From the NCBI RefSeq assembly GCF_022458985.1, contig NC_061770.1, positions 37,367,599-37,431,598 of the forward strand: DNA of 64,000 bases, written 5' to 3'. Source of the DNA: Mugil cephalus. Lineage: Eukaryota; Chordata; Actinopteri; Mugiliformes; Mugilidae. Below are positions 1 through 64,000 of the stretch, piece by piece. A program made the translations under genes and the position numbers. How positions within the stretch are numbered: the stretch's first letter is position 1; every line of letters starts with the position of its first letter. The notes under the pieces are model-generated. The model made no database searches. It was given only the letters and a program-made list of their open reading frames with translations, and was not told the DNA's origin.

Positions 1-1130
1 TGCTCGCATACCGGGTAATATTAACATTTATTAAAGATTTCATATTCAAACTGAGGGCAGCAGGTGGAACAGTCGATGTGCCGGGTGGTGTTGATCACGC
101 ATGACACTGTGCACTTTCCTCAGACAGTGGGTGGCGTCGATGGCACTGATCTCTGGTAGAGTAGTCTCAATGATCTTCCTTGCTGTCTTTACCCACTGGA
201 GTGCCTGCTGAACAGCCTTAGTGCAGTTGGAAAACCGAATTGAAATTCCAGACGTTAAAACACTGCCAATGGTGCAGTTGTAAAAGTTCACCATCAACTG
301 CATTTGGGACTTGGGCGCTCCTCAACTTTCTGAGATAATACAGGAGTTGCTGTGCTTTCCCAACAGTGGAGAAGATGTTAGTGCTCCAGTACAGGTCCTC
401 TGATATGATTTGTCCCAGGTATTTAAAGTTAGACACTCTCCACCACCTCACTGCCAATGGAGAGTGGAGGGTAGTGCTGTTGGCTCTTTCTACAGACAAC
501 ATGATAATCACCTTGTTGTTCTTGATGTCGAGAATCCATCCAATGTTATTACACCATGATGTCAGATGTTGTACCTCCATCTTGTATGGTATTTCATTGT
601 TGTTGTTGATGAGGCCAAGTATTGGGTTGTGGTATCGTAAGTGAATTTGACTGGTGATGGAGAGCAGTGGGCTTAGCACACCATCTTGGGGGGCCCCGTG
701 TTGGTGAGGAGTGAAGAAGAGGTATGAGCATCAAATCTGCGTGTGGTTTGCTAAAATGTCCACAATCCAGTTGCACAGGGTGCTGTTAAATCCCAGGTTA
801 AGGAGTTTTGATCAGAGTTTGTAGGGCCAGATTGTGTTCAAAGTGGAGCTGAAGTCAACAAAGAGAAGCCTCACATAGGTGTTTTAGCGCTGGCGTCCTT
901 GGTTGAGCTGTTCTCCTTGTATCCTTTGAGACACACAAATGGCAAGTTTGAATGGCTTTTGGGAACTGACTGAACATTTGTAGCACTCTGTGTCACCTTG
1001 GGGAGTCATTTTCATGTTTCCACAGCAGATGATAAGCAAGACCTTGTCAAACCTTTCCGTGAAGGATCTCTGGTTTTCAAGACCAGATGCTTTGGTCATC
1101 ATCTTTACTTGCTTTTACAGTTGTTCTCTT
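1..1130 (-). mobile_element. L2-like LINE fragment, 3' part, broken
   Basis: Read on the minus strand, broken pieces give reverse-transcriptase C-terminal sequence of fish L2/CR1-superfamily LINEs, including FKYLGQIISEDLYWSTNI, a following block rich in KAQQLLYYLRKLRSAQ, and further upstream the region around the cysteine-rich QKPFKLAICVSQRI stretch. The left end (about 1-130) resembles the 3' untranslated part also seen at 47.9-48.2 kb. Several frames are needed, so the copy is dead. The same LINE recurs on the minus strand before N3, N4, N9 and N10, suggesting it was carried along with the NITR duplications. The clade call (L2 rather than Rex1/Maui) is from memory of the protein pattern. 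Confidence 0.7.
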
Positions 1131-1535
1131 GTAAGATCATATTGGCCACTTAGTTGATCTATGTGCCAGCCCAAACAGTTCAGCTGACAGCTAATTTGAG
1201 GCATCTACTGGAAATTCCCATTCCCTACAGCTTACCCATCAGCTGAGTCCACTCAAAAGTGATTGCAACTGTAACTGTATTATACTGACAAAATCAGACT
1301 GAGACATGTATTGGATGTGATTGTAATCTCTTTTGGAACATTTCTACAAACGCAATCCTGAACAAACATGTGGAATATGACCAATCAGTGACATCTTTAA
1401 GGGGTTACATGAGTATAGGGCATAGGGCAGCTTGAAGAGCAGCTACACTTTTCAAATACCTCTCAACAAGTCTTGAGCCCTGCCTCTTACCAAGCTTGTC
1501 ACTGTGGTTGTGAACATGTTACTTAAATGGGGCGT
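1131..1535 (+). other. NITR 5' flanking module of N1
   Basis: Non-coding. It holds the block that precedes every NITR gene here: a stretch around TCAGCTGAGTGCACTCAAAA-like sequence, a conserved AATATGACCAATCAGTGACA block, and a GCAGCTACACTTTTCAAATA block. The repeated order in all copies shows that the duplicated unit includes at least 450 bases upstream of each start codon. No gene is seen. Confidence 0.7.
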
Positions 1536-1639
1536 ACAGTTTCACTTCAGACTGGCCAATCAAACAAAGTCTTGTCTTTGAAGAGTCGGTAAAGCTCAAG
1601 AGCGAGATTCTTTTCACTCGAGTCTTCGATTTGAACACA
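1536..1639 (+). promoter_or_regulatory. N1 core promoter: ISRE-like element, CCAAT box, 5' UTR
   Basis: CAGTTTCACTTCAG (about 1538-1550) resembles an interferon-stimulated response element (TTTCnnTTTC) with one mismatch. GGCCAATCA places a CCAAT box at 1556-1560, 84 bases before the ATG. No clear TATA box is seen. The same arrangement precedes all other copies, which is the main support for function. Confidence 0.6.
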
Positions 1640-3043
1640 ATGGGATCTCTAACATTTGTTTTCTACCTGATATGTTTGTTCTTGTGGGACAAGGGTGAGT
1701 TGTGTTTTGACTGTGATTTTAATTTTTGTAGAGGCACTGTTTCTAAAATCACTGTCACCGTTTCTCATTTCTAACAATTGTGTCTTTGATTTTTTAGCTC
1801 AGGAGACACATCAGTCCTCATCTGTTCATCAAGAGAGTGGCTTAAGATCAGTAAATGTTGGTGAAAATATCACTTTGCGATGTTTAAATAGAGGACCACC
1901 AACATGGTTATACTGGTATAAGCAAACTGTGGGGCATCACCCAAGGCTCATTTCTTCATCCTATGGTAGTGTTAAGACATTTTATGGTGAATTTGAAAAC
2001 AACCCACGCTTCACACTGAAATCTGAAAATGGTAAAAACCTCTTAAGTATTTCAGATTTGCGTATTTCAGACTCAGCTACTTATTACTGTGCAAGTATAG
2101 CTTCCACCACTGTTGAATTCGCAGAAGGTGTTACAGTCAGTGTAAAAGGTTCAGGTTTGAATATTAACACAGTTCAGTCTTCATCTGAGACCGTCCAGCT
2201 AGGAGACTCTGTGACTCTGAACTGTACAGTACACACTGAGACCTATGATGGAGAACACAGAGTTTACTGGTTCAAAGACTCTGAAGAATCTCATCCAGGA
2301 CTAATTTATACTCATGGAGACAGGAATGATCAGTGTGAGATGAAAAATAACACAAAAACATGCAACTGTGTCTACAACCTGCCAACGGAGAACCTGAATC
2401 TGTCTCATAATGGGATCTACTACTGTGCTGTTGCCTCATGTGGACACGTACTGTTTGGAAATGGGACCAAGCTCAAGTTGAAGAGTGAGTAGAACTGTAA
2501 CAGATGTTTCCTGATCTGATTAACAGTTCTGATTATTCCATAAAGATGATGTTGTTAATGTCATTTCATGTCTGCATCATGCTGCAGATGAGGAGGTTTC
2601 TCTTGTCTTGGTGTATTTCTTGAGTGGTGCTTTGGCGTTCACCACTATCCTGACACTTTCACTGTCTGCCTTACTGTACACACACAAGACAAAAGGCCAG
2701 CAAGCTACAGGTAACTTGTACTGTTTATTACATGATTAGTGAATTTTAACATCATAGAAACACTAGTTTTTTGTGTGTTTCAGAGTCTCATGAAACATTT
2801 TCGGCTTCATACCCAATGAACTCAGAGGTATCCAGATAACTTTCAAAATAATCTTATTGCTGAAATGTTTTCTTCTTAGGTATATGAGACATCATAAGTT
2901 GTTGTTTTCTATTTTATTAGCAGAGTTTCCAGGCTGAAGAAAACCTCCATTACGCTGCTTTAAGAGTAAAGAAGGCCAATCGATCAAGAAGTCAAAGAGA
3001 TGACACAGAGACAAAATGTATCTACTCTGGTGTTAGGAAATAA
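1640..3043 (+). CDS. nitr: N1: NITR-type inhibitory receptor, five exons
   Basis: Exons: 1640-1694 (leader), 1798-2484 (V and second Ig domain in one exon), 2588-2710 (transmembrane), 2784-2827 and 2921/2924-3043 (tail). All join in frame with GT-AG introns to give about 342 residues. The V domain has Cys-23, WLYWYKQT and DSATYYC. The second domain ends in FGNGTKLKL. The transmembrane segment has no charged residue, so association with a DAP12-type adaptor is not expected. The tail has ITIM LHYAAL and C-terminal CIYSGV. Oddities: in the second domain the usual GTCDGEH reads ETYDGEH, losing one of six cysteines, while a new one appears in KTCNC, so the third disulfide may be rearranged. The CDR1-like loop (LNRGPPT) is the most divergent of the set. 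Family call rests on architecture and motifs. The ligand is unknown. Confidence 0.85.
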
Positions 3044-4271
3044 AACCAATCATGTTTTAGCTTCGTCTCTCTTTAGCAGGATATGAGTAGTTTTGTAAAT
3101 AATTACTATAAAAAAAAAAAAAATTGATGACGAGCAGAAGTCTAGAGATGAAAAGTGCCATTTCACAATGTCAGAAGTCCTCCGACGTATACCAGAATTG
3201 TCCCTTTGTATTTGAAATTTGACCATGTGAAAAAAATAACATAAAATAAATTAAAATTAAATGTTGTCTCGTCAGTATTTTCCTTTCACACTGTAGCAGA
3301 TCCTGATTCGTACCACAGCGAAAACAAGCCATGGCCATTGTATTATTTCTATTTTTATATGAAATGAGTTATACTAGTGTGTAATAAATGCAATACTGAA
3401 CATTAAGACAGCAGATTTTTATGATTTTGTGAAACATTTTGTAAAGTTGATTTGAAAAGTGCTATACAAGTGGTGACTTCATATTGATGGATGAAAGTGA
3501 GACTTTTCGCTGCTTCTCTCAGCTACCAGTATTTCTATTATCAATTGTGTTTATGTGCCACCAAGCATCTTTTTTTCAGCAGTTCCGAGTTATTCATTGT
3601 TTTGTAATTGTAATAATAAAATGCATCTTGGTTCCTAAAGTTTAGTGCTGTGCATATTTAATAACCAACTTTTAAGACATTTTTCATCATGCTTCAGTGT
3701 TCCCTGGGTATTAATCATGTTATAGAGGCCAAATAAATGTAAGGCGTTACTTAAGGTCGGGGTTTAAAGGTTCAAGGTTCTATTTTTTCTTAAAATGCTG
3801 TAATACAAACAAAGACAAATGGAGTCGTCGAGTACACATTAGGTCTGAGTTTAAAACATCGTTTTGCACATTTTTACTGATCCTAATTTGAACGATCCAA
3901 TATTGTTTCATTAAAATACCCATTTTAAATACTCTGCGTTCTGGAGGCAGTTTAGTTTGAAGTAAAACTGGTCTCTAAATTAATTGATTGTGAATTGGAA
4001 TCAAATTGATTGAGGAAATCAGTGATGATACGAAGCCATAGTGGAAAAACCAACTGTTTACAACTAATTATTTGTACCAGAAAATAAAAAAAAAATTAAT
4101 ATGAAGATGATGATATTATACCCACAGACATTTACCATCAACATGTTTATAAATTCAAAATGTCCAATGCTTTTAAAGAGGCCACATACTAACCCAAACT
4201 GATGAAGTGACTATGGGCTGTCATGCAGCTCAGTATTAAGGTATGTTGTTAAATCAGTGGTTTCACTGGTG
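3044..4271 (+). other. N1 3' UTR and type-B spacer
   Basis: Non-coding. It begins with the 3' untranslated region. Possible AATAAA-type polyadenylation signals lie near 3245 and 3612. It then runs into the spacer shared with N6, N8 and N10, recognisable by a GGCGTTACTTAAGGTC block near 3740 and a CCAATGCTTTTAAAGAGGCC-like block near 4162. It is cut by the Tc1 fragment at about 4272. No gene is seen. Confidence 0.6.
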
Positions 4272-5134
4272 AAAGAGGAGAGTCAGAGGAGAATGGGCAG
4301 ACTGGTTGGAGATGATACAAAAAGCAACAGTAACTCAAATAACCACTGGTCACAACCACGGAATGCAGAATACCATCTCTGAACGCACAACACGTCCAAC
4401 CTTGAAGAAGATGGACTACAGCAGCAGAAGACCACACCGGGTGCCACTCCTGTCAGCTAAAATCAGGAAACTGAGACTACAGTTCACACAGGCTCAACAA
4501 CACTGGACAATAGAAGATTGGAAAAACGTTGCCTGTTCTAATGAGTCTTGATTTCAGCTGCCACATTCAGATGGCAGGGTCAGAAGTTGGTGTAAACAAC
4601 ATGAAAGCATGGATCCATCCTGCCTTGTATCAAAGGTTCAGGCTGGTGGTGGTGGTGTGATGGTATGGGGGATATTTTCTTGGCACACTTTGGCCCCTTA
4701 GTACAAATTGAGCATGGTTTAAATGCCACAGCCTACCTGAGTATTGTTGCTGACCATGTCCATCCCTTTATGACAACAGTGGACCATCTTTTGACAGCTA
4801 CTTCCAGCAGGATAATGCACCATGTCACAAAGCTCATATCATCTCAAACTGGTTTCTGAAACATGACAATGAGTTCACTGTACTCCAATGGCCTCCACAG
4901 TCACCACATCCAAGTCCAATGGAGCACCTTTGGATTTGCATCAAAGATGTTCTGCTGACAAATCTGCAGCAACTGTGTGATGCTATCATGTCAATATGGA
5001 CCAAAATCTCTGAAGAATGTTCCCAACATCTTGTTGAAAGTATGCCATGAAGAATTAAGGCAGTTCTGAAGGCAAAAAGGCCAACCTTTTACTAGCAAGG
5101 TGTACCTAATAAAGTGACTGGTGAGTGTAGATCA
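4272..5134 (+). mobile_element. Tc1-like transposon fragment, 5' end missing
   Basis: Pieces of a Tc1/mariner transposase are readable: TQITTGHNHGMQNTISERTT, KKMDYSSRRPHRVPLL, then the catalytic-core region around QQDNAPCH and EHLWI in other frames. The right terminal inverted repeat is complete (AAGGTGTACCTAATAAAGTG then ACTGGTGAGTGTA, ending near 5134). The left part, including the DNA-binding domain, is absent. The sequence to the right is the same as that following the copy at 17593-18706, so both copies occupy the same site in a duplicated unit. Confidence 0.8.
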
Positions 5135-5395
5135 CCCATCAACTGAGTGCAATCAATCGTCTGACTGACTATAACTGTTAAGTATTATACTGAAAGCAAT
5201 TATTCATCTCAATAACTGAAACATGTATTAGATGTAACTGTAATCCCTTTTTCTTTTAAATAAACTTAATGCTAAATTAACATGTTGAATATGACCTATC
5301 AGTGACAACTGTAAGGGGTTACTGTTAAGGGGATGTTGAGGTGAGGACCCAAGTGCAGGACAATTGATGAGGCAGGGGGGTTCAAACAAGAGGTA

Positions 5396-7090
5396 CAGTC
5401 CCCTCCAAAAGTATTGGAACAGCAAGGAATTTCCCTTGTTTTTGTTGACAAGACATTTGGGTTCAAGATCAAAAGATGATTATGAGACAAGAGTTCAGAA
5501 TGTCAGATTTTATTTCCTGGTATTTACATCTAGATGTGTTAAACAACTTGGCATATATCACCGTTTGTATTACACCACAGCATTTTTAGGTGAGCAAAAC
5601 TAATGGAAGAAGTAATCTTAAGGTAAATAACATTTAATATTTGGTGGCATAACCCTTGCTTGCAATGACTGCTTCAAGCCTGTGAACTATCGACATCACC
5701 AAGCTGTTGCATTCTTTTTTTGTGATACTATTCTTGGCTTGTAGTGCAGTTTTGCTTCGGTTTCCCTTCAGTCTCCCCTTCAGGAGGTGAAATGCATGCT
5801 CAGTTAGGTTAAGGTCAGGTGATTGACTTGGCCAGTCTAAAACCTTCCACGTTTTTTTGCTTTGGGTTCCAGAAGCCGCCATGCTTGCACAAGCCATGGC
5901 ATTACCGCCACCATGCTTCACAGATGAGCTTGTGTGCTTCATATCATACGCAGTTCCTTTCTTTCTCCACACTTTAGCCTTTCCATCACTTTGATTAAGA
6001 TTAATTTGGTCTCATCAGTCCATAAGATTGTGTTCTAGAACTTTTGTGGCTCATCTCTGTACTTCTTTGCAAATTTCAATCTGGCCTTCCGATTCTTACT
6101 ACTGATGAGTGGTTTTCATCTCTTGGTTTGGCCTCTAGATTTCTGCTCTCAGAGTCTTCTTCCAACAGTGGATCGTGATACCTTCACCCCTGCACTGTGG
6201 AGGTCATTTTTCCTTTACAGCTCATGCAATATTTCTGTCCTTAGCTGACCTGTTCGACGTCTGTTGCTCAGTTCACCAGTAGTTTCTTTCTTATTCAGGA
6301 CATTCCAAATTGTTGTGCTTGCTATGCCCACCCACCCAGCAAAAAGTAGTTGAAAAGACATTGAAAAGACATCACTCATGTGCGTCTAAACAACGTCTAA
6401 ATTTGGTTGAAAAGTGAAAGGTGAAAAGCTGTTATTTTCATGTCGTTGAAAAGACGTCTTCAGAAAGACACAATCCAGTTTTCAACGACTATTTTTGACT
6501 AAATCGGACTAACCAAACACAACCCAAGTGTCAACGACTATTTCTTGACTAAATCAAGAATATGATAGACCGACCAGATTTAGCCCAAAAACCAACGTTG
6601 AAATGACGTGTTTGGTGGCCAATGTTTGTCCAACGACTCTGATTGGTTTCCTTCTTTTCTCAGCTTGAAAATGACTTGCTTTTCTCCCATAGATAGCTCT
6701 CTGGTTTTCATGTTGGTTTATCGTCTTTAACAAGAAATGCATTCTTTATAGGTTTCAACCCAGGCCAAAAAGTAGACAAGTCTTGCAGAGCTATTTAAGG
6801 TTTGAACAATCAACCTGGTCAACAAGAAACACCTGTCAGTCACATGGCACATTTTTCTCACCTAAAAATGCTGTGGTGTAATGAAAACGGTGATATATCC
6901 TAAGTTGTTTAACACATCTAGATGTAAATACCAGGAAATAAAAGATGACATTCTGAACTCTTGTCTCATACTCATCTTTTGATCTTAAACCCAAATGTCT
7001 TCAGTGAACAAAAAGAAAAAGCAAACAAAACAAAAAAAAACTAAACCAAGAGAATTTGCCTTGCTGTTCCAATACTTTTAGCGGGGACTG
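5396..7090 (-). mobile_element. Tc1-like transposon, degraded, with TA target duplication
   Basis: Terminal inverted repeats are visible: CAGTCCCCTCCAAAAGTATT at the left end, and its near-complement ending in GGGGACTG at the right. Both ends are flanked by TA (5394-5395 and 7091-7092), the hallmark of Tc1/mariner insertion. On the minus strand 5634-5972 gives a shortened transposase C-terminus (MWRKKGTAYDMKHTSSSVKH, WPSQSPDLNLTEHAFHLLKG, ending in GYATKY). The middle of the catalytic domain, including the second aspartate region, is deleted in this frame. The element is dead. It sits inside another repeat. Confidence 0.8.
6335..6640. repeat. Short repeat nested in the Tc1 element
   Basis: This segment is rich in GAAAAGACGT and TTGAAAAG motifs, with the related pieces CAACGACTATTTTTGACTAA and CAACGACTATTTCTTGACTA spaced about 55 bases apart. 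It interrupts transposase homology, so it looks like a younger non-autonomous insertion. Class unknown. Confidence 0.4.
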
Positions 7091-7696
7091 TATTTAATTA
7101 GCAAAAAGTGATCTGCATGGCAGGTGAATCTAATATACAAAAATTAAAAGAATCAAGGACATGGCATGAAATCAAAGGATTGTGGGCATAGCATGGCAAC
7201 GAGACACGGACATGACATGGGAAAACAAAACATTAGGTAGGTGACATCATGGAAAGAACATCAATGATGAGAAAAAGAACAAAGGCAAAGCAGGGCTATA
7301 AATACACGAGAGGGCTCAGGGATGACAAGACACAGGTGAGACACATCAGAGCAAGGACACCAGGAGAAACCAATTAACAATCAAGGGACACACGAGGAAA
7401 AACAGACAGGAAATCCGAAACTTAACAAAATAAAACAGGAAACACAAAACATGACCTAGACAGACATGACAAAAACACAAAAAAGCATGACAGACAGGAA
7501 ACTAAGACACTTGACAAGATACAACATGAAGCTCAACACAAATACAGGACAACATGACAGTTACATGAATGAGAATGGGACAGCTTGAAGAGCAGCTACA
7601 CTTTTCAAATACCTCTCAATAAGACTTGAGTCCTGCCCCGTGGCCAAATATCAAGCGTGTCACTGTGGTTGTGAACATGTTACTTAAATGGGACGT

Positions 7697-7800
7697 ACAG
7701 TTTCACTTCAGATTGGCCAATCAAACAAAGTCTTGTCTTTGAAGAGTCAGTGAAGCTCAAGAGCAAGATTCTTTTCACTCAAGGCTCCAATTTGAACACG
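7697..7800 (+). promoter_or_regulatory. N2 core promoter
   Basis: It has the ISRE-like CAGTTTCACTTCAG (about 7698-7711) and a CCAAT box at 7717-7721, 84 bases before the ATG. The upstream AGCAGCTACACTTTTCAAAT block is present at about 7590. Confidence 0.6.
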
Positions 7801-9235
7801 ATGACATCTCTAACGTTTGTTTTCTACCTGACATGTTTGGTCTTGCGGGGAAAGGGTGAGTTGTGTTGTTTGAATTTTATTAGTGACACTTTTTCCAATC
7901 GTTTCTCGTTTTATGTTACAATTTATCTTCTCAAATATGTAATCTGTTGTGTCTTTGCTTTGTCTCTCCAGTCATTTTAGCTCAGAAGACACATCAGTAC
8001 TCTGTTCATCAAGAGAGTGGCTTCAAATCAGTACATGTTGGTGAAAGTATAATTTTGCCATGTTCCTATGAAAAGGATGTGTCAGCAATATTTTACTGGT
8101 TTAAGCAAACATTGGGACAGAAACCAAAGCTTATTTGTAATTTCTACATCTATGGTGACACTGAACTATTTTATGATGAATTTGTGAACAATTCACGGTT
8201 TAAAATAGAAATTAAAAATGGTAAGAAACACTTAAGTATTTCAGATTTGTGTATTTCAGACTCAGCTACTTATTACTGTGGACGTAGAGCTACCACCACT
8301 GTTGAATTTGCAGAAGGCGTTACAGTCAGTGTAAAGGGTTCAGGTTTGAATGTTAAAAGTTTACTTCATCAGTCTTCATCTGAGACCATGCAGCTGGGAG
8401 ACTCTGTGACTCTGAACTGTACAGTACACACTGGGACCTGTGATGGAGAACACAGAGTTTACTGGTTCAAAGTCTCTGAAGAATCTCATCCAGGACTCAT
8501 TTACACTCGTGGAGGCAGGAATGATCAGTGTGAGAGGAAAAATAACACACAAATACACACCTGTGTCTACAACCTGCCAATGGAGAACCTGAATCTGTCT
8601 CATAATGGGATCTACTACTGTGCTGTTGCCTCATGTGGACACATACTGTTTGGAAATGGGACCAAACTGGAGTTGAAGAGTGAGTACAACTGTAACAGAT
8701 GTTTTCTGATCTGATTAACAGTTCTGATTATTCCATGAAGACAATGTTGTTAATGTTATTCCATGTCTGCCTCATGCTGCAGATGAGGAGGTTTCTCTTG
8801 TCTTGGTGTATTTCTTGATTGGTGCTTTGGTGTTCACCACTATCCTGACACTTTCACTGGCTGCCTTACTGTACACACACATGAGAAAAGACCAGCAAGT
8901 TACAGGTAAATTGTACTGTTTATTGCATGATTAGTGAATTTTAACATCATAGAAACAGCTTTTCTTTGTGTTTCAGAGTCTCATGAAAGATTTTCAGCTT
9001 CATACCCAATGAACTCAGAGGTATCCAGATAACTTTCAAATAATCTTATTGCTGAAATGGTTTCTTCTTAGGTATGTGGCACATTGTAAGTTGTTGTTTT
9101 CTATTTTATTAGCAGAGTTTCCAGGCTGAAGAAAACCTCCATTACGCTGCTTTAAGGGTAAAAAAGTCCAATCGCTCAAGAAGTCGAAGAGATGACTCAG
9201 AGACAAAATGTATCTACACTGGTGTTAGGAAATAA
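7801..9235 (+). CDS. nitr: N2: NITR-type inhibitory receptor, five exons
   Basis: Exons: 7801-7855, 7981-8679 (or from 7972), 8783-8905, 8977-9020 and 9113/9116-9235, giving about 346-349 residues. Exon 2 has two in-frame acceptors nine bases apart. The upstream one follows a better pyrimidine tract and would add Val-Ile-Leu before AQKTHQ. The V domain keeps FYWFKQT and DSATYYC. It carries two extra cysteines (LICNF and DLCIS), and the junction reads GRRATTTVEF. The second domain has all six cysteines and FGNGTKLEL. The transmembrane exon differs slightly (LIGALVFTT) and is followed by HMRKDQQ. The tail has LHYAAL, and the C-terminal motif is CIYTGV. Its closest relatives by start and CDR2 pattern (YGDTELFYDEFVNNSRF) are N4 and N7. 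Confidence 0.85.
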
Positions 9236-9992
9236 AACCTATCATATTTTAGCTTTGCCTCTCTATAGCAGGATGTGAGTAGCTCTGTAAATAATGATTA
9301 TAAACTTAACAAAAATAAAAATCTCTCTCTGGCTAGTTTTGATGACCAGCAGAAGTGTAGAGATGAAAAGTGCCAATTGTACAATGTCAGAAGTCCATCA
9401 TTGCCTGAATGTTTTGGTATACTAGTATTGTCCATTTGTATTTGAAATTTGACAACAGATAAAGAAAATTTAATAATGTCCTGTCAGTATTTTCTTTACA
9501 CATTGTGTAGCATGTCCAGATTGATACCACAGAGAAAACGCTTCAGAGAAGCCATGGATATAATTTCTATTATTTCTATTTTTATTCAATATGAAATGAG
9601 ATTAACTATTGTGTCATGTTGAAGGGGTACAACTGTAAATCAATCCAATAATGAATATTAAAATTGCAGATTTTTCTGTTTGGTTTTTAAGAACTTTCTT
9701 TTTATTGAGTTTTCAGATTTGTATGTTTTTGTGAAACATTTTGTAAAGTTGATTTGAACAGTGCTATACAAATGCAGACTTCATATTGACGGATAAAAGT
9801 GAGACTATTTGCTGCTTGTCTCAGCTACCTACTGTTAAGTGTGTTTATGTGCCACCAAAGATCTTTTCTTTTCCAATACTTCCAAGTAATTCATTGTTTC
9901 ATAACTGTAATAAATTGCATCTTGCTTCCTAAAGTTTAGTCCATGTGTATATTTATTTGCTGACTTTTAACACGTTTTATCATTTTTCTTAA
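9236..9992 (+). other. N2 3' UTR and flank
   Basis: Non-coding sequence shared with the N1 and N3 3' flanks. Landmarks are CAGCAGAAGTGTAGAGATGA near 9348 and GTAATAAATTGCATCTTG near 9908, the latter offering a polyadenylation-like AATAAA. It ends at the TTAA that received the MITE at 9993. No gene is seen. Confidence 0.6.
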
Positions 9993-10379
9993 CCCTTTAA
10001 GACCTGAACATCCACCTGCACATATCAAAAGCTTGCGGTATGACAATTAACATAATTCACTGACGGAAAAAACTTTGGGAAATTGCACTTTTTGAAAAAA
10101 AAAAAGGTGATGATGAAGCTCCCCTGCAGTTGGCTGCAGGTTGGGGAGTGACGCTAGACCAGGGAGACCCAGGAAGAGAGAGTTGTTTGGAATTTGTTGG
10201 TAAAAACAAAGTTAGTTATACTCTTGAGATGTCATGAAGGTCTTCCAGACAAAAGCACAACTTCCCAGTGTTCAGCTACACTTTGAATTTTGTCAATAGC
10301 GCAAACCACTGTGAGTTACGATAATTCAAATATGGCATGCTTAAACATGTCATCAGCCATGCGTTCAGGCTTTAAAGGG
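9993..10379. mobile_element. piggyBac-type MITE, copy 1
   Basis: The ends are inverted: CCCTTTAAGACCTGAACATC on the left, and CGTTCAGGCTTTAAAGGG on the right. A TTAA precedes the left end (9989-9992), and TTCA follows the right end where the empty site in other flanks reads GCTTAAGTGTTCCC. TTAA duplication plus a CCCTTTAA terminus is typical of piggyBac-like MITEs. No coding capacity. It is shared with the N3 flank. Confidence 0.7.
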
Positions 10380-10584
10380 TTCAGTGTTTTCTGGGTATTA
10401 ATCATGTTATAGGGGCCATATTACTCTAAAGCTGCAATACAAGCAAAGACAAATGGAGTCATCAAGTAGTCATGGTCAAAAAATAGTTTTTTCAGATTCA
10501 TATTGATCTTAATTTGAAAGGTCCAACATTGTTTCATAAAATCCTCCTTTTAAACACTCAGCATTTCCTGCCTCCTGTCCGAAT

Positions 10585-10920
10585 GGAGGGTTTTGATCGA
10601 GGGCCCAAATACAGGACAAGAGAGTTGAGGCCGGTGTTCAAACAAAAGGCATTTAATGAAAATAAGACTTCAACACAAAGTCCTCCAGACACAGCAGCAT
10701 AATCAAAAAATCAAAGCCTGGAGCAAAAGCGTGGCAGGTAATGAAAAACATGGAGACTGGAATATGGGGACTAAAACGATGCAACAGGGAACAAAGGGAA
10801 AAGCAGGACTATAAAGACAAATGAGGGCAGAGGGAGGACGAGACACAAGTGAAACTATGAGGCCAATCACACTGGGAGAAACCAAGTAGGAATCAATGCA
10901 AAGCACAAGGAGACACAAGT
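10585..10920. repeat. Unclassified MITE-like repeat, copy 1
   Basis: It begins near GGGTTTTGATCGAGGGCCCA and ends near AAAGCACAAGGAGACACAAG. It is purine-rich and non-coding. A near-identical copy lies at 15000-15345 in the N3 flank, immediately followed by the same L2 fragment, so the pair was copied together. Confidence 0.55.
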
Positions 10921-11375
10921 TCCACAGTCTGTGTGTGCTTTGTTAAAAAGCCCACAATCCAGTTGCACAGGGTGCTGTTAAATCCCAGGTTAAGGAGTTT
11001 GAATCAGAGTTTTGGGGCTGGATTGTGTTGAAGGCGGAGCTGAAGTCGACAAAGAGCAGCCTCGCATAGGTGTTTGTGTTTGATGGATGGAGTGCAATGG
11101 TGATGGTGTCCTCGGTCGACCTGTTCTCCTCGAATGCCAGTTGGCGTGGGTCCTTTGGGACACACAATTGGCCAGTTTGAATGGATTTTGGGAAGTGACT
11201 GAACATTTGTAGCTGTTTGTGTCTCCTTGGGGAGTGAATGTGGCCATGTTCATGTTTTTACAGCAGAGAGTAAGGTAGACCTAATCAAAGCTTTCTGTAA
11301 ACAATCTCTGGTTTTCAAGACCAGATGTTTTGGTCACCATCTTTATTTGCCTTTACAGTTGTTCTGTTCTGGGAT
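10921..11375 (-). mobile_element. L2-like LINE reverse-transcriptase fragment
   Basis: On the minus strand two frames give reverse-transcriptase sequence: [20 protein letters not shown] followed by [17 protein letters not shown], the latter containing the conserved F-x-D-F-S-S-A-F-N-T block with a catalytic aspartate. Only this part of the domain is present. Confidence 0.8.
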
Positions 11376-11535
11376 CCTCTAAGGAACTTAGGTAAGGTGT
11401 CCTGAATGGGAATTTCCACTTTTTGGGCTGGCACATAGATCAACTATCAGCTGAGTGCACTCAAAAGTCTCACTGATTATAACTGTAAAGTGTTATATTG
11501 GAAAACAATACTTATCCAACTCAGTAACTGATCCA
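11376..11535 (+). other. NITR 5' flanking module, left part
   Basis: Non-coding. It carries the CAACTATCAGCTGAGTGCAC block found before each NITR gene. The module is interrupted at about 11536 by the insertion described next, and continues from about 11898. Confidence 0.55.
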
Positions 11536-11897
11536 TGGTAGTATATGATCCTCTTTTTTTTCCTCTTCCTGTGTCTTTTTCCTGTTTTGGGGTTTGTGAA
11601 ATGTGTACAAAGTTTAAAGGTTAAAAGGTCATTTACTAGATGTCAGCTCGTAAAGCTACGAGACGTAACGTGACAAGTTCTACTTATGAATGGGGGGTTC
11701 TTGGGGATGAGAACCATATATAAGGAGACTGTGGGAGCTGAACAAGAGAGGGGATTCCACAATTGGCCGGAAGCTCTCTCAGATTCGGCAAAACTTTTTG
11801 ACCATGTTTTTTCTCATGATAAACCTTTTTAAATGCAAAAGGACTTGTTAGCAGTGATCACTTCTTTATATTAACACATCAATATACAACACCATAT
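11536..11897. mobile_element. Possible solo LTR of an old LTR retroelement
   Basis: About 360 bases interrupt the conserved N3 upstream module between CTGATCCATG and CGTGATTGTAATCTC, where other copies read straight through. It contains a TATATAAGGAG promoter-like stretch and, about 110 bases later, a GATAAACC polyadenylation-like stretch, which is the order expected in an LTR. The exact ends and family are not clear. It is treated as a fossil. Confidence 0.4.
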
Positions 11898-12121
11898 ATC
11901 GAACGTGATTGTAATCTCTTTTGGAACATTTCTACAAACTTTGTCCTGAACAAATATGTGGAATATGACCAATCAGTGACATCTTTAAGGGGTTACATGG
12001 GTATAGGTGATAGGGCAGCTCAAAGAGCAGCTACACTTTTCAAATACCTCTCAACAAATCTTGAGTCCTGCCCCTTACCAAGCGTGTCACTGTGGTTGTG
12101 AACATGTTACTTTAATGGGAC

Positions 12122-12233
12122 GTACAGTTTCACTTCTGCTTCAGACTGGCCAATCAAACAAAGTCTTGTCTTTGAAGAGTTGGTTTAACTCAAGAGCGAG
12201 ATTCTTTTCACTCGAGTCTCCGATTTGAACACG
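12122..12233 (+). promoter_or_regulatory. N3 core promoter
   Basis: It has the ISRE-like CAGTTTCACTTC followed by a duplicated CTTCAG-like hexamer (TGCTTCAG), then a CCAAT box at 12150-12154. N10 carries the same kind of small duplication, linking the two promoters. Confidence 0.6.
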
Positions 12234-13656
12234 ATGACATATCTAACGTTTGTTTTGTACCTGACATGTTTGTTCTTGTGGGGAAAGGGTGAGTTGTGTT
12301 GTTGCGACTGTGGTTTGAATTTTATTAGTGGCACTATATCAAATTGTTTCTTGCTTCTATGTTATAATTTATCTTCTAAAATCTGAAATCAATCATTTGT
12401 TTGCTTTTTCAGCACAGGAGACACATCAGTCCTCATCTGTTCATCGAGAGAGTGGCTTCAAATCAGTAAATGTTGGTGAAAGTACAATTTTGCGATGTTT
12501 CTCCGGAAGAGTGTCAGAATGGCTGTACTGGTATAAGCAAACTCTGGGACAGAACCCAAAGCTCATTTCTTCCTTCAACATCTATGATAAAAATGGGACA
12601 TTTTATGGTGAATTTGAAAACAACCCCCGCTTCACACTGAAAACTGAAAATCGTAATAGCCACTTAAGTATTTCAGATTTGCGTATTTCAGACTCAGCTA
12701 CTTATTACTGTGCAAGTAGAGCTTCCACCACTGTTGAATTTGCAGAAGGCGTTACAGTCAGTGTAAAAGGTTCAGGTTTGAATGTTAACACTTCAGTTCA
12801 TCAGTCTTCATCTGAAACCGTCCAGCTAGGAGACTCTGTGACTCTGAACTGTACAGTACACACTGGGACTTGTGATGGAGAACACAGAGTTTACTGGTTC
12901 AAAGTCTCTGAAGAATCTCATCCAGGACATTTAGATGGAAATGATCAGTGTGAGAGGAAAAATAACACAAAAACACACACCTGTGTCTACAACCTGCCAA
13001 TGGAGAACCTGACTCTGTCTCATAATGGGATCTACTACTGTGCTGTTGCCTCATGTGGACACATACTGTTTGGAAATGGGACCAAGCTGGAGTTGAAGAG
13101 TGAGTAGAACTGTAACAGATGTTTTCTGATCTGATTAACAGTTCTGATTATTCCATAAAGATGATGTTGTTAATGTCATTCCATGTCTGCCTCATGCTGC
13201 AGATGAGGAGGTTTCTCTTGTCTTGGTGTATTTCTTGAGTGGTGCTTTGGCGTTCACCACTATCCTGACACTTTCACTGGCTGCCTTACTGTACACACAG
13301 AAGAGAAAAGGCCAGCAAGTTACAGGTAAGTTGTACTGTTTATTGCATGATTAGTGAATTTTAACCTCATAGAAACAACTTTTCTTTGTGTTTCAGAATC
13401 TCATGAAAGATTTTCTGCTTCAAACCCAATGACCTCAGAGGTATCCAGATAACTTTCAAAATAATCTTATTACTGAAATGTTTTCTTCTTACGTATGTGG
13501 CACATTGTAAGTTGTTGTTTTGTGTTTTATTAGCAGAGTTTCCAGGCTGAAGAAAACCTCCATTACGCTGCTTTAAGGGTAAAGAAGGCCAATCGATCCA
13601 GAAGTCGAAGAGATGACACAGAGGATAAATGTATCTACTCTGGTGTTAGGAAATAA
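12234..13656 (+). CDS. nitr: N3: NITR-type inhibitory receptor with shortened second domain
   Basis: Exons: 12234-12288, 12413-13099, 13203-13325, 13397-13440 and 13534/13537-13656, giving about 342 residues. The leader starts MTYLTFVLYLTCLFLWGKG. The V domain has FSGRVSEWLYWYKQT, CDR2-like YDKNGTFYGEFENNPRF and junction ASRASTTVEF. In the second domain the usual HPGLIYTHGGRNDQ reads HPGHLDGNDQ, an in-frame loss of several residues from a central strand or loop. All six cysteines and FGNGTKLEL remain. The tail has ESHERFSASNPMTSE, ITIM LHYAAL and TEDKCIYSGV. The shortening may change the second-domain face but does not break the frame. Confidence 0.85.
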
Positions 13657-13987
13657 AACCTATCATGTTCTAGCTTTGTCTCTCTATAGCAGGATATGAG
13701 TAGTTCTGTAAATAATGATTATAAACTTAACAAAAATGAAAAATCTCTCTCTGGCTGGTTTTGATGATCAGCAGAAGTGTAAAGATGAAAAGTGCCAATT
13801 TTACAATGTCAGAAGTCCATCACTGCCAGAATGTATTGGTATACTAGTATTTTCCTTTGTATTTGAAATTTGACCATGGAAAAATAAAATTTAATGATGT
13901 CCTGTCAGTATTTTCTTTTCACACTCTGTAGCAAGTCCTGATTCGTACCACAGAGAAAACGCTTTATAGAAGCCACAGCTATAATTT
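13657..13987 (+). other. N3 3' UTR
   Basis: Non-coding sequence continuing from the stop. It is like the N2 3' flank, and is interrupted by an RTE-type insertion at about 13988. No gene is seen. Confidence 0.55.
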
Positions 13988-14259
13988 TCTGGGTGGAGTT
14001 TACATGTTCTCCCTGTGTTCGTATGGGTTCTCTCCGGGTACTCCGGCTTCCTCCCATCTCCAAAGACATGCTGGTTAGGCCAATTGGTTACTCTGAATTG
14101 ACCCTCGGTGTGAGTGTGAGTGTGAATGGTTGTTTGTCTCACTGCGATAGGCTGGCAACCTGTCAGATGCCAGCTGGGGTAGGCTCCAGCAACCTCCCCG
14201 ACCCTAGTGCAGGAGTAAGCGGTACAAAAGATAAGATGAGATGAGATGAGATTTGAACA
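13988..14259 (+). mobile_element. RTE-like LINE 3' tail (or derived SINE)
   Basis: It holds the familiar fish repeat running from GTTTACATGTTCTCCCTGTG through AGACATGCTGGTTAGG, GAATTGACC..GTGTGAGTGTGA and GATAGGCTGGCAACC to TAGGCTCCAGCAACC, ending in a (GATGA)n microsatellite. Compared with the N2 flank it is an insertion in the N3 3' flank. Confidence 0.7.
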
Positions 14260-14469
14260 GTGCTATACAAATGCAGACTTCATATTGATGGTTAAAAGTA
14301 AGACTGTTTGCTGCTTGTCTCACCTACCTACTGTTAAGAGTGTTTATGTGCCACCAAGGATCTTTTTCCAAGCAATTCATTGTTTCATAATCGTAATAAA
14401 TTGCATCTTGCTTCCTAAAGTTTAGTCCATGTGTATATTTATTAGCCGACTTTTAACACTTTTTCTTAA

Positions 14470-14867
14470 CCCTTTAAGACCTGAACATCCACCTGCACAT
14501 ACCAAAAGCTTGCGGTATTAGAATTAACGTAATTCACTGATGGACAAAACTCTGGGAAATTACACTTTCTATAAAAAAAAAGTTGCCATTACGGTAATGA
14601 TGACGCACCACTGCAGTTGGCTGCAGGTTGGGAGTGATGCTAGACCAGGGAGACCCAGGAAGAGAGAGCTCTTTGGAATTTGTTGGTAAAAACAAAAAGT
14701 TAGTTATACTCTTGAGATGTCATGAAGGTCTTCCAGATAAAAGCACAACTTCCCAGTGTTCAGCTACACTTTGAATTTTGTCAATAGCACAAACCACTGT
14801 GAGTTATGGTAATTCAAATATCATATGCTTAACCATATCACCAGCAATACATTCAGGCTTTAAAGGG
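14470..14867. mobile_element. piggyBac-type MITE, copy 2
   Basis: It has the same inverted ends as the copy at 9993-10379, with TTAA at 14466-14469 on the left and TTCA on the right. The same base change in the right-hand target site in both copies shows that one insertion was duplicated together with the gene, not that two insertions occurred. Confidence 0.7.
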
Positions 14868-14999
14868 TTCAGTGTTCCCTGGGTATTAATCATGTTATAG
14901 GGGCTATATTACTCTAAAGCTGCAATACAAACGACGACAAATGGAGTCATCAAGTAGTCATGGTCAAAAGATTGACCATGAACACTCAGCATTTCCTGC

Positions 15000-15345
15000 A
15001 TCCTGTCCAAATGGAGGGTTTTGATCGAGGGCCCAAATACAGGACAAGAGAGTTGAGGCCGGCGTTCAAACAAAAGGCATTTAATGAAAATAAGACTTCA
15101 ACAAAAAGTCCTCCAGACACAGCAGGATAACCAAAAAATCAAAGCCTGGAGCAAAAGTACGGCAGGGAATCAAAAACATGGAGACTGGAATATGGGGACT
15201 AAAACAATGCAACAGGGAACAAAGGGAAAGGCAGGACTATAAAGACACATGAGGGCAGAGGGAGGATGAGACACAAGTGAAACTATGAGGCCAATCACAC
15301 CTGGAGAAACCAAGTAGGAATCAATGCAAAACACAAGGAGACACA
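15000..15345. repeat. Unclassified MITE-like repeat, copy 2
   Basis: A near-identical partner of 10585-10920. It starts at GGGTTTTGATCGAGGGCCCA and ends before the L2 fragment. Non-coding. Confidence 0.55.
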
Positions 15346-15518
15346 AGTCTCACAGTCTGTGTGCGCTTTGTTAAAAAGTCCACAATCCAGTTGCACAGGG
15401 TGCTGTTAAATCCCAGGTTAAGGAGTTTGGATCAGAGTTTGTGGGGCCGGATTGTGTTGAAGGCGGAGCTGAAGTCGACAAAGAGCAGCCTCGCATAGGT
15501 GTATGTGTTTGATGGATT
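15346..15518 (-). mobile_element. L2-like LINE fragment, cut at a recombination junction
   Basis: It matches the left part of the fragment at 10921-11375, with the minus-strand protein remnant [16 protein letters not shown] in the alternative frame. It stops abruptly at about 15518, where NITR 3' flank sequence begins. Confidence 0.65.
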
Positions 15519-15846
15519 GGTGGTTTTGATGACAAGCAGAAGTGTAGAGGTGAAAAGTGCAAATTGCACAATGTCAGAAGCTTTTTTCAACAGTTTCAAG
15601 TGATTCATTGTTTTGTAATTGCAACAATAAATTGCATCTTGGTTCCTAAAGTTTAGTCCACGTGCGTATTTATTAACCGACTTTTATCACTTTTTTCTTT
15701 GTGCTTAAATGTTCAGTGGGTATTACTCATGTTATAGGAGCCAGAGCAATGTAAGACTCTGCACTTCCCACATCCTTTCAGACACAAACATTAACCATAG
15801 CTATGTTCATAAATTCAAAGTGTCCAATGCTCTCAAAGAGGCCAAG
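15519..15846 (+). other. Relic NITR 3' flank without a gene
   Basis: From GGTTTTGATGACAAGCAGAA the sequence follows the normal NITR downstream flank (CACAATGTCAGAAG, then AATAAATTGCATCTTGGTTC and the ACTCATGTTATAGG block). No NITR exon lies directly before it. It looks like the remains of a gene lost by unequal exchange. Confidence 0.6.
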
Positions 15847-16025
15847 GTAGCACTTTCTATGAAGGCTGTATTTATAATGCCTTATGAATGCACCCATAAT
15901 ATTTTATAAGGTGTCTATAAAGCATTATAATGGTCATTAATACCATTTATACATATTCACAAGTCGTCATAACCAACTTCATGATGCATTATGACAACTG
16001 GTTACGAATGATTATAATTTTAATC
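15847..16025 (+). repeat. Single-arm fragment of the repeat forming the 58-62 kb palindrome
   Basis: GCACTTTCTATGAAGGCTGT, TAAAGCATTATAATGGTCAT and CATGATGCATTATGACAACT match the outer part of each palindrome arm (about 58464-58640 and its mirror). Here only one arm piece is present, followed by a short CCCTAACCCTAACCCC run. Confidence 0.65.
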
Positions 16026-16282
16026 TGAACTGACCCTAACCCTAACCCCAACAATTCACAGTGAAAGACCAACAACTTACCCAAGTACGAAATGTGCATC
16101 ACAGTTGCCACACACGTCAACACACCCAGTGCTGTTTCCTTTCATCATCTCCATGTGGTTGTAGTCAAAACTGATAATCTGCGGTTGTCTGAGGCTGGTA
16201 CTCTGCATCAGAATATCTGATAACTATGTCTACAAGTCTACAGACAAATGACAAATGATTTTTGCCAGTGTGGTGAAAATGG
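16026..16282 (+). other. NITR-flank-like non-coding sequence
   Basis: It contains the flank landmarks AGTGAAAGACCAACAACTTA and CTCTGCATCAGAATATCTGA seen also at 21450-21610 and 26860-27010. No gene is seen. Confidence 0.5.
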
Positions 16283-16548
16283 CCTTGCACAAATTTCTCA
16301 TCTCATCTACTACTACTGCTGGAACCTATCCCAGCTGTCCCCGGGCGAGAGGTGGGGTACAACCCGCACAGGTCGACCGGTCTATCACAGGCCTAACATG
16401 GGGACAAACAACCATTTACACTCACACTCAACTAGGCTCCATTTAGAATCACCAATTAACCTAACAAGCATGTCATGGGAGGAAACCAATGATTACGAAC
16501 CTAATGAGTACCCAACACGGACACAGGAAGAACATACAAACTCCACCC
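16283..16548 (-). mobile_element. RTE-like LINE 3' tail, reversed
   Basis: The reverse complement carries the same landmarks as 13988-14259: the ACATGTTTGTTCTTC..GTGT-like start, the GCTTGTTAGGTTAATTGGTG block, the CTGGGATAGGTTCCAGCAGT block and the ATGAGATGAGAAA-like tail. An older, more divergent copy. Confidence 0.65.
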
Positions 16549-17560
16549 AGCATGCTGATCAGCCTCAGTGCAGCTGGAAAACCGAATTGAAAATACAGAC
16601 GTTAAAACACTGCCAATGGTGCAGTTGTAAAAGTTCACCATCAACTGCTTTGGGATTCGGGCGCTTCTCAAATTCCTTAGATTATACAGGAGTTGCCATG
16701 CTTTCCCCACAGTTGAGGAGATGTTAGTGCTCCAGGACAGGTCCTCTGATATGATTAGTCCCAGGAATTTAAAGTAAGACACTCTCCACCACCTCACTCC
16801 CAATGGAGAGTGGAGAGTAGTGTTGTTGGCTGTTTCTACGATTATTTCCTATGTTGTCTTCAATTTGTTGAGATGTTGAGAATCAAGTTATTGTTTTCAC
16901 ACCAGGATGTCAGATGTTGCACCTTAGGATGCAGAAGAGGCCGTGCAGTCATGTATGTAGTTTAAAGCAGTGGGCTGAGCACACAACCTTGGGGTGCCCC
17001 ATTGTTGGTGAGGAGTGAAGAGGGGGACTACCTGTCAACTCTTACAGTCTGTGTGTAGTTTGTCCACAATCCAGTTGAATAGGGTGTTGTTAAATCCCAG
17101 TTTAAGGAGTTTGGGTCAGAGTTTGTAGGGCTGGATTGTGTTGAAGGCGGAAGTGAAGTTGATGAAGATCAGCCTCGCATTGGTGTTTTAGTGCTCTATA
17201 TGTTCCAGCAGTGTCTGGAGTGCAATGGCAATAGCGTACTCGGTCAACCTGTTCTCCTTGTATACAAATTGGTGTAGGTCCTTTGAGACGCACAAATGGC
17301 TAGTTTGAATGTTTTTTGGGGAAGTGACTGAACGTCTGATGCTCTTTGTGTCACCTTGGGTAGTAAATGTGGCCATTTTCATATTTTGACAGCGGAAACT
17401 AAGTTAGAGCTAGTCAAACTTGTCAGAGAAGGATCTCTGGTTTTCAAGACCAGATGTTACAGTCAAGACATCTTCATTTGCCTTTACAGTTGTTCTATTC
17501 TGGGATCCTTTAGGTAACTTAGGTAAGTTGGCCTGAATGGGAATTCCAGGGGCTACCACA
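16549..17560 (-). mobile_element. L2-like LINE fragment, broken
   Basis: The minus strand gives VRWWRVSYFKFLGLIISEDL, KAWQLLYNLRNLRSARIPKQ and VNFYNCTIGSVLTSVFSIRF, the C-terminal reverse-transcriptase region, followed by broken upstream parts (MRLKGPTPICIQGEQVDR and others). It is the best preserved copy of the L2 protein remnant in this window, but it is interrupted repeatedly. Confidence 0.75.
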
Positions 17561-17592
17561 AATAAGCTTTCAGCTGAACTATTTGGGCTGGC

Positions 17593-18706
17593 ATATACAC
17601 TCACTTATTAGGTACACATGTACAATTGCTTGTTAAGACAAATAACTAATCGGCCAATCATATGGTTACAGGTCAATGCATTTAGGCATGTAGAAGTGAT
17701 CAAGACAACTTGCTGAAGTTCAAACCCAGCATCAGAATGAGGAAGAAAGGGAATTTAAGTGACTTTGAACGTGGTATGGTTGTTGGTGCCAGATGGGCTG
17801 GTCTGAGTATTTCAGAAACTGCTGATCTACTAGGATTTTTGCGCACAACCATCTCTAGGGTTTACAGAGAATGGTCAGAAGAAGAAAAAATATACAGTGA
17901 GCGGCAGTCGAGTGGACGAAAATGCCTTGTTGATGTGAGGGGTCAGAGGAGAATGGGCAGACTAGTTGGAGATGATAGAAAGGAAACAGTAACTCAAATA
18001 ACCACTGGTCACAACCAAGGAATGCAGAATACCATCTCTGAACGCATAACACATCCAACCTTGAAGAAGATGGGCTACAGCAGCAGAAGACCACACCGGG
18101 TGGCACTCCTGTCAGCTGACAACAGGAAACTGAGAATACAGCTCGTACAGGCTCAACAACACTGGACAATAGAAGATTGGGAAAGGTTGCCTGGTCTGAT
18201 CAGTCTCGATTTCAGTTGCGACATTCAGATGGCAGGGTCGGGTAATGGTGTGGGGGATATTTTCTTGACACACATTGGGCCCTTAGTACAAACTGAGCAT
18301 GGTTTAAATGCCACAGCCTACCTGAGTATTATTGCTGACCATGTCCAGCCCTTCATGACCACAGTTTACCCATCTTCTGATGGCTACTTCCAGCAGGATA
18401 ATGCACCATGTCACAAAACTCATGTCATCTCAAACTGGTTTGAACATGACAATGAGTTCACTGTACTCCAATGGCCTCCACAGTCATCACATCCAAGTCA
18501 AATGGAGCACCTTTGGTTTCACATCATAGATGTGCAGCTGACAAATCTGCAGCAACTGTGTGATGCTATCATGTCAATATGGACCAAAATCTCTAAGGAA
18601 TGTTTCCAACACCTTGTTGAAAGTATGCCATGATGAATTAAGGCAGTTCTGAATGCAAAATTGGGGTCCAACCTTTTTCTAGCAAGGTGTACCTGATAAA
18701 GTGAGA
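17593..18706 (+). mobile_element. Tc1-like transposon, nearly full length
   Basis: The left terminal repeat begins at TATACACTCACTTATTAGGT. The right end has AAGGTGTACCTGATAAAGTG, but its last bases (expected ACTGGTGAGTGTA) are missing. It encloses a 300-codon transposase frame. The right flank is the same NITR upstream sequence as after the copy ending at 5134. Confidence 0.85.
17737..18633 (+). pseudogene. Tc1-like transposase, internally damaged
   Basis: The ATG at 17737 starts MRKKGNLSDFERGMVVGARW. A helix-turn-helix-type N-terminus follows (LSISETADLLGFLRTTISRVYREW across two stretches), then RRMGRLVGDDRKETVTQITT, the paired-like second binding domain, and the catalytic region with QQDNAPCHKTH (second aspartate) and QMEHLWFH (glutamate). 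The first catalytic block reads PGLISLDFSCDIQMAGSG. The expected AWSDQSRFQLRHSDG lies in another frame of the same bases, and a stretch present in the 4272-5134 copy is deleted. The frame stays open to the stop but the product should not be catalytically active. Confidence 0.75.
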
Positions 18707-18994
18707 TCAACCATCATCTGAGTGCAATCAATCGTCTGACTGACTATAACTGTAAAGTATTATACTGAAAGTAATTATCCATCTCAATAAATGAAACACA
18801 AAATATGACCTACACAGACAGGAAACTAAGACACTTGACAAAATAAAACATGAAGCTCAAGACAAATACAGGAAAAGGACACAAAAACATGACAGTTACA
18901 TAAGTGAGAATAGGGCAGCTTGAAGACTTGAGTCCTGCCCCTTGCCCAAATACCAAATGTGTCACTGTGGGTGTGAACATGTTACTTTAATGGG

Positions 18995-19102
18995 ATGTAC
19001 AGTTTCACTTCAGACTGGCCAATCAAACAAAATCTTGTCTTTGAAGAGTCAGTGAAGCTCAAGAGCGAGATTCATTTCACTCGAGTCTCTGATTTGAACA
19101 CG
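18995..19102 (+). promoter_or_regulatory. N4 core promoter
   Basis: It has an ISRE-like AGTTTCACTTCAG (from 19001) and a CCAAT box at 19019-19023. Farther upstream the GCTACACTTTTCAAATACCT block present in most copies is deleted, as in N7. Confidence 0.6.
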
Positions 19103-20538
19103 ATGGTATCTCTAACGGTGGTTTTCTACCTGACATGTTTGTTCTTGTGGGGAAAAGGTGAGTTGTATTGTTTGAATTTTATTAGTGACACTTCCAATCA
19201 TTTCTCATTTTTATGTTACAATTTATCTTCTAAAATATGTAATCTGTTGTGTCTTTGCTTTGTCTCTCCAGTCACTTTAGCTCAGAAGACATATCAGTCC
19301 TCGTCTGTTCGTCAAGAGAGTGGCTTCAAAACAGTAAATGTTGGTGGAAGTGTAATTTTGCGATGTTCTTATGAAAATGACGAATTAGCAAGGTTTTACT
19401 GGTATAAGCAAACATTGGGACAGAAACCAAAGCTCATTTCTAATTTCTACATCTTTGGTGATACTGAAGTATTTTATGATGAATTTGTGAACAATTCACG
19501 CTTCACACTGGAAACTGAAATCGGTAAAAACCACTTGATTATATCAGATTTGCGTATTTCAGACTCAGCTACTTATTACTGCGCACATAGAGCTTCCACC
19601 ACCACTGTTGAATTTGCAGAAGGCATCACAGTCAGTGTAAAAGGTTCACATTTGAATGTTAACACTTCAGTTCAGTCGTCATCTGAGACCGTCCAGCTAG
19701 GAGACTCTGTGACTCTGAACTGTATAGTACACACTGGGACCTGTGATGGAGAACACAGAGTTTACTGGTTCAAAGACTCTGAAGAATCTCACCCAGGACT
19801 CATTTACACTCATGGAGGCAGGAATGATCAGTGTGAGAGGAAAAATAACACAAAAACACGCAACTGTGTGTACAACCTGCCAATGGAGAACCTGAATCTG
19901 TCTCATAATGGGATCTACTACTGTGCTGTTGCCTCATGTGGACACATACTGTTTGGAAATGGGATCAAGCTGGAGTTGAAGAGTGAGTAGAACTGTAACA
20001 GATGTTTTCTGATCTGATTAACAGTTCTGATTATTCCATAAAGATGATGTTGTTGATTTAATTCCATGTCTGCCTCATGCTGCAGATGAGGAGGTTTCTC
20101 TTGTCTTGGTGTATTTCTTGAGTGGTGCTTTGGCATTTACCACTATCCTGACACTTTCACTGGCTGCCTTATTGTACACACACAAGAGAAAAGGCCAGCA
20201 AGCTACAGGTAAATTGTACTGTTTATTGCACGATTAGTGAATTTCAACATCATAGAAACAGCTTTTCTTTGTGTTTCAGAGTCTCATGCAAGATTTTCGG
20301 CTTCATACCCAATGAACTCAGAGGTATCCAGATAACTTTCAAAATAATCTTATTGCTGAAATGGTAATTCTTAGGTATGTGGCACACTGTAAGTTGTTGT
20401 TTTCTGTTTTATTAGCAGAGTTTCCAGGCTGAAGAAAACCTCCATTACGCTGCTTTAAGAGTAAAGAAAGCTAATCGATCGAGAAGTCGAAGAGATGACA
20501 CAGAGACAACATGTATCTACTCTGGTGTTAGGAAATAA
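19103..20538 (+). CDS. nitr: N4: NITR-type inhibitory receptor, five exons
   Basis: Exons: 19103-19157, 19281-19982 (or from 19272), 20086-20208, 20280-20323 and 20416/20419-20538, giving about 347-350 residues. Like N2 and N7 it has the double exon-2 acceptor, giving AQKTYQ or VTLAQKTYQ. The V domain has CSYENDELARFYWYKQT, CDR2-like FGDTEVFYDEFVNNSRF and the longest junction of this group (AHRASTTTVEF, one extra Thr). The second domain has six cysteines, and its J-like motif reads FGNGIKLEL (Thr to Ile). The transmembrane segment is uncharged. The tail has ESHARFSASYPMNSE, LHYAAL and TETTCIYSGV. Probably an inhibitory surface receptor. Confidence 0.85.
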
Positions 20539-22590
20539 AACCGATCATGTTTTAACTTTGAATAGTTCTGTAAATAGTTGCTATAAACTAAACAAAAATA
20601 AAAATCTCTCTCTGATTGGTTTTGAAGACCAGCAGAAGTTTGTCATGACACTTGCTATCATGATTTTGGCAGTTTTTACTGGGATTAAAGGTACAAACTT
20701 TACAAGATCAAAAGTCCACCATTGCGATAAAGTATCCATATACTAGAATTGTCCCTTTGTATTTGAGATTATGCGAAAACAAAATTTAATGATTTTCTTT
20801 TCATACTCTGGAGCAGGTCCTCCTTTGCAACACAGTTTAGCTATGTAGAAGCCAGGGAGATGATTGCTTTTATTTCTATTGTTATTTGATATGCAATTAA
20901 ACTATTGTGTCCTGTTGAAATGATATCACTTCAAATCATCCAATAATGAATATAAAATACATTTATCACTTAAATTAGCAGATTTTTAGGATTTTGTGAA
21001 GCATTTTGTAAGGTTGATTTGAACAGTGCTCAGATTTTTATTGATGTTGATTTGAAAGATCCAACATTGATTCATAAAATCATTCTTTTAAATACACAAC
21101 ACTGAAAGCATGAGTCAGAATCAAATCAATTCAGGAAATCAATGATGATAACCAGCCACAGTGGAAAAACTGATTATTTACACTCATTATTTGTACCAGA
21201 AACTAGAATAAAAAATTGCAGATGAAAATTTGGGGATATTTCCAAGAACTGACATTACAACCACAGTCATTTACCATCAATATATTCATGAACTGAAATG
21301 TCCAATGCTTTCAAAGAGGCCAAACATTATCCTCCAGTAATGGAGTCAGTATAGGCTGTCATGGAGCTCAACATTAACGTATGTTGTTCCATCAGTGGTT
21401 TTACTTGTGTTTTTTAGAAACTGTGTGAAATTCAAGGAACAACAAAGATTCACAGTGAAAGACCAACAACCTACATAAGTACAAAATGTGCATCACACAG
21501 TGACACACCCAGATCTGTTTCATTTTATCGTCTCTGTGTGGTTGTAGTCAAAAGGTGACGACCTGTGGTTTTGTGAGGCTGGTACTCTGCATCAGAATAT
21601 CTGCTGACTGTGTCTACAAGTGTACAGACAAATGACATGTGATTTTAGCTGTTGTGGCGAAGTTGGCCTTGCAAGAACATGTTTGTTGCAAAATGTAACT
21701 CTAACAAAGTGTTGTTTTAAACTTGTAGAATATCATGGAGAGGTTTACATGAGTTGCCAAGATCCATTTCAGAGAGGTTCAGAGGACGCATTTAGATGAG
21801 GACAAAGATGTATAAAAATAATGGAGTTAACATCTGCCTGAGATTTGAACAGTAGCCTATCATAATGAAGTAATGTGGCTTCGACTAGTTGTTATGATCT
21901 CTTACGATTTAGTACACTACTTACCATGAGTGAATTGGAGAAGTCTTCTGTGGAGTGACTTTGTTATCCAAAAATACAGAAAAGGTATTCATGAATACAC
22001 AGGACAAGATATTACAATCCCTTGTGCCATGATCTTAAGCAAAACTCCTTTAGAAGCCTGGTCCAACTGGACAACCAACCAGCAGACTAGTGGTCATCTA
22101 CTTACTAACCTAGCCAGCAGCAGTAGTTAACAGAGATGATGGGAATGCGACTACACTCAGACCAGACATCTCTTCCTTCTGCCATTGTCAAAAGGGAGAT
22201 ACAATTAGCCTAGCCTAACATTCCTCCCCTCTGCCAAGAACAGAAGTTACACACAAGAAAATGCCAGCAAACAAGCCTAACTAGCAACAGTAGGCAGTAT
22301 GCAGTGTGCAGCACATCATTGGGGTTTTCAAGTGGGCACCTCCCTTCACCGATGTTTCATTAAGTTAGGCCCACAACACCTCAAGAAGGCTTAACAGTGA
22401 GCCCCAGCGTCCCAGAGTCACCCCCCTCAATGCAGCCACCACACCACCGTGTGCCTTTCAACCGACAGATGAGATTAATCTTACTACAAGTGCTACCTAT
22501 TGACAATACATAGCTAGCCTTACCTTTAGCATGTTCCCCAGTTAGCATGCTTCCTCAGTAGCCACAACTACTGACTCATCCCACTGCCAG
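20539..22590 (+). other. N4 3' UTR and type-A spacer
   Basis: Non-coding. Type A is recognised by GACACTTGCTATCATGATTT near 20646, the ATTTGATATGCAATTAAACT block near 20885, AGTGAAAGACCAACAACCTA near 21453, and GTGGCTTCGACTAGTTGTTA near 21878. The same series follows N5, N7 and N9. Small open frames here are not conserved between copies. No gene is seen. Confidence 0.55.
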
Positions 22591-22599
22591 GGACACATT

Positions 22600-22950
22600 C
22601 TTTACAGCAACCCTCTGTTCTTTTCCGCGAAGGCCCAACTCACACAGGAGAGCAATGGCGGATTTCGCAACAAATCCACGGCAGCCAACCTCCACTGGGC
22701 ACACCCGGGCACTCCAGCTTCGCTGCTACACTTCCGATGCCAACTCCGCATATGTATCTCTCTTGCGCTCATTCGCCTCTTCAACTCTGCCTTCCCACGG
22801 GACAATTAATTCCACAAAATACACTATCCTTTCTTTCTCAGACCACAACAGCAAGTCCGGTCTTTTGAAGGTCACAGCTATCTGTTGTGGAATGCTCAAA
22901 CCACCATCTAAATCAGTCCTCAGCTCCCAGGCTCCGCCCACACTTAGCTG
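22600..22950 (-). mobile_element. Fossil of a retroelement endonuclease domain, copy 1
   Basis: The minus strand translates to QIAVTFKRPDLLLWSEKERI, then VYFVELIVPW and ERKRDTYAELASE. The pattern resembles the C-terminal restriction-like (PD-D/ExK) endonuclease found in some non-LTR retrotransposons. Four copies exist in type-A spacers (also 28080-28430, 40379-40835, 52949-53345). All are broken fragments. The family call is tentative. Confidence 0.45.
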
Positions 22951-24000
22951 CCCTGCATTATGCCTGAATCTCTAAAACAGAGGAGAAGTGTTGGAAAGCT
23001 GCCATCCCTCAAGTCCAATCAGGCTGTGTGCTCTAGTTCCCATGAGGGAAAAGAGGAGAGAAAAGAAAGTTGGATAAAACCATCATAGGAGACATGTTGC
23101 TATTATGGTTATGTTGCAGAGTAGAACAACATAAGTACAGCATCAGACTAAATGGTTCTGCTGGTCCAGAGATCTGCTATGGCTGAAAAAACGAGAGTCC
23201 AACTCCACTTGAATCATGTTTTGATGTACTTATGAGGTAATGCTGCCTCAATGGTTTAAACTTGTAAACTATGACTTTAAGCATCTTTACAATCACAGGT
23301 TTTTTCACTATTTCAAAGGGTACCATGTTTTTCCTGATATGAAAGTCAACACGTCTGCAATTTCCTTCCACCAGTGTCCTATCTTGTCATACAGGGTGAC
23401 ACTGGACTGACAACTGGTTTTGTAGTTGTGGTTTTGGAGTTGGATAAGGAGCAAGCATCACAATCTGGAAAAGACACACATTTGTGTTCCAGTGCTGGTA
23501 CAGGTTTGTCATGACACTACCTTTTATCTTTTACAAACTATCAACATTACAGAGCACACTGGTCTGCTCCATGTCAGACATTACAAAAAAGTCCCCACAT
23601 TTCCGTATTCGGTTCTGTATTGTTGTGCAACTATCAGCTGAGTGCACTCAGAAGTCTTACTGATTACAACTGTAAAGTATTATAGTGAAAATAATAATAA
23701 TTACCCAACTCAATCAGTCATGTATTGCATGTGACTGTAATCCCCTTTTCTGCACCTTTTTCTGAACATTTCTGCACTTTAAAGAAACCTAACGCTAAAC
23801 AAACATATTGAATATGACCTATCAGTGACGTCAGTAAGGGGTTACATGACTGAGAATGTGAGGTCATTTATGTGTACATGATTTAATCTAACGGCAGCTT
23901 GAGGAGTAGCTACACTTTTCAAATACCTCTCAACAAGTCTTTAGTCCTGCCCCTTGGCTATATACCAAGTGTCACTGTTGTTGTGAACATGTTACCTAAT
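22951..24000 (+). other. Type-A spacer end and N5 5' flank
   Basis: Non-coding. It includes CCAATCAGGCTGTGTGCTCT near 23015, a TGTCCTATCTTGTCATACAG block near 23372, and the standard NITR upstream module from about 23630 (GTCAGTAAGGGGTTACATGA near 23830). No gene is seen. Confidence 0.55.
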
Positions 24001-24004
24001 GGAA

Positions 24005-24110
24005 CCTACAGTTTCACTTCGACTGGCCAATCAAACAAAGTCTTGTCTTTGAAGAGTTGGTGAAGCTCAAGAGCGAGATTCATTTCACTTGAGTCTCCAA
24101 TGTGAACACG
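24005..24110 (+). promoter_or_regulatory. N5 core promoter
   Basis: ISRE-like CAGTTTCACTTCGAC (from about 24009, two bases shorter than in other copies) and a CCAAT box at 24027-24031, 84 bases before the ATG. Confidence 0.6.
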
Positions 24111-25545
24111 ATGACATCGCTAACGTTTGTTTTCTACCTGACATGTTTGTTCTTGTGGGGAAAGGGTGAGTTGTACTTTTGTGGCCATAATTTGTATTTT
24201 GGCAGTGTTTCAAATCGTTTCTCATTTCTAGATTGTAATTTGTCTTCTAAAATCTGAAATCAATTGTGTCTTTGCCTTTTCAGCTCAGGAGACACATCAG
24301 TCCTCCTCTGTTCATCAAGAGACTGGTTTCAGATCAGTAAATGTTGGTGAAAGTATACTTTTGCGATGTTTCTATGAAAAAAATGACAAAGCATGGCTTT
24401 ACTGGTATAAGCAAACTCTGGGACAGAAACCAAAGCTCATCTTTTCATTCTACATCCGTGGTAAAACTTGGACATTTTATGATGAATTCGAAAACAACTC
24501 CCGCATCACATTAAATATTGGAAATGGTAAAAACCACTTAATTATTTCAGATTTGCGTATTTCAGACTCAGCTACATATTATTGTGCAAGTAGCTCTTTA
24601 GAAATACTTGAATTTGCAGAAGGCGTTACAGTCAGTGTAAAAGGTTCAGGTTTGAATATTACCAGTTCAGTTCATCAGTCTTCATCTCAGACCGTCCAGC
24701 TAGGAGACTCTGTGACTCTGAACTGTACAGTACACACTGGGACCTGTGATGGAGAACACAGACTTTACTGGTTTAAAGACTCTGAAGAATCTCATCCAGG
24801 ACTAATTTACACTCATGGAGGCAGGAATGATCACTGTGAGAGGAAAAATAACACAAAAACACAAACCTGTGTGTACAACCTGCCAATGGAGAACATGACT
24901 CTGTCTCATAATGGGATCTACAACTGTGCTGTTGCCTCATGTGGACACATACTGTTTGGAAATGGGACCAAGCTGGAGTTGAAGAGTGAGTAGAACTGTA
25001 ACAGATGTTTTCTGATCTGATTAACAGATCTGATTATTACATAAAGATGATGTTGTTAATGTCATTCCATGTCTGCCTCAAGCTGCAGATGAGGAGGTTT
25101 CTCTTGTCTTGGTGTATTTCTTGAGTGGTGCTTTGGCGTTCACCACTATCCTGACACTTTCACTGGCTGCCTTACTGTACACACACAAGAGAAAAGGCCA
25201 GAAAGTTACAGGTAAATAGTACTGTTTATTGCATGATTAGTGAATTTCAACCTCATAGAAACACAACTTTTCTTTGTGTTTCAGAGTCTCATGAAAGATT
25301 TTCGGCTTCATACCCAATGAACTCAGAGGTATCCAGATAACTTTCAAAATAATCTTATTGCTGAAATGTTTTCTTCTTAGGTATATGGCACATTGTAAGT
25401 TGCTGTTTGTCTGTTTTATTAGCAGCGTTTCCCGGCTGAAGAAAACCTCCATTACGCTGCTTTAAGGGTAAAGAAGGCCAATCGATCCAGAAGTCAAAGA
25501 GATGATACAGAGACAACATGTATCTACTCTGGTGTGAGGAAATAA
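24111..25545 (+). CDS. nitr: N5: NITR-type inhibitory receptor, five exons
   Basis: Exons: 24111-24165, 24284-24985, 25089-25211, 25285-25328 and 25423/25426-25545, giving about 347 residues. The reading frame is open from the exon-2 acceptor (AQETHQSSSVHQETGF). The V domain has CFYEKNDKAWLYWYKQT, RGKTWTFYDEFENNSRI and the alternative junction ASSSLEILEF, shared with N6 and nearly with N8. The second domain has six cysteines, reads GIYNCAVASC, and ends FGNGTKLEL. Exon 5 begins RFPAEENLHYAAL, where the usual SFQ has changed, and keeps the ITIM. The C-terminus is TETTCIYSGV. The TTTTATTAGCAG acceptor offers two starts three bases apart. Confidence 0.85.
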
Positions 25546-28070
25546 AACATATCATGTTTTAACTTCGAATAGTTCTGTAAATAGTTGCTATAAACTAAAC
25601 AAAAATAAAAAATTCTTCCCGATTGGTTTTGATGACAAGCAGAAGTTTGTCATGACACTTGTTATCATGATTTTGGCAGTTTTTACTGGGATTAAAGGTA
25701 CAAACTTTACAACATCAAAAGTCCACCATTGCGATAAAGTATCAGTATACTAGAATTGTCCCTTTGTATTGATTTTCTTTTCATACTGTATAGCAGATCC
25801 TGATTTGCACCAAAGTTTAACTCTGTAGAAGCCACGGATATAACTGCTGTTATTTCTATTGTTATTTGATATGCAATTAAACTATTGTGTCCTGCTGAAA
25901 CGATATAACTTCAAATCATCCAATATAGAACATAAAATGCATTTATGACTTGAATTAGCAGATTTTTAGGATTTTGTGAAGCATTTTATAAGGTTAATTT
26001 GAATAGTGCTATATAAATCGAGACTTCATATTGATGGATAATGTGAGACTATTTGCTGCTTTTCTCAGCTACCAGTACTTCTACTATTAATTGTGTTTAC
26101 GTACAACTCAGGATCTTTTTGTCCACAGTTCAACATTATTCAACGTTCTGTAATTGTAAAAATGAACTGCATCTTGGCTCACAATGTTTAGTCCTGTATA
26201 TATTTAAAAGTCGACTGTTAAGACATTTTCTCACTGTGCTTAAGTGTTCCCTGGGTATTACACATGCCAGAAGGTCAATATAACACTAACACTAACATTC
26301 ACTGCATTCAATGATGTCAGGATTCAAATGTTTGTTCCATTTTTATTTATTTCATTTTTCCAAAATAGATTTAATATAACCACAATATAACCACACACAA
26401 ATTGTCGTGAGACGTGAAGTTTGGTCTCAGTTTAAAAAAAGGTTTTTCAGATGTTGATTTGAAAGATCCAACAATGATGCATAAAATCCTTCTTTTAAAT
26501 ACACAGCATTGAAAGCATGAATCATAATCAAATCAATTCAGGAAATCAATGATGATAACCAACCATGATGGAAAAACGGATTATTTACACTCATTATTTG
26601 TACCAGAAACTAGAATAAAAAATACAGATGAAGATTTAGGATGTGTCCAAGAGCTGACATTACCACCACAGTCACTTACCATCGACAAATTTATAAATTC
26701 AAAATGTCCAATGCTTTCAAAGAGGCCAAACACTATCCTCAACTAATGGAGTGAGTATAGGCTGTCATGGAGCTCAGCATTAAGACATGTTGTTCCATCA
26801 GTGGTTTTACTTGTGTTTTTTTAGAAAGTGGTGAAATTCAAGGAACAACAACAATTGACAGTGAAAGACCAACAACCTACATAAGTACAAAATGTGCGTC
26901 ACACAGTGACACACCCAGATCTGTTTCATTTTATCGTTTCTGTGGGGTTGTAGTCAAAGGGTGATGACCTGTAGTTTTGTGAGGCTGGTACTCTGCATCA
27001 GAATATCTGCTGACTGTGTCTACAAGTGTACAGACAAATAACATGTGATTTTAGCTGTTGTGGCAAAGGTGGCCTTGCAAGAACATGTTGGTTACAAAAT
27101 GTAACTCTAGCAAAGTGTTGTTTTAAACTTTAAACTAGAATATCACTGAGAGGTTTACATGAGGTTCCCAAGATCCATTTCAGAGAGGTTCAGAGGACGC
27201 ATTTAGATGAGGACAAAGATATATAAAAATAATGGAGTTAACATCTGCCTAAGATTTTGGATTCCCTTGATCAAATAGGTGGCCATTCACCAACTGATGT
27301 GAACATTAATCTATTATAATGAAGTGATGTGGCTTCGACTAGTTGTTATGATCCCCTACAATTTAGTACACTTCTTACCATGAGTGAATTGGAGAAATCT
27401 TCTGTGGAGTGACTTTGTTATCCACAAATAAAGAAGAGGTATTCATTAATATACAGGAAGAGATGTTACAATCCCTTGGGCCATGATCAAAGGCAAAACT
27501 CGTTTAGAAGCCCGGTCCAACTGGACAACCAACCAGCAGCCCAGTGATCATCTACTTACTAACCTAGCCAGCAGCAGTAGGTAATAGAGATGATGGGAAT
27601 GCGACTCCACTTGGACCAGACATCTCTTCCTTCTGCCTATGTCAGAAAGGAGATACAATTAGCCTAGCCTAACATTCCTCCCCTCTGCCAAGAACAGAAG
27701 TTACACACAAGAAAATGCCAGCAAACAAGCCTAACTAGCAACAGTAGGCAGTATGCAGTGTGCAGCACATCATTGGGGTTTTCAAGTGGGCACCTCCCTT
27801 CACCAATGTTTCATTAAGTTAGGCCCACGACACCTCAAGAAGGCTTAACAGTGAGCTGCAGCGTCCCAGAGTCACCCCCTCAATGCAGCCACCACGCCAC
27901 CGTATGCCTTTCAACCGACAGATTAGATTTATCTTACTACAAGTGCTACCTATTGACAGTACATAGCTAGCCGTACCTTTAGCATGCTCCGCAGTTAGCG
28001 TGCTTCCTCCATAGCTACAAACACTGACTCACTCGCTCCGCTGCCAGGGATATATTCTTTACAGCAACCC
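25546..28070 (+). other. N5 3' UTR and type-A spacer
   Basis: Non-coding. It repeats the type-A landmarks seen after N4 in the same order, including GACACTTGTTATCATGATTT near 25653, CAATGATGTCAGGATTCAAA near 26309, and CTTCGACTAGTTGTTATGAT near 27332. It is close enough by eye to be a recent duplication. No gene is seen. Confidence 0.55.
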
Positions 28071-28079
28071 TCTGTTCTT

Positions 28080-28430
28080 TTCCGCGAATGCCCAACTCAC
28101 ACAGGAGAACAATGGCGGATTTCGCAACAAATCCACGGCAGCCAACCTCCACTGGGCGCACCCGGGCGCTCCAGCCCTGCTGCTCCACTTACGATGTCAA
28201 CTCTGCATATGTATCTCTCTTGCGCTCATTCGCCTCTTCAACTGTGTCTTCCCACGGGACAATTAATTCCACAAAATACACTATCCTTTCTTTCTCAGAC
28301 CACAACAGCAAGTCTGGTCTTTTGAAGGTCACAGCTATCTGTTGTGGAACGCTCAAACAGCGATCTAAATCAGTCCTCAGCTCTCAGGTTCTGCCCACAC
28401 TTAGCTGCCCTGTATTATGCCTGAATCTCT
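28080..28430 (-). mobile_element. Fossil of a retroelement endonuclease domain, copy 2
   Basis: The same minus-strand remnant as at 22600-22950, at the same place in the type-A spacer. The plus strand happens to stay open for about 114 codons here, but that frame is not a conserved protein. Confidence 0.45.
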
Positions 28431-29690
28431 GAAGCAGAGGAGAAGCATTGGGAAGCTGCCATCCCTCAAGTCCAATCAGGCTGTGTGCTCTAGTTCCCAT
28501 GAGGGAAAAGAGGAGAGAGAAGAAAGTTGGATAAACCCATCACAGGAGACATGTTGCTGTTGTGGTTATGTTGCAGAGTAGAACGACATAAGTACAGCAT
28601 CAGACTACATGGTTCTGTTGGTCCAGAGATCCACTACGGCTGAATAAAACGAGAGTCCAACTCCACTGGAATCATGTTTTGATGTACTTACTCATTCTCG
28701 TGATCTATGACTTTCAGCATCTTTACAATCACAGGCTTTTTCACTATTTCAAATGGTACTATGTCTTTCCTGATATGAAAGTCATCACGTCTGCAATTTC
28801 CTTCCACCAGTGTCCTATCTTGTCATACAGGGTGACACTGGACTGACAACTGTTTGTTTAGTTGTGGTTTTGGAGTTGGATCAGGAGCTAGCATGACAAT
28901 CTGGAAAAGACACACCAAAAGAAAAAAAAGTCACCACATTTCCGTATTGGGTTCTGTATTGTATTCCACACCTATCAAAGTCCCTAGTCTGTTAAATTGT
29001 GAACTGGCAAAACTCATGACTAAGTGTTCAGCATTTGACTGAACATTCGTATCTCTTTGTATCACCTTTGATAGTCAATGTGGCTATAATCATGATTTTA
29101 CAGCAAAGACTAAGCTAGAACTAGTCAAAGTTTTCTGTGTAGGATCTCTGGTTTCCAAGAACAGTTGTTTTGGTCAAGATATCTCTATTTAATTCCCTTT
29201 ACAGTCGTTCTATTCTGGGATCCTATAGGCCTTAGGTAAGCTGCCCTGAATGGGAATTTCCAGTGGATGCCTCAAATAAGCTGTCAGCTGAACTACTTGG
29301 GCTGGTTTATAGAGCAACTATCAGGTGAGTGCACTCAGAAGTCTTACTGCTTATGATAGTAAAGTATTATAGTGAAAATAATAATTACCCAAAACAATAA
29401 CTGAGCCATGTATTGCATGTGACTGAAATCCCCTTTGCACCTTTTTCTGAACATGTCTGCACTTAAAGAAACCTAATGCTAAACAAACATATTGAATATG
29501 ACATCAGTGACGTCAGTAAGGGGTTACATGAGTGAGAATGTAAGGTCATTTACATTTTAATAATTTTATCTAATGGCACCTTGAACAGCAGCTACACTTT
29601 TCAAATACCTCTCAACAAGTCTTTAGTCCTGCCCCTTGGCCAAATATCAAGTGTGTCACTGTGGCTGTGAACATGTTACTTTAATGGGAC
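28431..29690 (+). other. Type-A spacer end and N6 5' flank
   Basis: Non-coding. It contains the CCAATCAGGCTGTGTGCTCT block, an L2-related remnant around 29030-29280 (GGATCTCTGGTTTCCAAGAA), and the standard upstream module. No gene is seen. Confidence 0.5.
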
Positions 29691-29796
29691 GTACAGTTTC
29701 ACTTCAGACTGGCCAATCAAACGAAGTCTTGTCTTTGAAGAGTTGGTGAAGCTCAAGAGTGAGAATCATTTCACTCGAGTCTCTGATTTGAACACA
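29691..29796 (+). promoter_or_regulatory. N6 core promoter
   Basis: It has the ISRE-like CAGTTTCACTTCAG (from about 29694) and a CCAAT box at 29713-29717. It is intact even though the gene is damaged. Confidence 0.6.
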
Positions 29797-31228
29797 ATGA
29801 CGTCTTTAACGTTTGTTTTCTACCTGACATGTTTGTTCTTGTGGGGAAAGGGTGAGTTGCGTTTTTGTGCCCGTGGTTTGTATTTTGGCACTGTTTAAAA
29901 TCATTTCTCATTTGTATGAGATTGTAAATTGTTTTCTAAAATATGAAATCAATTGTGTTTTTGCTTTTTCAGCTCAGGAGACACATCAGTCCTCATCTGT
30001 TCATCAAGAGAGTGGCTTCAAAACAGTAAATGTTGGTGAAAGTATAATTTTGCGATGTTTCTATGAAAATGATAAGAAACCATGGCTTTACTGGTATAAG
30101 CAAACTCTGGGACAGAAACCAAAGCTCATTTCTTTGTTCTACATCCGTGGCAAAACTGCAACATTTTATGATGAATTTGAAAACAACTCCCGCTTCACAT
30201 TGGAAATTGGAAATGGAGCAAACCACTTAAATATTTCAGATTTGCGTATTTCAGACTCAGCTACTTATTATTGTGCAAGTAGCTCTTTAGAAATACTTGA
30301 ATTTGCAAAAGGTCTTACAGTCAGTGTAAAGGATTCAGGTTTGAATATTAACACTTCGGTTCATCAGTCTTCATCTGAGACCATCCAGCTAGGAGACTCT
30401 GTGACTCTGAACTGTACAGTACACACTGGGACCTGTGATGGAGAACACAGACTTTACTGGTTCAAAGACTGAAGAATCTCATCCAGGACTCATTTTCACT
30501 CATGGAGGCAGGAATGATCAGTGTGAGAGGAAAAATAACACAAAAACACAAACCTGTGTCTACAACCTGCCAATGGAGAATCTAAATCTGTCTCATAATG
30601 GGATCTACAACTGTGCTGTTGCCTCATGTGGACACATACTGTTTGGAAATGGGACCAAGCTGGAGTTGAAGAGTGAGTAGAATTTTAACACATGTCTTCT
30701 GATCTGATTAACAGATCTGATTATTGCATAAAGATGATGTTGTTCATGTCATTCCATGTCTGCCTCATGCTGCAGATGAGGAGGTTTCTCTTGTCTTGGT
30801 GTATTTCTTGAGTGGTGCTTTGGCGTTCACCACTATCCTGACACTTTCACTGGCTGCCTTACTGTACACACACAAGAGAAAAGGCCAGCAAGTTACAGGT
30901 AAATTGTACTGTTTATTGCATGATTAGTGAATTTTAACATCATTGAAACACAACTTTTCTTTGTGTTTCAGAGTCTCATGCAAGATTTTCGGATTCATAC
31001 CCAATGAACTCAGAGGTATCCAGATAACTTTCAAAATAATCTTATTGCTGAAATGTTTTCTTCTTAGGTATGTGCCACATTTTAAGTTGTTTTGTGTTTT
31101 ATTAGCAGAGTTTCCAGGGTGAAGAAAACCTCCATTACGCTGCTTTAAGGGTAAAGAAGGCCAATCGATCAAGAAGTCAAAGAGATGATACAGAGACAAA
31201 ATGTATCTACTCTGGTGTTAGGAAATAA
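29797..31228 (+). pseudogene. nitr: N6: NITR gene with a 2-base deletion in exon 2
   Basis: Exons by comparison: 29797-29851, 29973-30672, 30776-30898, 30972-31015 and 31106/31109-31228. Splice sites are all present. The V domain is intact (CFYENDKKPWLYWYKQT, RGKTATFYDEFENNSRF, ASSSLEILEF). In the second domain AAAGACTGAAGAATC lacks the CT found in all other copies (AAAGACTCTGAAGAATC), near 30470, which brings a stop straight after WFKD. Downstream sequence (EESHPGLIF to FGNGTKLEL, transmembrane, LHYAAL tail) is well kept in the shifted frame. Exon 2 is 700 bases against 702 in N4, N5 and N7. The damage looks recent. A truncated V-only product is conceivable. A sequencing error cannot be excluded. 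Confidence 0.85.
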
Positions 31229-32960
31229 AACATATCATGTTTTAACTTCGAATAGTTCTGTAAATAGTTGCTATAAACTAAACAAAAATAAAAAATTCTC
31301 CCCGATTGGTTTTGATGACAAGCAGAAGTTTGCCATGACACTTGTTATTATGATTTTGGCAGTTTTTACTGGGATTAAAGGTACAAACTTTACAAGATCA
31401 CAAGTCCACCATTGTGATAAAGTATCCATATACTAGAATTGTCCCTTTGTATTTGAGATTATGCGAAAACAAAATTTAATGATTTTCTTTTCATACTCTA
31501 GAGCAGGTCCTCCTTTGCAACACAGTTTAGCTATGTAGAAGCCAGGGAGATGATTGCTTTTATTTCTATTGTTATTTGATATGCAATTAAACTATTGTGT
31601 CCTGTTGAAATGATATCACTTCAAATCATCCAATAATGAATATAAAACGCATTTATGACTCCGTATACTAGAATTGTCCCTTTGTATTTGAGATTATGCG
31701 AAAACAAAATTTAATGATATAACTCTAACCCTAACCCTGAGTGGATATAACTCGAAATCAATACAATGAAAGTTAAAATGATTAAAATTGCACATTGTTA
31801 TAATAACCTAGTGAGGATAAGTGATAGTAGAAGATGAGATGAAATTACATTTTTTAGGATTTTGTGAAGCATTTTGTAAGGTTGATTTGAACAGTGCTAT
31901 ACAAATGGAGACTTCATATTGATGGATAAAAGTGAGACTATTCGCTGCCTGTCTCCCCTCCCAGTATTTCTACTATTAATTGTGTTTCTATGTCACCCAG
32001 GATCTTTTTTCAACAGTTCCATGTGATAAATTGTCTTGTAATTGTAATAATAAATTGCATCTTGGTTCTTAATGTTTTGTCCTGCGTGTATTCATTAGCC
32101 GAATTTGTAACACTTATTCTCATTGTGCTTAAGTGTTCCCCGGGTGTTACTCATGTTATAGGGGCCATGTTACTCTAACATATAACATTAAAGGCGTTAC
32201 TTGAGGTCAGTGTTTAAAGGCTTTAAAAAGATCCAATATAAGCTAAGACAAATCTAAGACAAATGGAGTCATCAAGTAATCATGGTCAAAAAACAGCTTC
32301 AGATTATTTAGATTGATCTTAATTTGAAAGATCCAACATTGTTTCATTAAATTCTCCTTTTAAATACTTGGCATTTGCTGCATCCTCTCATTAGAAATCT
32401 TGTTGCGTTCTGGAAGCAGTTTAGTTTTAAGTAAAATTGCTCCAAACTGAAACATCTCTAAACTAAACTTGATTCAGGAAATGAGTGACGATACTCAGCC
32501 ATAGTGGAAGAACTGTTTACACTCATTATTTGTACCAGAAAATGGAATAAAAAAACTACATATGAATATTTCCCAAGAGCTGACACTACAAGCACAGACA
32601 TTTACCATCGACATGTTTATGAATTCAAAATGCCCAATGCTTTCAAAGAGGCCAAATACTAACCCAAACTGATGAAGTCCGTATGGGCTGTCATGGAGCT
32701 CAGCATTAAGGAAGCGGTTTCCTTTAATCATCTACATGTGGTTGTAGTCAAAAGGTGATAATCTGCAGTTGTCTGTTGGCTGGTATCCTGCATCAGAATA
32801 TCTGATAACTGTGTCTACGAGTGTACAGACATATGACATGTGACTTTAGCTATTGTGGTGAAGTTGACCTTGCACAAATATGTTGGTTACAAAATGTAAC
32901 TCTAAGAAAGTGGTGTTTTTTAGACTAGTAGAATACTGAGAGGAATACATGTTGTTGTCC
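31229..32960 (+). other. N6 3' UTR, type-A start joined to type-B spacer
   Basis: Non-coding. It starts like type A (31280-31720) and then switches near 31720 to type-B sequence, with TGTTCCCCGGGTGTTACTCA near 32133 and CCCAAGAGCTGACACTACAA near 32573. A repeated piece (ACTAGAATTGTCCCTTTGTA at 31432 and again near 31668) marks the junction. No gene is seen. Confidence 0.55.
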
Positions 32961-32964
32961 AGAT

Positions 32965-34119
32965 CCATTCAATTTGTTCTTGGTGACTTCAATCACTGTG
33001 GCGCTGACAATAATTTTCTGAAAGGTTTTCATCAATATGTCACCTGCACCTTATGGGGAAGACTCTTGACAAATGTTATGGATCTGTTCCTAATGCATAT
33101 AAGCCTGTCGCCCTCCCCCAATGGATCTGCCAATCACGCTACTATCCTGCTTGCACATGTATACTTAAATGTTGTGAGTAGAGCAGAGAAGGTTGTTAAG
33201 AACATCAAGCAATGGACTAGTGACAGTGTGGAGAGGCTACAATGATGCTTCAAAGCCACTGACTGGATGACACCAATAACCCCCTCCAGCAACATCAATG
33301 AGCAGGTGGACAGTGTGACATCATGTATTTCTTTGTGTGTGGATAACATCACTCCCACCAGAACAATTTCAGAAGGCTGGTGAGTGTGAACCCAGGTGCA
33401 AAAAGGAAGGCAAGGCGCAATCACGATACAAAATCCTTAATCCAAATGGAAGCAGGAGGTCATAAACAAAATGTCTGGCAAAGTCAGGCAAACGAACTGG
33501 CAAGGAGAAGCAGAAATCCAAAAAGACAAAGAACAAGAACGGTCGTACTCTTAAGGCAAATAGGAGTAACTCTGGAATGCAAAGACACAAGGTACTAAGA
33601 CAATCTGGCAGGGAGAACACAGTGGGGCGGGCTTAAATACACAAGGAAACAAGACACAGGTGAAACACAAAAAATAATCCACCAATGCTGGAAAAAATAA
33701 CAAAGAGGGGAAGTAAAACTGACAAAAACACTGGGAAGATAAGGTTTTCAAAATAAAACAGGAAGCGCACAGAAAACACAAGTAACAGACTCGGACACAA
33801 TTACCATCTTTCCCAATAACAAAGCCATGGATGATGAAATAACATGAAGCTCTTCTTGACAAGAAAGAGTATCTTTTTCTCTGGTTCTTACAGTGAGAAA
33901 AAGAGATGAACAAAGAGGTGAAGGGTGCCATAAAAGCTGCCGAGCTAAAGTAAAGAGACACAGTTGAGCAAAAAGTCAAAGGTGAGAATCTGGGAGCAGC
34001 CTGGCAAGGTCTCAAAAACATGTCAGCTGGGAATACAACTTCCATCTCTCATGTTGAGGGCAGCAGCACAGTATCACTGCCTAATGACCTCAACTCCAAG
34101 ATTTGAAACTGACAGTTGC
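32965..34119 (+). mobile_element. CR1/L2-superfamily LINE fragment, copy 1, with nested repeat
   Basis: The plus strand gives the end of a LINE endonuclease (QFVLGDFNHC, NGSANHATILLAHVY), then the linker (VVKNIKQWTSDSVERLQ, and in another frame TDWMTPITPSSNINEQ), and after the nested repeat at 33381-33845 the region before the reverse transcriptase (SAGNTTSISHVEG and SLPNDLN in shifted frames). It ends at about 34119, where NITR exon sequence begins. Copies lie at 44690-45766 and 62455-63460. Confidence 0.7.
33381..33845. repeat. MITE-like repeat nested in the LINE, copy 1
   Basis: From GTGAGTGTGAACCCAGGTGC to about the ATGATGAAATAACATGAAGC region. It is purine-rich and non-coding, with the layout of the other MITE-like repeats (a GGGCTTAAATACACAAGG middle, an ACAGGTGAAACACAAAAAAT-like end). 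It interrupts the LINE at the same point in all three copies. Confidence 0.55.
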
Positions 34120-34869
34120 AACCTGCTAATGGAGAAATTATATGTGTCTCATAATGGGATCTACTTCTGTGCTGTTGCCTCATGTGGACACATACTGTTT
34201 GGAAATGGGACCAAGTTGGAGTTGGTGAGTGAGTTACTTTATGTGAAATGTTGTCTTATTTTTAGAAGCATTTCCTCCCACTGTAACACAGCTAAAAGCT
34301 CTGTATTGTCTGCTGAGTTTAGAATCAATGGATGAACTGGACTTGGTGTCAGTGTTGGTTGTGGCCGTCACATTCACCACTATCTCAGTGGTTTTCTTAG
34401 TGTGTGTGATCACCAACATCAACAGCTGCCTCTGTACAGGTAACTGCTCTATTTTGTATATAGTGCATATGAATTGAATGTCATTTGTTATTAAGTTTTA
34501 CTCCTGTTTTCCAGAGTCCCGGGAAAGATTTACAGATGAACACTTGAAGAGGTAAATTATACTTCAATAAAAGGATAATAATGATAATAATTGTTTATGA
34601 CTGTTCACAAAGAAGGTTCTGGCTCTGTCGGCCGACTGGGATAGGCTCCAGATCACCCTCCCTCCTTCTGTGACCCTCTAGAACTAGTGGTTACAGAAAA
34701 TGAATTAATGAATGAAATTCTGTATGCAAGTTTATGACTGATTTACTGTTTCCATCACCAGTGTGGTCAGGATGAAGATAGCATATGTTACAGCGCATCA
34801 AGGGAGAACAACAGGAGAGTGGAGGACGACACCTGGAGTGAATGTGTGTACTTCACTGTCAAGCAGTAG
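34120..34869 (+). pseudogene. nitr: F1: 3' part of a different NITR subtype fused to a LINE
   Basis: Partial exon 2 (34120-34228) encodes HNGIYFCAVASCGHILFGNG-type sequence, the end of a NITR second domain. It then splices in phase (second of two overlapping GTGAGT donors) to 34266-34439. That exon encodes a hinge (AFPPTVTQLKALYC) and a new transmembrane segment (DLVSVLVVAVTFTTISVVFL, then VCVITNINSCLC). Exon 4 is 34515-34551 and exon 5 is 34762-34869 (DEDSICYSAS, RRVEDDTWSECVYFTVKQ). Exon 4 ends in a different phase from F2, so it does not join exon 5 in frame. There is no leader or V domain: the LINE occupies that place. The tail has tyrosines in CYSAS and CVYFTV, ITIM-like but not canonical. 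An RTE-like tail sits in the last intron (about 34615-34700). Confidence 0.75.
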
Positions 34870-35499
34870 AGTTGGACGTGTTTCTTTTGTTGTCTCAATG
34901 CTTCATCATTTCTCTTTTTATGCATAATGCAACTTTTCAACATTTCAGTTTATTTCAGCTAAATATATTGTCTATATGACCTTGACTTCCAATAAACATA
35001 TTAAACATGTTTTTCTAAGACATGATGCTTTTCCTGGGCTGATTCATTGACAGAAAATGATCCAGGCGACACATCAACATCTGTTTGCTGTTATTGTCTA
35101 CGTGTGGTTGTAGTCAAAAGGTGATAATCTGTGGTTGTGTGAGGGTGGTACTCTGCATCAGAATATCTGCTGACAGTTTATACAAGTGTAGACACAAATT
35201 ACAAATGATTTGCGCTAGTGTGGTGAAGGTGGCCTTGCATAAATATGAGCTGAGGGGTCTCGAATCCAGCACAGCAGTCTCCCATCTGTAATCAAGCCCG
35301 CACACACACACACACACTAGGGAGCAGGGACAGAGGGCATGACATGATGCCACAATTGCATCTTATCATTACATCAAGTTGTTGGCCTGAATGAAATGAT
35401 CCTGATTTTGAGCTGTGCTGGAGCTTAGCAGAGACAAATGGCAAAAATATATTCTTCTTTCTGTGGTTATCTCCTGGAAGATGCATTCACACCACACTT
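34870..35499 (+). other. F1 3' flank
   Basis: Non-coding. A polyadenylation-like CCAATAAACATATTAAAC lies near 34989. A short CA microsatellite is at about 35300-35318. Flank landmarks such as CTCTGCATCAGAATATCTGC recur. No gene is seen. Confidence 0.5.
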
Positions 35500-35768
35500 T
35501 TGTCACGATTTGGGCTCCAATCTCAATTGTTTCTTCAATAAAAGGGCATGTCCTTCTTTCCCGAACAGCTGATTGACCGGTGGGTGGAGCCTTTTATTGG
35601 ATTCAATCCTGAAAGCTACCCTGACCCGAAGCAGGTTTGCCGTTTAGAGTAAGTTACCATGGTAATGTACCTCGATAAGAAGGAATCCAGCTTTGTGATA
35701 CCGGAAACCCAGGGTTAACCCTGAAGTTACCTCAATAAGCCCGTAATCCTGCTTCATGCTATGGGCCT
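35500..35768. repeat. Unclassified fish DNA repeat
   Basis: It contains CCGAAGCAGGTTTGCCGTTT and, 130 bases later, the inverse-looking TAATCCTGCTTCATG, with ACCATGGTAATGTACCTCGA and CCCAGGGTTAACCCTGAAGT between. The inverted GAAGCAGG/CCTGCTTC ends suggest a small non-autonomous DNA transposon. Single copy in this window. Confidence 0.45.
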
Positions 35769-35769
35769 C

Positions 35770-35965
35770 TGTTCTCCTTGTATGCAAATTGGTGTGGGTT
35801 CTTTCAAATACACAAATGGCCAGTTTAAATGATGTAAATGTGGCCATGTTCATGTTTTCGCAACAGAGGATAAGCAAGACCTAGTCCAAGCTTTCTGTGA
35901 AGGATCTCTGCTTTTTGGTTAAGATGTTTTTATTTGTCTTTACAGTTCTTCTGTTCTGGGATCCT
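35770..35965 (-). mobile_element. Short L2-like LINE fragment
   Basis: The minus strand reads [36 protein letters not shown], matching the other L2 remnants but with an internal deletion. Confidence 0.55.
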
Positions 35966-35979
35966 ATAGCCTAGAGCAG

Positions 35980-36098
35980 TGGAGCAGTGGTTAGAGGTTC
36001 AGCTCAGGGCCTGAAGGGTCCCCAGGCCCTGACCTGACCCCCAATTTGCTCCCCGGCGCACCCAACTGCTCCAACTCTACACACTACTGTGTGAACTC
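35980..36098 (+). mobile_element. SINE-like fragment
   Basis: GGAGCAGTGGTTAGAGGTTC followed by CCCTGACCTGACCCCCAATT and TGCTCCCCGGCGCACCCAAC resembles tRNA-derived fish SINEs, with remnants of a promoter A box. No intact tRNA is present. Tentative. Confidence 0.4.
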
Positions 36099-36414
36099 AA
36101 ATAAGCTGTCAACTGAACTATTTGGGCTGGCACATAGATCAACTATCAGCTGAGTGCACTCAAAAGTCTCACTGATTATAACTGTAAAGTATTGTACTGA
36201 AAAAGAAAAAAAAAATCCAGCTCAATAACTGAGCCATGTATTGGATGTGATTATAATCCCTTTTGGAACATATTACATTTGAAACATGTGGTATATGACC
36301 AGTGATATCTGTAAGGGGTTACATGAGTGAGAATAGGGTACCTTGAGTCTTAAGTCTTTAGCCCTGCCCCTTACCAAGCTCACTGTGGTTGTGAACATGT
36401 TACTTTAATGGGAC

Positions 36415-36520
36415 GTACAGTTTTGCTTCAGAGTGGCCAATCAAAGAAAGTCTTGTCTTTGAAGAGTCAGTGAAGCTCAAGAGCGAGATTCATTTCACTC
36501 AACTCTCCGATTTGAACACG
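36415..36520 (+). promoter_or_regulatory. N7 core promoter, ISRE-like element altered
   Basis: The CCAAT box is kept (36437-36441), but the element upstream reads CAGTTTTGCTTCAGAG where the others read CAGTTTCACTTCAGAC, damaging the TTTCnnTTTC pattern. The upstream CTACACTTTTCAAATACC block is also missing. Confidence 0.6.
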
Positions 36521-37981
36521 ATGACATCTCTAACATTTGTTTTCTACCTGACATGTTTGTTCTCGTGGGGAAAGGGTGAGTTCTGCTTTTGTGGCCGTGG
36601 TTAATATTTTTGTAGTGACACTGTTTCAAATTGTCTCACATTTCTATGTTATAATTTATTTTCTAAAATATGAAATCAGTTGTGTCTTTGCTTTGTCTAT
36701 CCAGTCACTTTAGCTCAGAAGACCCATCAGTCCTCACCTGTTCATCAAGAGAGTGGCTTCAAATCAGTAATTGTTGGTGAAACTGTAATTTTGCGATGTT
36801 TCTATGAAAATGATGAGAAACCATGGCTATACTGGTATAAGCAAACACTGGAACAGAAACCAAAGCTCATTTCTACTTTCTTCATCTATGATGACACTGA
36901 AGTATTTTATGATGAATTTGTGAACAATTCACGATTTACAATGGAAATTAAAAATGGTAAAAACCACTTAATTATTTCAGATTTGCGTATTTCAGACTCA
37001 GCTACTTATTACTGCGCAAGTACAGCTTCCACCACCGTTGAGTTTGCAGAAGGCATTACAGTCAGTGTAAAAGGTTCAGGTTTGAATATTACCAGTTCAG
37101 TTCATCAGTCTTCATCTGAGACCGTCCAACTAGGAGACTCTGTGACTCTGAACTGTACAGTACACACTGGGACCTGTGATGGAGAACACAGAGTTTACTG
37201 GTTCAAAGACTCTGAAGAATCTCATCCAGGACTCATTTACACTCACGGAGACAGGAATGATCAGTGTGAGAGGAAAAATAACAGACAAACACACACCTGT
37301 GTCTACAACCTGCCAATGGAGAACCTGACTCTGTCTCATAAAGGAATCTACTACTGTGTTATTGCCTCATGTGGACACATACTGTTTGGAAATGGGACCA
37401 AACTGGAGTTGAAGAGTGAGTACAACTGTAACAGATGTTTTCTGATCTGATTAACAGTTATGATTATTCCATTAAGATAATGTTGTTAATGTCATTCCAT
37501 GTCTGCCTCATGCTGCAGATGAGGAGGTTTCTCTTGTCTTGGTGTATTTCTTGAGTGGTGCTTTGGCATTCACCACTATCGTGACACTTTCACTGGCTGC
37601 CTTACTGTACACACACAAGAGAAAAGGCCAGCAAGCTACAGGTAAATTGTACTGTTTATTGCGTAATTACTGGATTTTAACATCATAGAAACAGCTTTTC
37701 TTTGTGTTTCAGAGTCTGATGCAAGATTTTTGGCTTCATACCCAATGAACTCAGAGGTATCCAGATAACTTTCAAAATAATCTTATTACTGAAATGTTTA
37801 AATGTTTTCTTCTTAGCTATATGGCACATTGTAAGTTGTTGTTTTTTTGTTTCATTGGCAGAGTTTCCAGGCTGAAGAAAACCTCCATTACGCTGCTTTA
37901 AGAGTAAAGAAGGCCAATCGATCAAGAAGTCGAAGAGATGATACAGAGACAATATGTATCTACTCTGGTGTTAGGAAATAA
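36521..37981 (+). CDS. nitr: N7: NITR-type inhibitory receptor with mosaic V domain
   Basis: Exons: 36521-36575, 36714-37415 (or from 36705), 37519-37641, 37713-37756 and 37862-37981, giving about 347-350 residues. The start of the mature protein (VTLAQKTHQ) and CDR2 side (YDDTEVFYDEFVNNSRF) match N2/N4, while the CDR1 side (CFYENDEKPWLYWYKQT) matches N6/N8. The junction is ASTASTTVEF. In the second domain the usual HNGIYYCAVASC reads HKGIYYCVIASC. FGNGTKLEL and six cysteines remain. In exon 5 the acceptor is CATTGGCAG, with only one AG, which fixes the start at SFQAEENLHYAAL. The C-terminus is TETICIYSGV. Exon 5 and its acceptor match N9 best. Confidence 0.85.
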
Positions 37982-40370
37982 AACCGATCATGTTTTAGCT
38001 TTGTCTCTCTATAGCAGGATATGAGTAGTTCTGTAAATAGTTGTTATAAATGAAACAAAAATAAAAACCATGTCCGATTGATTTTGATGACAAGCAGAAG
38101 TGTATCATGACACTTGTTATCATGATTTTGGCAGATTTTACTGGGATGAAATGTACAAACTTTACAACATCAAAAGTCCACCATCTGTATAGCAGATCCT
38201 GATTTGCACCAAAGTTTAACTCTGTAGAAGCCACGGATATAACTGCTGTTATTTCTATTGTTATTTGATATGCAATTAAGCTATTGTGTCCTGCTGAAAT
38301 TATATAACTTCAAATCATCCAATATAGAACATAAAACGCACTTATGACTTGAATTAGCAGATTTTAAGGATTTTGTGAAGCATTTTATAAGGTTAATTTG
38401 AATAGTGCTATATAAATCGAGACTTCATATTGATGGATAATGTGAGACTATTTGCTGCTTTTCTCAGCTACCAGTACTTCTACTATTAATTGTGTTTACG
38501 TACAGCTCAGGATCTTTTTGTCCACAGTTCAACATTATTCAACGTTCTGTAATTGTAAAAATGAACTGCATCGTGGCTCATAATGTTTAGTCCTGGATAT
38601 ATTTAAAAGTCGACTGTTAAGACATTTTCTCATTGTGCTTAAGTGTTCCCTGGGTATTACACATGCCAGAAGGTCCATATAACACTAACACATAACATTC
38701 ACTGCGTTCAATGATGTCAGGATTCAAATGTTTGTTCCATTTTTATTTATTTCATTTTTCCAAAATAGCTGCAATATAACCACAATATAACCACACACAA
38801 ATTGTCGTGAGACGTGAAGTTTGGTCTCAGTTTAAAAAAAAGTTTTTCAGATGTTGATTTGAAAGATCCAACATTGATTCATAAAATCCTTCTTTTAAAT
38901 ACACAGCATTGAAAGCATGAATCAGAATCAAATCAATTCAGGAAATCAATGATGATAACCAGCCATGATGGAAAAACGGATTATTTACACTCATTATTTG
39001 TACCAGAAACTAGAATAAAAAATGCAGATGAAGATGTGGGGATATTTCCAAGAGCTGACATTACAACCACAGTCACTTACCATTGACATATTTATACATT
39101 CAAAATGTCCAATGCTTTCAAAGAGGCCAAACACTATCCTCAACTAATGGAGTGAGTATAGGCTGTCATAGAGCCCAGCATTAAGGCATGTTGTTCCATC
39201 AGTGTTTTTTACTTACTTTTTACTTGCTTTTTAGAAACTGGTGAAATTCAAGGAACAACAACTATTCACAGTGAAAGACCAACAACCTAGATAAGTACAA
39301 AATGTGCGACACACAGCGACACACCCAGATCTGTTTCATTTTATCGTCTCTGTGTGGTTGTAGTCAAAAGCTAATGACCTTTGGTTTTGTGAGCCTGGTA
39401 TTCTGCATCAGAATATCTGCTGACTGTGTCTACATGTGTACAGACAAATGACATGTGATTTAAGCTGTTGTGGCAAAGGTGGCCTTGCATGAACATGTTG
39501 GTTTCAAAATGTAACTTTAACAATGTGTTGTTTTAAACTTGCAGATCATCACTGAGAGGTTTACATTTACATTTCCCAAAATCCATTTCAGAGAGGTTCA
39601 TATGACGCATTTAGATGAGAACCAAGATATATGAAAATAATGGAGTTAACATCTGCCTGAGATTTTGAATTCCCTTGATCAAATAGGTGGCCATTCACCA
39701 ACTGATGTGAACATTAATCTATTATAATGAAGTGATGTGGCTTCGACTAGTTGTTATGATCCCTTACGATTTAGTACACTACTTACCATGAGTACATTGG
39801 AGAAGTCTTTTGTGGAGTGACTTTGTCATCCAAAAATAAAGAAGAGGTATTCATTAATACACAGGACAAGATGTTACAATCACTTGTGACATGATCTAAA
39901 GCAAAACTCCTTTAGAAGCCCGGTCCAACTGAACAACCAACCAGCAGACCAGTGGTCATCTACTAACTAACCTAGCCAGCAGCAATAGGTAATAGAGATG
40001 ATGGGAATGCGACTACACTCGGACCGGACATAAATTCCTTCTGCCTATGTCAGAAACAAGATACAATTAGCCTAGCCTAACATTCCTCCCCTCAGCCAAG
40101 AACAGAAGTTACACACAAAAAATGCCAGAAAACAAGCCTAACTAGCAACAGTAGGCAGTGTGCAGCACATCATTGGGGTTTTCAAGTGGGCATCTACCTT
40201 CACCGAAGTATCGTTAAGTTAGGCCCACAACACCTCAAGAAGGCTTAACAGTGAGCTCCAGCATCCCAGAGTCACCCCCTCAATGCAGCCACCACACCAC
40301 CGTGTGCCTTTCATCCGACAGATTAGATTAATCTTACTACAAGTGCTACCCATTAACAGTACATAGCTAG
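37982..40370 (+). other. N7 3' UTR and type-A spacer
   Basis: Non-coding. It has the type-A landmarks in the same order as after N5, and from about 38187 to 39800 it is especially like 25795-27420. No gene is seen. Confidence 0.55.
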
Positions 40371-40378
40371 CCGTACCT

Positions 40379-40835
40379 TCAGCATGCTCCCCAGTTAGCA
40401 TGCTTCCTCAGTAGCCACAACCACTGACTCGCTCGCTCCACTGCCAGGGACATATTCTTTACAGCAACCCTCTGTTCTTTTCCGCGAATGCCCAACTCAC
40501 ACAGGAGAGCAATGGTGGATTTCGCAACAAATCCATGGCAGCCGACCTCCACTGGGCGCATCCGGGCGCTCCAGCCTCGCTGTTCTGCTTCCTATGCCAA
40601 CTCCGCGTATCCATCTCTCTTGCGCTCATTCCCCTCTTCAACTTTGTCTTCCCACGGGACATTTAATTCCACAAAATACACTATCCTTTCTTTCTCAGAC
40701 CACAACAGCAAGTCCGGTCTTTTGAAGGTCACAGCTATCTGTTGTGGAACGCTCAAACAGCGATCTAAATCAGTCCTCAGCTCCCAGGCTCTGCCCACAC
40801 TTAGCTGCCCTGCATTATGCCTGAATCTCTAAAGC
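40379..40835 (-). mobile_element. Fossil of a retroelement endonuclease domain, copy 3
   Basis: The most extensive of the four copies. The minus strand gives KRPDLLLWSEKERIVYFVEL and VPWEDKVEEGNERKRDGYAE, followed in another frame by MRPVEVGCHGFVAKSTIALL. The E-L-x-V-P-W and ERKR blocks fit a restriction-like endonuclease fold. Broken and not functional. Confidence 0.5.
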
Positions 40836-41857
40836 AGAGGAGAAGTACTAGAAAGCTGCCATACCTCAAGTCCAATCAGGCTGTGTGCTCTAGTTCCCAT
40901 GAGGGAAAAGAGGAGAGAGAAGAAAGTTGGATAAACCCATCATAGGAGACATGTTGCTGTTGTGGTTATGTTGCAGAATATAACGACGTAAGTACAGCAT
41001 CAGAATACATGGTTCTGCTATGAGATCTGCTACGGCTGAATAAAACGAGAGTCCAACTACACTTGAATCATGTTTTGATGTACTTATGAGGTAATGCTGT
41101 CTCAATGGTTCAAACTCGTGATCTATGACTTTCAGCATCTTTACAATCACAGGCCTTTTCACTATTTAAAAAGGTACCATGTCTTTCCTGATATGAAAGT
41201 CAACACGTCTGCAATTTCCTTCCACCTGTGTCCTATCTTGTTATACAGGGTGACACTGGACTGACAACTGGTTTTGTAGTTGTGGTTTTGGAGTTAGATC
41301 AGGAGCTAGCAAGACAATCTGGAAAGACACACATTTCTGGTCCAGTGCTGGTACAGGTTTGTCATGACACTACCTTTAGCTTTTACAAACTACCAACAAT
41401 ACAGAGCACACTGGTCTGCTCCATGTCAGACGTTACAAAAAAGTCACCACATTTCCGTATTCGGTTTTGTATCGTTGTGCAACTGTCAGCTGAGTGTACT
41501 CGGAAGTCTTACTGATTACAACTGTAAAGTATTACAGTGAAAATAATAATAATTACCCAACTCAGTCACTGAGCCATGTATCGCATGTGACTGTAATCCC
41601 CTTTTCTGCACCTTTTTCTGCAACTTTAAAGAAACCTAACGCTAAAAAATCATGTTGAATATGACATCAGTGACGTCAGTAAGGGGTTACATGAGTGAGA
41701 ATGTGAGGTCATTTGTATTTTAATGATTTAATCTAACGGCAGCTTGAAGAGCCGCTACACTCAAGTACCTCTCAATAAGTCTTTAGTCCTGCCCCTTGAC
41801 CAAATACTAAGTGTATCACTGTTGTTGTGAACATGTTACTTTAATGGGACGTACAGT
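40836..41857 (+). other. Type-A spacer end and N8 5' flank
   Basis: Non-coding. CCAATCAGGCTGTGTGCTCT near 40872, then a TTCCTTCCACCTGTGTCCTA block near 41216 and the standard upstream module from about 41480. It parallels 22980-24000 before N5. No gene is seen. Confidence 0.55.
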
Positions 41858-41956
41858 TTCACTTCAGATTGGCCAATCAAAGAAAGTCTTGTCTTTGAAG
41901 AGTTGGTGAAGCTCAAGAGTGAGATTCATTTCGCTCGAGTCTCTGATTTGAACACG
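41858..41956 (+). promoter_or_regulatory. N8 core promoter
   Basis: ISRE-like CAGTTTCACTTCAG (from about 41864) and a CCAAT box at 41883-41887. Confidence 0.6.
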
Positions 41957-43378
41957 ATGACATCTCTAACATTTGTTTTCTACCTGACATGTTTGTTCTC
42001 GTGGAGAAAGGGTGAGTTATGATTTCATGTCCGTAGTTTGTATTTTGGCACTGTTTCAAATCGTTTCTCATTTCTAGATTGTAAATTGTTTTCTAAAATA
42101 TGAAATCAATTGTGTCTTTGCTTTTTCAGCTCAGGAGACACATCAGTCCTCATCTGTTCAACAAGAGAGTGGCTTCCAAACAGTGAATGTTGGTCAAAGT
42201 ATACTTTTGCGATGTTTCTATGAAAATGATGAGAAACCATGGCTTTACTGGTATAAGCAAACTCTGGGACAGAAACTAAAGCTCATTTCTTCATTCTACA
42301 TCCATCATAAAAGTAGGACATTTCATGATGAATTTGAAAACAACTCCCGCTTCACATTGGAAACTGGAAATGATAAAAACCACTTAAGTATTTCAGATTT
42401 GCGTATTTCAGACTCAGCTACTTATTATTGCGCAAGTAGCTCTTTATTAATACTTGAATTTGCAGAAGGTGTTACAGTCAGTGTAAAAGGTTCAGGTTTT
42501 AATATTAACACTTCAATTCAGTCTTCATCTGAGATCGTCCAGCTAGGAGACTCTGTGACTCTGAACTGTATAGTACACACTGGGACCTGTGATGGAGAAC
42601 ACAGAGTTTACTGGTTCAAAGACTCTGAAGAATCTCATCCAGGACTAATTTACACTCATGGAGGCAGGAATGATCAGTGTGGGAGGAAAAATAACACAAA
42701 AACACACACCTGTTTCTACAACCTGCCAATGGAGAACCTGGATCAGTCTCATAATGGGATCTACTACTGTGCTGTTGCCTCATGTGGACACATACTGTTT
42801 GGAAATGGGACCAAACTGGAGTTGAAGAGTGAGTAGAACTGTAACAGATGTTTTCTGATCTGATTAACAGTTCTGATTGTTCCATGAAGAAAATGTTGTT
42901 AATGTCATTCCATGTCTGCCTCATGCTGCAGATGAGGAGGTTTCTCTTGTCTTGGTGTATTTCTTGAGTGGTGCTTTGGCGTTCACCACTATCCTGACAC
43001 TTTCACTGTCTGCCTCACTGTACACACACAAGACAAAAGGCCAGCAAGCTACAAGTAAATTGTACTGTTTGCGAAATTACTCAATTTTACATCATAGAAA
43101 CAGCTTTTCTTTGTGTTTCAGAATCTCGTGAAATATTTTCGGCTTCAAACACAATGAACTTAGAGGTATCCAGATCACTTTCAAAATAATCTTATTGCTG
43201 AAATGTTTTCTTCTTAGGTATGTGACACATTGTACGTTGTTTTCTGTTTTATTAGCAGAGTTTCCCGGCTGAAGAAAACCTCCATTACGCTGCTATAAGG
43301 GTAAAGAAGGCCAATCAATCGAGAAGTCGAAGAGATGACACAGAGACAAAATGTATCTGCTCTGGTGTTAGGAAATAA
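41957..43378 (+). CDS. nitr: N8: NITR-type receptor lacking the last tail tyrosine
   Basis: Exons: 41957-42011, 42130-42828, 42932-43054, 43122-43165 and 43256/43259-43378, giving about 346 residues. The V domain has CFYENDEKPWLYWYKQT, IHHKSRTFHDEFENNSRF and ASSSLLILEF. The second domain has six cysteines and FGNGTKLEL. Exon 3 ends ACAA before GTAAAT instead of ACAG, so the junction codon becomes Lys (KSREIFSASNTMNLE). The tail ITIM is LHYAAI, still within consensus. The C-terminal motif reads CICSGV, the tyrosine having changed to cysteine. The receptor should therefore have one signalling tyrosine in this tail segment rather than two. Confidence 0.85.
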
Positions 43379-44689
43379 AACCAATCATATTTCAGTTTTG
43401 TCTCTCTATAGCAGGATGTGAGTAGTTCTGTAAAAAAATACTAAAAACTAAACAGAAATGAAAATCTCTCTGGCTGGTTTTGATCACAAGCAGAGGTGTA
43501 TCATGAATTGTCCCTTTGTATTTGATCATGGGAAAATAAAATTTAATTACGTTCCATCAATATTTTATTCTCACACTGTAGCAGGTCCTGATTCATACCA
43601 CAGCGAAAATCCTTTATAGAAGCCACAGCTATAATTTCTATTTTTATTTAATATGAAATGAGAGTGGATATAACTCAAAATCAATACCAATATGAAAATG
43701 AAAATGATTACAATTGCAGATTGTTAGAATAACCTAGTGTGGATAATTGAGATGAGATGAGATTAAATGAGATTTTTAGGATTTGGTGAAGCATTTTGGA
43801 AGGATGATTTTAACAGTGCTATACAGAGACTTCATATTGATGATTAAAAGTGAGAGTATTTGCTGCTTGTCTCACCTACCAGTATTGCTACTATTAATTG
43901 TGTTTCTATGCCATTCAGGATATTTTTTCAGCAGTTCCAAGTGATTCATTGTTTTGTAATTGTAATAATAAATTCTTGGTTCCTAAAGTTTAGTCCTGTG
44001 TGTATTCATTAGCCGACTTTTAACACTTATTCTCATTGTGCCTAAGTGTTCCCTGGGTGTTACTCAAGTTATAGGGGCCATGTTACTGTAACATAACATT
44101 CAAGGCGTTACTTGAGCTCAGTGTTTTAAGGCTTTAAAAAGATCCAACATAAGCTAAGACAAATTTAAGACAAATGGAGACATAAGTAATCATGGTCATA
44201 GATTTTAAATACTTTGCATTTGCTGCATCCTCTCATTAGAAATCTTGCTGCGTTCTCAAAACAGTTTAATTTGAAGTAAAATTGCTCCAAACTGAAACAT
44301 CTCTAAACTAAACTTGATTCAGGGAATGAGTGACGATACTCAGCCATAGTGGAAGAACAGTTTACACTCATTATTTGTACCAGAAAATGGAATAAAAAAG
44401 TACATATGAATATTTCCCAAGAGCTGACACTACAGGCACAGACATTTACCATCGACATGTTTATGAATTCAAAATGTCCAATGCTTTCAAAGATGCCAAA
44501 TACTAACCCAAACTGATGAAGTCAGTATGGTCTGTCATGGAGCTCAGCATTAAGGAAGCGGTTTCCTTTAATCATCTACATGTGGTTGTAGTCAAAAGGT
44601 AATAATCTGCAGTTGTCTGTTGGCTGGTATCCTGCATCAGAATATCTGATAACTGTGTCTACAAGTGTACAGACTGAAAGGTTTTCATC
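43379..44689 (+). other. N8 3' UTR and type-B spacer
   Basis: Non-coding type-B sequence parallel to 31730-32960 and 56090-57083, with CCACAGCTATAATTTCTATT near 43623, AGTGTTCCCTGGGTGTTACT near 44045 and CCCAAGAGCTGACACTACAG near 44416. No gene is seen. Confidence 0.55.
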
Positions 44690-45766
44690 AATATGTCACC
44701 TCTTGTTAGACTCTTGTTAAATGTTATGGATCTGTTCCTAATTTATATAAGTCTAGTCTGTCGCCCTCCCCCGACTTGGATCTGCCAATCACGCAACTAT
44801 CCTGCTTGCACCAGTATACTTAAATATTGTGGGGAGAGCAGAGAAGGTTGTTAAGAACATGAAGCAATGGACTAGTGACAGTGTGGAGAGGCTACAATGA
44901 TGCTTCAAAGAAACTGACTAGATGACACCAATAACCCCCTCCAGCAACATCAATGAGCAGGTGGACAGTGTGACATCATGTATTTCTTTGTGTGTGGATA
45001 ACATCACTCCCACCAGAACAATTTCAGAAGGCTGGTGAGTGTGAACCCAGGTGCAAAAAGGAAGGCAAGGCGCAATCACAATACAAAATCCTTAATCCAA
45101 TGGAAGCAGTAGGTCATACACAAAATGGCTGGCAAACTTAGGCAAATGAACTGGCAAGGAGAAGCAGAAATCTAAAAAGACAAAGAACAAGAATGGACTT
45201 AAGGCAAAATGGAGTAATGCTGGAATGCAAAGACACAAGATACTAAGATAATTTGGCAGGGAGAACAAAGTGGGGCGGGCTTAAATTCACAAGTTAACAT
45301 GACACAGGTGAAACACAAAAAATAATCCACCAATGCTGGAAAAAAGAACAAAGAGGGGAAATAAAACTGACAACAACACTGGGAAAACAAAATTTTCAAA
45401 ATAAAACAGGAAACGCACAGAAAACAAAAGTAACAGACTCGGACACAATTACCATCTTTCCCAATAACAAACCATGGGTGACGAAATAACATGAAGCTCT
45501 TCTTGACAGGAAAGAGTATCTTTTTCTCTGGTTCTTACAGTGAGAAAAAGAGATGAACAAAGAGGTGAAGGGTGCCATAAAAGCTGCCGAGCTAAAGTAA
45601 AGAGACACAGTTGAGCAAAAAGTCAAAGGTGAGAATCTGGGAGCAACCTGGCAAGGTCTCAAAAACATGTCAGCTGGGAATACAACTTCCACCTCTCATG
45701 TTGAGGGCAGCAGCACAGTATCACTGCCTAATGACCTCAACTCCAAGATTTGAAACTGACAGTTGC
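44690..45766 (+). mobile_element. CR1/L2-superfamily LINE fragment, copy 2, with nested repeat
   Basis: Parallel to 32965-34119 but lacking some of the endonuclease end (about 44680-44760 is shortened). The nested MITE-like repeat lies at about 45035-45490. It ends at the same LINE-NITR junction (CTGACAGTTGCAACCTGC). Confidence 0.7.
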
Positions 45767-46515
45767 AACCTGCTAATGGAGAACCTGAATCTGTCTCATA
45801 ATGGGATCTACTACTGTGCTGTTGCCTCATGTGGACACATACTGTTTGGAAATGGGACCAAGCTGGAGTTGGTGAGTGAGTTACTTTATGTGAAATGTTG
45901 TCTTATTTTTAGAAGTATTTCCTCCCACTGTAACACAGCTAAAAGCTCTGTATTGTCTGCTGAGTTTAGAATCAATGGATTAACTGGACTTGGTGTCAGT
46001 GTTGGTTGTGGCCGTCACATTCACCACTATCTCAATGGTTTTCTTAGTGTGTGTGATCACTAACATCAACAGCTGCCTCTGTACAGGTAACTGCTGTATT
46101 TTGTATATAGTGCATATGAATTGAGTGTCATTTGTTATTAAGTTTTACTCCTGTTTTCCAGAGTCCCGAGAAATATTTTCATATCCATCCACAAAACTCG
46201 CAGAGGTAATTTATGTTTCAATAAAATAATAATAATTGTTTATGTCTGTTCACAAAGAAGGTTCTGGCTCTGTCGGCCGACTGGGATAGACTCCAGATCA
46301 CCCTCCCTCCTGCTTGTGACCCTTTAGAACTAGTGGTTACATAAAATGAATTAATGAATGAAATTCTGTAACCAAGTTTATGACTGATTTACTGTTTCCT
46401 TCACCAGCGTGACCAAGATGAAGATAGCATCTGTTACAGCGCATCAAGGGAGAACAACAGGAGAGTGGAGGACGACACCTGGAGTGAATGTGTGTACTTC
46501 ATTGTCAAGCAGTAG
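45767..46515 (+). pseudogene. nitr: F2: second copy of the LINE-NITR chimeric fragment
   Basis: Exons: partial exon 2 at 45767-45875 (NLSHNGIYYCAVASCGHILF), 45913-46086 (hinge and transmembrane), 46162-46205 (ESREIFSYPSTKLAE) and 46408-46515 (RDQDEDSICYSASRENNRRV, then CVYFIVKQ). Here exon 4 keeps the 44-base length and phase of the N genes. The hinge codon GAA of F1 is TAA in F2 (near 45980), so the transmembrane exon is interrupted. The two copies are damaged in different ways, which suggests an intact ancestor. A polyadenylation-like CCAATAAACGTAATAAAC lies near 46639. Confidence 0.75.
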
Positions 46516-46898
46516 AGTTGGACGTGTTTCTTTTTTTGTCTCAGGCTTCATCATTTCTCTTTTTATGTATGATGCAACTTTTCAACATTTTTGTTTATTG
46601 TTTATTTCAGCTAAATGTATTGTCTATATGACCTTGACTTCCAATAAACGTAATAAACATGCTTTTCTAAGACACAATGCTTTTCCTGGGCTGATTCATT
46701 GACAGAAAATGATCCAGGCGACACATCAACACCTGTTTGCTGTTATTGTCTCCGTGTGGTTGTAGTTAAAATGTGATAATCTGTGGTTGTGTGAGGGTGG
46801 TACTCTGCATCAGAATATCTGCTGATAGTTGATACAAGTGTAGACACAAATTACAAATGATTTAAGCTAGTGTGGTGAAGGTGGCCTTAAATAAGTAT
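46516..46898 (+). other. F2 3' flank
   Basis: Non-coding sequence parallel to 34870-35240. No gene is seen. Confidence 0.5.
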
Positions 46899-47206
46899 TA
46901 GAGTTGAGCTGGATACTCGGCTGAAATGATCCGGTATCCGGTATGGATCGAGCACTTTTGCCGAGTACGAGTATTATACGAGTAATACGAGTCAATATCT
47001 GTGCTTGGATTGAATGAATGTCTGCGTTCTGTGATAGGCGCCGCGCTGTGCCACACCCCGTCCCTACACACATACACACACAACAGCTCTCTGTCTCTCA
47101 GGCTCAGGTTTGCGGTCTTTTCCGTTAACGTTTAGAGTTTCTTCACCTTCAGGTTTGTTTTTACTCCGGTTTGTACTTACTTATCAACCAGTGGAGTTCA
47201 TCCCTA
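46899..47206. mobile_element. hAT-type MITE with 8-base target duplication
   Basis: The ends are TAGAGTTGAGCTGG and, inverted, CCAGTGGAGTTCATCCCTA. The flanks ATAAGTAT (46891-46898) and ATAAATAT (47207-47214) match at seven of eight bases, the duplication length expected for hAT. The equivalent place near 32870 lacks the insert. About 308 bases, non-coding. Confidence 0.7.
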
Positions 47207-47214
47207 ATAAATAT

Positions 47215-47600
47215 GTTGGTTAAGAAACACAATACTCAGACAGTGGTGTTTTAAACCAGAATATCACTGAGAGGTTTACATGTGGTTCCCCTCATGTGTG
47301 GTTTAGATGAGAACAAAGGAAATTTGTCATGACACTATCTTTACCTTTCATAAACTCTTAACTAACTCTTAGTTACAAAGCACATTGGTCTGCTCCATGT
47401 CAGACATTACAAAATCTTTTATGTAAACGTAAAAACCCTTACATCACCATCTTTATTTGGTGCTGTATTGTTGTATTTCACAGCTGCCAAATCCCCGTAG
47501 TCTGTTAAACTGTGAACTGGCAAAACTCAGATGTGCTGGAGCCTCAAAGGAAACTTCATGACCTCACGACTAACTGTTGAGCATTTAAATAAGATTGATC
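47215..47600 (+). other. NITR-flank-like non-coding sequence
   Basis: It contains flank pieces such as TCTGCTCCATGTCAGACATT near 47390. No gene is seen. Confidence 0.45.
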
Positions 47601-48480
47601 CTTTTCTGCTCTTTCAATCAATCAATCTTTTTTACTGTCACTGTTTGAATAAAACAACAAAAGTTTGGTCAGAACATATATACACTGTATGGCAAGTGTG
47701 CAGACCCTTCACCCAGACCCATAATCACCCACTGTGTAAAATAAACACAATAATTCAAGTTATTCAGTGCAGGCACAAAAGTACTAAACAGTAATAGTGA
47801 ACATAGATAAGATATATAGACATGCAGGGGGAACGTACAGACCGTTTGTTTGAGTGATATTTTGATTGATGAAACAGTGCAGGGTCTAGTTCACAGCTGT
47901 TGTAACAGTAGAGTATGTCGAGTGTCTCTGGATGGGGAAGAGAGAGGAGGGGGACAACAGTTCAGCAGCCTCACTGCTTGAGGATACAGGCTGTGTGTCA
48001 GTCTGGTGGTTTGGGCTCATATGGACTAGTACCTTCGACCTGAGGGCAGCAGGTGGAACAGTTGATGTGCCGGGTCATGTGTTGATCACACATGAGTTTG
48101 TGCACTCTCCTCAGACAGCGGGTGGTGTTGATGGCACTGATCTCTGGCAGAGTAGTCCTAATGATGTTCTTGCTGTCTTTACCACCTGCTGGAGTGCCTG
48201 CTGATCAGCTTTAGTGCAGTTGGAAAACCACATTAAAAATCCATACGTTAAAAACCTGCCGATGTCACAGTTGTAAAAGTTCACCATCAGCTGCTTTGGG
48301 ATTTGGGCCCTTCACAACTTCCCCACAGCTGAGGAGATGTTAGTGCTGCAGGACAGGACCTCCAATATAGTTAGTCCCCGGTATTCAAAGTCAGACACTC
48401 TCCACCATTTCACTGCCAATGGAGAGTGGAGAGTTGTTGGCTGTTTGTACGAAAGTCTGCAAAAATTTCCGAAGTCTTCT
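47601..48480 (-). mobile_element. L2-like LINE 3' end fragment
   Basis: The minus strand corresponds to the LINE 3' untranslated part (CTGCTGAACTGTTGTCCCCC in reverse) and the last part of the reverse-transcriptase region. The block CGACCTGAGGGCAGCAGGTG near 48038 matches position 49 onward of the window. No long frame remains. Confidence 0.65.
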
Positions 48481-48935
48481 CAATGCTGAGAATTTTGTGT
48501 TGTGGTATCCCTGGTGGATTTGACAGGGTCCTTTGTTCCCTGACTTAAATGTGACTGTGGAACATAGGACCCTTTTGTTTTTTTTTTGAAAAAAAAAGGT
48601 TAGGGTTAGTGACAGGGTTAGGGACCCAGGAAACATAGGTGCGCTCCCACTATTATGCTGGAAAAACAATCCAATGATCATTATCCAACTCAATAACTGA
48701 GCCATGTATTGGATGTGATTGTAATCTCTTTTAGAACATTTCTGCAAACCTAATGCTGAACAAACATGTGGAATATGACCAATCAGTGACATCTTGAAGG
48801 GGTTAAAGTACATGAGTGAGAATAGGGCAGCTTGAAGAGCAGCTGCACTTTTCAAATACCTCTCAACAAATCTTTAGCTCTGCCCCTTACCAAGCGTGTC
48901 ACTGTGGTTGTGAACATGTTACTTAAATGGGACGT
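48481..48935 (+). other. N9 5' flank
   Basis: Non-coding. A poly-T/poly-A hairpin-like stretch with TTAGGGTTAGTGACAGGGTT lies near 48560-48625, then the standard upstream module (CCAATCAGTGACATCTTGAA near 48779). No gene is seen. Confidence 0.5.
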
Positions 48936-49039
48936 ACAGTTTCACTTCAGATTGGCCAATCAAACAAAGTCTTGTCTTTGAAGAGTCAGTGAAGCTCAAG
49001 AGCAAGATTCTTTTCACTCAAGGCTCCAAATTGAACACG
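48936..49039 (+). promoter_or_regulatory. N9 core promoter
   Basis: ISRE-like CAGTTTCACTTCAG (from about 48937) and a CCAAT box at 48956-48960, 84 bases before the ATG. Confidence 0.6.
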
Positions 49040-50452
49040 ATGGTATCGCTGACGTTTGTTTTCTACCTGACATGTTTGTTCTTGTGGGGAAAGGGTGAGT
49101 TGTGTTTTTGGGACTGTGGTTTGAAAATTCTTTCTCATTTCTATGTTATAATTTATCTCTAAAATATGAAATACATTGTGTCTTTGCTTTTTCAGCTCAG
49201 GAGACACATCAGTCCTCATCTTTTCATCAAGAGAGTGGCTTCAAATCAGTAAATGTCGGTGAAAGTATACTTTTGCGATGTTTCCCTGGAAGAATGTCAA
49301 TAGTGCTGTACTGGTATAGGCAAACATTGGGACAGATCCCGAAGCCCATTACTTACCTCAACAACTATGGTAAAACTGGAACATTTTATGGTGAATTTGC
49401 AAACAATTCACGCTTCACACTGAAAACTGAAAATCATAATAACCACTTAAGTATTTCAGATTTGCGTATTTCAGACTCAGCTACTTATTACTGCGCACAT
49501 AGAGCTTCCACCATCGTTGAATTTGCAGAAGGCGTTACAGTCAGTGTAAAAGGTTCAGGTTTGAATATTAACACTTCACTTCAACGATCTTCATCTGAGA
49601 TCATCCAGCTAGGAGACTCTGTGACTCTGAACTGTACAGTACACACTGGGACCTGTGATGGAGAACACAGAGTTTACTGGTTCAAAGACTCTGAAGAATC
49701 TTATCCAGGACTCATTTACACTCATGGAGGCAGGAATGATCAGTGTGAGAGGAAAAACAACAAACAACCACGCAACTGTGTCTACAACCTGCCAATGGAG
49801 AACCTGAATCTGTCTCATAATGGGATCTACTACTGTGCTGTTGCCTCATGTGGACACATACTGTTTGGAAATGGGACCAAACTGGAGTTGAAGAGTGAGT
49901 ACAACTGTAACAGATGTTTTCTGATCTGATTAACAGTTCAGATTATTCCATGAAGATGATGTTGTTAATGTTATTCCATGTCTGCCTCATGCTGCAGATG
50001 AGGAGGTTTCTCTTATCTTGGTGTATTTCTTGAGTGGTGCTTTGGCGTTCACCACTATCCTGACACTTTCACTGGCTGCCTTATTGTACAAACACAAGAG
50101 AAAAGGCCAGCAAGCTACAGGTAAATTGTAGTGATTATTACGTGATTAGTGAATTTTAACATCATAGAAACACTCATTTTTTGTGTGTTACAGCGTCTGA
50201 TGCAAGATTTTCAGCTTCATACCCAATGAACTCAGAGGTATCCAGATAACTTTCAAATAATCTTTTGCCAAAATGTTTCCCTCTTAGGTATGTGGCACAT
50301 TGTAAGTTGTTGTTTTTTTGTTTCATTGGCAGAGTTTCCAGGCTGAAGAAAACCTCCATTACGCTGCTTTAAGAGTAAAGAAGGCCAATCGATCAAGAAG
50401 TCGAAGAGATGATACAGAGACAATATGTATCTACTCTGGTGTTAGGAAATAA
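49040..50452 (+). CDS. nitr: N9: NITR-type inhibitory receptor, five exons
   Basis: Exons: 49040-49094, 49196-49894, 49998-50120, 50194-50237 and 50333-50452, giving about 346 residues. The V domain has CFPGRMSIVLYWYRQT (Lys to Arg in the usual YKQ), YGKTGTFYGEFANNSRF and junction AHRASTIVEF. The second domain has six cysteines and FGNGTKLEL. Exon 4 starts CGTCTGATG rather than AGTCTCATG, so the junction codon is Ala (ASDARFSASYPMNSE). The exon-5 acceptor is CATTGGCAG without the tandem site, as in N7, and the tail reads LHYAAL then TETICIYSGV. The V domain resembles N3, the tail resembles N7. Confidence 0.85.
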
Positions 50453-52940
50453 AACCTATCATGTTTTAGCTTTGTCTCTCTATGGCAGGATATGAGTATT
50501 TATGTAAGTAGTTGCTATAAACTAAACAAAAATAAAAATCTCTCTCAGACTGGTATTGATGAAAAGCAGAAGTGTGCCATGATACTTGTTATCATGATTT
50601 TTGTTGTTTTCGCAATTTTTACTGGGATGAAATGTACAAACTTTACAACATCATGCATAAAGTAGCAGTATACTAGAAATATCCCTTTGTATTTGAGATT
50701 ATGCGAAAATAAAATTGAATGATTTTCTTTTCATATGCTGTAGCAGGTCCTGATTCACACCACAGTTTAACTCTGAAGAAGCCATGGATATAATTGATGT
50801 TATTTCTATTGTTATTTGATATGCAATTAAACTATTATGTTCTGCTGAAATGATAGAACTTCAAATCATCCAATAATGAATATAAAACACATTTATCGCC
50901 TAAATTAGCAGATGTTTAGGATTTTGTGAAGCATTTTGTAAGGTTGATTTGAACAGTGCTATATAAATGGAGACTTCATGTTGATGGATAAAGTGAGACT
51001 ATTTGCTGCTTGTCTCAGCTACCAGTACTTCTACTATTAATTGTGTTTACGTACCACTCAGGATCTTTTTGTCCACAGTTTTTCCACAGTTCATCGTTAT
51101 TCAACGTTCTGTAATTGTCAAAATAAACTACATCTTGGTTCATAATGTTTAGTCCTGTATATATTTAAAAGGCAACTGTTAAGACATTTTCTCATTGTGC
51201 TTAAGTGTTCCCTGGGTATTACACATGCCAGAAGGACCATATAACACCAACACATAACATTCACTGTTTTCAATGATGTCAGGATTCAAATGCTTGCTCC
51301 ATTTTTATTTATTTATTCATTTTTAAATAGCTGCAATATAACCACAATATAATCACACACACATTGTCGCGAGACGAAAAACTGTAGTTCAGATTTCATT
51401 GATGTTGATTTGAAAGATCCAACATGATTCATAAAATCCTTCTTTTAAATACACAGCATTGAAAGCATGAATCAGAATCAAAACAATTCAGGAAATCAAT
51501 GGTGATAACCAGCCATAGTGGAAAAATGGATTATTTACACTCATTATTTGTACCAGAAACTAGAATAGAAAATACAGACAAAGATTTAGGATGTTTCCAA
51601 GAGCTGACATTACAACCACAGTCACTTACCATCGACAAATTTATACATTCAAAATGTCCAATCCTTTCAAAGAGGCCAAACACTATCCTCAACTAATGGA
51701 GTGAGTATAGGCTGTCATAGAGCTCAGCATTAAGGCATGTTGTTCCATCAGTGGTTTTACTTGTGTTTTTTAGAAACTGGTGAAATTCAAGGAACAACAA
51801 CAATTCACAGTGAAAGACCAACAACCTACATAAGTACAAAATGTGCGTCACACAGCGACACACCCAGATCTGTTTCATTTTATCGTCTCTGTGTGGTTGT
51901 AGTCAAAAGGTGATGACCTGTGGTTTTGTGAGGCTGGAATTCTGCATCAGAATAGACTGTGTCTACAAGTGTACAGTCAAATGACATGTGATTTAAGCTG
52001 TTGTGGCAAAGGTGGCCTTGCATGAACATGTTGGTTACAAAATGTAACTTTAACAAAGCGTTGTTTTAAACTTGTAGAATATCACTGAGAGGTTTACATG
52101 AGGTTCCCAAGATCCATTTCAGAGAGGTTCAGAGGACGAATTTAGATGAGAACAAATATATATATAAATAATGGAGTTAACATCTGCCTGAGATTTTGAA
52201 TTCCCTTGATCAAATAGGTGGCCATTCACCAACTGATGTGAACATTAATCTATTATGATGAAGTAATGTGGCTTCGACTAGTTGTTATGATCCCTTACGA
52301 TTTATTACACTACTTACCATGAGTGAATTGGAGAAGTCTTCGTTGGAGTGAATTTGTTATCCACAAATAAAGAAGAGGTATTCATTAATATACAGGAAGA
52401 GATGTTACAATCCCTTGGGCCATGATCAAAGGCAAAACTCCTTTAGATGCCCAGTCCAACTGGACAACCAACCAGCAGCCCAGTGATCATCTACTTACTA
52501 ACCTAGCCAGCAGCAGTAGGTAATAGAGATGATGGGAATGCGACTCCACTTGGACCAGACATCTCTTCCTTCTGCCTATGTCAGAAAGGAGATACAATTA
52601 GCCTAGCCTAACATTCCTCCCCTCTGCCAAGAACAGAAGTTACACACAAGAAAATGCCAGCAAACAAGTCTAACTAGCAACAGTAGGCAGTGTGCAGTGT
52701 GCAGCACATTGTTGGGGTTTTCAAGTGAGCACCTCCCTTTACCAATGTTTCATTAAGTTAGGCCCACGACACCTCAAGAAAGTTTAACAGTGAGCTCCAG
52801 TGTCCCAGACTCACCCCCTCAATGCAGCCACCACACTGTGCCTTTCAACCGACAGATTACATTCATTTTACTACAAGTGCTACCCATTAACAGTACATAG
52901 CTAACCTTACCTTTAGCATGCTCCCCACTTAGCGTGCTTC
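50453..52940 (+). other. N9 3' UTR and type-A spacer
   Basis: Non-coding. Type-A landmarks again, closest by eye to the N5 and N7 spacers. No gene is seen. Confidence 0.55.
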
Positions 52941-52948
52941 CTCCATAG

Positions 52949-53345
52949 TCACAACCACTGACTCGCTCGTTCAGCTGCCAGGGACATATTCTTTACAGCA
53001 ACCCTCTGTTCTTTTCCGCGAATACTCAACTCACACAGGAGAGCAATGGCGGATTTTCGCAATAAATCCACAGCAGCCGACCTACACTGGGCGCATCCGG
53101 GCGCTCCAGCCTCGCTGATCCGCTCCCGATGCCAAATCCGCGTATCTATCTCTCTTGCGCTCATTCACCTCTTCAACTCTGTCTTCCCACGGGACAGTTA
53201 ATTCCAGAAAATACACTATCCTTTCTTTCTCAGACCACAACAGCAAGTCTGGTCTTTTGAAGGTCACAGCTATCTGTTGTGCAACGCTCAAACCTCCATC
53301 TAAATCGGTCCTCAGCTCCCAGGCTCTGCCATAACTTAGCTGCCC
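52949..53345 (-). mobile_element. Fossil of a retroelement endonuclease domain, copy 4
   Basis: The minus strand gives QIAVTFKRPDLLLWSEKERI, VYFLELTVPWEDRVEEVNER and KRDRYADLASGADQRGWSAR in one frame, the longest continuous stretch of this domain in the window. A fragment only. Confidence 0.5.
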
Positions 53346-53374
53346 TGCATTATACTTGAATCTCTACAGCTGAG

Positions 53375-54165
53375 GAGATGTTAGTGCTGTAGGACGGACT
53401 TCCAATATAGTTAGTCCCCCGTATTCAAAGTCAGACACTCTCCACCACTTCACTGCCAATGGAGAGTGGAGAGTGGTGTTGTTGGCTGTTTGTACGAAAG
53501 TCCACAATAATTTCGGAAGACTTCTTGATGCTGAGAACTTTATGTTGTGGTGTCACTGGCGAATTTGACAATGAGATTGGATGGAAAGAAGGCAGAGCAG
53601 TCATGTGTGAGCAGAGTGTAGAGCAGTGGGCTTAGCACACAACCTTGGGGTGCCCCGTTGTTGGTGGGGAGTGAAGAGGAGGAGTGACCGTCAACTGTCA
53701 GTGTGTGTTTTTTTTTTTTGTTTTTTTTTTAGTCCACAGTCCAGTTGCACAAGGTGTTATTAAATCCCAGGTTTAGGAGTTTGGATCAGAGGCTGTAGGG
53801 GCTGGATTGTATTTGAAGGTGGAGATGAAGTTGACAAAGAGAAGCCTCACTCAGGTGTTTTAGTGCTCTAGATATTCCAGCAGTGCATGGAGTGCAGTGG
53901 TGATGGTGTCCTCAGTCAAGCTGTTTTTCTTGCATGCAAGTTGGCGTGGGCCATTCCACACTTGCAACTCGTGTCACCTTGGGGAGTGAATGTGGAAATT
54001 TTCATGTTCTTACAACAGAGAGTAAGGTAGACCTCGTCAAAGCTTTCTGTGAAGAATCTCTGGTTTTCAAGACTAGATGTTTTGGTCAGTATATTTATTT
54101 GCCTTTACAGTTGTTCTGTTCTGTCCTATGAGCAACCTCCCTATCCTATGAGCAACTTAGGTAAG
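53375..54165 (-). mobile_element. L2-like LINE fragment before N10
   Basis: The minus strand shows the same L2 order as at 16549-17560, heavily decayed, with an interrupted T-run at 53709-53731. It replaces the end of the type-A spacer at about 53370. Confidence 0.65.
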
Positions 54166-54535
54166 GTGTCCTGTATATTTCCCCTATTTGGGCTGGCACA
54201 TAACTACTATCAACTATCAGCTGAGTGCAGTCAAAATTCTCACTGATTATACCTGTAAAGTATTATACTGGAAAAAAATAATTATCCAAATCAATAACTG
54301 AGCCATGTATTGGACGTGATTGTAATCTCTTTTAGAACATTTCTGCAAACTTAATCCTAAACAAACATGTGGAATATGACCAATCAGTGACAACCTAAAG
54401 GGGTAACATGAGTATAGGTCATAGGGCAGCTTGAAGAGCAGCTACAGTTTTCACATACCTCTCAACAAGTCTTGAGCCCTGCCCCTTACCAAGCGTGTCA
54501 CTGTGGTTGTGAACATGTTACTTTTATGGGACGTA
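54166..54535 (+). other. N10 5' flank
   Basis: Non-coding standard upstream module (AATATGACCAATCAGTGACA near 54373). No gene is seen. Confidence 0.55.
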
Positions 54536-54644
54536 CAGTTTCACTTCAGCTTCAGATTGGCCAATCAAACAAAGTCTTGCCTTTGAAGAGTCATTGAAGC
54601 TCAAGAGCGAGATTCTTTTCACTTTAGTCTCCGATTTGAACACG
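54536..54644 (+). promoter_or_regulatory. N10 core promoter
   Basis: ISRE-like CAGTTTCACTTCAG, followed by a second CTTCAG as in N3, then a CCAAT box at 54561-54565. Confidence 0.6.
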
Positions 54645-56074
54645 ATGACATCTCCAACGTTTGTTTTCTACCTGACTTGTATGTTCTTGTGGGGAAAGGG
54701 TGAGTTGTGTTTTGTGACGGTGGTTTGAATTTTCTTAGTGGCACTGTTTCTAATTGTTTCTTGTTTCTATGTTATAATTTATCTCTAATATTTGAAATCA
54801 ATTGCCTTTGCTTTTTCAGCGCAGGAGACACAGCGCTCCTTTCTTCGTCAAGAGAGTCGCTTCAAATCAGTAAATGTTGGTGACAGTGTAATTTTGCAAT
54901 GTTTCTATGGAAGAGCGTCAACATGGTTTTACTGGTATAAGCAAACACTGGGACAGAACCCAAAGCTCATTTCTTCATTCTACATCCGTCGTGAAAGTAT
55001 GACATTTTATGATGAATACGAAAACAACCCCCGCTTCACACTGGAAGCTGGAATTGATAAAAACCATTTAAGTATTACAGATTTGCGTATTTCAGACTCA
55101 GCTACTTATTACTGCGCACATAGAGCTTCCACCACCGTTGAATTTGCAGAAGGCGTCACAGTCAGTGTAAAAGGTTCAGGTTTGAATGTTAACACTTCAC
55201 TTCATCAGTCTTCATCTGAGATCGTCCAGCTAGGAGACTCTGTGACTCTGAACTGTACAGTACACACTGGGACCTGTGATGGAGAACACAGAGTTTACTG
55301 GTTCAAAGACTCTGAAGAATCTCATCCAGGACTCATTTACACTCATGGAGGGAGGAATGATCAGTGTGAGAGAAAAATTAACACAAAAACACGCACCTGT
55401 GTCTACAACCTGCCAATGGAGAACCTGAATCTGTCTCATAATGGGATCTACGACTGTGCTGTTGCCTCATGTGGACACATACTGTTTAGAAATGGGACCA
55501 AGCTGGAGTTGAAGAGTGAGTAGAACTGTAACAGATGTTTTCTGATCTGATTAAAAGTTCTGATTATTCCATAAAGATGATGTTGTTAATGTCATTCCAT
55601 GTCTGCCTCATGCTGCAGATGAGGGGGTTTCTCTTGTCTTGGTGTGTTGCTTGAGTGGTGCTTTGGCATTCACCACTATCCTGACACTTTCACTGGCTGC
55701 CTTACTGTACACACACGAGAGAAAAGGCCAGCAAGTTACAGGTAAATTGTACTGATTATTGCGTAATTACTCAATTTTAACATCATAGAAACACAGCTTT
55801 TCTTTGTGTTTCAGAGTCTCATGAAAGATTTTCGGCTTCATACCCAATGAACTCAGAGGTATCCAGATCACTTTCAAAATAATCTTATTGCTGAAATGTT
55901 TCCCTCTTAGGTATGTCACACATTGTAAGTTGTTGTTGTCTATTTTATTAGCAGAGTTTCCAGGCTGAAGAAAACCTCCATTACGCTGCTTTAAGAGTAA
56001 AGAAGGCCAATCGATCGAGAAGTCGAAGAGATGACACAGAGACAATATGTATCTACTCTGGTGTTAGGAAATAA
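54645..56074 (+). CDS. nitr: N10: NITR-type inhibitory receptor with altered J-like motif
   Basis: Exons: 54645-54699, 54820-55515, 55619-55741, 55815-55858 and 55952/55955-56074, giving about 345 residues. The mature start is divergent (AQETQRSFLRQESRF). The V domain has CFYGRASTWFYWYKQT, RRESMTFYDEYENNPRF and AHRASTTVEF. In the second domain GIYYC reads GIYDC, and the J-like motif reads FRNGTKLEL, its first glycine replaced by Arg. That could loosen the G-strand bulge. The transmembrane segment has two new cysteines (LVCCLSGALAF). The tail has ESHERFSASYPMNSE, LHYAAL and TETICIYSGV. The frame is open throughout, but several changes in otherwise fixed positions suggest relaxed constraint. 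Confidence 0.83.
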
Positions 56075-57083
56075 AACCAATCATGTTTCAGTTTTGTCTC
56101 TCTATAGCAAGATGTGAGTAGTTCTATAAAAAAATACTATAAACTAAACAGAAATAAAAATCTCTCTGGCTGGTTTTGAAGACAAGTCGAAGTGCATCAT
56201 GAATTGTCCCTTTGTATTTGATCATGGGAAAATAAAATTTAATTACGTTCCATCAATATTTTATTCTCACACTGTAGCAGGTCCTGATTCATACCACAGG
56301 GAAAATCCTTTATAGAAGCCACAGCTACAATTTCTATTTTTATTTAATATGAAATGAGATAATCCAGTGTGTTACGGTGATGGGATATAACTCAAAATCA
56401 ATACAATAATGAAAATGAAAATGATTAAAATTGCAGATTGTTAGAATAACCTAGTGTGGATAAATGGTAGCAGAAGATGAGATTAAGTTTTTTAGGATTT
56501 TGTGAAGTATTTTGTAAGGATGATTTGAACAGTGCTATACAAATGGAGACTTCATATTGATGGATAAAAGTGAGACTATTCACTGCTTGTCTCACCTACC
56601 AGTATTGCTACTATTAATTGTGTTTCTATGCCACTCAGGATCTTTTTTCAGCAGTTCAATGTGTTTAATTGTTTTGTAATTGTAATAATAAATTCTTGGT
56701 TCCCAAAGTTTAGTCCTGTGTGTATTCATTAGCTGACTTTTAACACTTATTCTCATTGTGCTTAAGTGTTCGCTGGGTGTTACTCATGTTATAGGGGTCA
56801 TGTTACTGTAACATATAACATTCAAGGCGTTACTTAAGGTCAGTGTTTAAAGGCTTTAAAAAAATCCAATATAAGCTAAGACAAATCTAAGACAAATGGA
56901 GTAAGTACATATGATCAAAAAATAGTTTCAGATTATTTATATTGATCTTAATTTGAAAGATCCAACATTGTTTCATTAAATTCTCCTTTTAAATACTTGG
57001 CATTTGCTGCATCCTCTCATTAGAAATCTTGTTGCGTTCTGGAAGCAGTTTAATTTTAAGTAAAATTGCTCCAAACTGAAACA
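56075..57083 (+). other. N10 3' UTR and first part of type-B spacer
   Basis: Non-coding. It runs parallel to the N8 flank until CCAAACTGAAACAT at about 57083, where foreign sequence begins. The spacer resumes at about 62043. No gene is seen. Confidence 0.6.
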
Positions 57084-57404
57084 TACGGGGCCGACACGGG
57101 CCAAACGGACAGCAACGACCAAATACGTCTCAATTTGAGAAAACAGCTTCAAGTACAGAAACAATGCAAAATCACATACTCAAACACAAATATAAATGAA
57201 GTACAAAAAGAAGAATGTGGAGCAAACAAAAAAACGTGCTGCAAAAAAAGACAAAAGACAGATGCGTCATCATGAAACGCGCTGCAAATAGAGAAATGAT
57301 GCAAACCATGACACGATGTGCAAACGAAAAACGCTGCATTACTGGTCGTTACAACCGGAAGTTCTCCAAACCTGAAGGGGGCGCTCCTAGCGTAACAGCT
57401 CAAT

Positions 57405-57930
57405 GGAGAGACACACAGGGTGGAGAGAGAGACACAACAGGTGGCTGAACCATCACTGCTGCACATTACGTGAAGTTTATTTTATTGTATTGTACACCAG
57501 ACGTTACAAGGCTGCACATTTGCTTGTAGATTAGCCTGCTAAATAAGATAAAAAAATTAGAGACTGATATAAAACACCCATTATCACAGTCTTCCATACC
57601 ATACAACGCTGCACAGTAGGTGTTATGTCTGTTATTGACAGAAGTTAACTTGTAAACAGTTATGAAGTATCTCCACTGTGTGTGTATTTCAAGAGGTAGT
57701 GAAGAGTATTAATACTCATCTCAATAACAATAATAATCTACAAGCAAATGTGCAGCCTTGTAACGTCTGGTGTAAAATACAATAAAATAAACGCCACGTA
57801 ATGTGCAGCAGTGATATAAACATAATATATGAATATAATCAAATAAAAGTCACAATACCGTTCACGCCGTATTTTCATGGACAATAGTTCAGCCAGCTGC
57901 TCTGTCTCTCTCTCCACCCCGTGTCAGAGC
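57405..57930. repeat. Foldback element with about 120-base inverted arms
   Basis: The left arm (about 57405-57535) contains GGTGGAGAGAGAGACA and CCAGACGTTACAAGGCTGCA. The right arm (about 57730-57930) contains the reverse complements TGCAGCCTTGTAACGTCTGG and TGTCTCTCTCTCCACC. The right arm has an extra stretch of about 70 bases, probably a later insertion. About 200 bases separate the arms. Non-coding. Confidence 0.65.
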
Positions 57931-58090
57931 TATAGGTCCAGGTTTGAGTCCAGTTTGCATATTCTCTCTATGTCTGCATGGGTTCCCTCCCACCTCCAAC
58001 ACATGCTCATTAGGCTAAGTGGTGATCCTAAATTGACCCTAGGTGTGAGTGTGAATGGTGGTTTGTCTGTGAGATGGACTGCAGCGCTAT
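57925..58090 (+). mobile_element. RTE-like LINE 3' tail, short copy
   Basis: TGTCTGCATGGGTTCCCTCC, ACATGCTCATTAGGCTAAGT and CTAAATTGACCCTAGGTGTG match the RTE-type tail at 13988-14259. Confidence 0.6.
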
Positions 58091-58150
58091 AGAGTAAAAC
58101 ATAGTTACGACACTTTCATTGTCTTCGATTTTTTTTCCATCTTTTTTCTT

Positions 58151-61100
58151 GTACACAAACAGGTACAAGAAAAAAAATGAACACAATTGCTCTTGTTTCA
58201 ATAACTTTTTTATAAAAATCTTGTTTATTTAACAACTTTTGTACCAGTCATATTTATTCCAGTCCATCAGCTCTAACATAAATTTCAAGTGTGAATAATT
58301 GCTTGTAGAGTTAGATTTTGACTGATCATATTCAAGCATAATTAGTGGTTGTTTGATAGATCTGATACATGGCTCCATCTTGAAGTCCCCATGGTTCTGA
58401 TGCATGTCCTAAAAAGAACTAAATGTCCTTTAGTCTCCTAGATGTCCTTTTAAAATAACGGTAACACTTTCTATGAAGGTTGTATTTATAATGCCCTATG
58501 AATGCACTCATAACATTTTATAAGGTGTCTATAAAGCATTATAATGGTCATTATTACCATCTATACATATTCACAAGTCGTCATAACCAACTTCATGATG
58601 CATTATGACAACTGGTTATGAATGATTATAATTTTAATCTGAATAGTGCATTATAAATATGTCAATATCTGCCTAGTCACTTGCATCATGCATCATAACT
58701 ACTTTGCTTTGCTAAATGTGCATAGTGATGCATAATGAGTTTTGACTTCACCTATAGTGCTTTATATCTGTAGCTATAAGTATATATAATAAAGTTATAA
58801 TAATGTATATATCTCCCTACAGCACACACTTATAAACATCTATGCAATATCATAAGTGCTATTTGTCAGCGCTAAGTAAAGTGACAAGAATATGACACTA
58901 TTATTAACAGATATAAGTTACTATGAGTAATTAAAAGGTGCAATGAACTAAGTCCTGAGTCCGGCATCTTTACCCCATATGCACAATATTATAAATGACT
59001 ATGTTAATATTATAGGTGTTATTTGTCAGCTTTAGGTAAATTAGTGCAAATGAGGTGTTGTGGATATAAGACTATTATAAACAAATATGAGGCACAATGA
59101 AATGAGAGCCTGGACAGTAAAGACAAAGGGAATGCATTTAGTTCACTTTATTTTCATTTAACCCAACCCACATAATCAGAATGATCATCAATGCTCTGAC
59201 ATTACACAAGCACATGAAACACATGAAACAGGCCACAAAAGTGGCACGGCGTGGTCCTAGAGATGTGGCTCTTAAAAGTGCCTTTGGGTTGGTGAGGTGA
59301 TTCAGGGTCAGAGGTCAGGAGATGGTTTGACAGCAACTACAAGAAAAACAGAGGCAAATCTTTAGTGCTCTAGCTGGGTTTGTTTTTATGCAGAAAGGTT
59401 TGATTGAAAACACATAAGCAGATCACGTTTTTTTGTTTAAAGCAGCCTAATGAGACATTATGTTACCGCATATCGTGCAGGCACTGCAGGTTACCTGTAG
59501 ATGGCTTAAACTAGCTACACGAAAGTTACCAGACACGGCTAGTTTTAACTCACAAATTAGATCGTTTTCATATTCTTGCGTTTAATGATTGAAACCATTC
59601 GAAATCATTGCTTTAATATGTAAACGATGTGCTTCATGTAAGCAAAGTAAGGCATTAGCTGACAAAACACTAGCTGGACAGAAAGACAACATACCTGTCC
59701 TGGAGAGGACTCAGCGAAGAAAGGAAAGAAAACCCGTAGTCAATGCTTTACGACAGTGGGAGGAGCTGAGGAGGGGGGTGGGTGGGGTCAGAGGTCAGGG
59801 GCCATGGATTAAAGAATGACATTTCTACAACAATAATATAAATAAAAACGATATTAAAATAATATCTGACGGCATTCAATAAATGCGGACATTTCTAGCG
59901 TTCCTGTATAAAGAAGCGGTTAAATGCCAACCTGGTCTCACAGTGGATGTGAAACTGTCACGAAAATTAATCTATTGTTTGGTGCCTGCTGATTTTTCTC
60001 AAATTTTCATGCCGCTCGAAACGAATTTCAAACTGATGTATTTCAATTGGAAATTATTTCGTGCTATGAGGACCACTGTCAATGTGACACTGCGCAATGA
60101 AGAGGTTTGATTTTATTTCATTTAGACTAGATTTGTAATGGTCTTATTTCGGTTTTTAATGTAACGTCAATTTTGCTGCAGGATTCGGCACTTTGAGATT
60201 CGAAAAAAATTAATGGTTATTTGTTATATCGGTCTCTTATACAGGATCGCTAGAAATATCCGCCTTTATTGAATGCCGTCAGATATTATTTTAATATCGT
60301 TTTTATTTATATTATTATTATTGTAGAAATGTCATTCCTTAGTCCATGACCCCTGACCTCTGACCCCACCCACCTCCCTCCACAGCTCCACCCACTGTCG
60401 TAAAGCATTGACTGTATCAGAAAGCGGTTTTTCTTTCCTTTCTCTGCTGAGCCCTCTCCAGGACAGGTATGTTGTCTCTCTGTCCTGCTAGTGTTTTGTC
60501 AGCTAATGCCTTACTTTGCTTACATGAAGCACATCGTTTACATATTAAAGCAATGATTTCGAATGGTTTCAATCATTAAACGCAAGAATATGAAAACGAT
60601 CTAACTTGTGAGGGAAAACTAGCCGTGTCTGGTAACTTTCGTCTAGCTAGCTTAAGCCATCTACGGGTAATCTGCGCTGCCTGCATGATATGCGGTAACA
60701 CAATGTCTCATTAGGCTGCTTTAAACAAAAAAACGTGATATGCTTATGTGTTTTCAATCAAACCTTTCTGCATAAAAAAAAAAAAAACAAACCCAGCTAG
60801 AGCACTAAAGATTTGCCTCTGTTTTTCTTGTAGTTGCTGTCAAACCATCTCCTGACCTCTGACCCTGAATCACCTCACCAACCCAAAGGCACTTTTAAGA
60901 GCCACATTTCTAGGATTGTTTCTAGGACATTTCTTTGTGGCCTGTTTCATGTGTTTCATGTGTTTGTGTAATGTGCTCAGAACATTGATAATCATTCTGA
61001 TTATGTGTGTTGGTTTAAATGAAAATAAAGTGAACTAAATGCATTCCTTTTGTCTTTACTGTCCAGGCTCTCATTTCATTGTGCCTCATATTTGTTTATA

Positions 61101-62042
61101 ATAGTCTTATATCCACAACACCTCATTTGCACTAATTTACCTAAAGCTGACAAATAACACCTATAATATTAACATAGTCATTTATAATATTGTGCATATG
61201 GGGTAAAGATGCCGGACTCAGGACTTAGATATAAGTTACTATGAGTAATTAAAAGGTGCAATGAACTGTTAATAATAGTGTCATATTCTTGTCACTTTAC
61301 TTAGCGCTGACAAATAGCACTTATGATATTGCATAGATGTTTATAAGTGTGTGCTGTAGGGAGATGTATACATTATTATAACTTTATTATATATACTTAT
61401 AGCTACAGATATAAAGCATTATAGGCGAAGTCAAAACTCATTATGCATCACTATGCACATTTAGCAAAGCAAAGTAGTAATGATGCATCATGAAATGAAC
61501 AAGTGACTAGGCAGATATTGACATATTTATAATTCACTATTCAGATTAAAATTATAATCATTCATAACCAGTTGTCATAATGCATCATGAAGTTGGTTAT
61601 GACGACTTGTGAATATGTATAGATGGTAATAATGACCATTATAATGCTTTATAGACAACCATTATAAACTGTTATGAGTGCATTCATAGGGCATTATAAA
61701 TACAACCTTCATAGAAAGTGTTACCGTTATTTTAAAAGGACATCTAGGAGACTAAAGGACGGAAGGAGGAAAGTTCTTTTTAGGACATGCATCAGAACCA
61801 TGGGGACTTCAAGATGGAGCCATGTATCAGATCTATCAAACAACCACTAATTATGCTTGAATATGATCAGTCAAAATCTAACTCTACAAACAATTATTCA
61901 CACTTGAAATTTATGTTAGAGCTGATGGACTGGAATAAATATGACTGGTACAAAAGTTGTTAAATAAACAAGATTTTTATAAAAAAAGTTATTGAAACAA
62001 GAGCAATTGTGTTCATTTTTTTTCTTGTACCTGTTTGTGTAC
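58151..62042. repeat. 3.9-kb near-perfect palindrome (long inverted repeat)
   Basis: The left arm starts GTACACAAACAGGTACAAGA and the right arm ends with its complement, CTTGTACCTGTTTGTGTAC. Matching landmarks run inward: GGTTGTATTTATAATGCCCT (58480) against AGGGCATTATAAATACAACC (about 61689), the CCTGTCCTGGAGAGGACTCA region (59695) against its mirror near 60450, and GGCATTCAATAAA (59871) against TTTATTGAATGCC (about 60266). Arms are roughly 1.75-1.85 kb around a centre of about 300 bases near 60080. By eye there are only a few differences per hundred bases. No transposase is recognisable. It interrupts the type-B spacer, so it is a young insertion, possibly a foldback or long-TIR DNA element. 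Confidence 0.8.
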
Positions 62043-62454
62043 AGAACTACATATGAATATTTCCCAAGAGCTGACATTACAAGCACAGACATTTACCATT
62101 GACATGTTTATGAATTCAAAATGCCCAATGCTTTCAAAGAGGCCAAATACTAACCCAAACTAATGAAGTGAGTATGGGCTGTCATGGAGCTCAGCATTAA
62201 GGAAGCAGTTTCCTTTCATCATCTGCATGTGGTTGTAGTCAAAAGGTGATGATCTGCAGTTGTCTGTTGGCTGGTATCCTGCATCAGAATATCTGATAAC
62301 TGTGTCTACAAGTGTACAGACATATGACACGTGACTTTAGCTATTGTGGTGAAGTTGACCTTGCACAAATATGTTGGTTAAAAACATAACTCTAAGAAAG
62401 TGGCGTTTTAAACTAGTAGAATATCACTGAGAGTACATGTTGTTGCCCAGATCC
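62043..62454 (+). other. Type-B spacer, resumed after the insertion
   Basis: From CTACATATGAATATTTCCCA the sequence matches 32555-32965. About 110 bases of the original spacer are missing across the insertion. No gene is seen. Confidence 0.6.
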
Positions 62455-63460
62455 ATTCAATTCGTTCTTGGTGACTTCAATCACTGCAGCGCTGACAATA
62501 ATTTTCTGAAAGGTTTTCATCAATATGTCACCTGCACCTATGGGGAAGACTCATGACAAATGTTATGGATCTGTTCCAAATGCATATACGTCTAGTCTGT
62601 CACCCTCCCCCCCACTTGGATCTGCCAATCACGCTACTATCCTGCTTGCACCAGCATACTTCACTCCCTTCATTTCACAACATCACTCCCACCAGAACAA
62701 TTTCAGAAGGCTGGTGAGTGTGAACCCAGGTGCAAAAAGGAAGGCAAGGCACAATCACAATACAAAATCCTTAATTCAAATGGAAGCAGGAGGTCATACA
62801 CAAAATGGCTGACAAAGTCAGGCAAACGAACTGGCAAGGAGAAGCAGAAATCCAAAAAGACAAAGAACAAGAACGGTCATACTCTTAAGGCAAATAGGAG
62901 TAACGCTGGAATGCAAAGACACAAGGTACTAAGACAATCTGGCAGGGAGAACACAGTGGGGCGGGCTTAAATACACACGGAAACAAGACACAGGTGAAAC
63001 ACAAAAATAATCAACCAATGCTGGAAAAAAGAACAAAGAGGGGAAGTAAAACTGACAAAAACACTGGGAAGACAAGGTTTTCAAAATAAAACAGGAAGCG
63101 CACAGAAAACACAAGTAACAGACTCGGACACAATTACCATCTTTCCCAATAACAAACCATGGGTGACGAAATAACTCAAAGCTCTTCTTGACAGGAAATA
63201 GAGTATCTTTTTCTCTGGTTCTTACAGTGGGAAAAAGGAGATGAACAAAGAGGTTAAGGGTGCCATAAAAGCTGCCGAGCTAAAGTAAAGGGACACAGTT
63301 GAGCAAAAATTCAAAGGTGGGAATCTGCGAACAGCCTGGCAAGGTCTCAAAAACATGTCAGCTGGGAATACAACTTCCATCTCTCATGTTGAGGGCAATG
63401 GTCCAGTATCACTGGCTAAGGACCTCAACTCCTTTTTCACAAGATTTGAGACTGACAGTT
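62455..63460 (+). mobile_element. CR1/L2-superfamily LINE fragment, copy 3, with nested repeat
   Basis: It parallels 32965-34119, including the nested MITE-like repeat at about 62713-63170, with an extra deletion before it. At 63440-63460 it continues past the point where F1 and F2 switch to NITR sequence (DLNSFFTRFETDSCTH), then joins NITR upstream sequence directly. No NITR exon is present here. Confidence 0.7.
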
Positions 63461-63946
63461 GCACCCATCTTGAAACAGTTGTTTTGGTCAAGGCATCTTT
63501 ATTTAATTCCCTCTACAGTTGTTCTATTCTGGGATCGTACAGGAGTTAGGTAAGCTGCCCTGAATGGGAATTTCCAGTGGATTCCTTAAATAAGAGGTTA
63601 ATTGAATTTGTTTATAGATCAACTATCAGCTGAGTGCAATCAGAAGTCTCACTGATTATACCTGTAAAGTATTCTACTGGAAAAAAAATAATTATCCAAC
63701 TCGATAACTTAGCCATGTATTGGATGTGATTGTGATCTCTTTTTTGAACATTTCTGCAAACTTAATCCTGAAGAAACATGTGGAATATGACCAATCAGTG
63801 ACATCTTTAAAGGGGGTTACATAAGTATAGGTCATAGGGCAGCTTGAAGAGCAGCTACACTTTTCAAATACTTCTCAACAAGTCTTTAGTCCTGCCCCTT
63901 ACCAAGCTTGTCACTGTGGTTGTGAACATGTTACTTTTATGGGACG
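63461..63946 (+). other. 5' flank of the next NITR gene (N11)
   Basis: Non-coding. Begins with a GAAACAGTTGTTTTGGTCAA block and follows the standard upstream module (AATATGACCAATCAGTGACA near 63786, the GCAGCTACACTTTTCAAATA block near 63850). No gene is seen. Confidence 0.6.
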
Positions 63947-64000
63947 TACAGTTTCACTTCAGACTGGCCAATCAAACAAAGTCTTGTCTTTGAAGAGTCG
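63947..64000 (+). promoter_or_regulatory. Core promoter of a further NITR gene, cut by the window edge
   Basis: ISRE-like CAGTTTCACTTCAG and a CCAAT box at 63968-63972, continuing with CAAAGTCTTGTCTTTGAAGA. By spacing in the other copies, an ATG is expected about 50 bases beyond the window. Confidence 0.65.

Follow-up and report, generated by a model that had tools for sequence, protein, structure and literature searches.

NITRs are innate receptors with V-type domains that are diversified in the germline. Where many such genes stand in tandem, the question arises whether the ligand-facing and the signalling parts of each gene share a single history. We addressed this question for a stretch of 64,000 nucleotides of Mugil cephalus DNA (here called the window) and for the sequence flanking it. 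A first-pass annotation, made from the letters of the window alone, had described a dense NITR array with ten genes, two gene fragments and an eleventh promoter. In our reading, the tandemly duplicated genes are very probably germline inhibitory receptors of the NITR type whose V and 3' blocks recombine between copies.

Extent of the array and structure of its units

The window holds ten array units, all on the plus strand (Table 1), which form the middle part of a collinear, head-to-tail series of 27 copies of one family spanning about 155 kb. More divergent NITR-like genes lie on both sides of these copies, the whole cluster measuring at least 306 kb, and the neighbours found to its left are a PTGDR2-like gene, a second GPCR and a fragment resembling acetylcholine receptor beta. 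Chance is ruled out as the cause of the array, since nine other 300-bp copies are 94-96% identical to the reference copy. Families were defined by single linkage at a V identity above 70%, the cut-off given in the medaka paper (PMC2442602). By this definition all 27 copies belong to one family, in agreement with the locally expanded lineage that had been proposed; V identity among them averages 72%, with 57% in the lowest pair, and at a cut-off above 80% they fall apart into nine groups. The array does continue past the right edge of the window, as had been suggested, and it also extends leftward, beyond the view of the first-pass annotation. The eleventh promoter is real and reaches the right edge, and the ATG that had been predicted about 50 bases farther on is present in the flanking sequence, 52 bases beyond the edge.

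Exon lengths, splice phases and orientation, described earlier as common to the ten units, are indeed shared by all ten gene models. Hereby, exons 1, 3 and 4 measure 55, 123 and 44 nt and exon 5, counted from the downstream acceptor, 120 nt, with GT donors and AG acceptors throughout. Exon 2, which encodes both Ig domains (V and I), varies between 687 and 702 nt (downstream acceptor), and units 2, 4 and 7 have two possible exon-2 acceptors 9 nt apart. Outside the window, six of the 17 copies have an exon 1 that aligns over 49-52 nt, and a few exons of copies U03, U04, U25 and U26 deviate in length. The frame is open from ATG to stop in all window units except unit 6, which is either a broken gene or an assembly error; the claim of ten genes thus stands for ten units, but only nine of them are open. 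The eleventh unit, like unit 6, carries a frameshift. Over the 27 copies, 19 frames are open and eight broken, some of the latter possibly through assembly error. The two gene fragments also proved real, each consisting of 106 nt of the I domain. As both sit in one duplicated block of about 2.2 kb (33018-35254 and 44674-46908, 92.6% identical), we take them as a single event that was later copied.

Table 1. Features of the window (plus-strand positions, counted from its first letter; each unit starts at its ATG).
Feature	Position	Strand	Exons or description	Frame
Unit 1	1640..3043	+	1640-1694, 1798-2484, 2588-2710, 2784-2827, 2924-3043	open
Unit 2	7801..9235	+	7801-7855, 7972 or 7981-8679, 8783-8905, 8977-9020, 9116-9235	open
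Unit 3	12234..13656	+	12234-12288, 12413-13099, 13203-13325, 13397-13440, 13537-13656	open
Unit 4	19103..20538	+	19103-19157, 19272 or 19281-19982, 20086-20208, 20280-20323, 20419-20538	open
Unit 5 (reference)	24111..25545	+	24111-24165, 24284-24985, 25089-25211, 25285-25328, 25426-25545	open
Unit 6	29797..31228	+	exon set as in the others; exon 2 at 29973-30672	frameshift early in I domain
Unit 7	36521..37981	+	36521-36575, 36705 or 36714-37415, 37519-37641, 37713-37756, 37862-37981	open
Unit 8	41957..43378	+	41957-42011, 42130-42828, 42932-43054, 43122-43165, 43259-43378	open
Unit 9	49040..50452	+	49040-49094, 49196-49894, 49998-50120, 50194-50237, 50333-50452	open
Unit 10	54645..56074	+	54645-54699, 54820-55515, 55619-55741, 55815-55858, 55955-56074	open
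Conserved upstream block (example unit 5)	23961..24110	+	divergence ~0.065 (-150..-76) and 0.11 (-75..-1), array mean	
Divergent block (example unit 5)	24166..24642	+	intron 1 and V; silent divergence ~0.22-0.24, window units	
Uniform block (example unit 5)	24643..25545	+	I through exon 5; divergence ~0.06-0.11 at silent sites (I) and in introns 2-4, window units	
Fragment A	34119..34224	+	final I-domain coding piece within an unrelated repeat-like open frame	
Fragment B	45766..45871	+	I-domain piece as in fragment A	
Eleventh unit, start of conserved promoter block	63951..64000	+	ATG at 64052, outside the window	

Histories of the V and 3' blocks

Silent divergence in V and intron 1 is about three times that in I and intron 2. 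Among the nine open window units dS is 0.235 in V and 0.076 in I, and intron divergence among the ten window units is 0.217 for intron 1 and 0.062 for intron 2. Selection favouring change in the CDR-like loops is supported, with dN/dS values among the nine open window units (simple counting, CDR borders placed by eye, broken units excluded) of 1.79 in CDR1, 2.33 in CDR2 and 1.83 in CDR3, and of 0.27 in FR2, 0.40 in FR3a, 0.16 in FR3b and 0.07 in J; values above 1 are found outside the loops too, in FR1 (1.45) and the V-I linker (1.72). Under plain birth-and-death, whole units would duplicate and diverge without any exchange of parts, and V, changing faster under selection, would only seem older. 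This view is preferred in the medaka paper, where concerted evolution is thought less likely (PMC2442602). Selection on amino acids, however, leaves the roughly threefold silent divergence unexplained.

Homologous flanks on both sides are present in 9 of 300 pairs, which are not independent. Compared with the flanks, divergence is greater in intron 1 in 9/9 of these pairs, in V in 8/9 and in I in 2/9, the values being about 0.09 for the flanks, 0.13 for V and 0.07 for I. This control weakens the idea that the I domain alone was homogenised by conversion, which we replaced by the reading of a V block that is either older or exchanged, next to a 3' block of slightly greater uniformity. The correlation between I and intron 2 distances disappears once the five copies farthest to the left are removed (rho 0.09).

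Trees and clade tests comprised 25 units; U03 and U04, which are full of small indels, were dropped and are likewise absent from the flank-pair comparison and the pair ranks. Whole-tree AU tests result in rejection both ways. As fully resolved trees overstate conflict, we rely on clade tests of at most the eight best clades per block, together with within-block controls. Hereby, two out of the four 3'-block clades are incompatible with the V data at pAU<0.01, namely the pairings U06/U07 (pAU 3e-40) and U14/U16 (pAU 4e-4), the latter corresponding to window units 7 and 9, which speaks against birth-and-death without exchange. In the control, testing the halves of V against one another leads to 0/13 clade rejections at 0.01 and 2/13 at 0.05. 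In the reverse test, the 3' block rejects none of the eight best-supported V clades at pAU<0.01 and two of them at 0.05; its phylogenetic signal is weak, and the control inside it gives clade conflict in one of seven tests. The reverse result at 0.01 is in line with birth-and-death, as is the agreement of V and 3' groups for units 5 and 6 and for the leftmost copies U00-U02. All in all, we consider plain birth-and-death unlikely.

The conflict is visible in units 7 and 9. Their exon 5 is identical (0/120 differences), and their V bodies differ at 57/294 positions; the nearest V to unit 9 among the 27 copies is that of unit 3, with 31/294 differences. When everything from I through exon 5 is taken together, units 7 and 9 rank only 30th among 300 pairs, so that most of their likeness resides in intron 4 and exon 5. 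A mutation rate that is locally raised across intron 1 and V could account for the extra silent divergence, and both regions would then rise together, as is observed; such a rate can, however, yield neither conflicting clades nor an identical exon 5 with distant V, and is thus very improbable as an explanation. Judged from sequence, partly different histories of the V and 3' blocks are supported. Among the literature matches listed (titles and abstract starts), no NITR paper on gene conversion was found. Distances in CDR3, a short stretch, do not track those of the V body or of the I domain; they track the promoter (rho 0.43) and weakly also intron 1 and the 3' UTR.

Protein features and family assignment

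The assignment of the window units to the NITR genes, as put forward in the first-pass annotation, is supported by features of the predicted proteins. A V-set match (PF07686, E ~3e-28) was obtained for 3/3 exon-2 proteins scanned, with which V of the remaining window units aligns, and V and I share a single exon in the gene models of all nine open window units. In the alignment of window I domains, the six cysteines are invariant in 8/8; it excludes units 1 and 6, the former since one of its six retained cysteines is displaced. Six flanking I domains possess the cysteine framework with shifts. Tested against the NITR consensus FGXGTXLXV, a J or J-like motif that closes V, I or both, the I domain ends in FGNGTKL in seven of the nine open units, in FGNGIKL in unit 4 and in FRNGTKL in unit 10, and V ends in an FAEG-type variant in all nine. 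The transmembrane core is free of charged residues in 10/10 window units. An ITIM (LHYAA[LI]) is likewise found in all ten, read from exon 3 onward and including unit 6, and an ITIM-like motif (CIY[ST]GV) in nine; in unit 8 the second tail tyrosine is replaced by Cys. The published hallmarks testable on this sequence (PMC2442602) were thus found.

Structure prediction with AlphaFold resulted in a mean pLDDT of 66.7 for V plus I, with V usable and I poor, and of 46.3 for the I domain alone, too low for reading disulfide pairing. Sequence and fold searches against the PDB were uninformative as a family test, the 60 matches listed being antibody and TCR V domains. A second V-domain disulfide is a hallmark of CD300/pIgR-like proteins; none was seen in the V alignment of nine units, where only C28 and C100 are invariant. 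Recombination signals were searched with a 12-spacer (exact search, 0 matches) and with a 23-spacer at up to three mismatches (five matches; shuffles mean 1.5, maximum 4). Three of these five are the same sequence repeated, another crosses the boundary between exon 1 and intron 1 of unit 1 on the minus strand, and none of the matches lies at the V-J end of any exon. A different Ig family as the source of the genes (CD300/pIgR-like, DICP, NILT, or TCR/Ig V segments) is very improbable: V does resemble antibody and TCR V domains in the searches, but its two invariant cysteines, its mostly WYKQ framework, its union in one exon with a six-cysteine I domain of FGNGTKL-type end, the ITIM tail and, for TCR/Ig V segments, the lack of a signal match beside the V-J end argue against such an origin.

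The array is of a known kind, its local detail being new to us. The European sea bass NITR cluster, reportedly that of Ferraresso et al. 2009, is among the closest known systems. KIR and NITR differ in domain types. The mammalian KIR cluster is similar in that its genes encode type I Ig receptors in the germline, come in inhibitory and activating forms and turn over quickly; common ancestry of both families is left undecided in the medaka paper (PMC2442602). Single-exon V plus I genes are described there for pufferfish and for medaka chromosomes 18 and 21, which share with the present units the six I-domain cysteines, the J-like motif, the uncharged transmembrane segment, the tail with ITIM and ITIM-like motif and the tandem cluster (PMC2442602). 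In contrast, the largest medaka family reported there has five members among 44 genes (PMC2442602), compared to 27 head-to-tail copies here (>70%, single linkage).

Proposed mechanism and implications

In the preferred explanation, each unit would encode a type I membrane receptor, with exon 1 supplying the signal peptide, exon 2 the V and I domains, exon 3 the transmembrane segment and exon 5 a tail with one ITIM and one ITIM-like motif, the latter lost in unit 8. V would meet a putative cell-surface ligand via its CDR-like loops. Going by the known biology of the family, the action is likely inhibitory: phosphorylation of the ITIM tyrosine would recruit a phosphatase and thereby restrain a cell that is presumably an NK-like lymphocyte; expression is known for nitr genes of zebrafish (PMC5340972). 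In this explanation, the array grew as units some 4-9 kb long were duplicated in tandem. As the data support, recombination between copies, be it gene conversion or unequal crossover, which are indistinguishable here, has split ligand-facing from signalling parts, the shift in history falling within exon 2, close to where V meets I.

With somewhat more doubt than confidence, we also consider a germline cassette system, in which a common promoter type and signalling half are combined with V blocks swapped across the exon-2 boundary. If true, such a system would provide new receptor combinations without somatic rearrangement, and CDR3 may be a further joint in it. The mosaic units 7 and 9 represent a concrete case that is checkable in further individuals. 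Owing to the intron and silent-site evidence for partly separate histories of its ligand-facing and signalling parts, the 27-copy single-family array offers a natural series for testing how germline V diversity arises and persists.

Extent and gene content of the array

The window spans C1:37367599-37431598 (C1 being contig NC_061770.1) in a genome of 634.8 Mb and 24 contigs, whose gene content is evidently that of a bony fish. On the plus strand of the window lie ten collinear units whose gene models agree exactly in phase and in the lengths of exons 1, 3, 4 and 5, and in which the two Ig domains (V and I) are encoded together in exon 2. The ten genes proposed in the first-pass annotation thus stand as units of shared exon lengths, phases and strand but not as ten intact genes, nine being open and unit 6 being frameshifted within the I domain. 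The two fragments it listed are I-domain ends, embedded in a duplicated repeat-like block, and the next ATG, predicted about 50 bases past the right edge, was found at 52 bases in the fetched flank, where it opens an eleventh unit that is frameshifted too. Continuation of the array beyond that edge was likewise confirmed: the window's own family extends to about C1:37482530 and, from about C1:37327119 on, comprises 27 units, of which 19 are open and 8 are broken.

The gap-free flanks examined cover C1:37277600-37541598, and beyond them seven 10-kb stretches were sampled. Outside the array, genes of the same architecture but greater divergence account, by our count, for 13 I-domain places to the left and 10 to the right, one of the latter being decayed; with these genes the total span is at least 306 kb. 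Gaps between the samples, among them 37257600-37267599 to the left and, to the right, 37551599-37571598 and 37581599-37601598, leave the cluster ends unfixed. A V or I match is absent from the 10-kb samples at 37.248, 37.218 and 37.188 Mb (left) and at 37.542 and 37.602 Mb (right). The 37.248-Mb sample contains a gene with prostaglandin D2 receptor 2 as best PDB match (E 1.3e-101) together with part of a second GPCR, and the 37.188-Mb sample an acetylcholine receptor beta-like piece. V-set exons are also densely clustered on C7, C14, C17 and C20 (150 of 2536 candidates scored), presumably at loci for immunoglobulins, T-cell receptors and other receptors.

U03 and U04, two copies left of the window (C1:37342650-37348990), show 58-59 indel events relative to their near copy, compared with 2-13 in the other eight compared pairs. 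This stretch is probably uncorrected assembly rather than natural decay, and its indel load leaves isolated frameshifts elsewhere open to some doubt.

NITR identity was judged by features published in a medaka paper (PMC2442602), not by alignment to named NITR sequences. The window proteins consist of a V domain and an I domain with six cysteines and an ending of FGNGTKL type, followed by an uncharged transmembrane segment and the tail motifs LHYAA[LI] and CIY[ST]GV, the latter lost in unit 8. As in the window, V and I share a single exon in pufferfish and on medaka chromosomes 18 and 21 (PMC2442602). The right flank adds units with separate V and I exons, and the mid-membrane arginine of its minus-strand gene is as in activating NITRs; this mix recalls medaka chromosome 18, for which the same paper describes single-exon genes together with the two-exon, activating NITR9 (PMC2442602).

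As to splicing, units 2, 4 and 7 have two possible exon-2 acceptors 9 nt apart, the family copies U19, U20 and U22 keep the upstream one alone, and a TAG-CAG tandem acceptor precedes exon 5 in 8 of the 10 window units. The open frames that match ALKBH8_N look like retroelement pieces, so that contamination of the Pfam model may account for the name.

Features between and beside the units of the array
Feature	Position	Location or strand	Remarks
Inverted duplication	window 58146-59914 and 60233-62046	between unit 10 and eleventh unit	1.8 kb, 93% identity
Tc1/mariner-like transposase remains	window 17686-18627, 4273-5044, 5637-6011	between units	17686-18627 and 5637-6011: Pfam matches only below cut-off
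Repeat-like open frames	window 224-730 and 16507-16848	minus strand	Pfam ALKBH8_N above cut-off
NITR-like units, V and I in separate exons	C1:37487866-37511628	right flank	adjoining single-exon units
NITR-like gene, V and I in separate exons	C1:37513541-37514768	minus strand, right flank	mid-membrane arginine
Single-V Ig genes of another type, repeated	C1:37516628 to about 37607500	right of NITR cluster	WFRVV or WYRVV ... LY[FV]CG

Divergence and selection along the gene

Mean pairwise differences among the ten window units, region by region, are as follows: the 150 nt upstream of the ATG (0.07-0.11), intron 1 (0.19), V (about 0.165), I and intron 2 (0.06 each), the transmembrane exon (0.04), introns 3 and 4 (0.08-0.10), exon 5 (0.05) and the 3' UTR over its first 150 nt (0.16). 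Divergence is greater in intron 1 than in intron 2 in 43 of 45 window pairs (338 of 351 overall), and greater in V than in I in all 45 (334 of 351). In the nine open window units, silent-site divergence is 0.235 for V and 0.076 for I, and overall dN/dS is alike (0.74 and 0.78). Since the introns show a parallel contrast and overall dN/dS is similar, the V/I contrast does not stem mainly from purifying selection on I.

Counted by region, dN/dS of the CDR-like loops is 1.8-2.3 in nine window units and 1.1-1.6 in the 19 open units; it is 0.16-0.27 in frameworks 2 and 3b, 0.40-0.41 in framework 3a, 0.07-0.15 in J and 0.61-0.69 in the I domain. Framework 1, at 1.2-1.45, and the V-I linker, at 1.1-1.7, count against a clean CDR pattern; silent divergence is low in each. 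A sea bass NITR paper reportedly names positive selection in its title.

Probable exchange between copies

Some parts of the gene differ in history. Over 351 pairs, distances of the V body track intron 1 (rho 0.30, p 0.005) and do not track I (rho 0.06, p 0.34) or I-to-exon 5 (0.12, p 0.18). A flank control is given by 9 of 300 pairs, which are bordered on each side by homologous sequence of 300 bp or more; their means are 0.088 for the flank, 0.153 for intron 1, 0.133 for V, 0.066 for I and 0.073 for intron 2. In trees of 25 units, with clades rejected by the AU test at pAU<0.01 or 0.05, V data reject two of four well-supported clades of the 3' block (I domain to exon 5) at 0.01, while the 3' data, weak in signal, reject none of the eight best V clades at 0.01 and two at 0.05. 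In the controls, V halves tested against each other reject 0 of 13 clades at 0.01 and 2 of 13 at 0.05, and 3' halves 1 of 7 at 0.01.

Units 7 and 9 (U14 and U16) are the clearest case within the window. No site in exon 5 differs between them (0/120), and intron 4 carries, at its end, variants common to both and absent from the other eight window units, whereas their V bodies lie apart (57/294), that of unit 9 being closer to unit 3 (31/294) and that of unit 7 to U21, a copy outside the window (12/297). Over I-to-exon 5 as a whole the pair comes no higher than 30th of 300, which makes the shared tract a short one. These data do not discriminate between gene conversion and unequal crossover as routes of exchange.

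Upstream block and relation to known NITRs

The block before the ATG is kept in 27 of 27 copies, with a mean difference of 0.065 in the first half and 0.109 in the second, and contains strings that resemble, as candidates, RUNX, NF-Y and interferon-response sites. Modelled gene structure, motifs, copy number, block-wise divergence and tree conflict are shown here. By analogy with known NITR biology, the products would be expressed on the surface of NK-like cells, as PMC5340972 describes for zebrafish nitr, where the V domain would bind ligand and inhibition would be mediated by ITIMs.

Clusters of NITRs, genes with V and I in one exon and diversification of V are already known (PMC2442602). 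Judged by titles and abstract starts, no paper among the matches listed deals with gene conversion in NITRs. What is seemingly new is the large array of a single family, together with evidence from introns that V and the 3' block have had separate histories.
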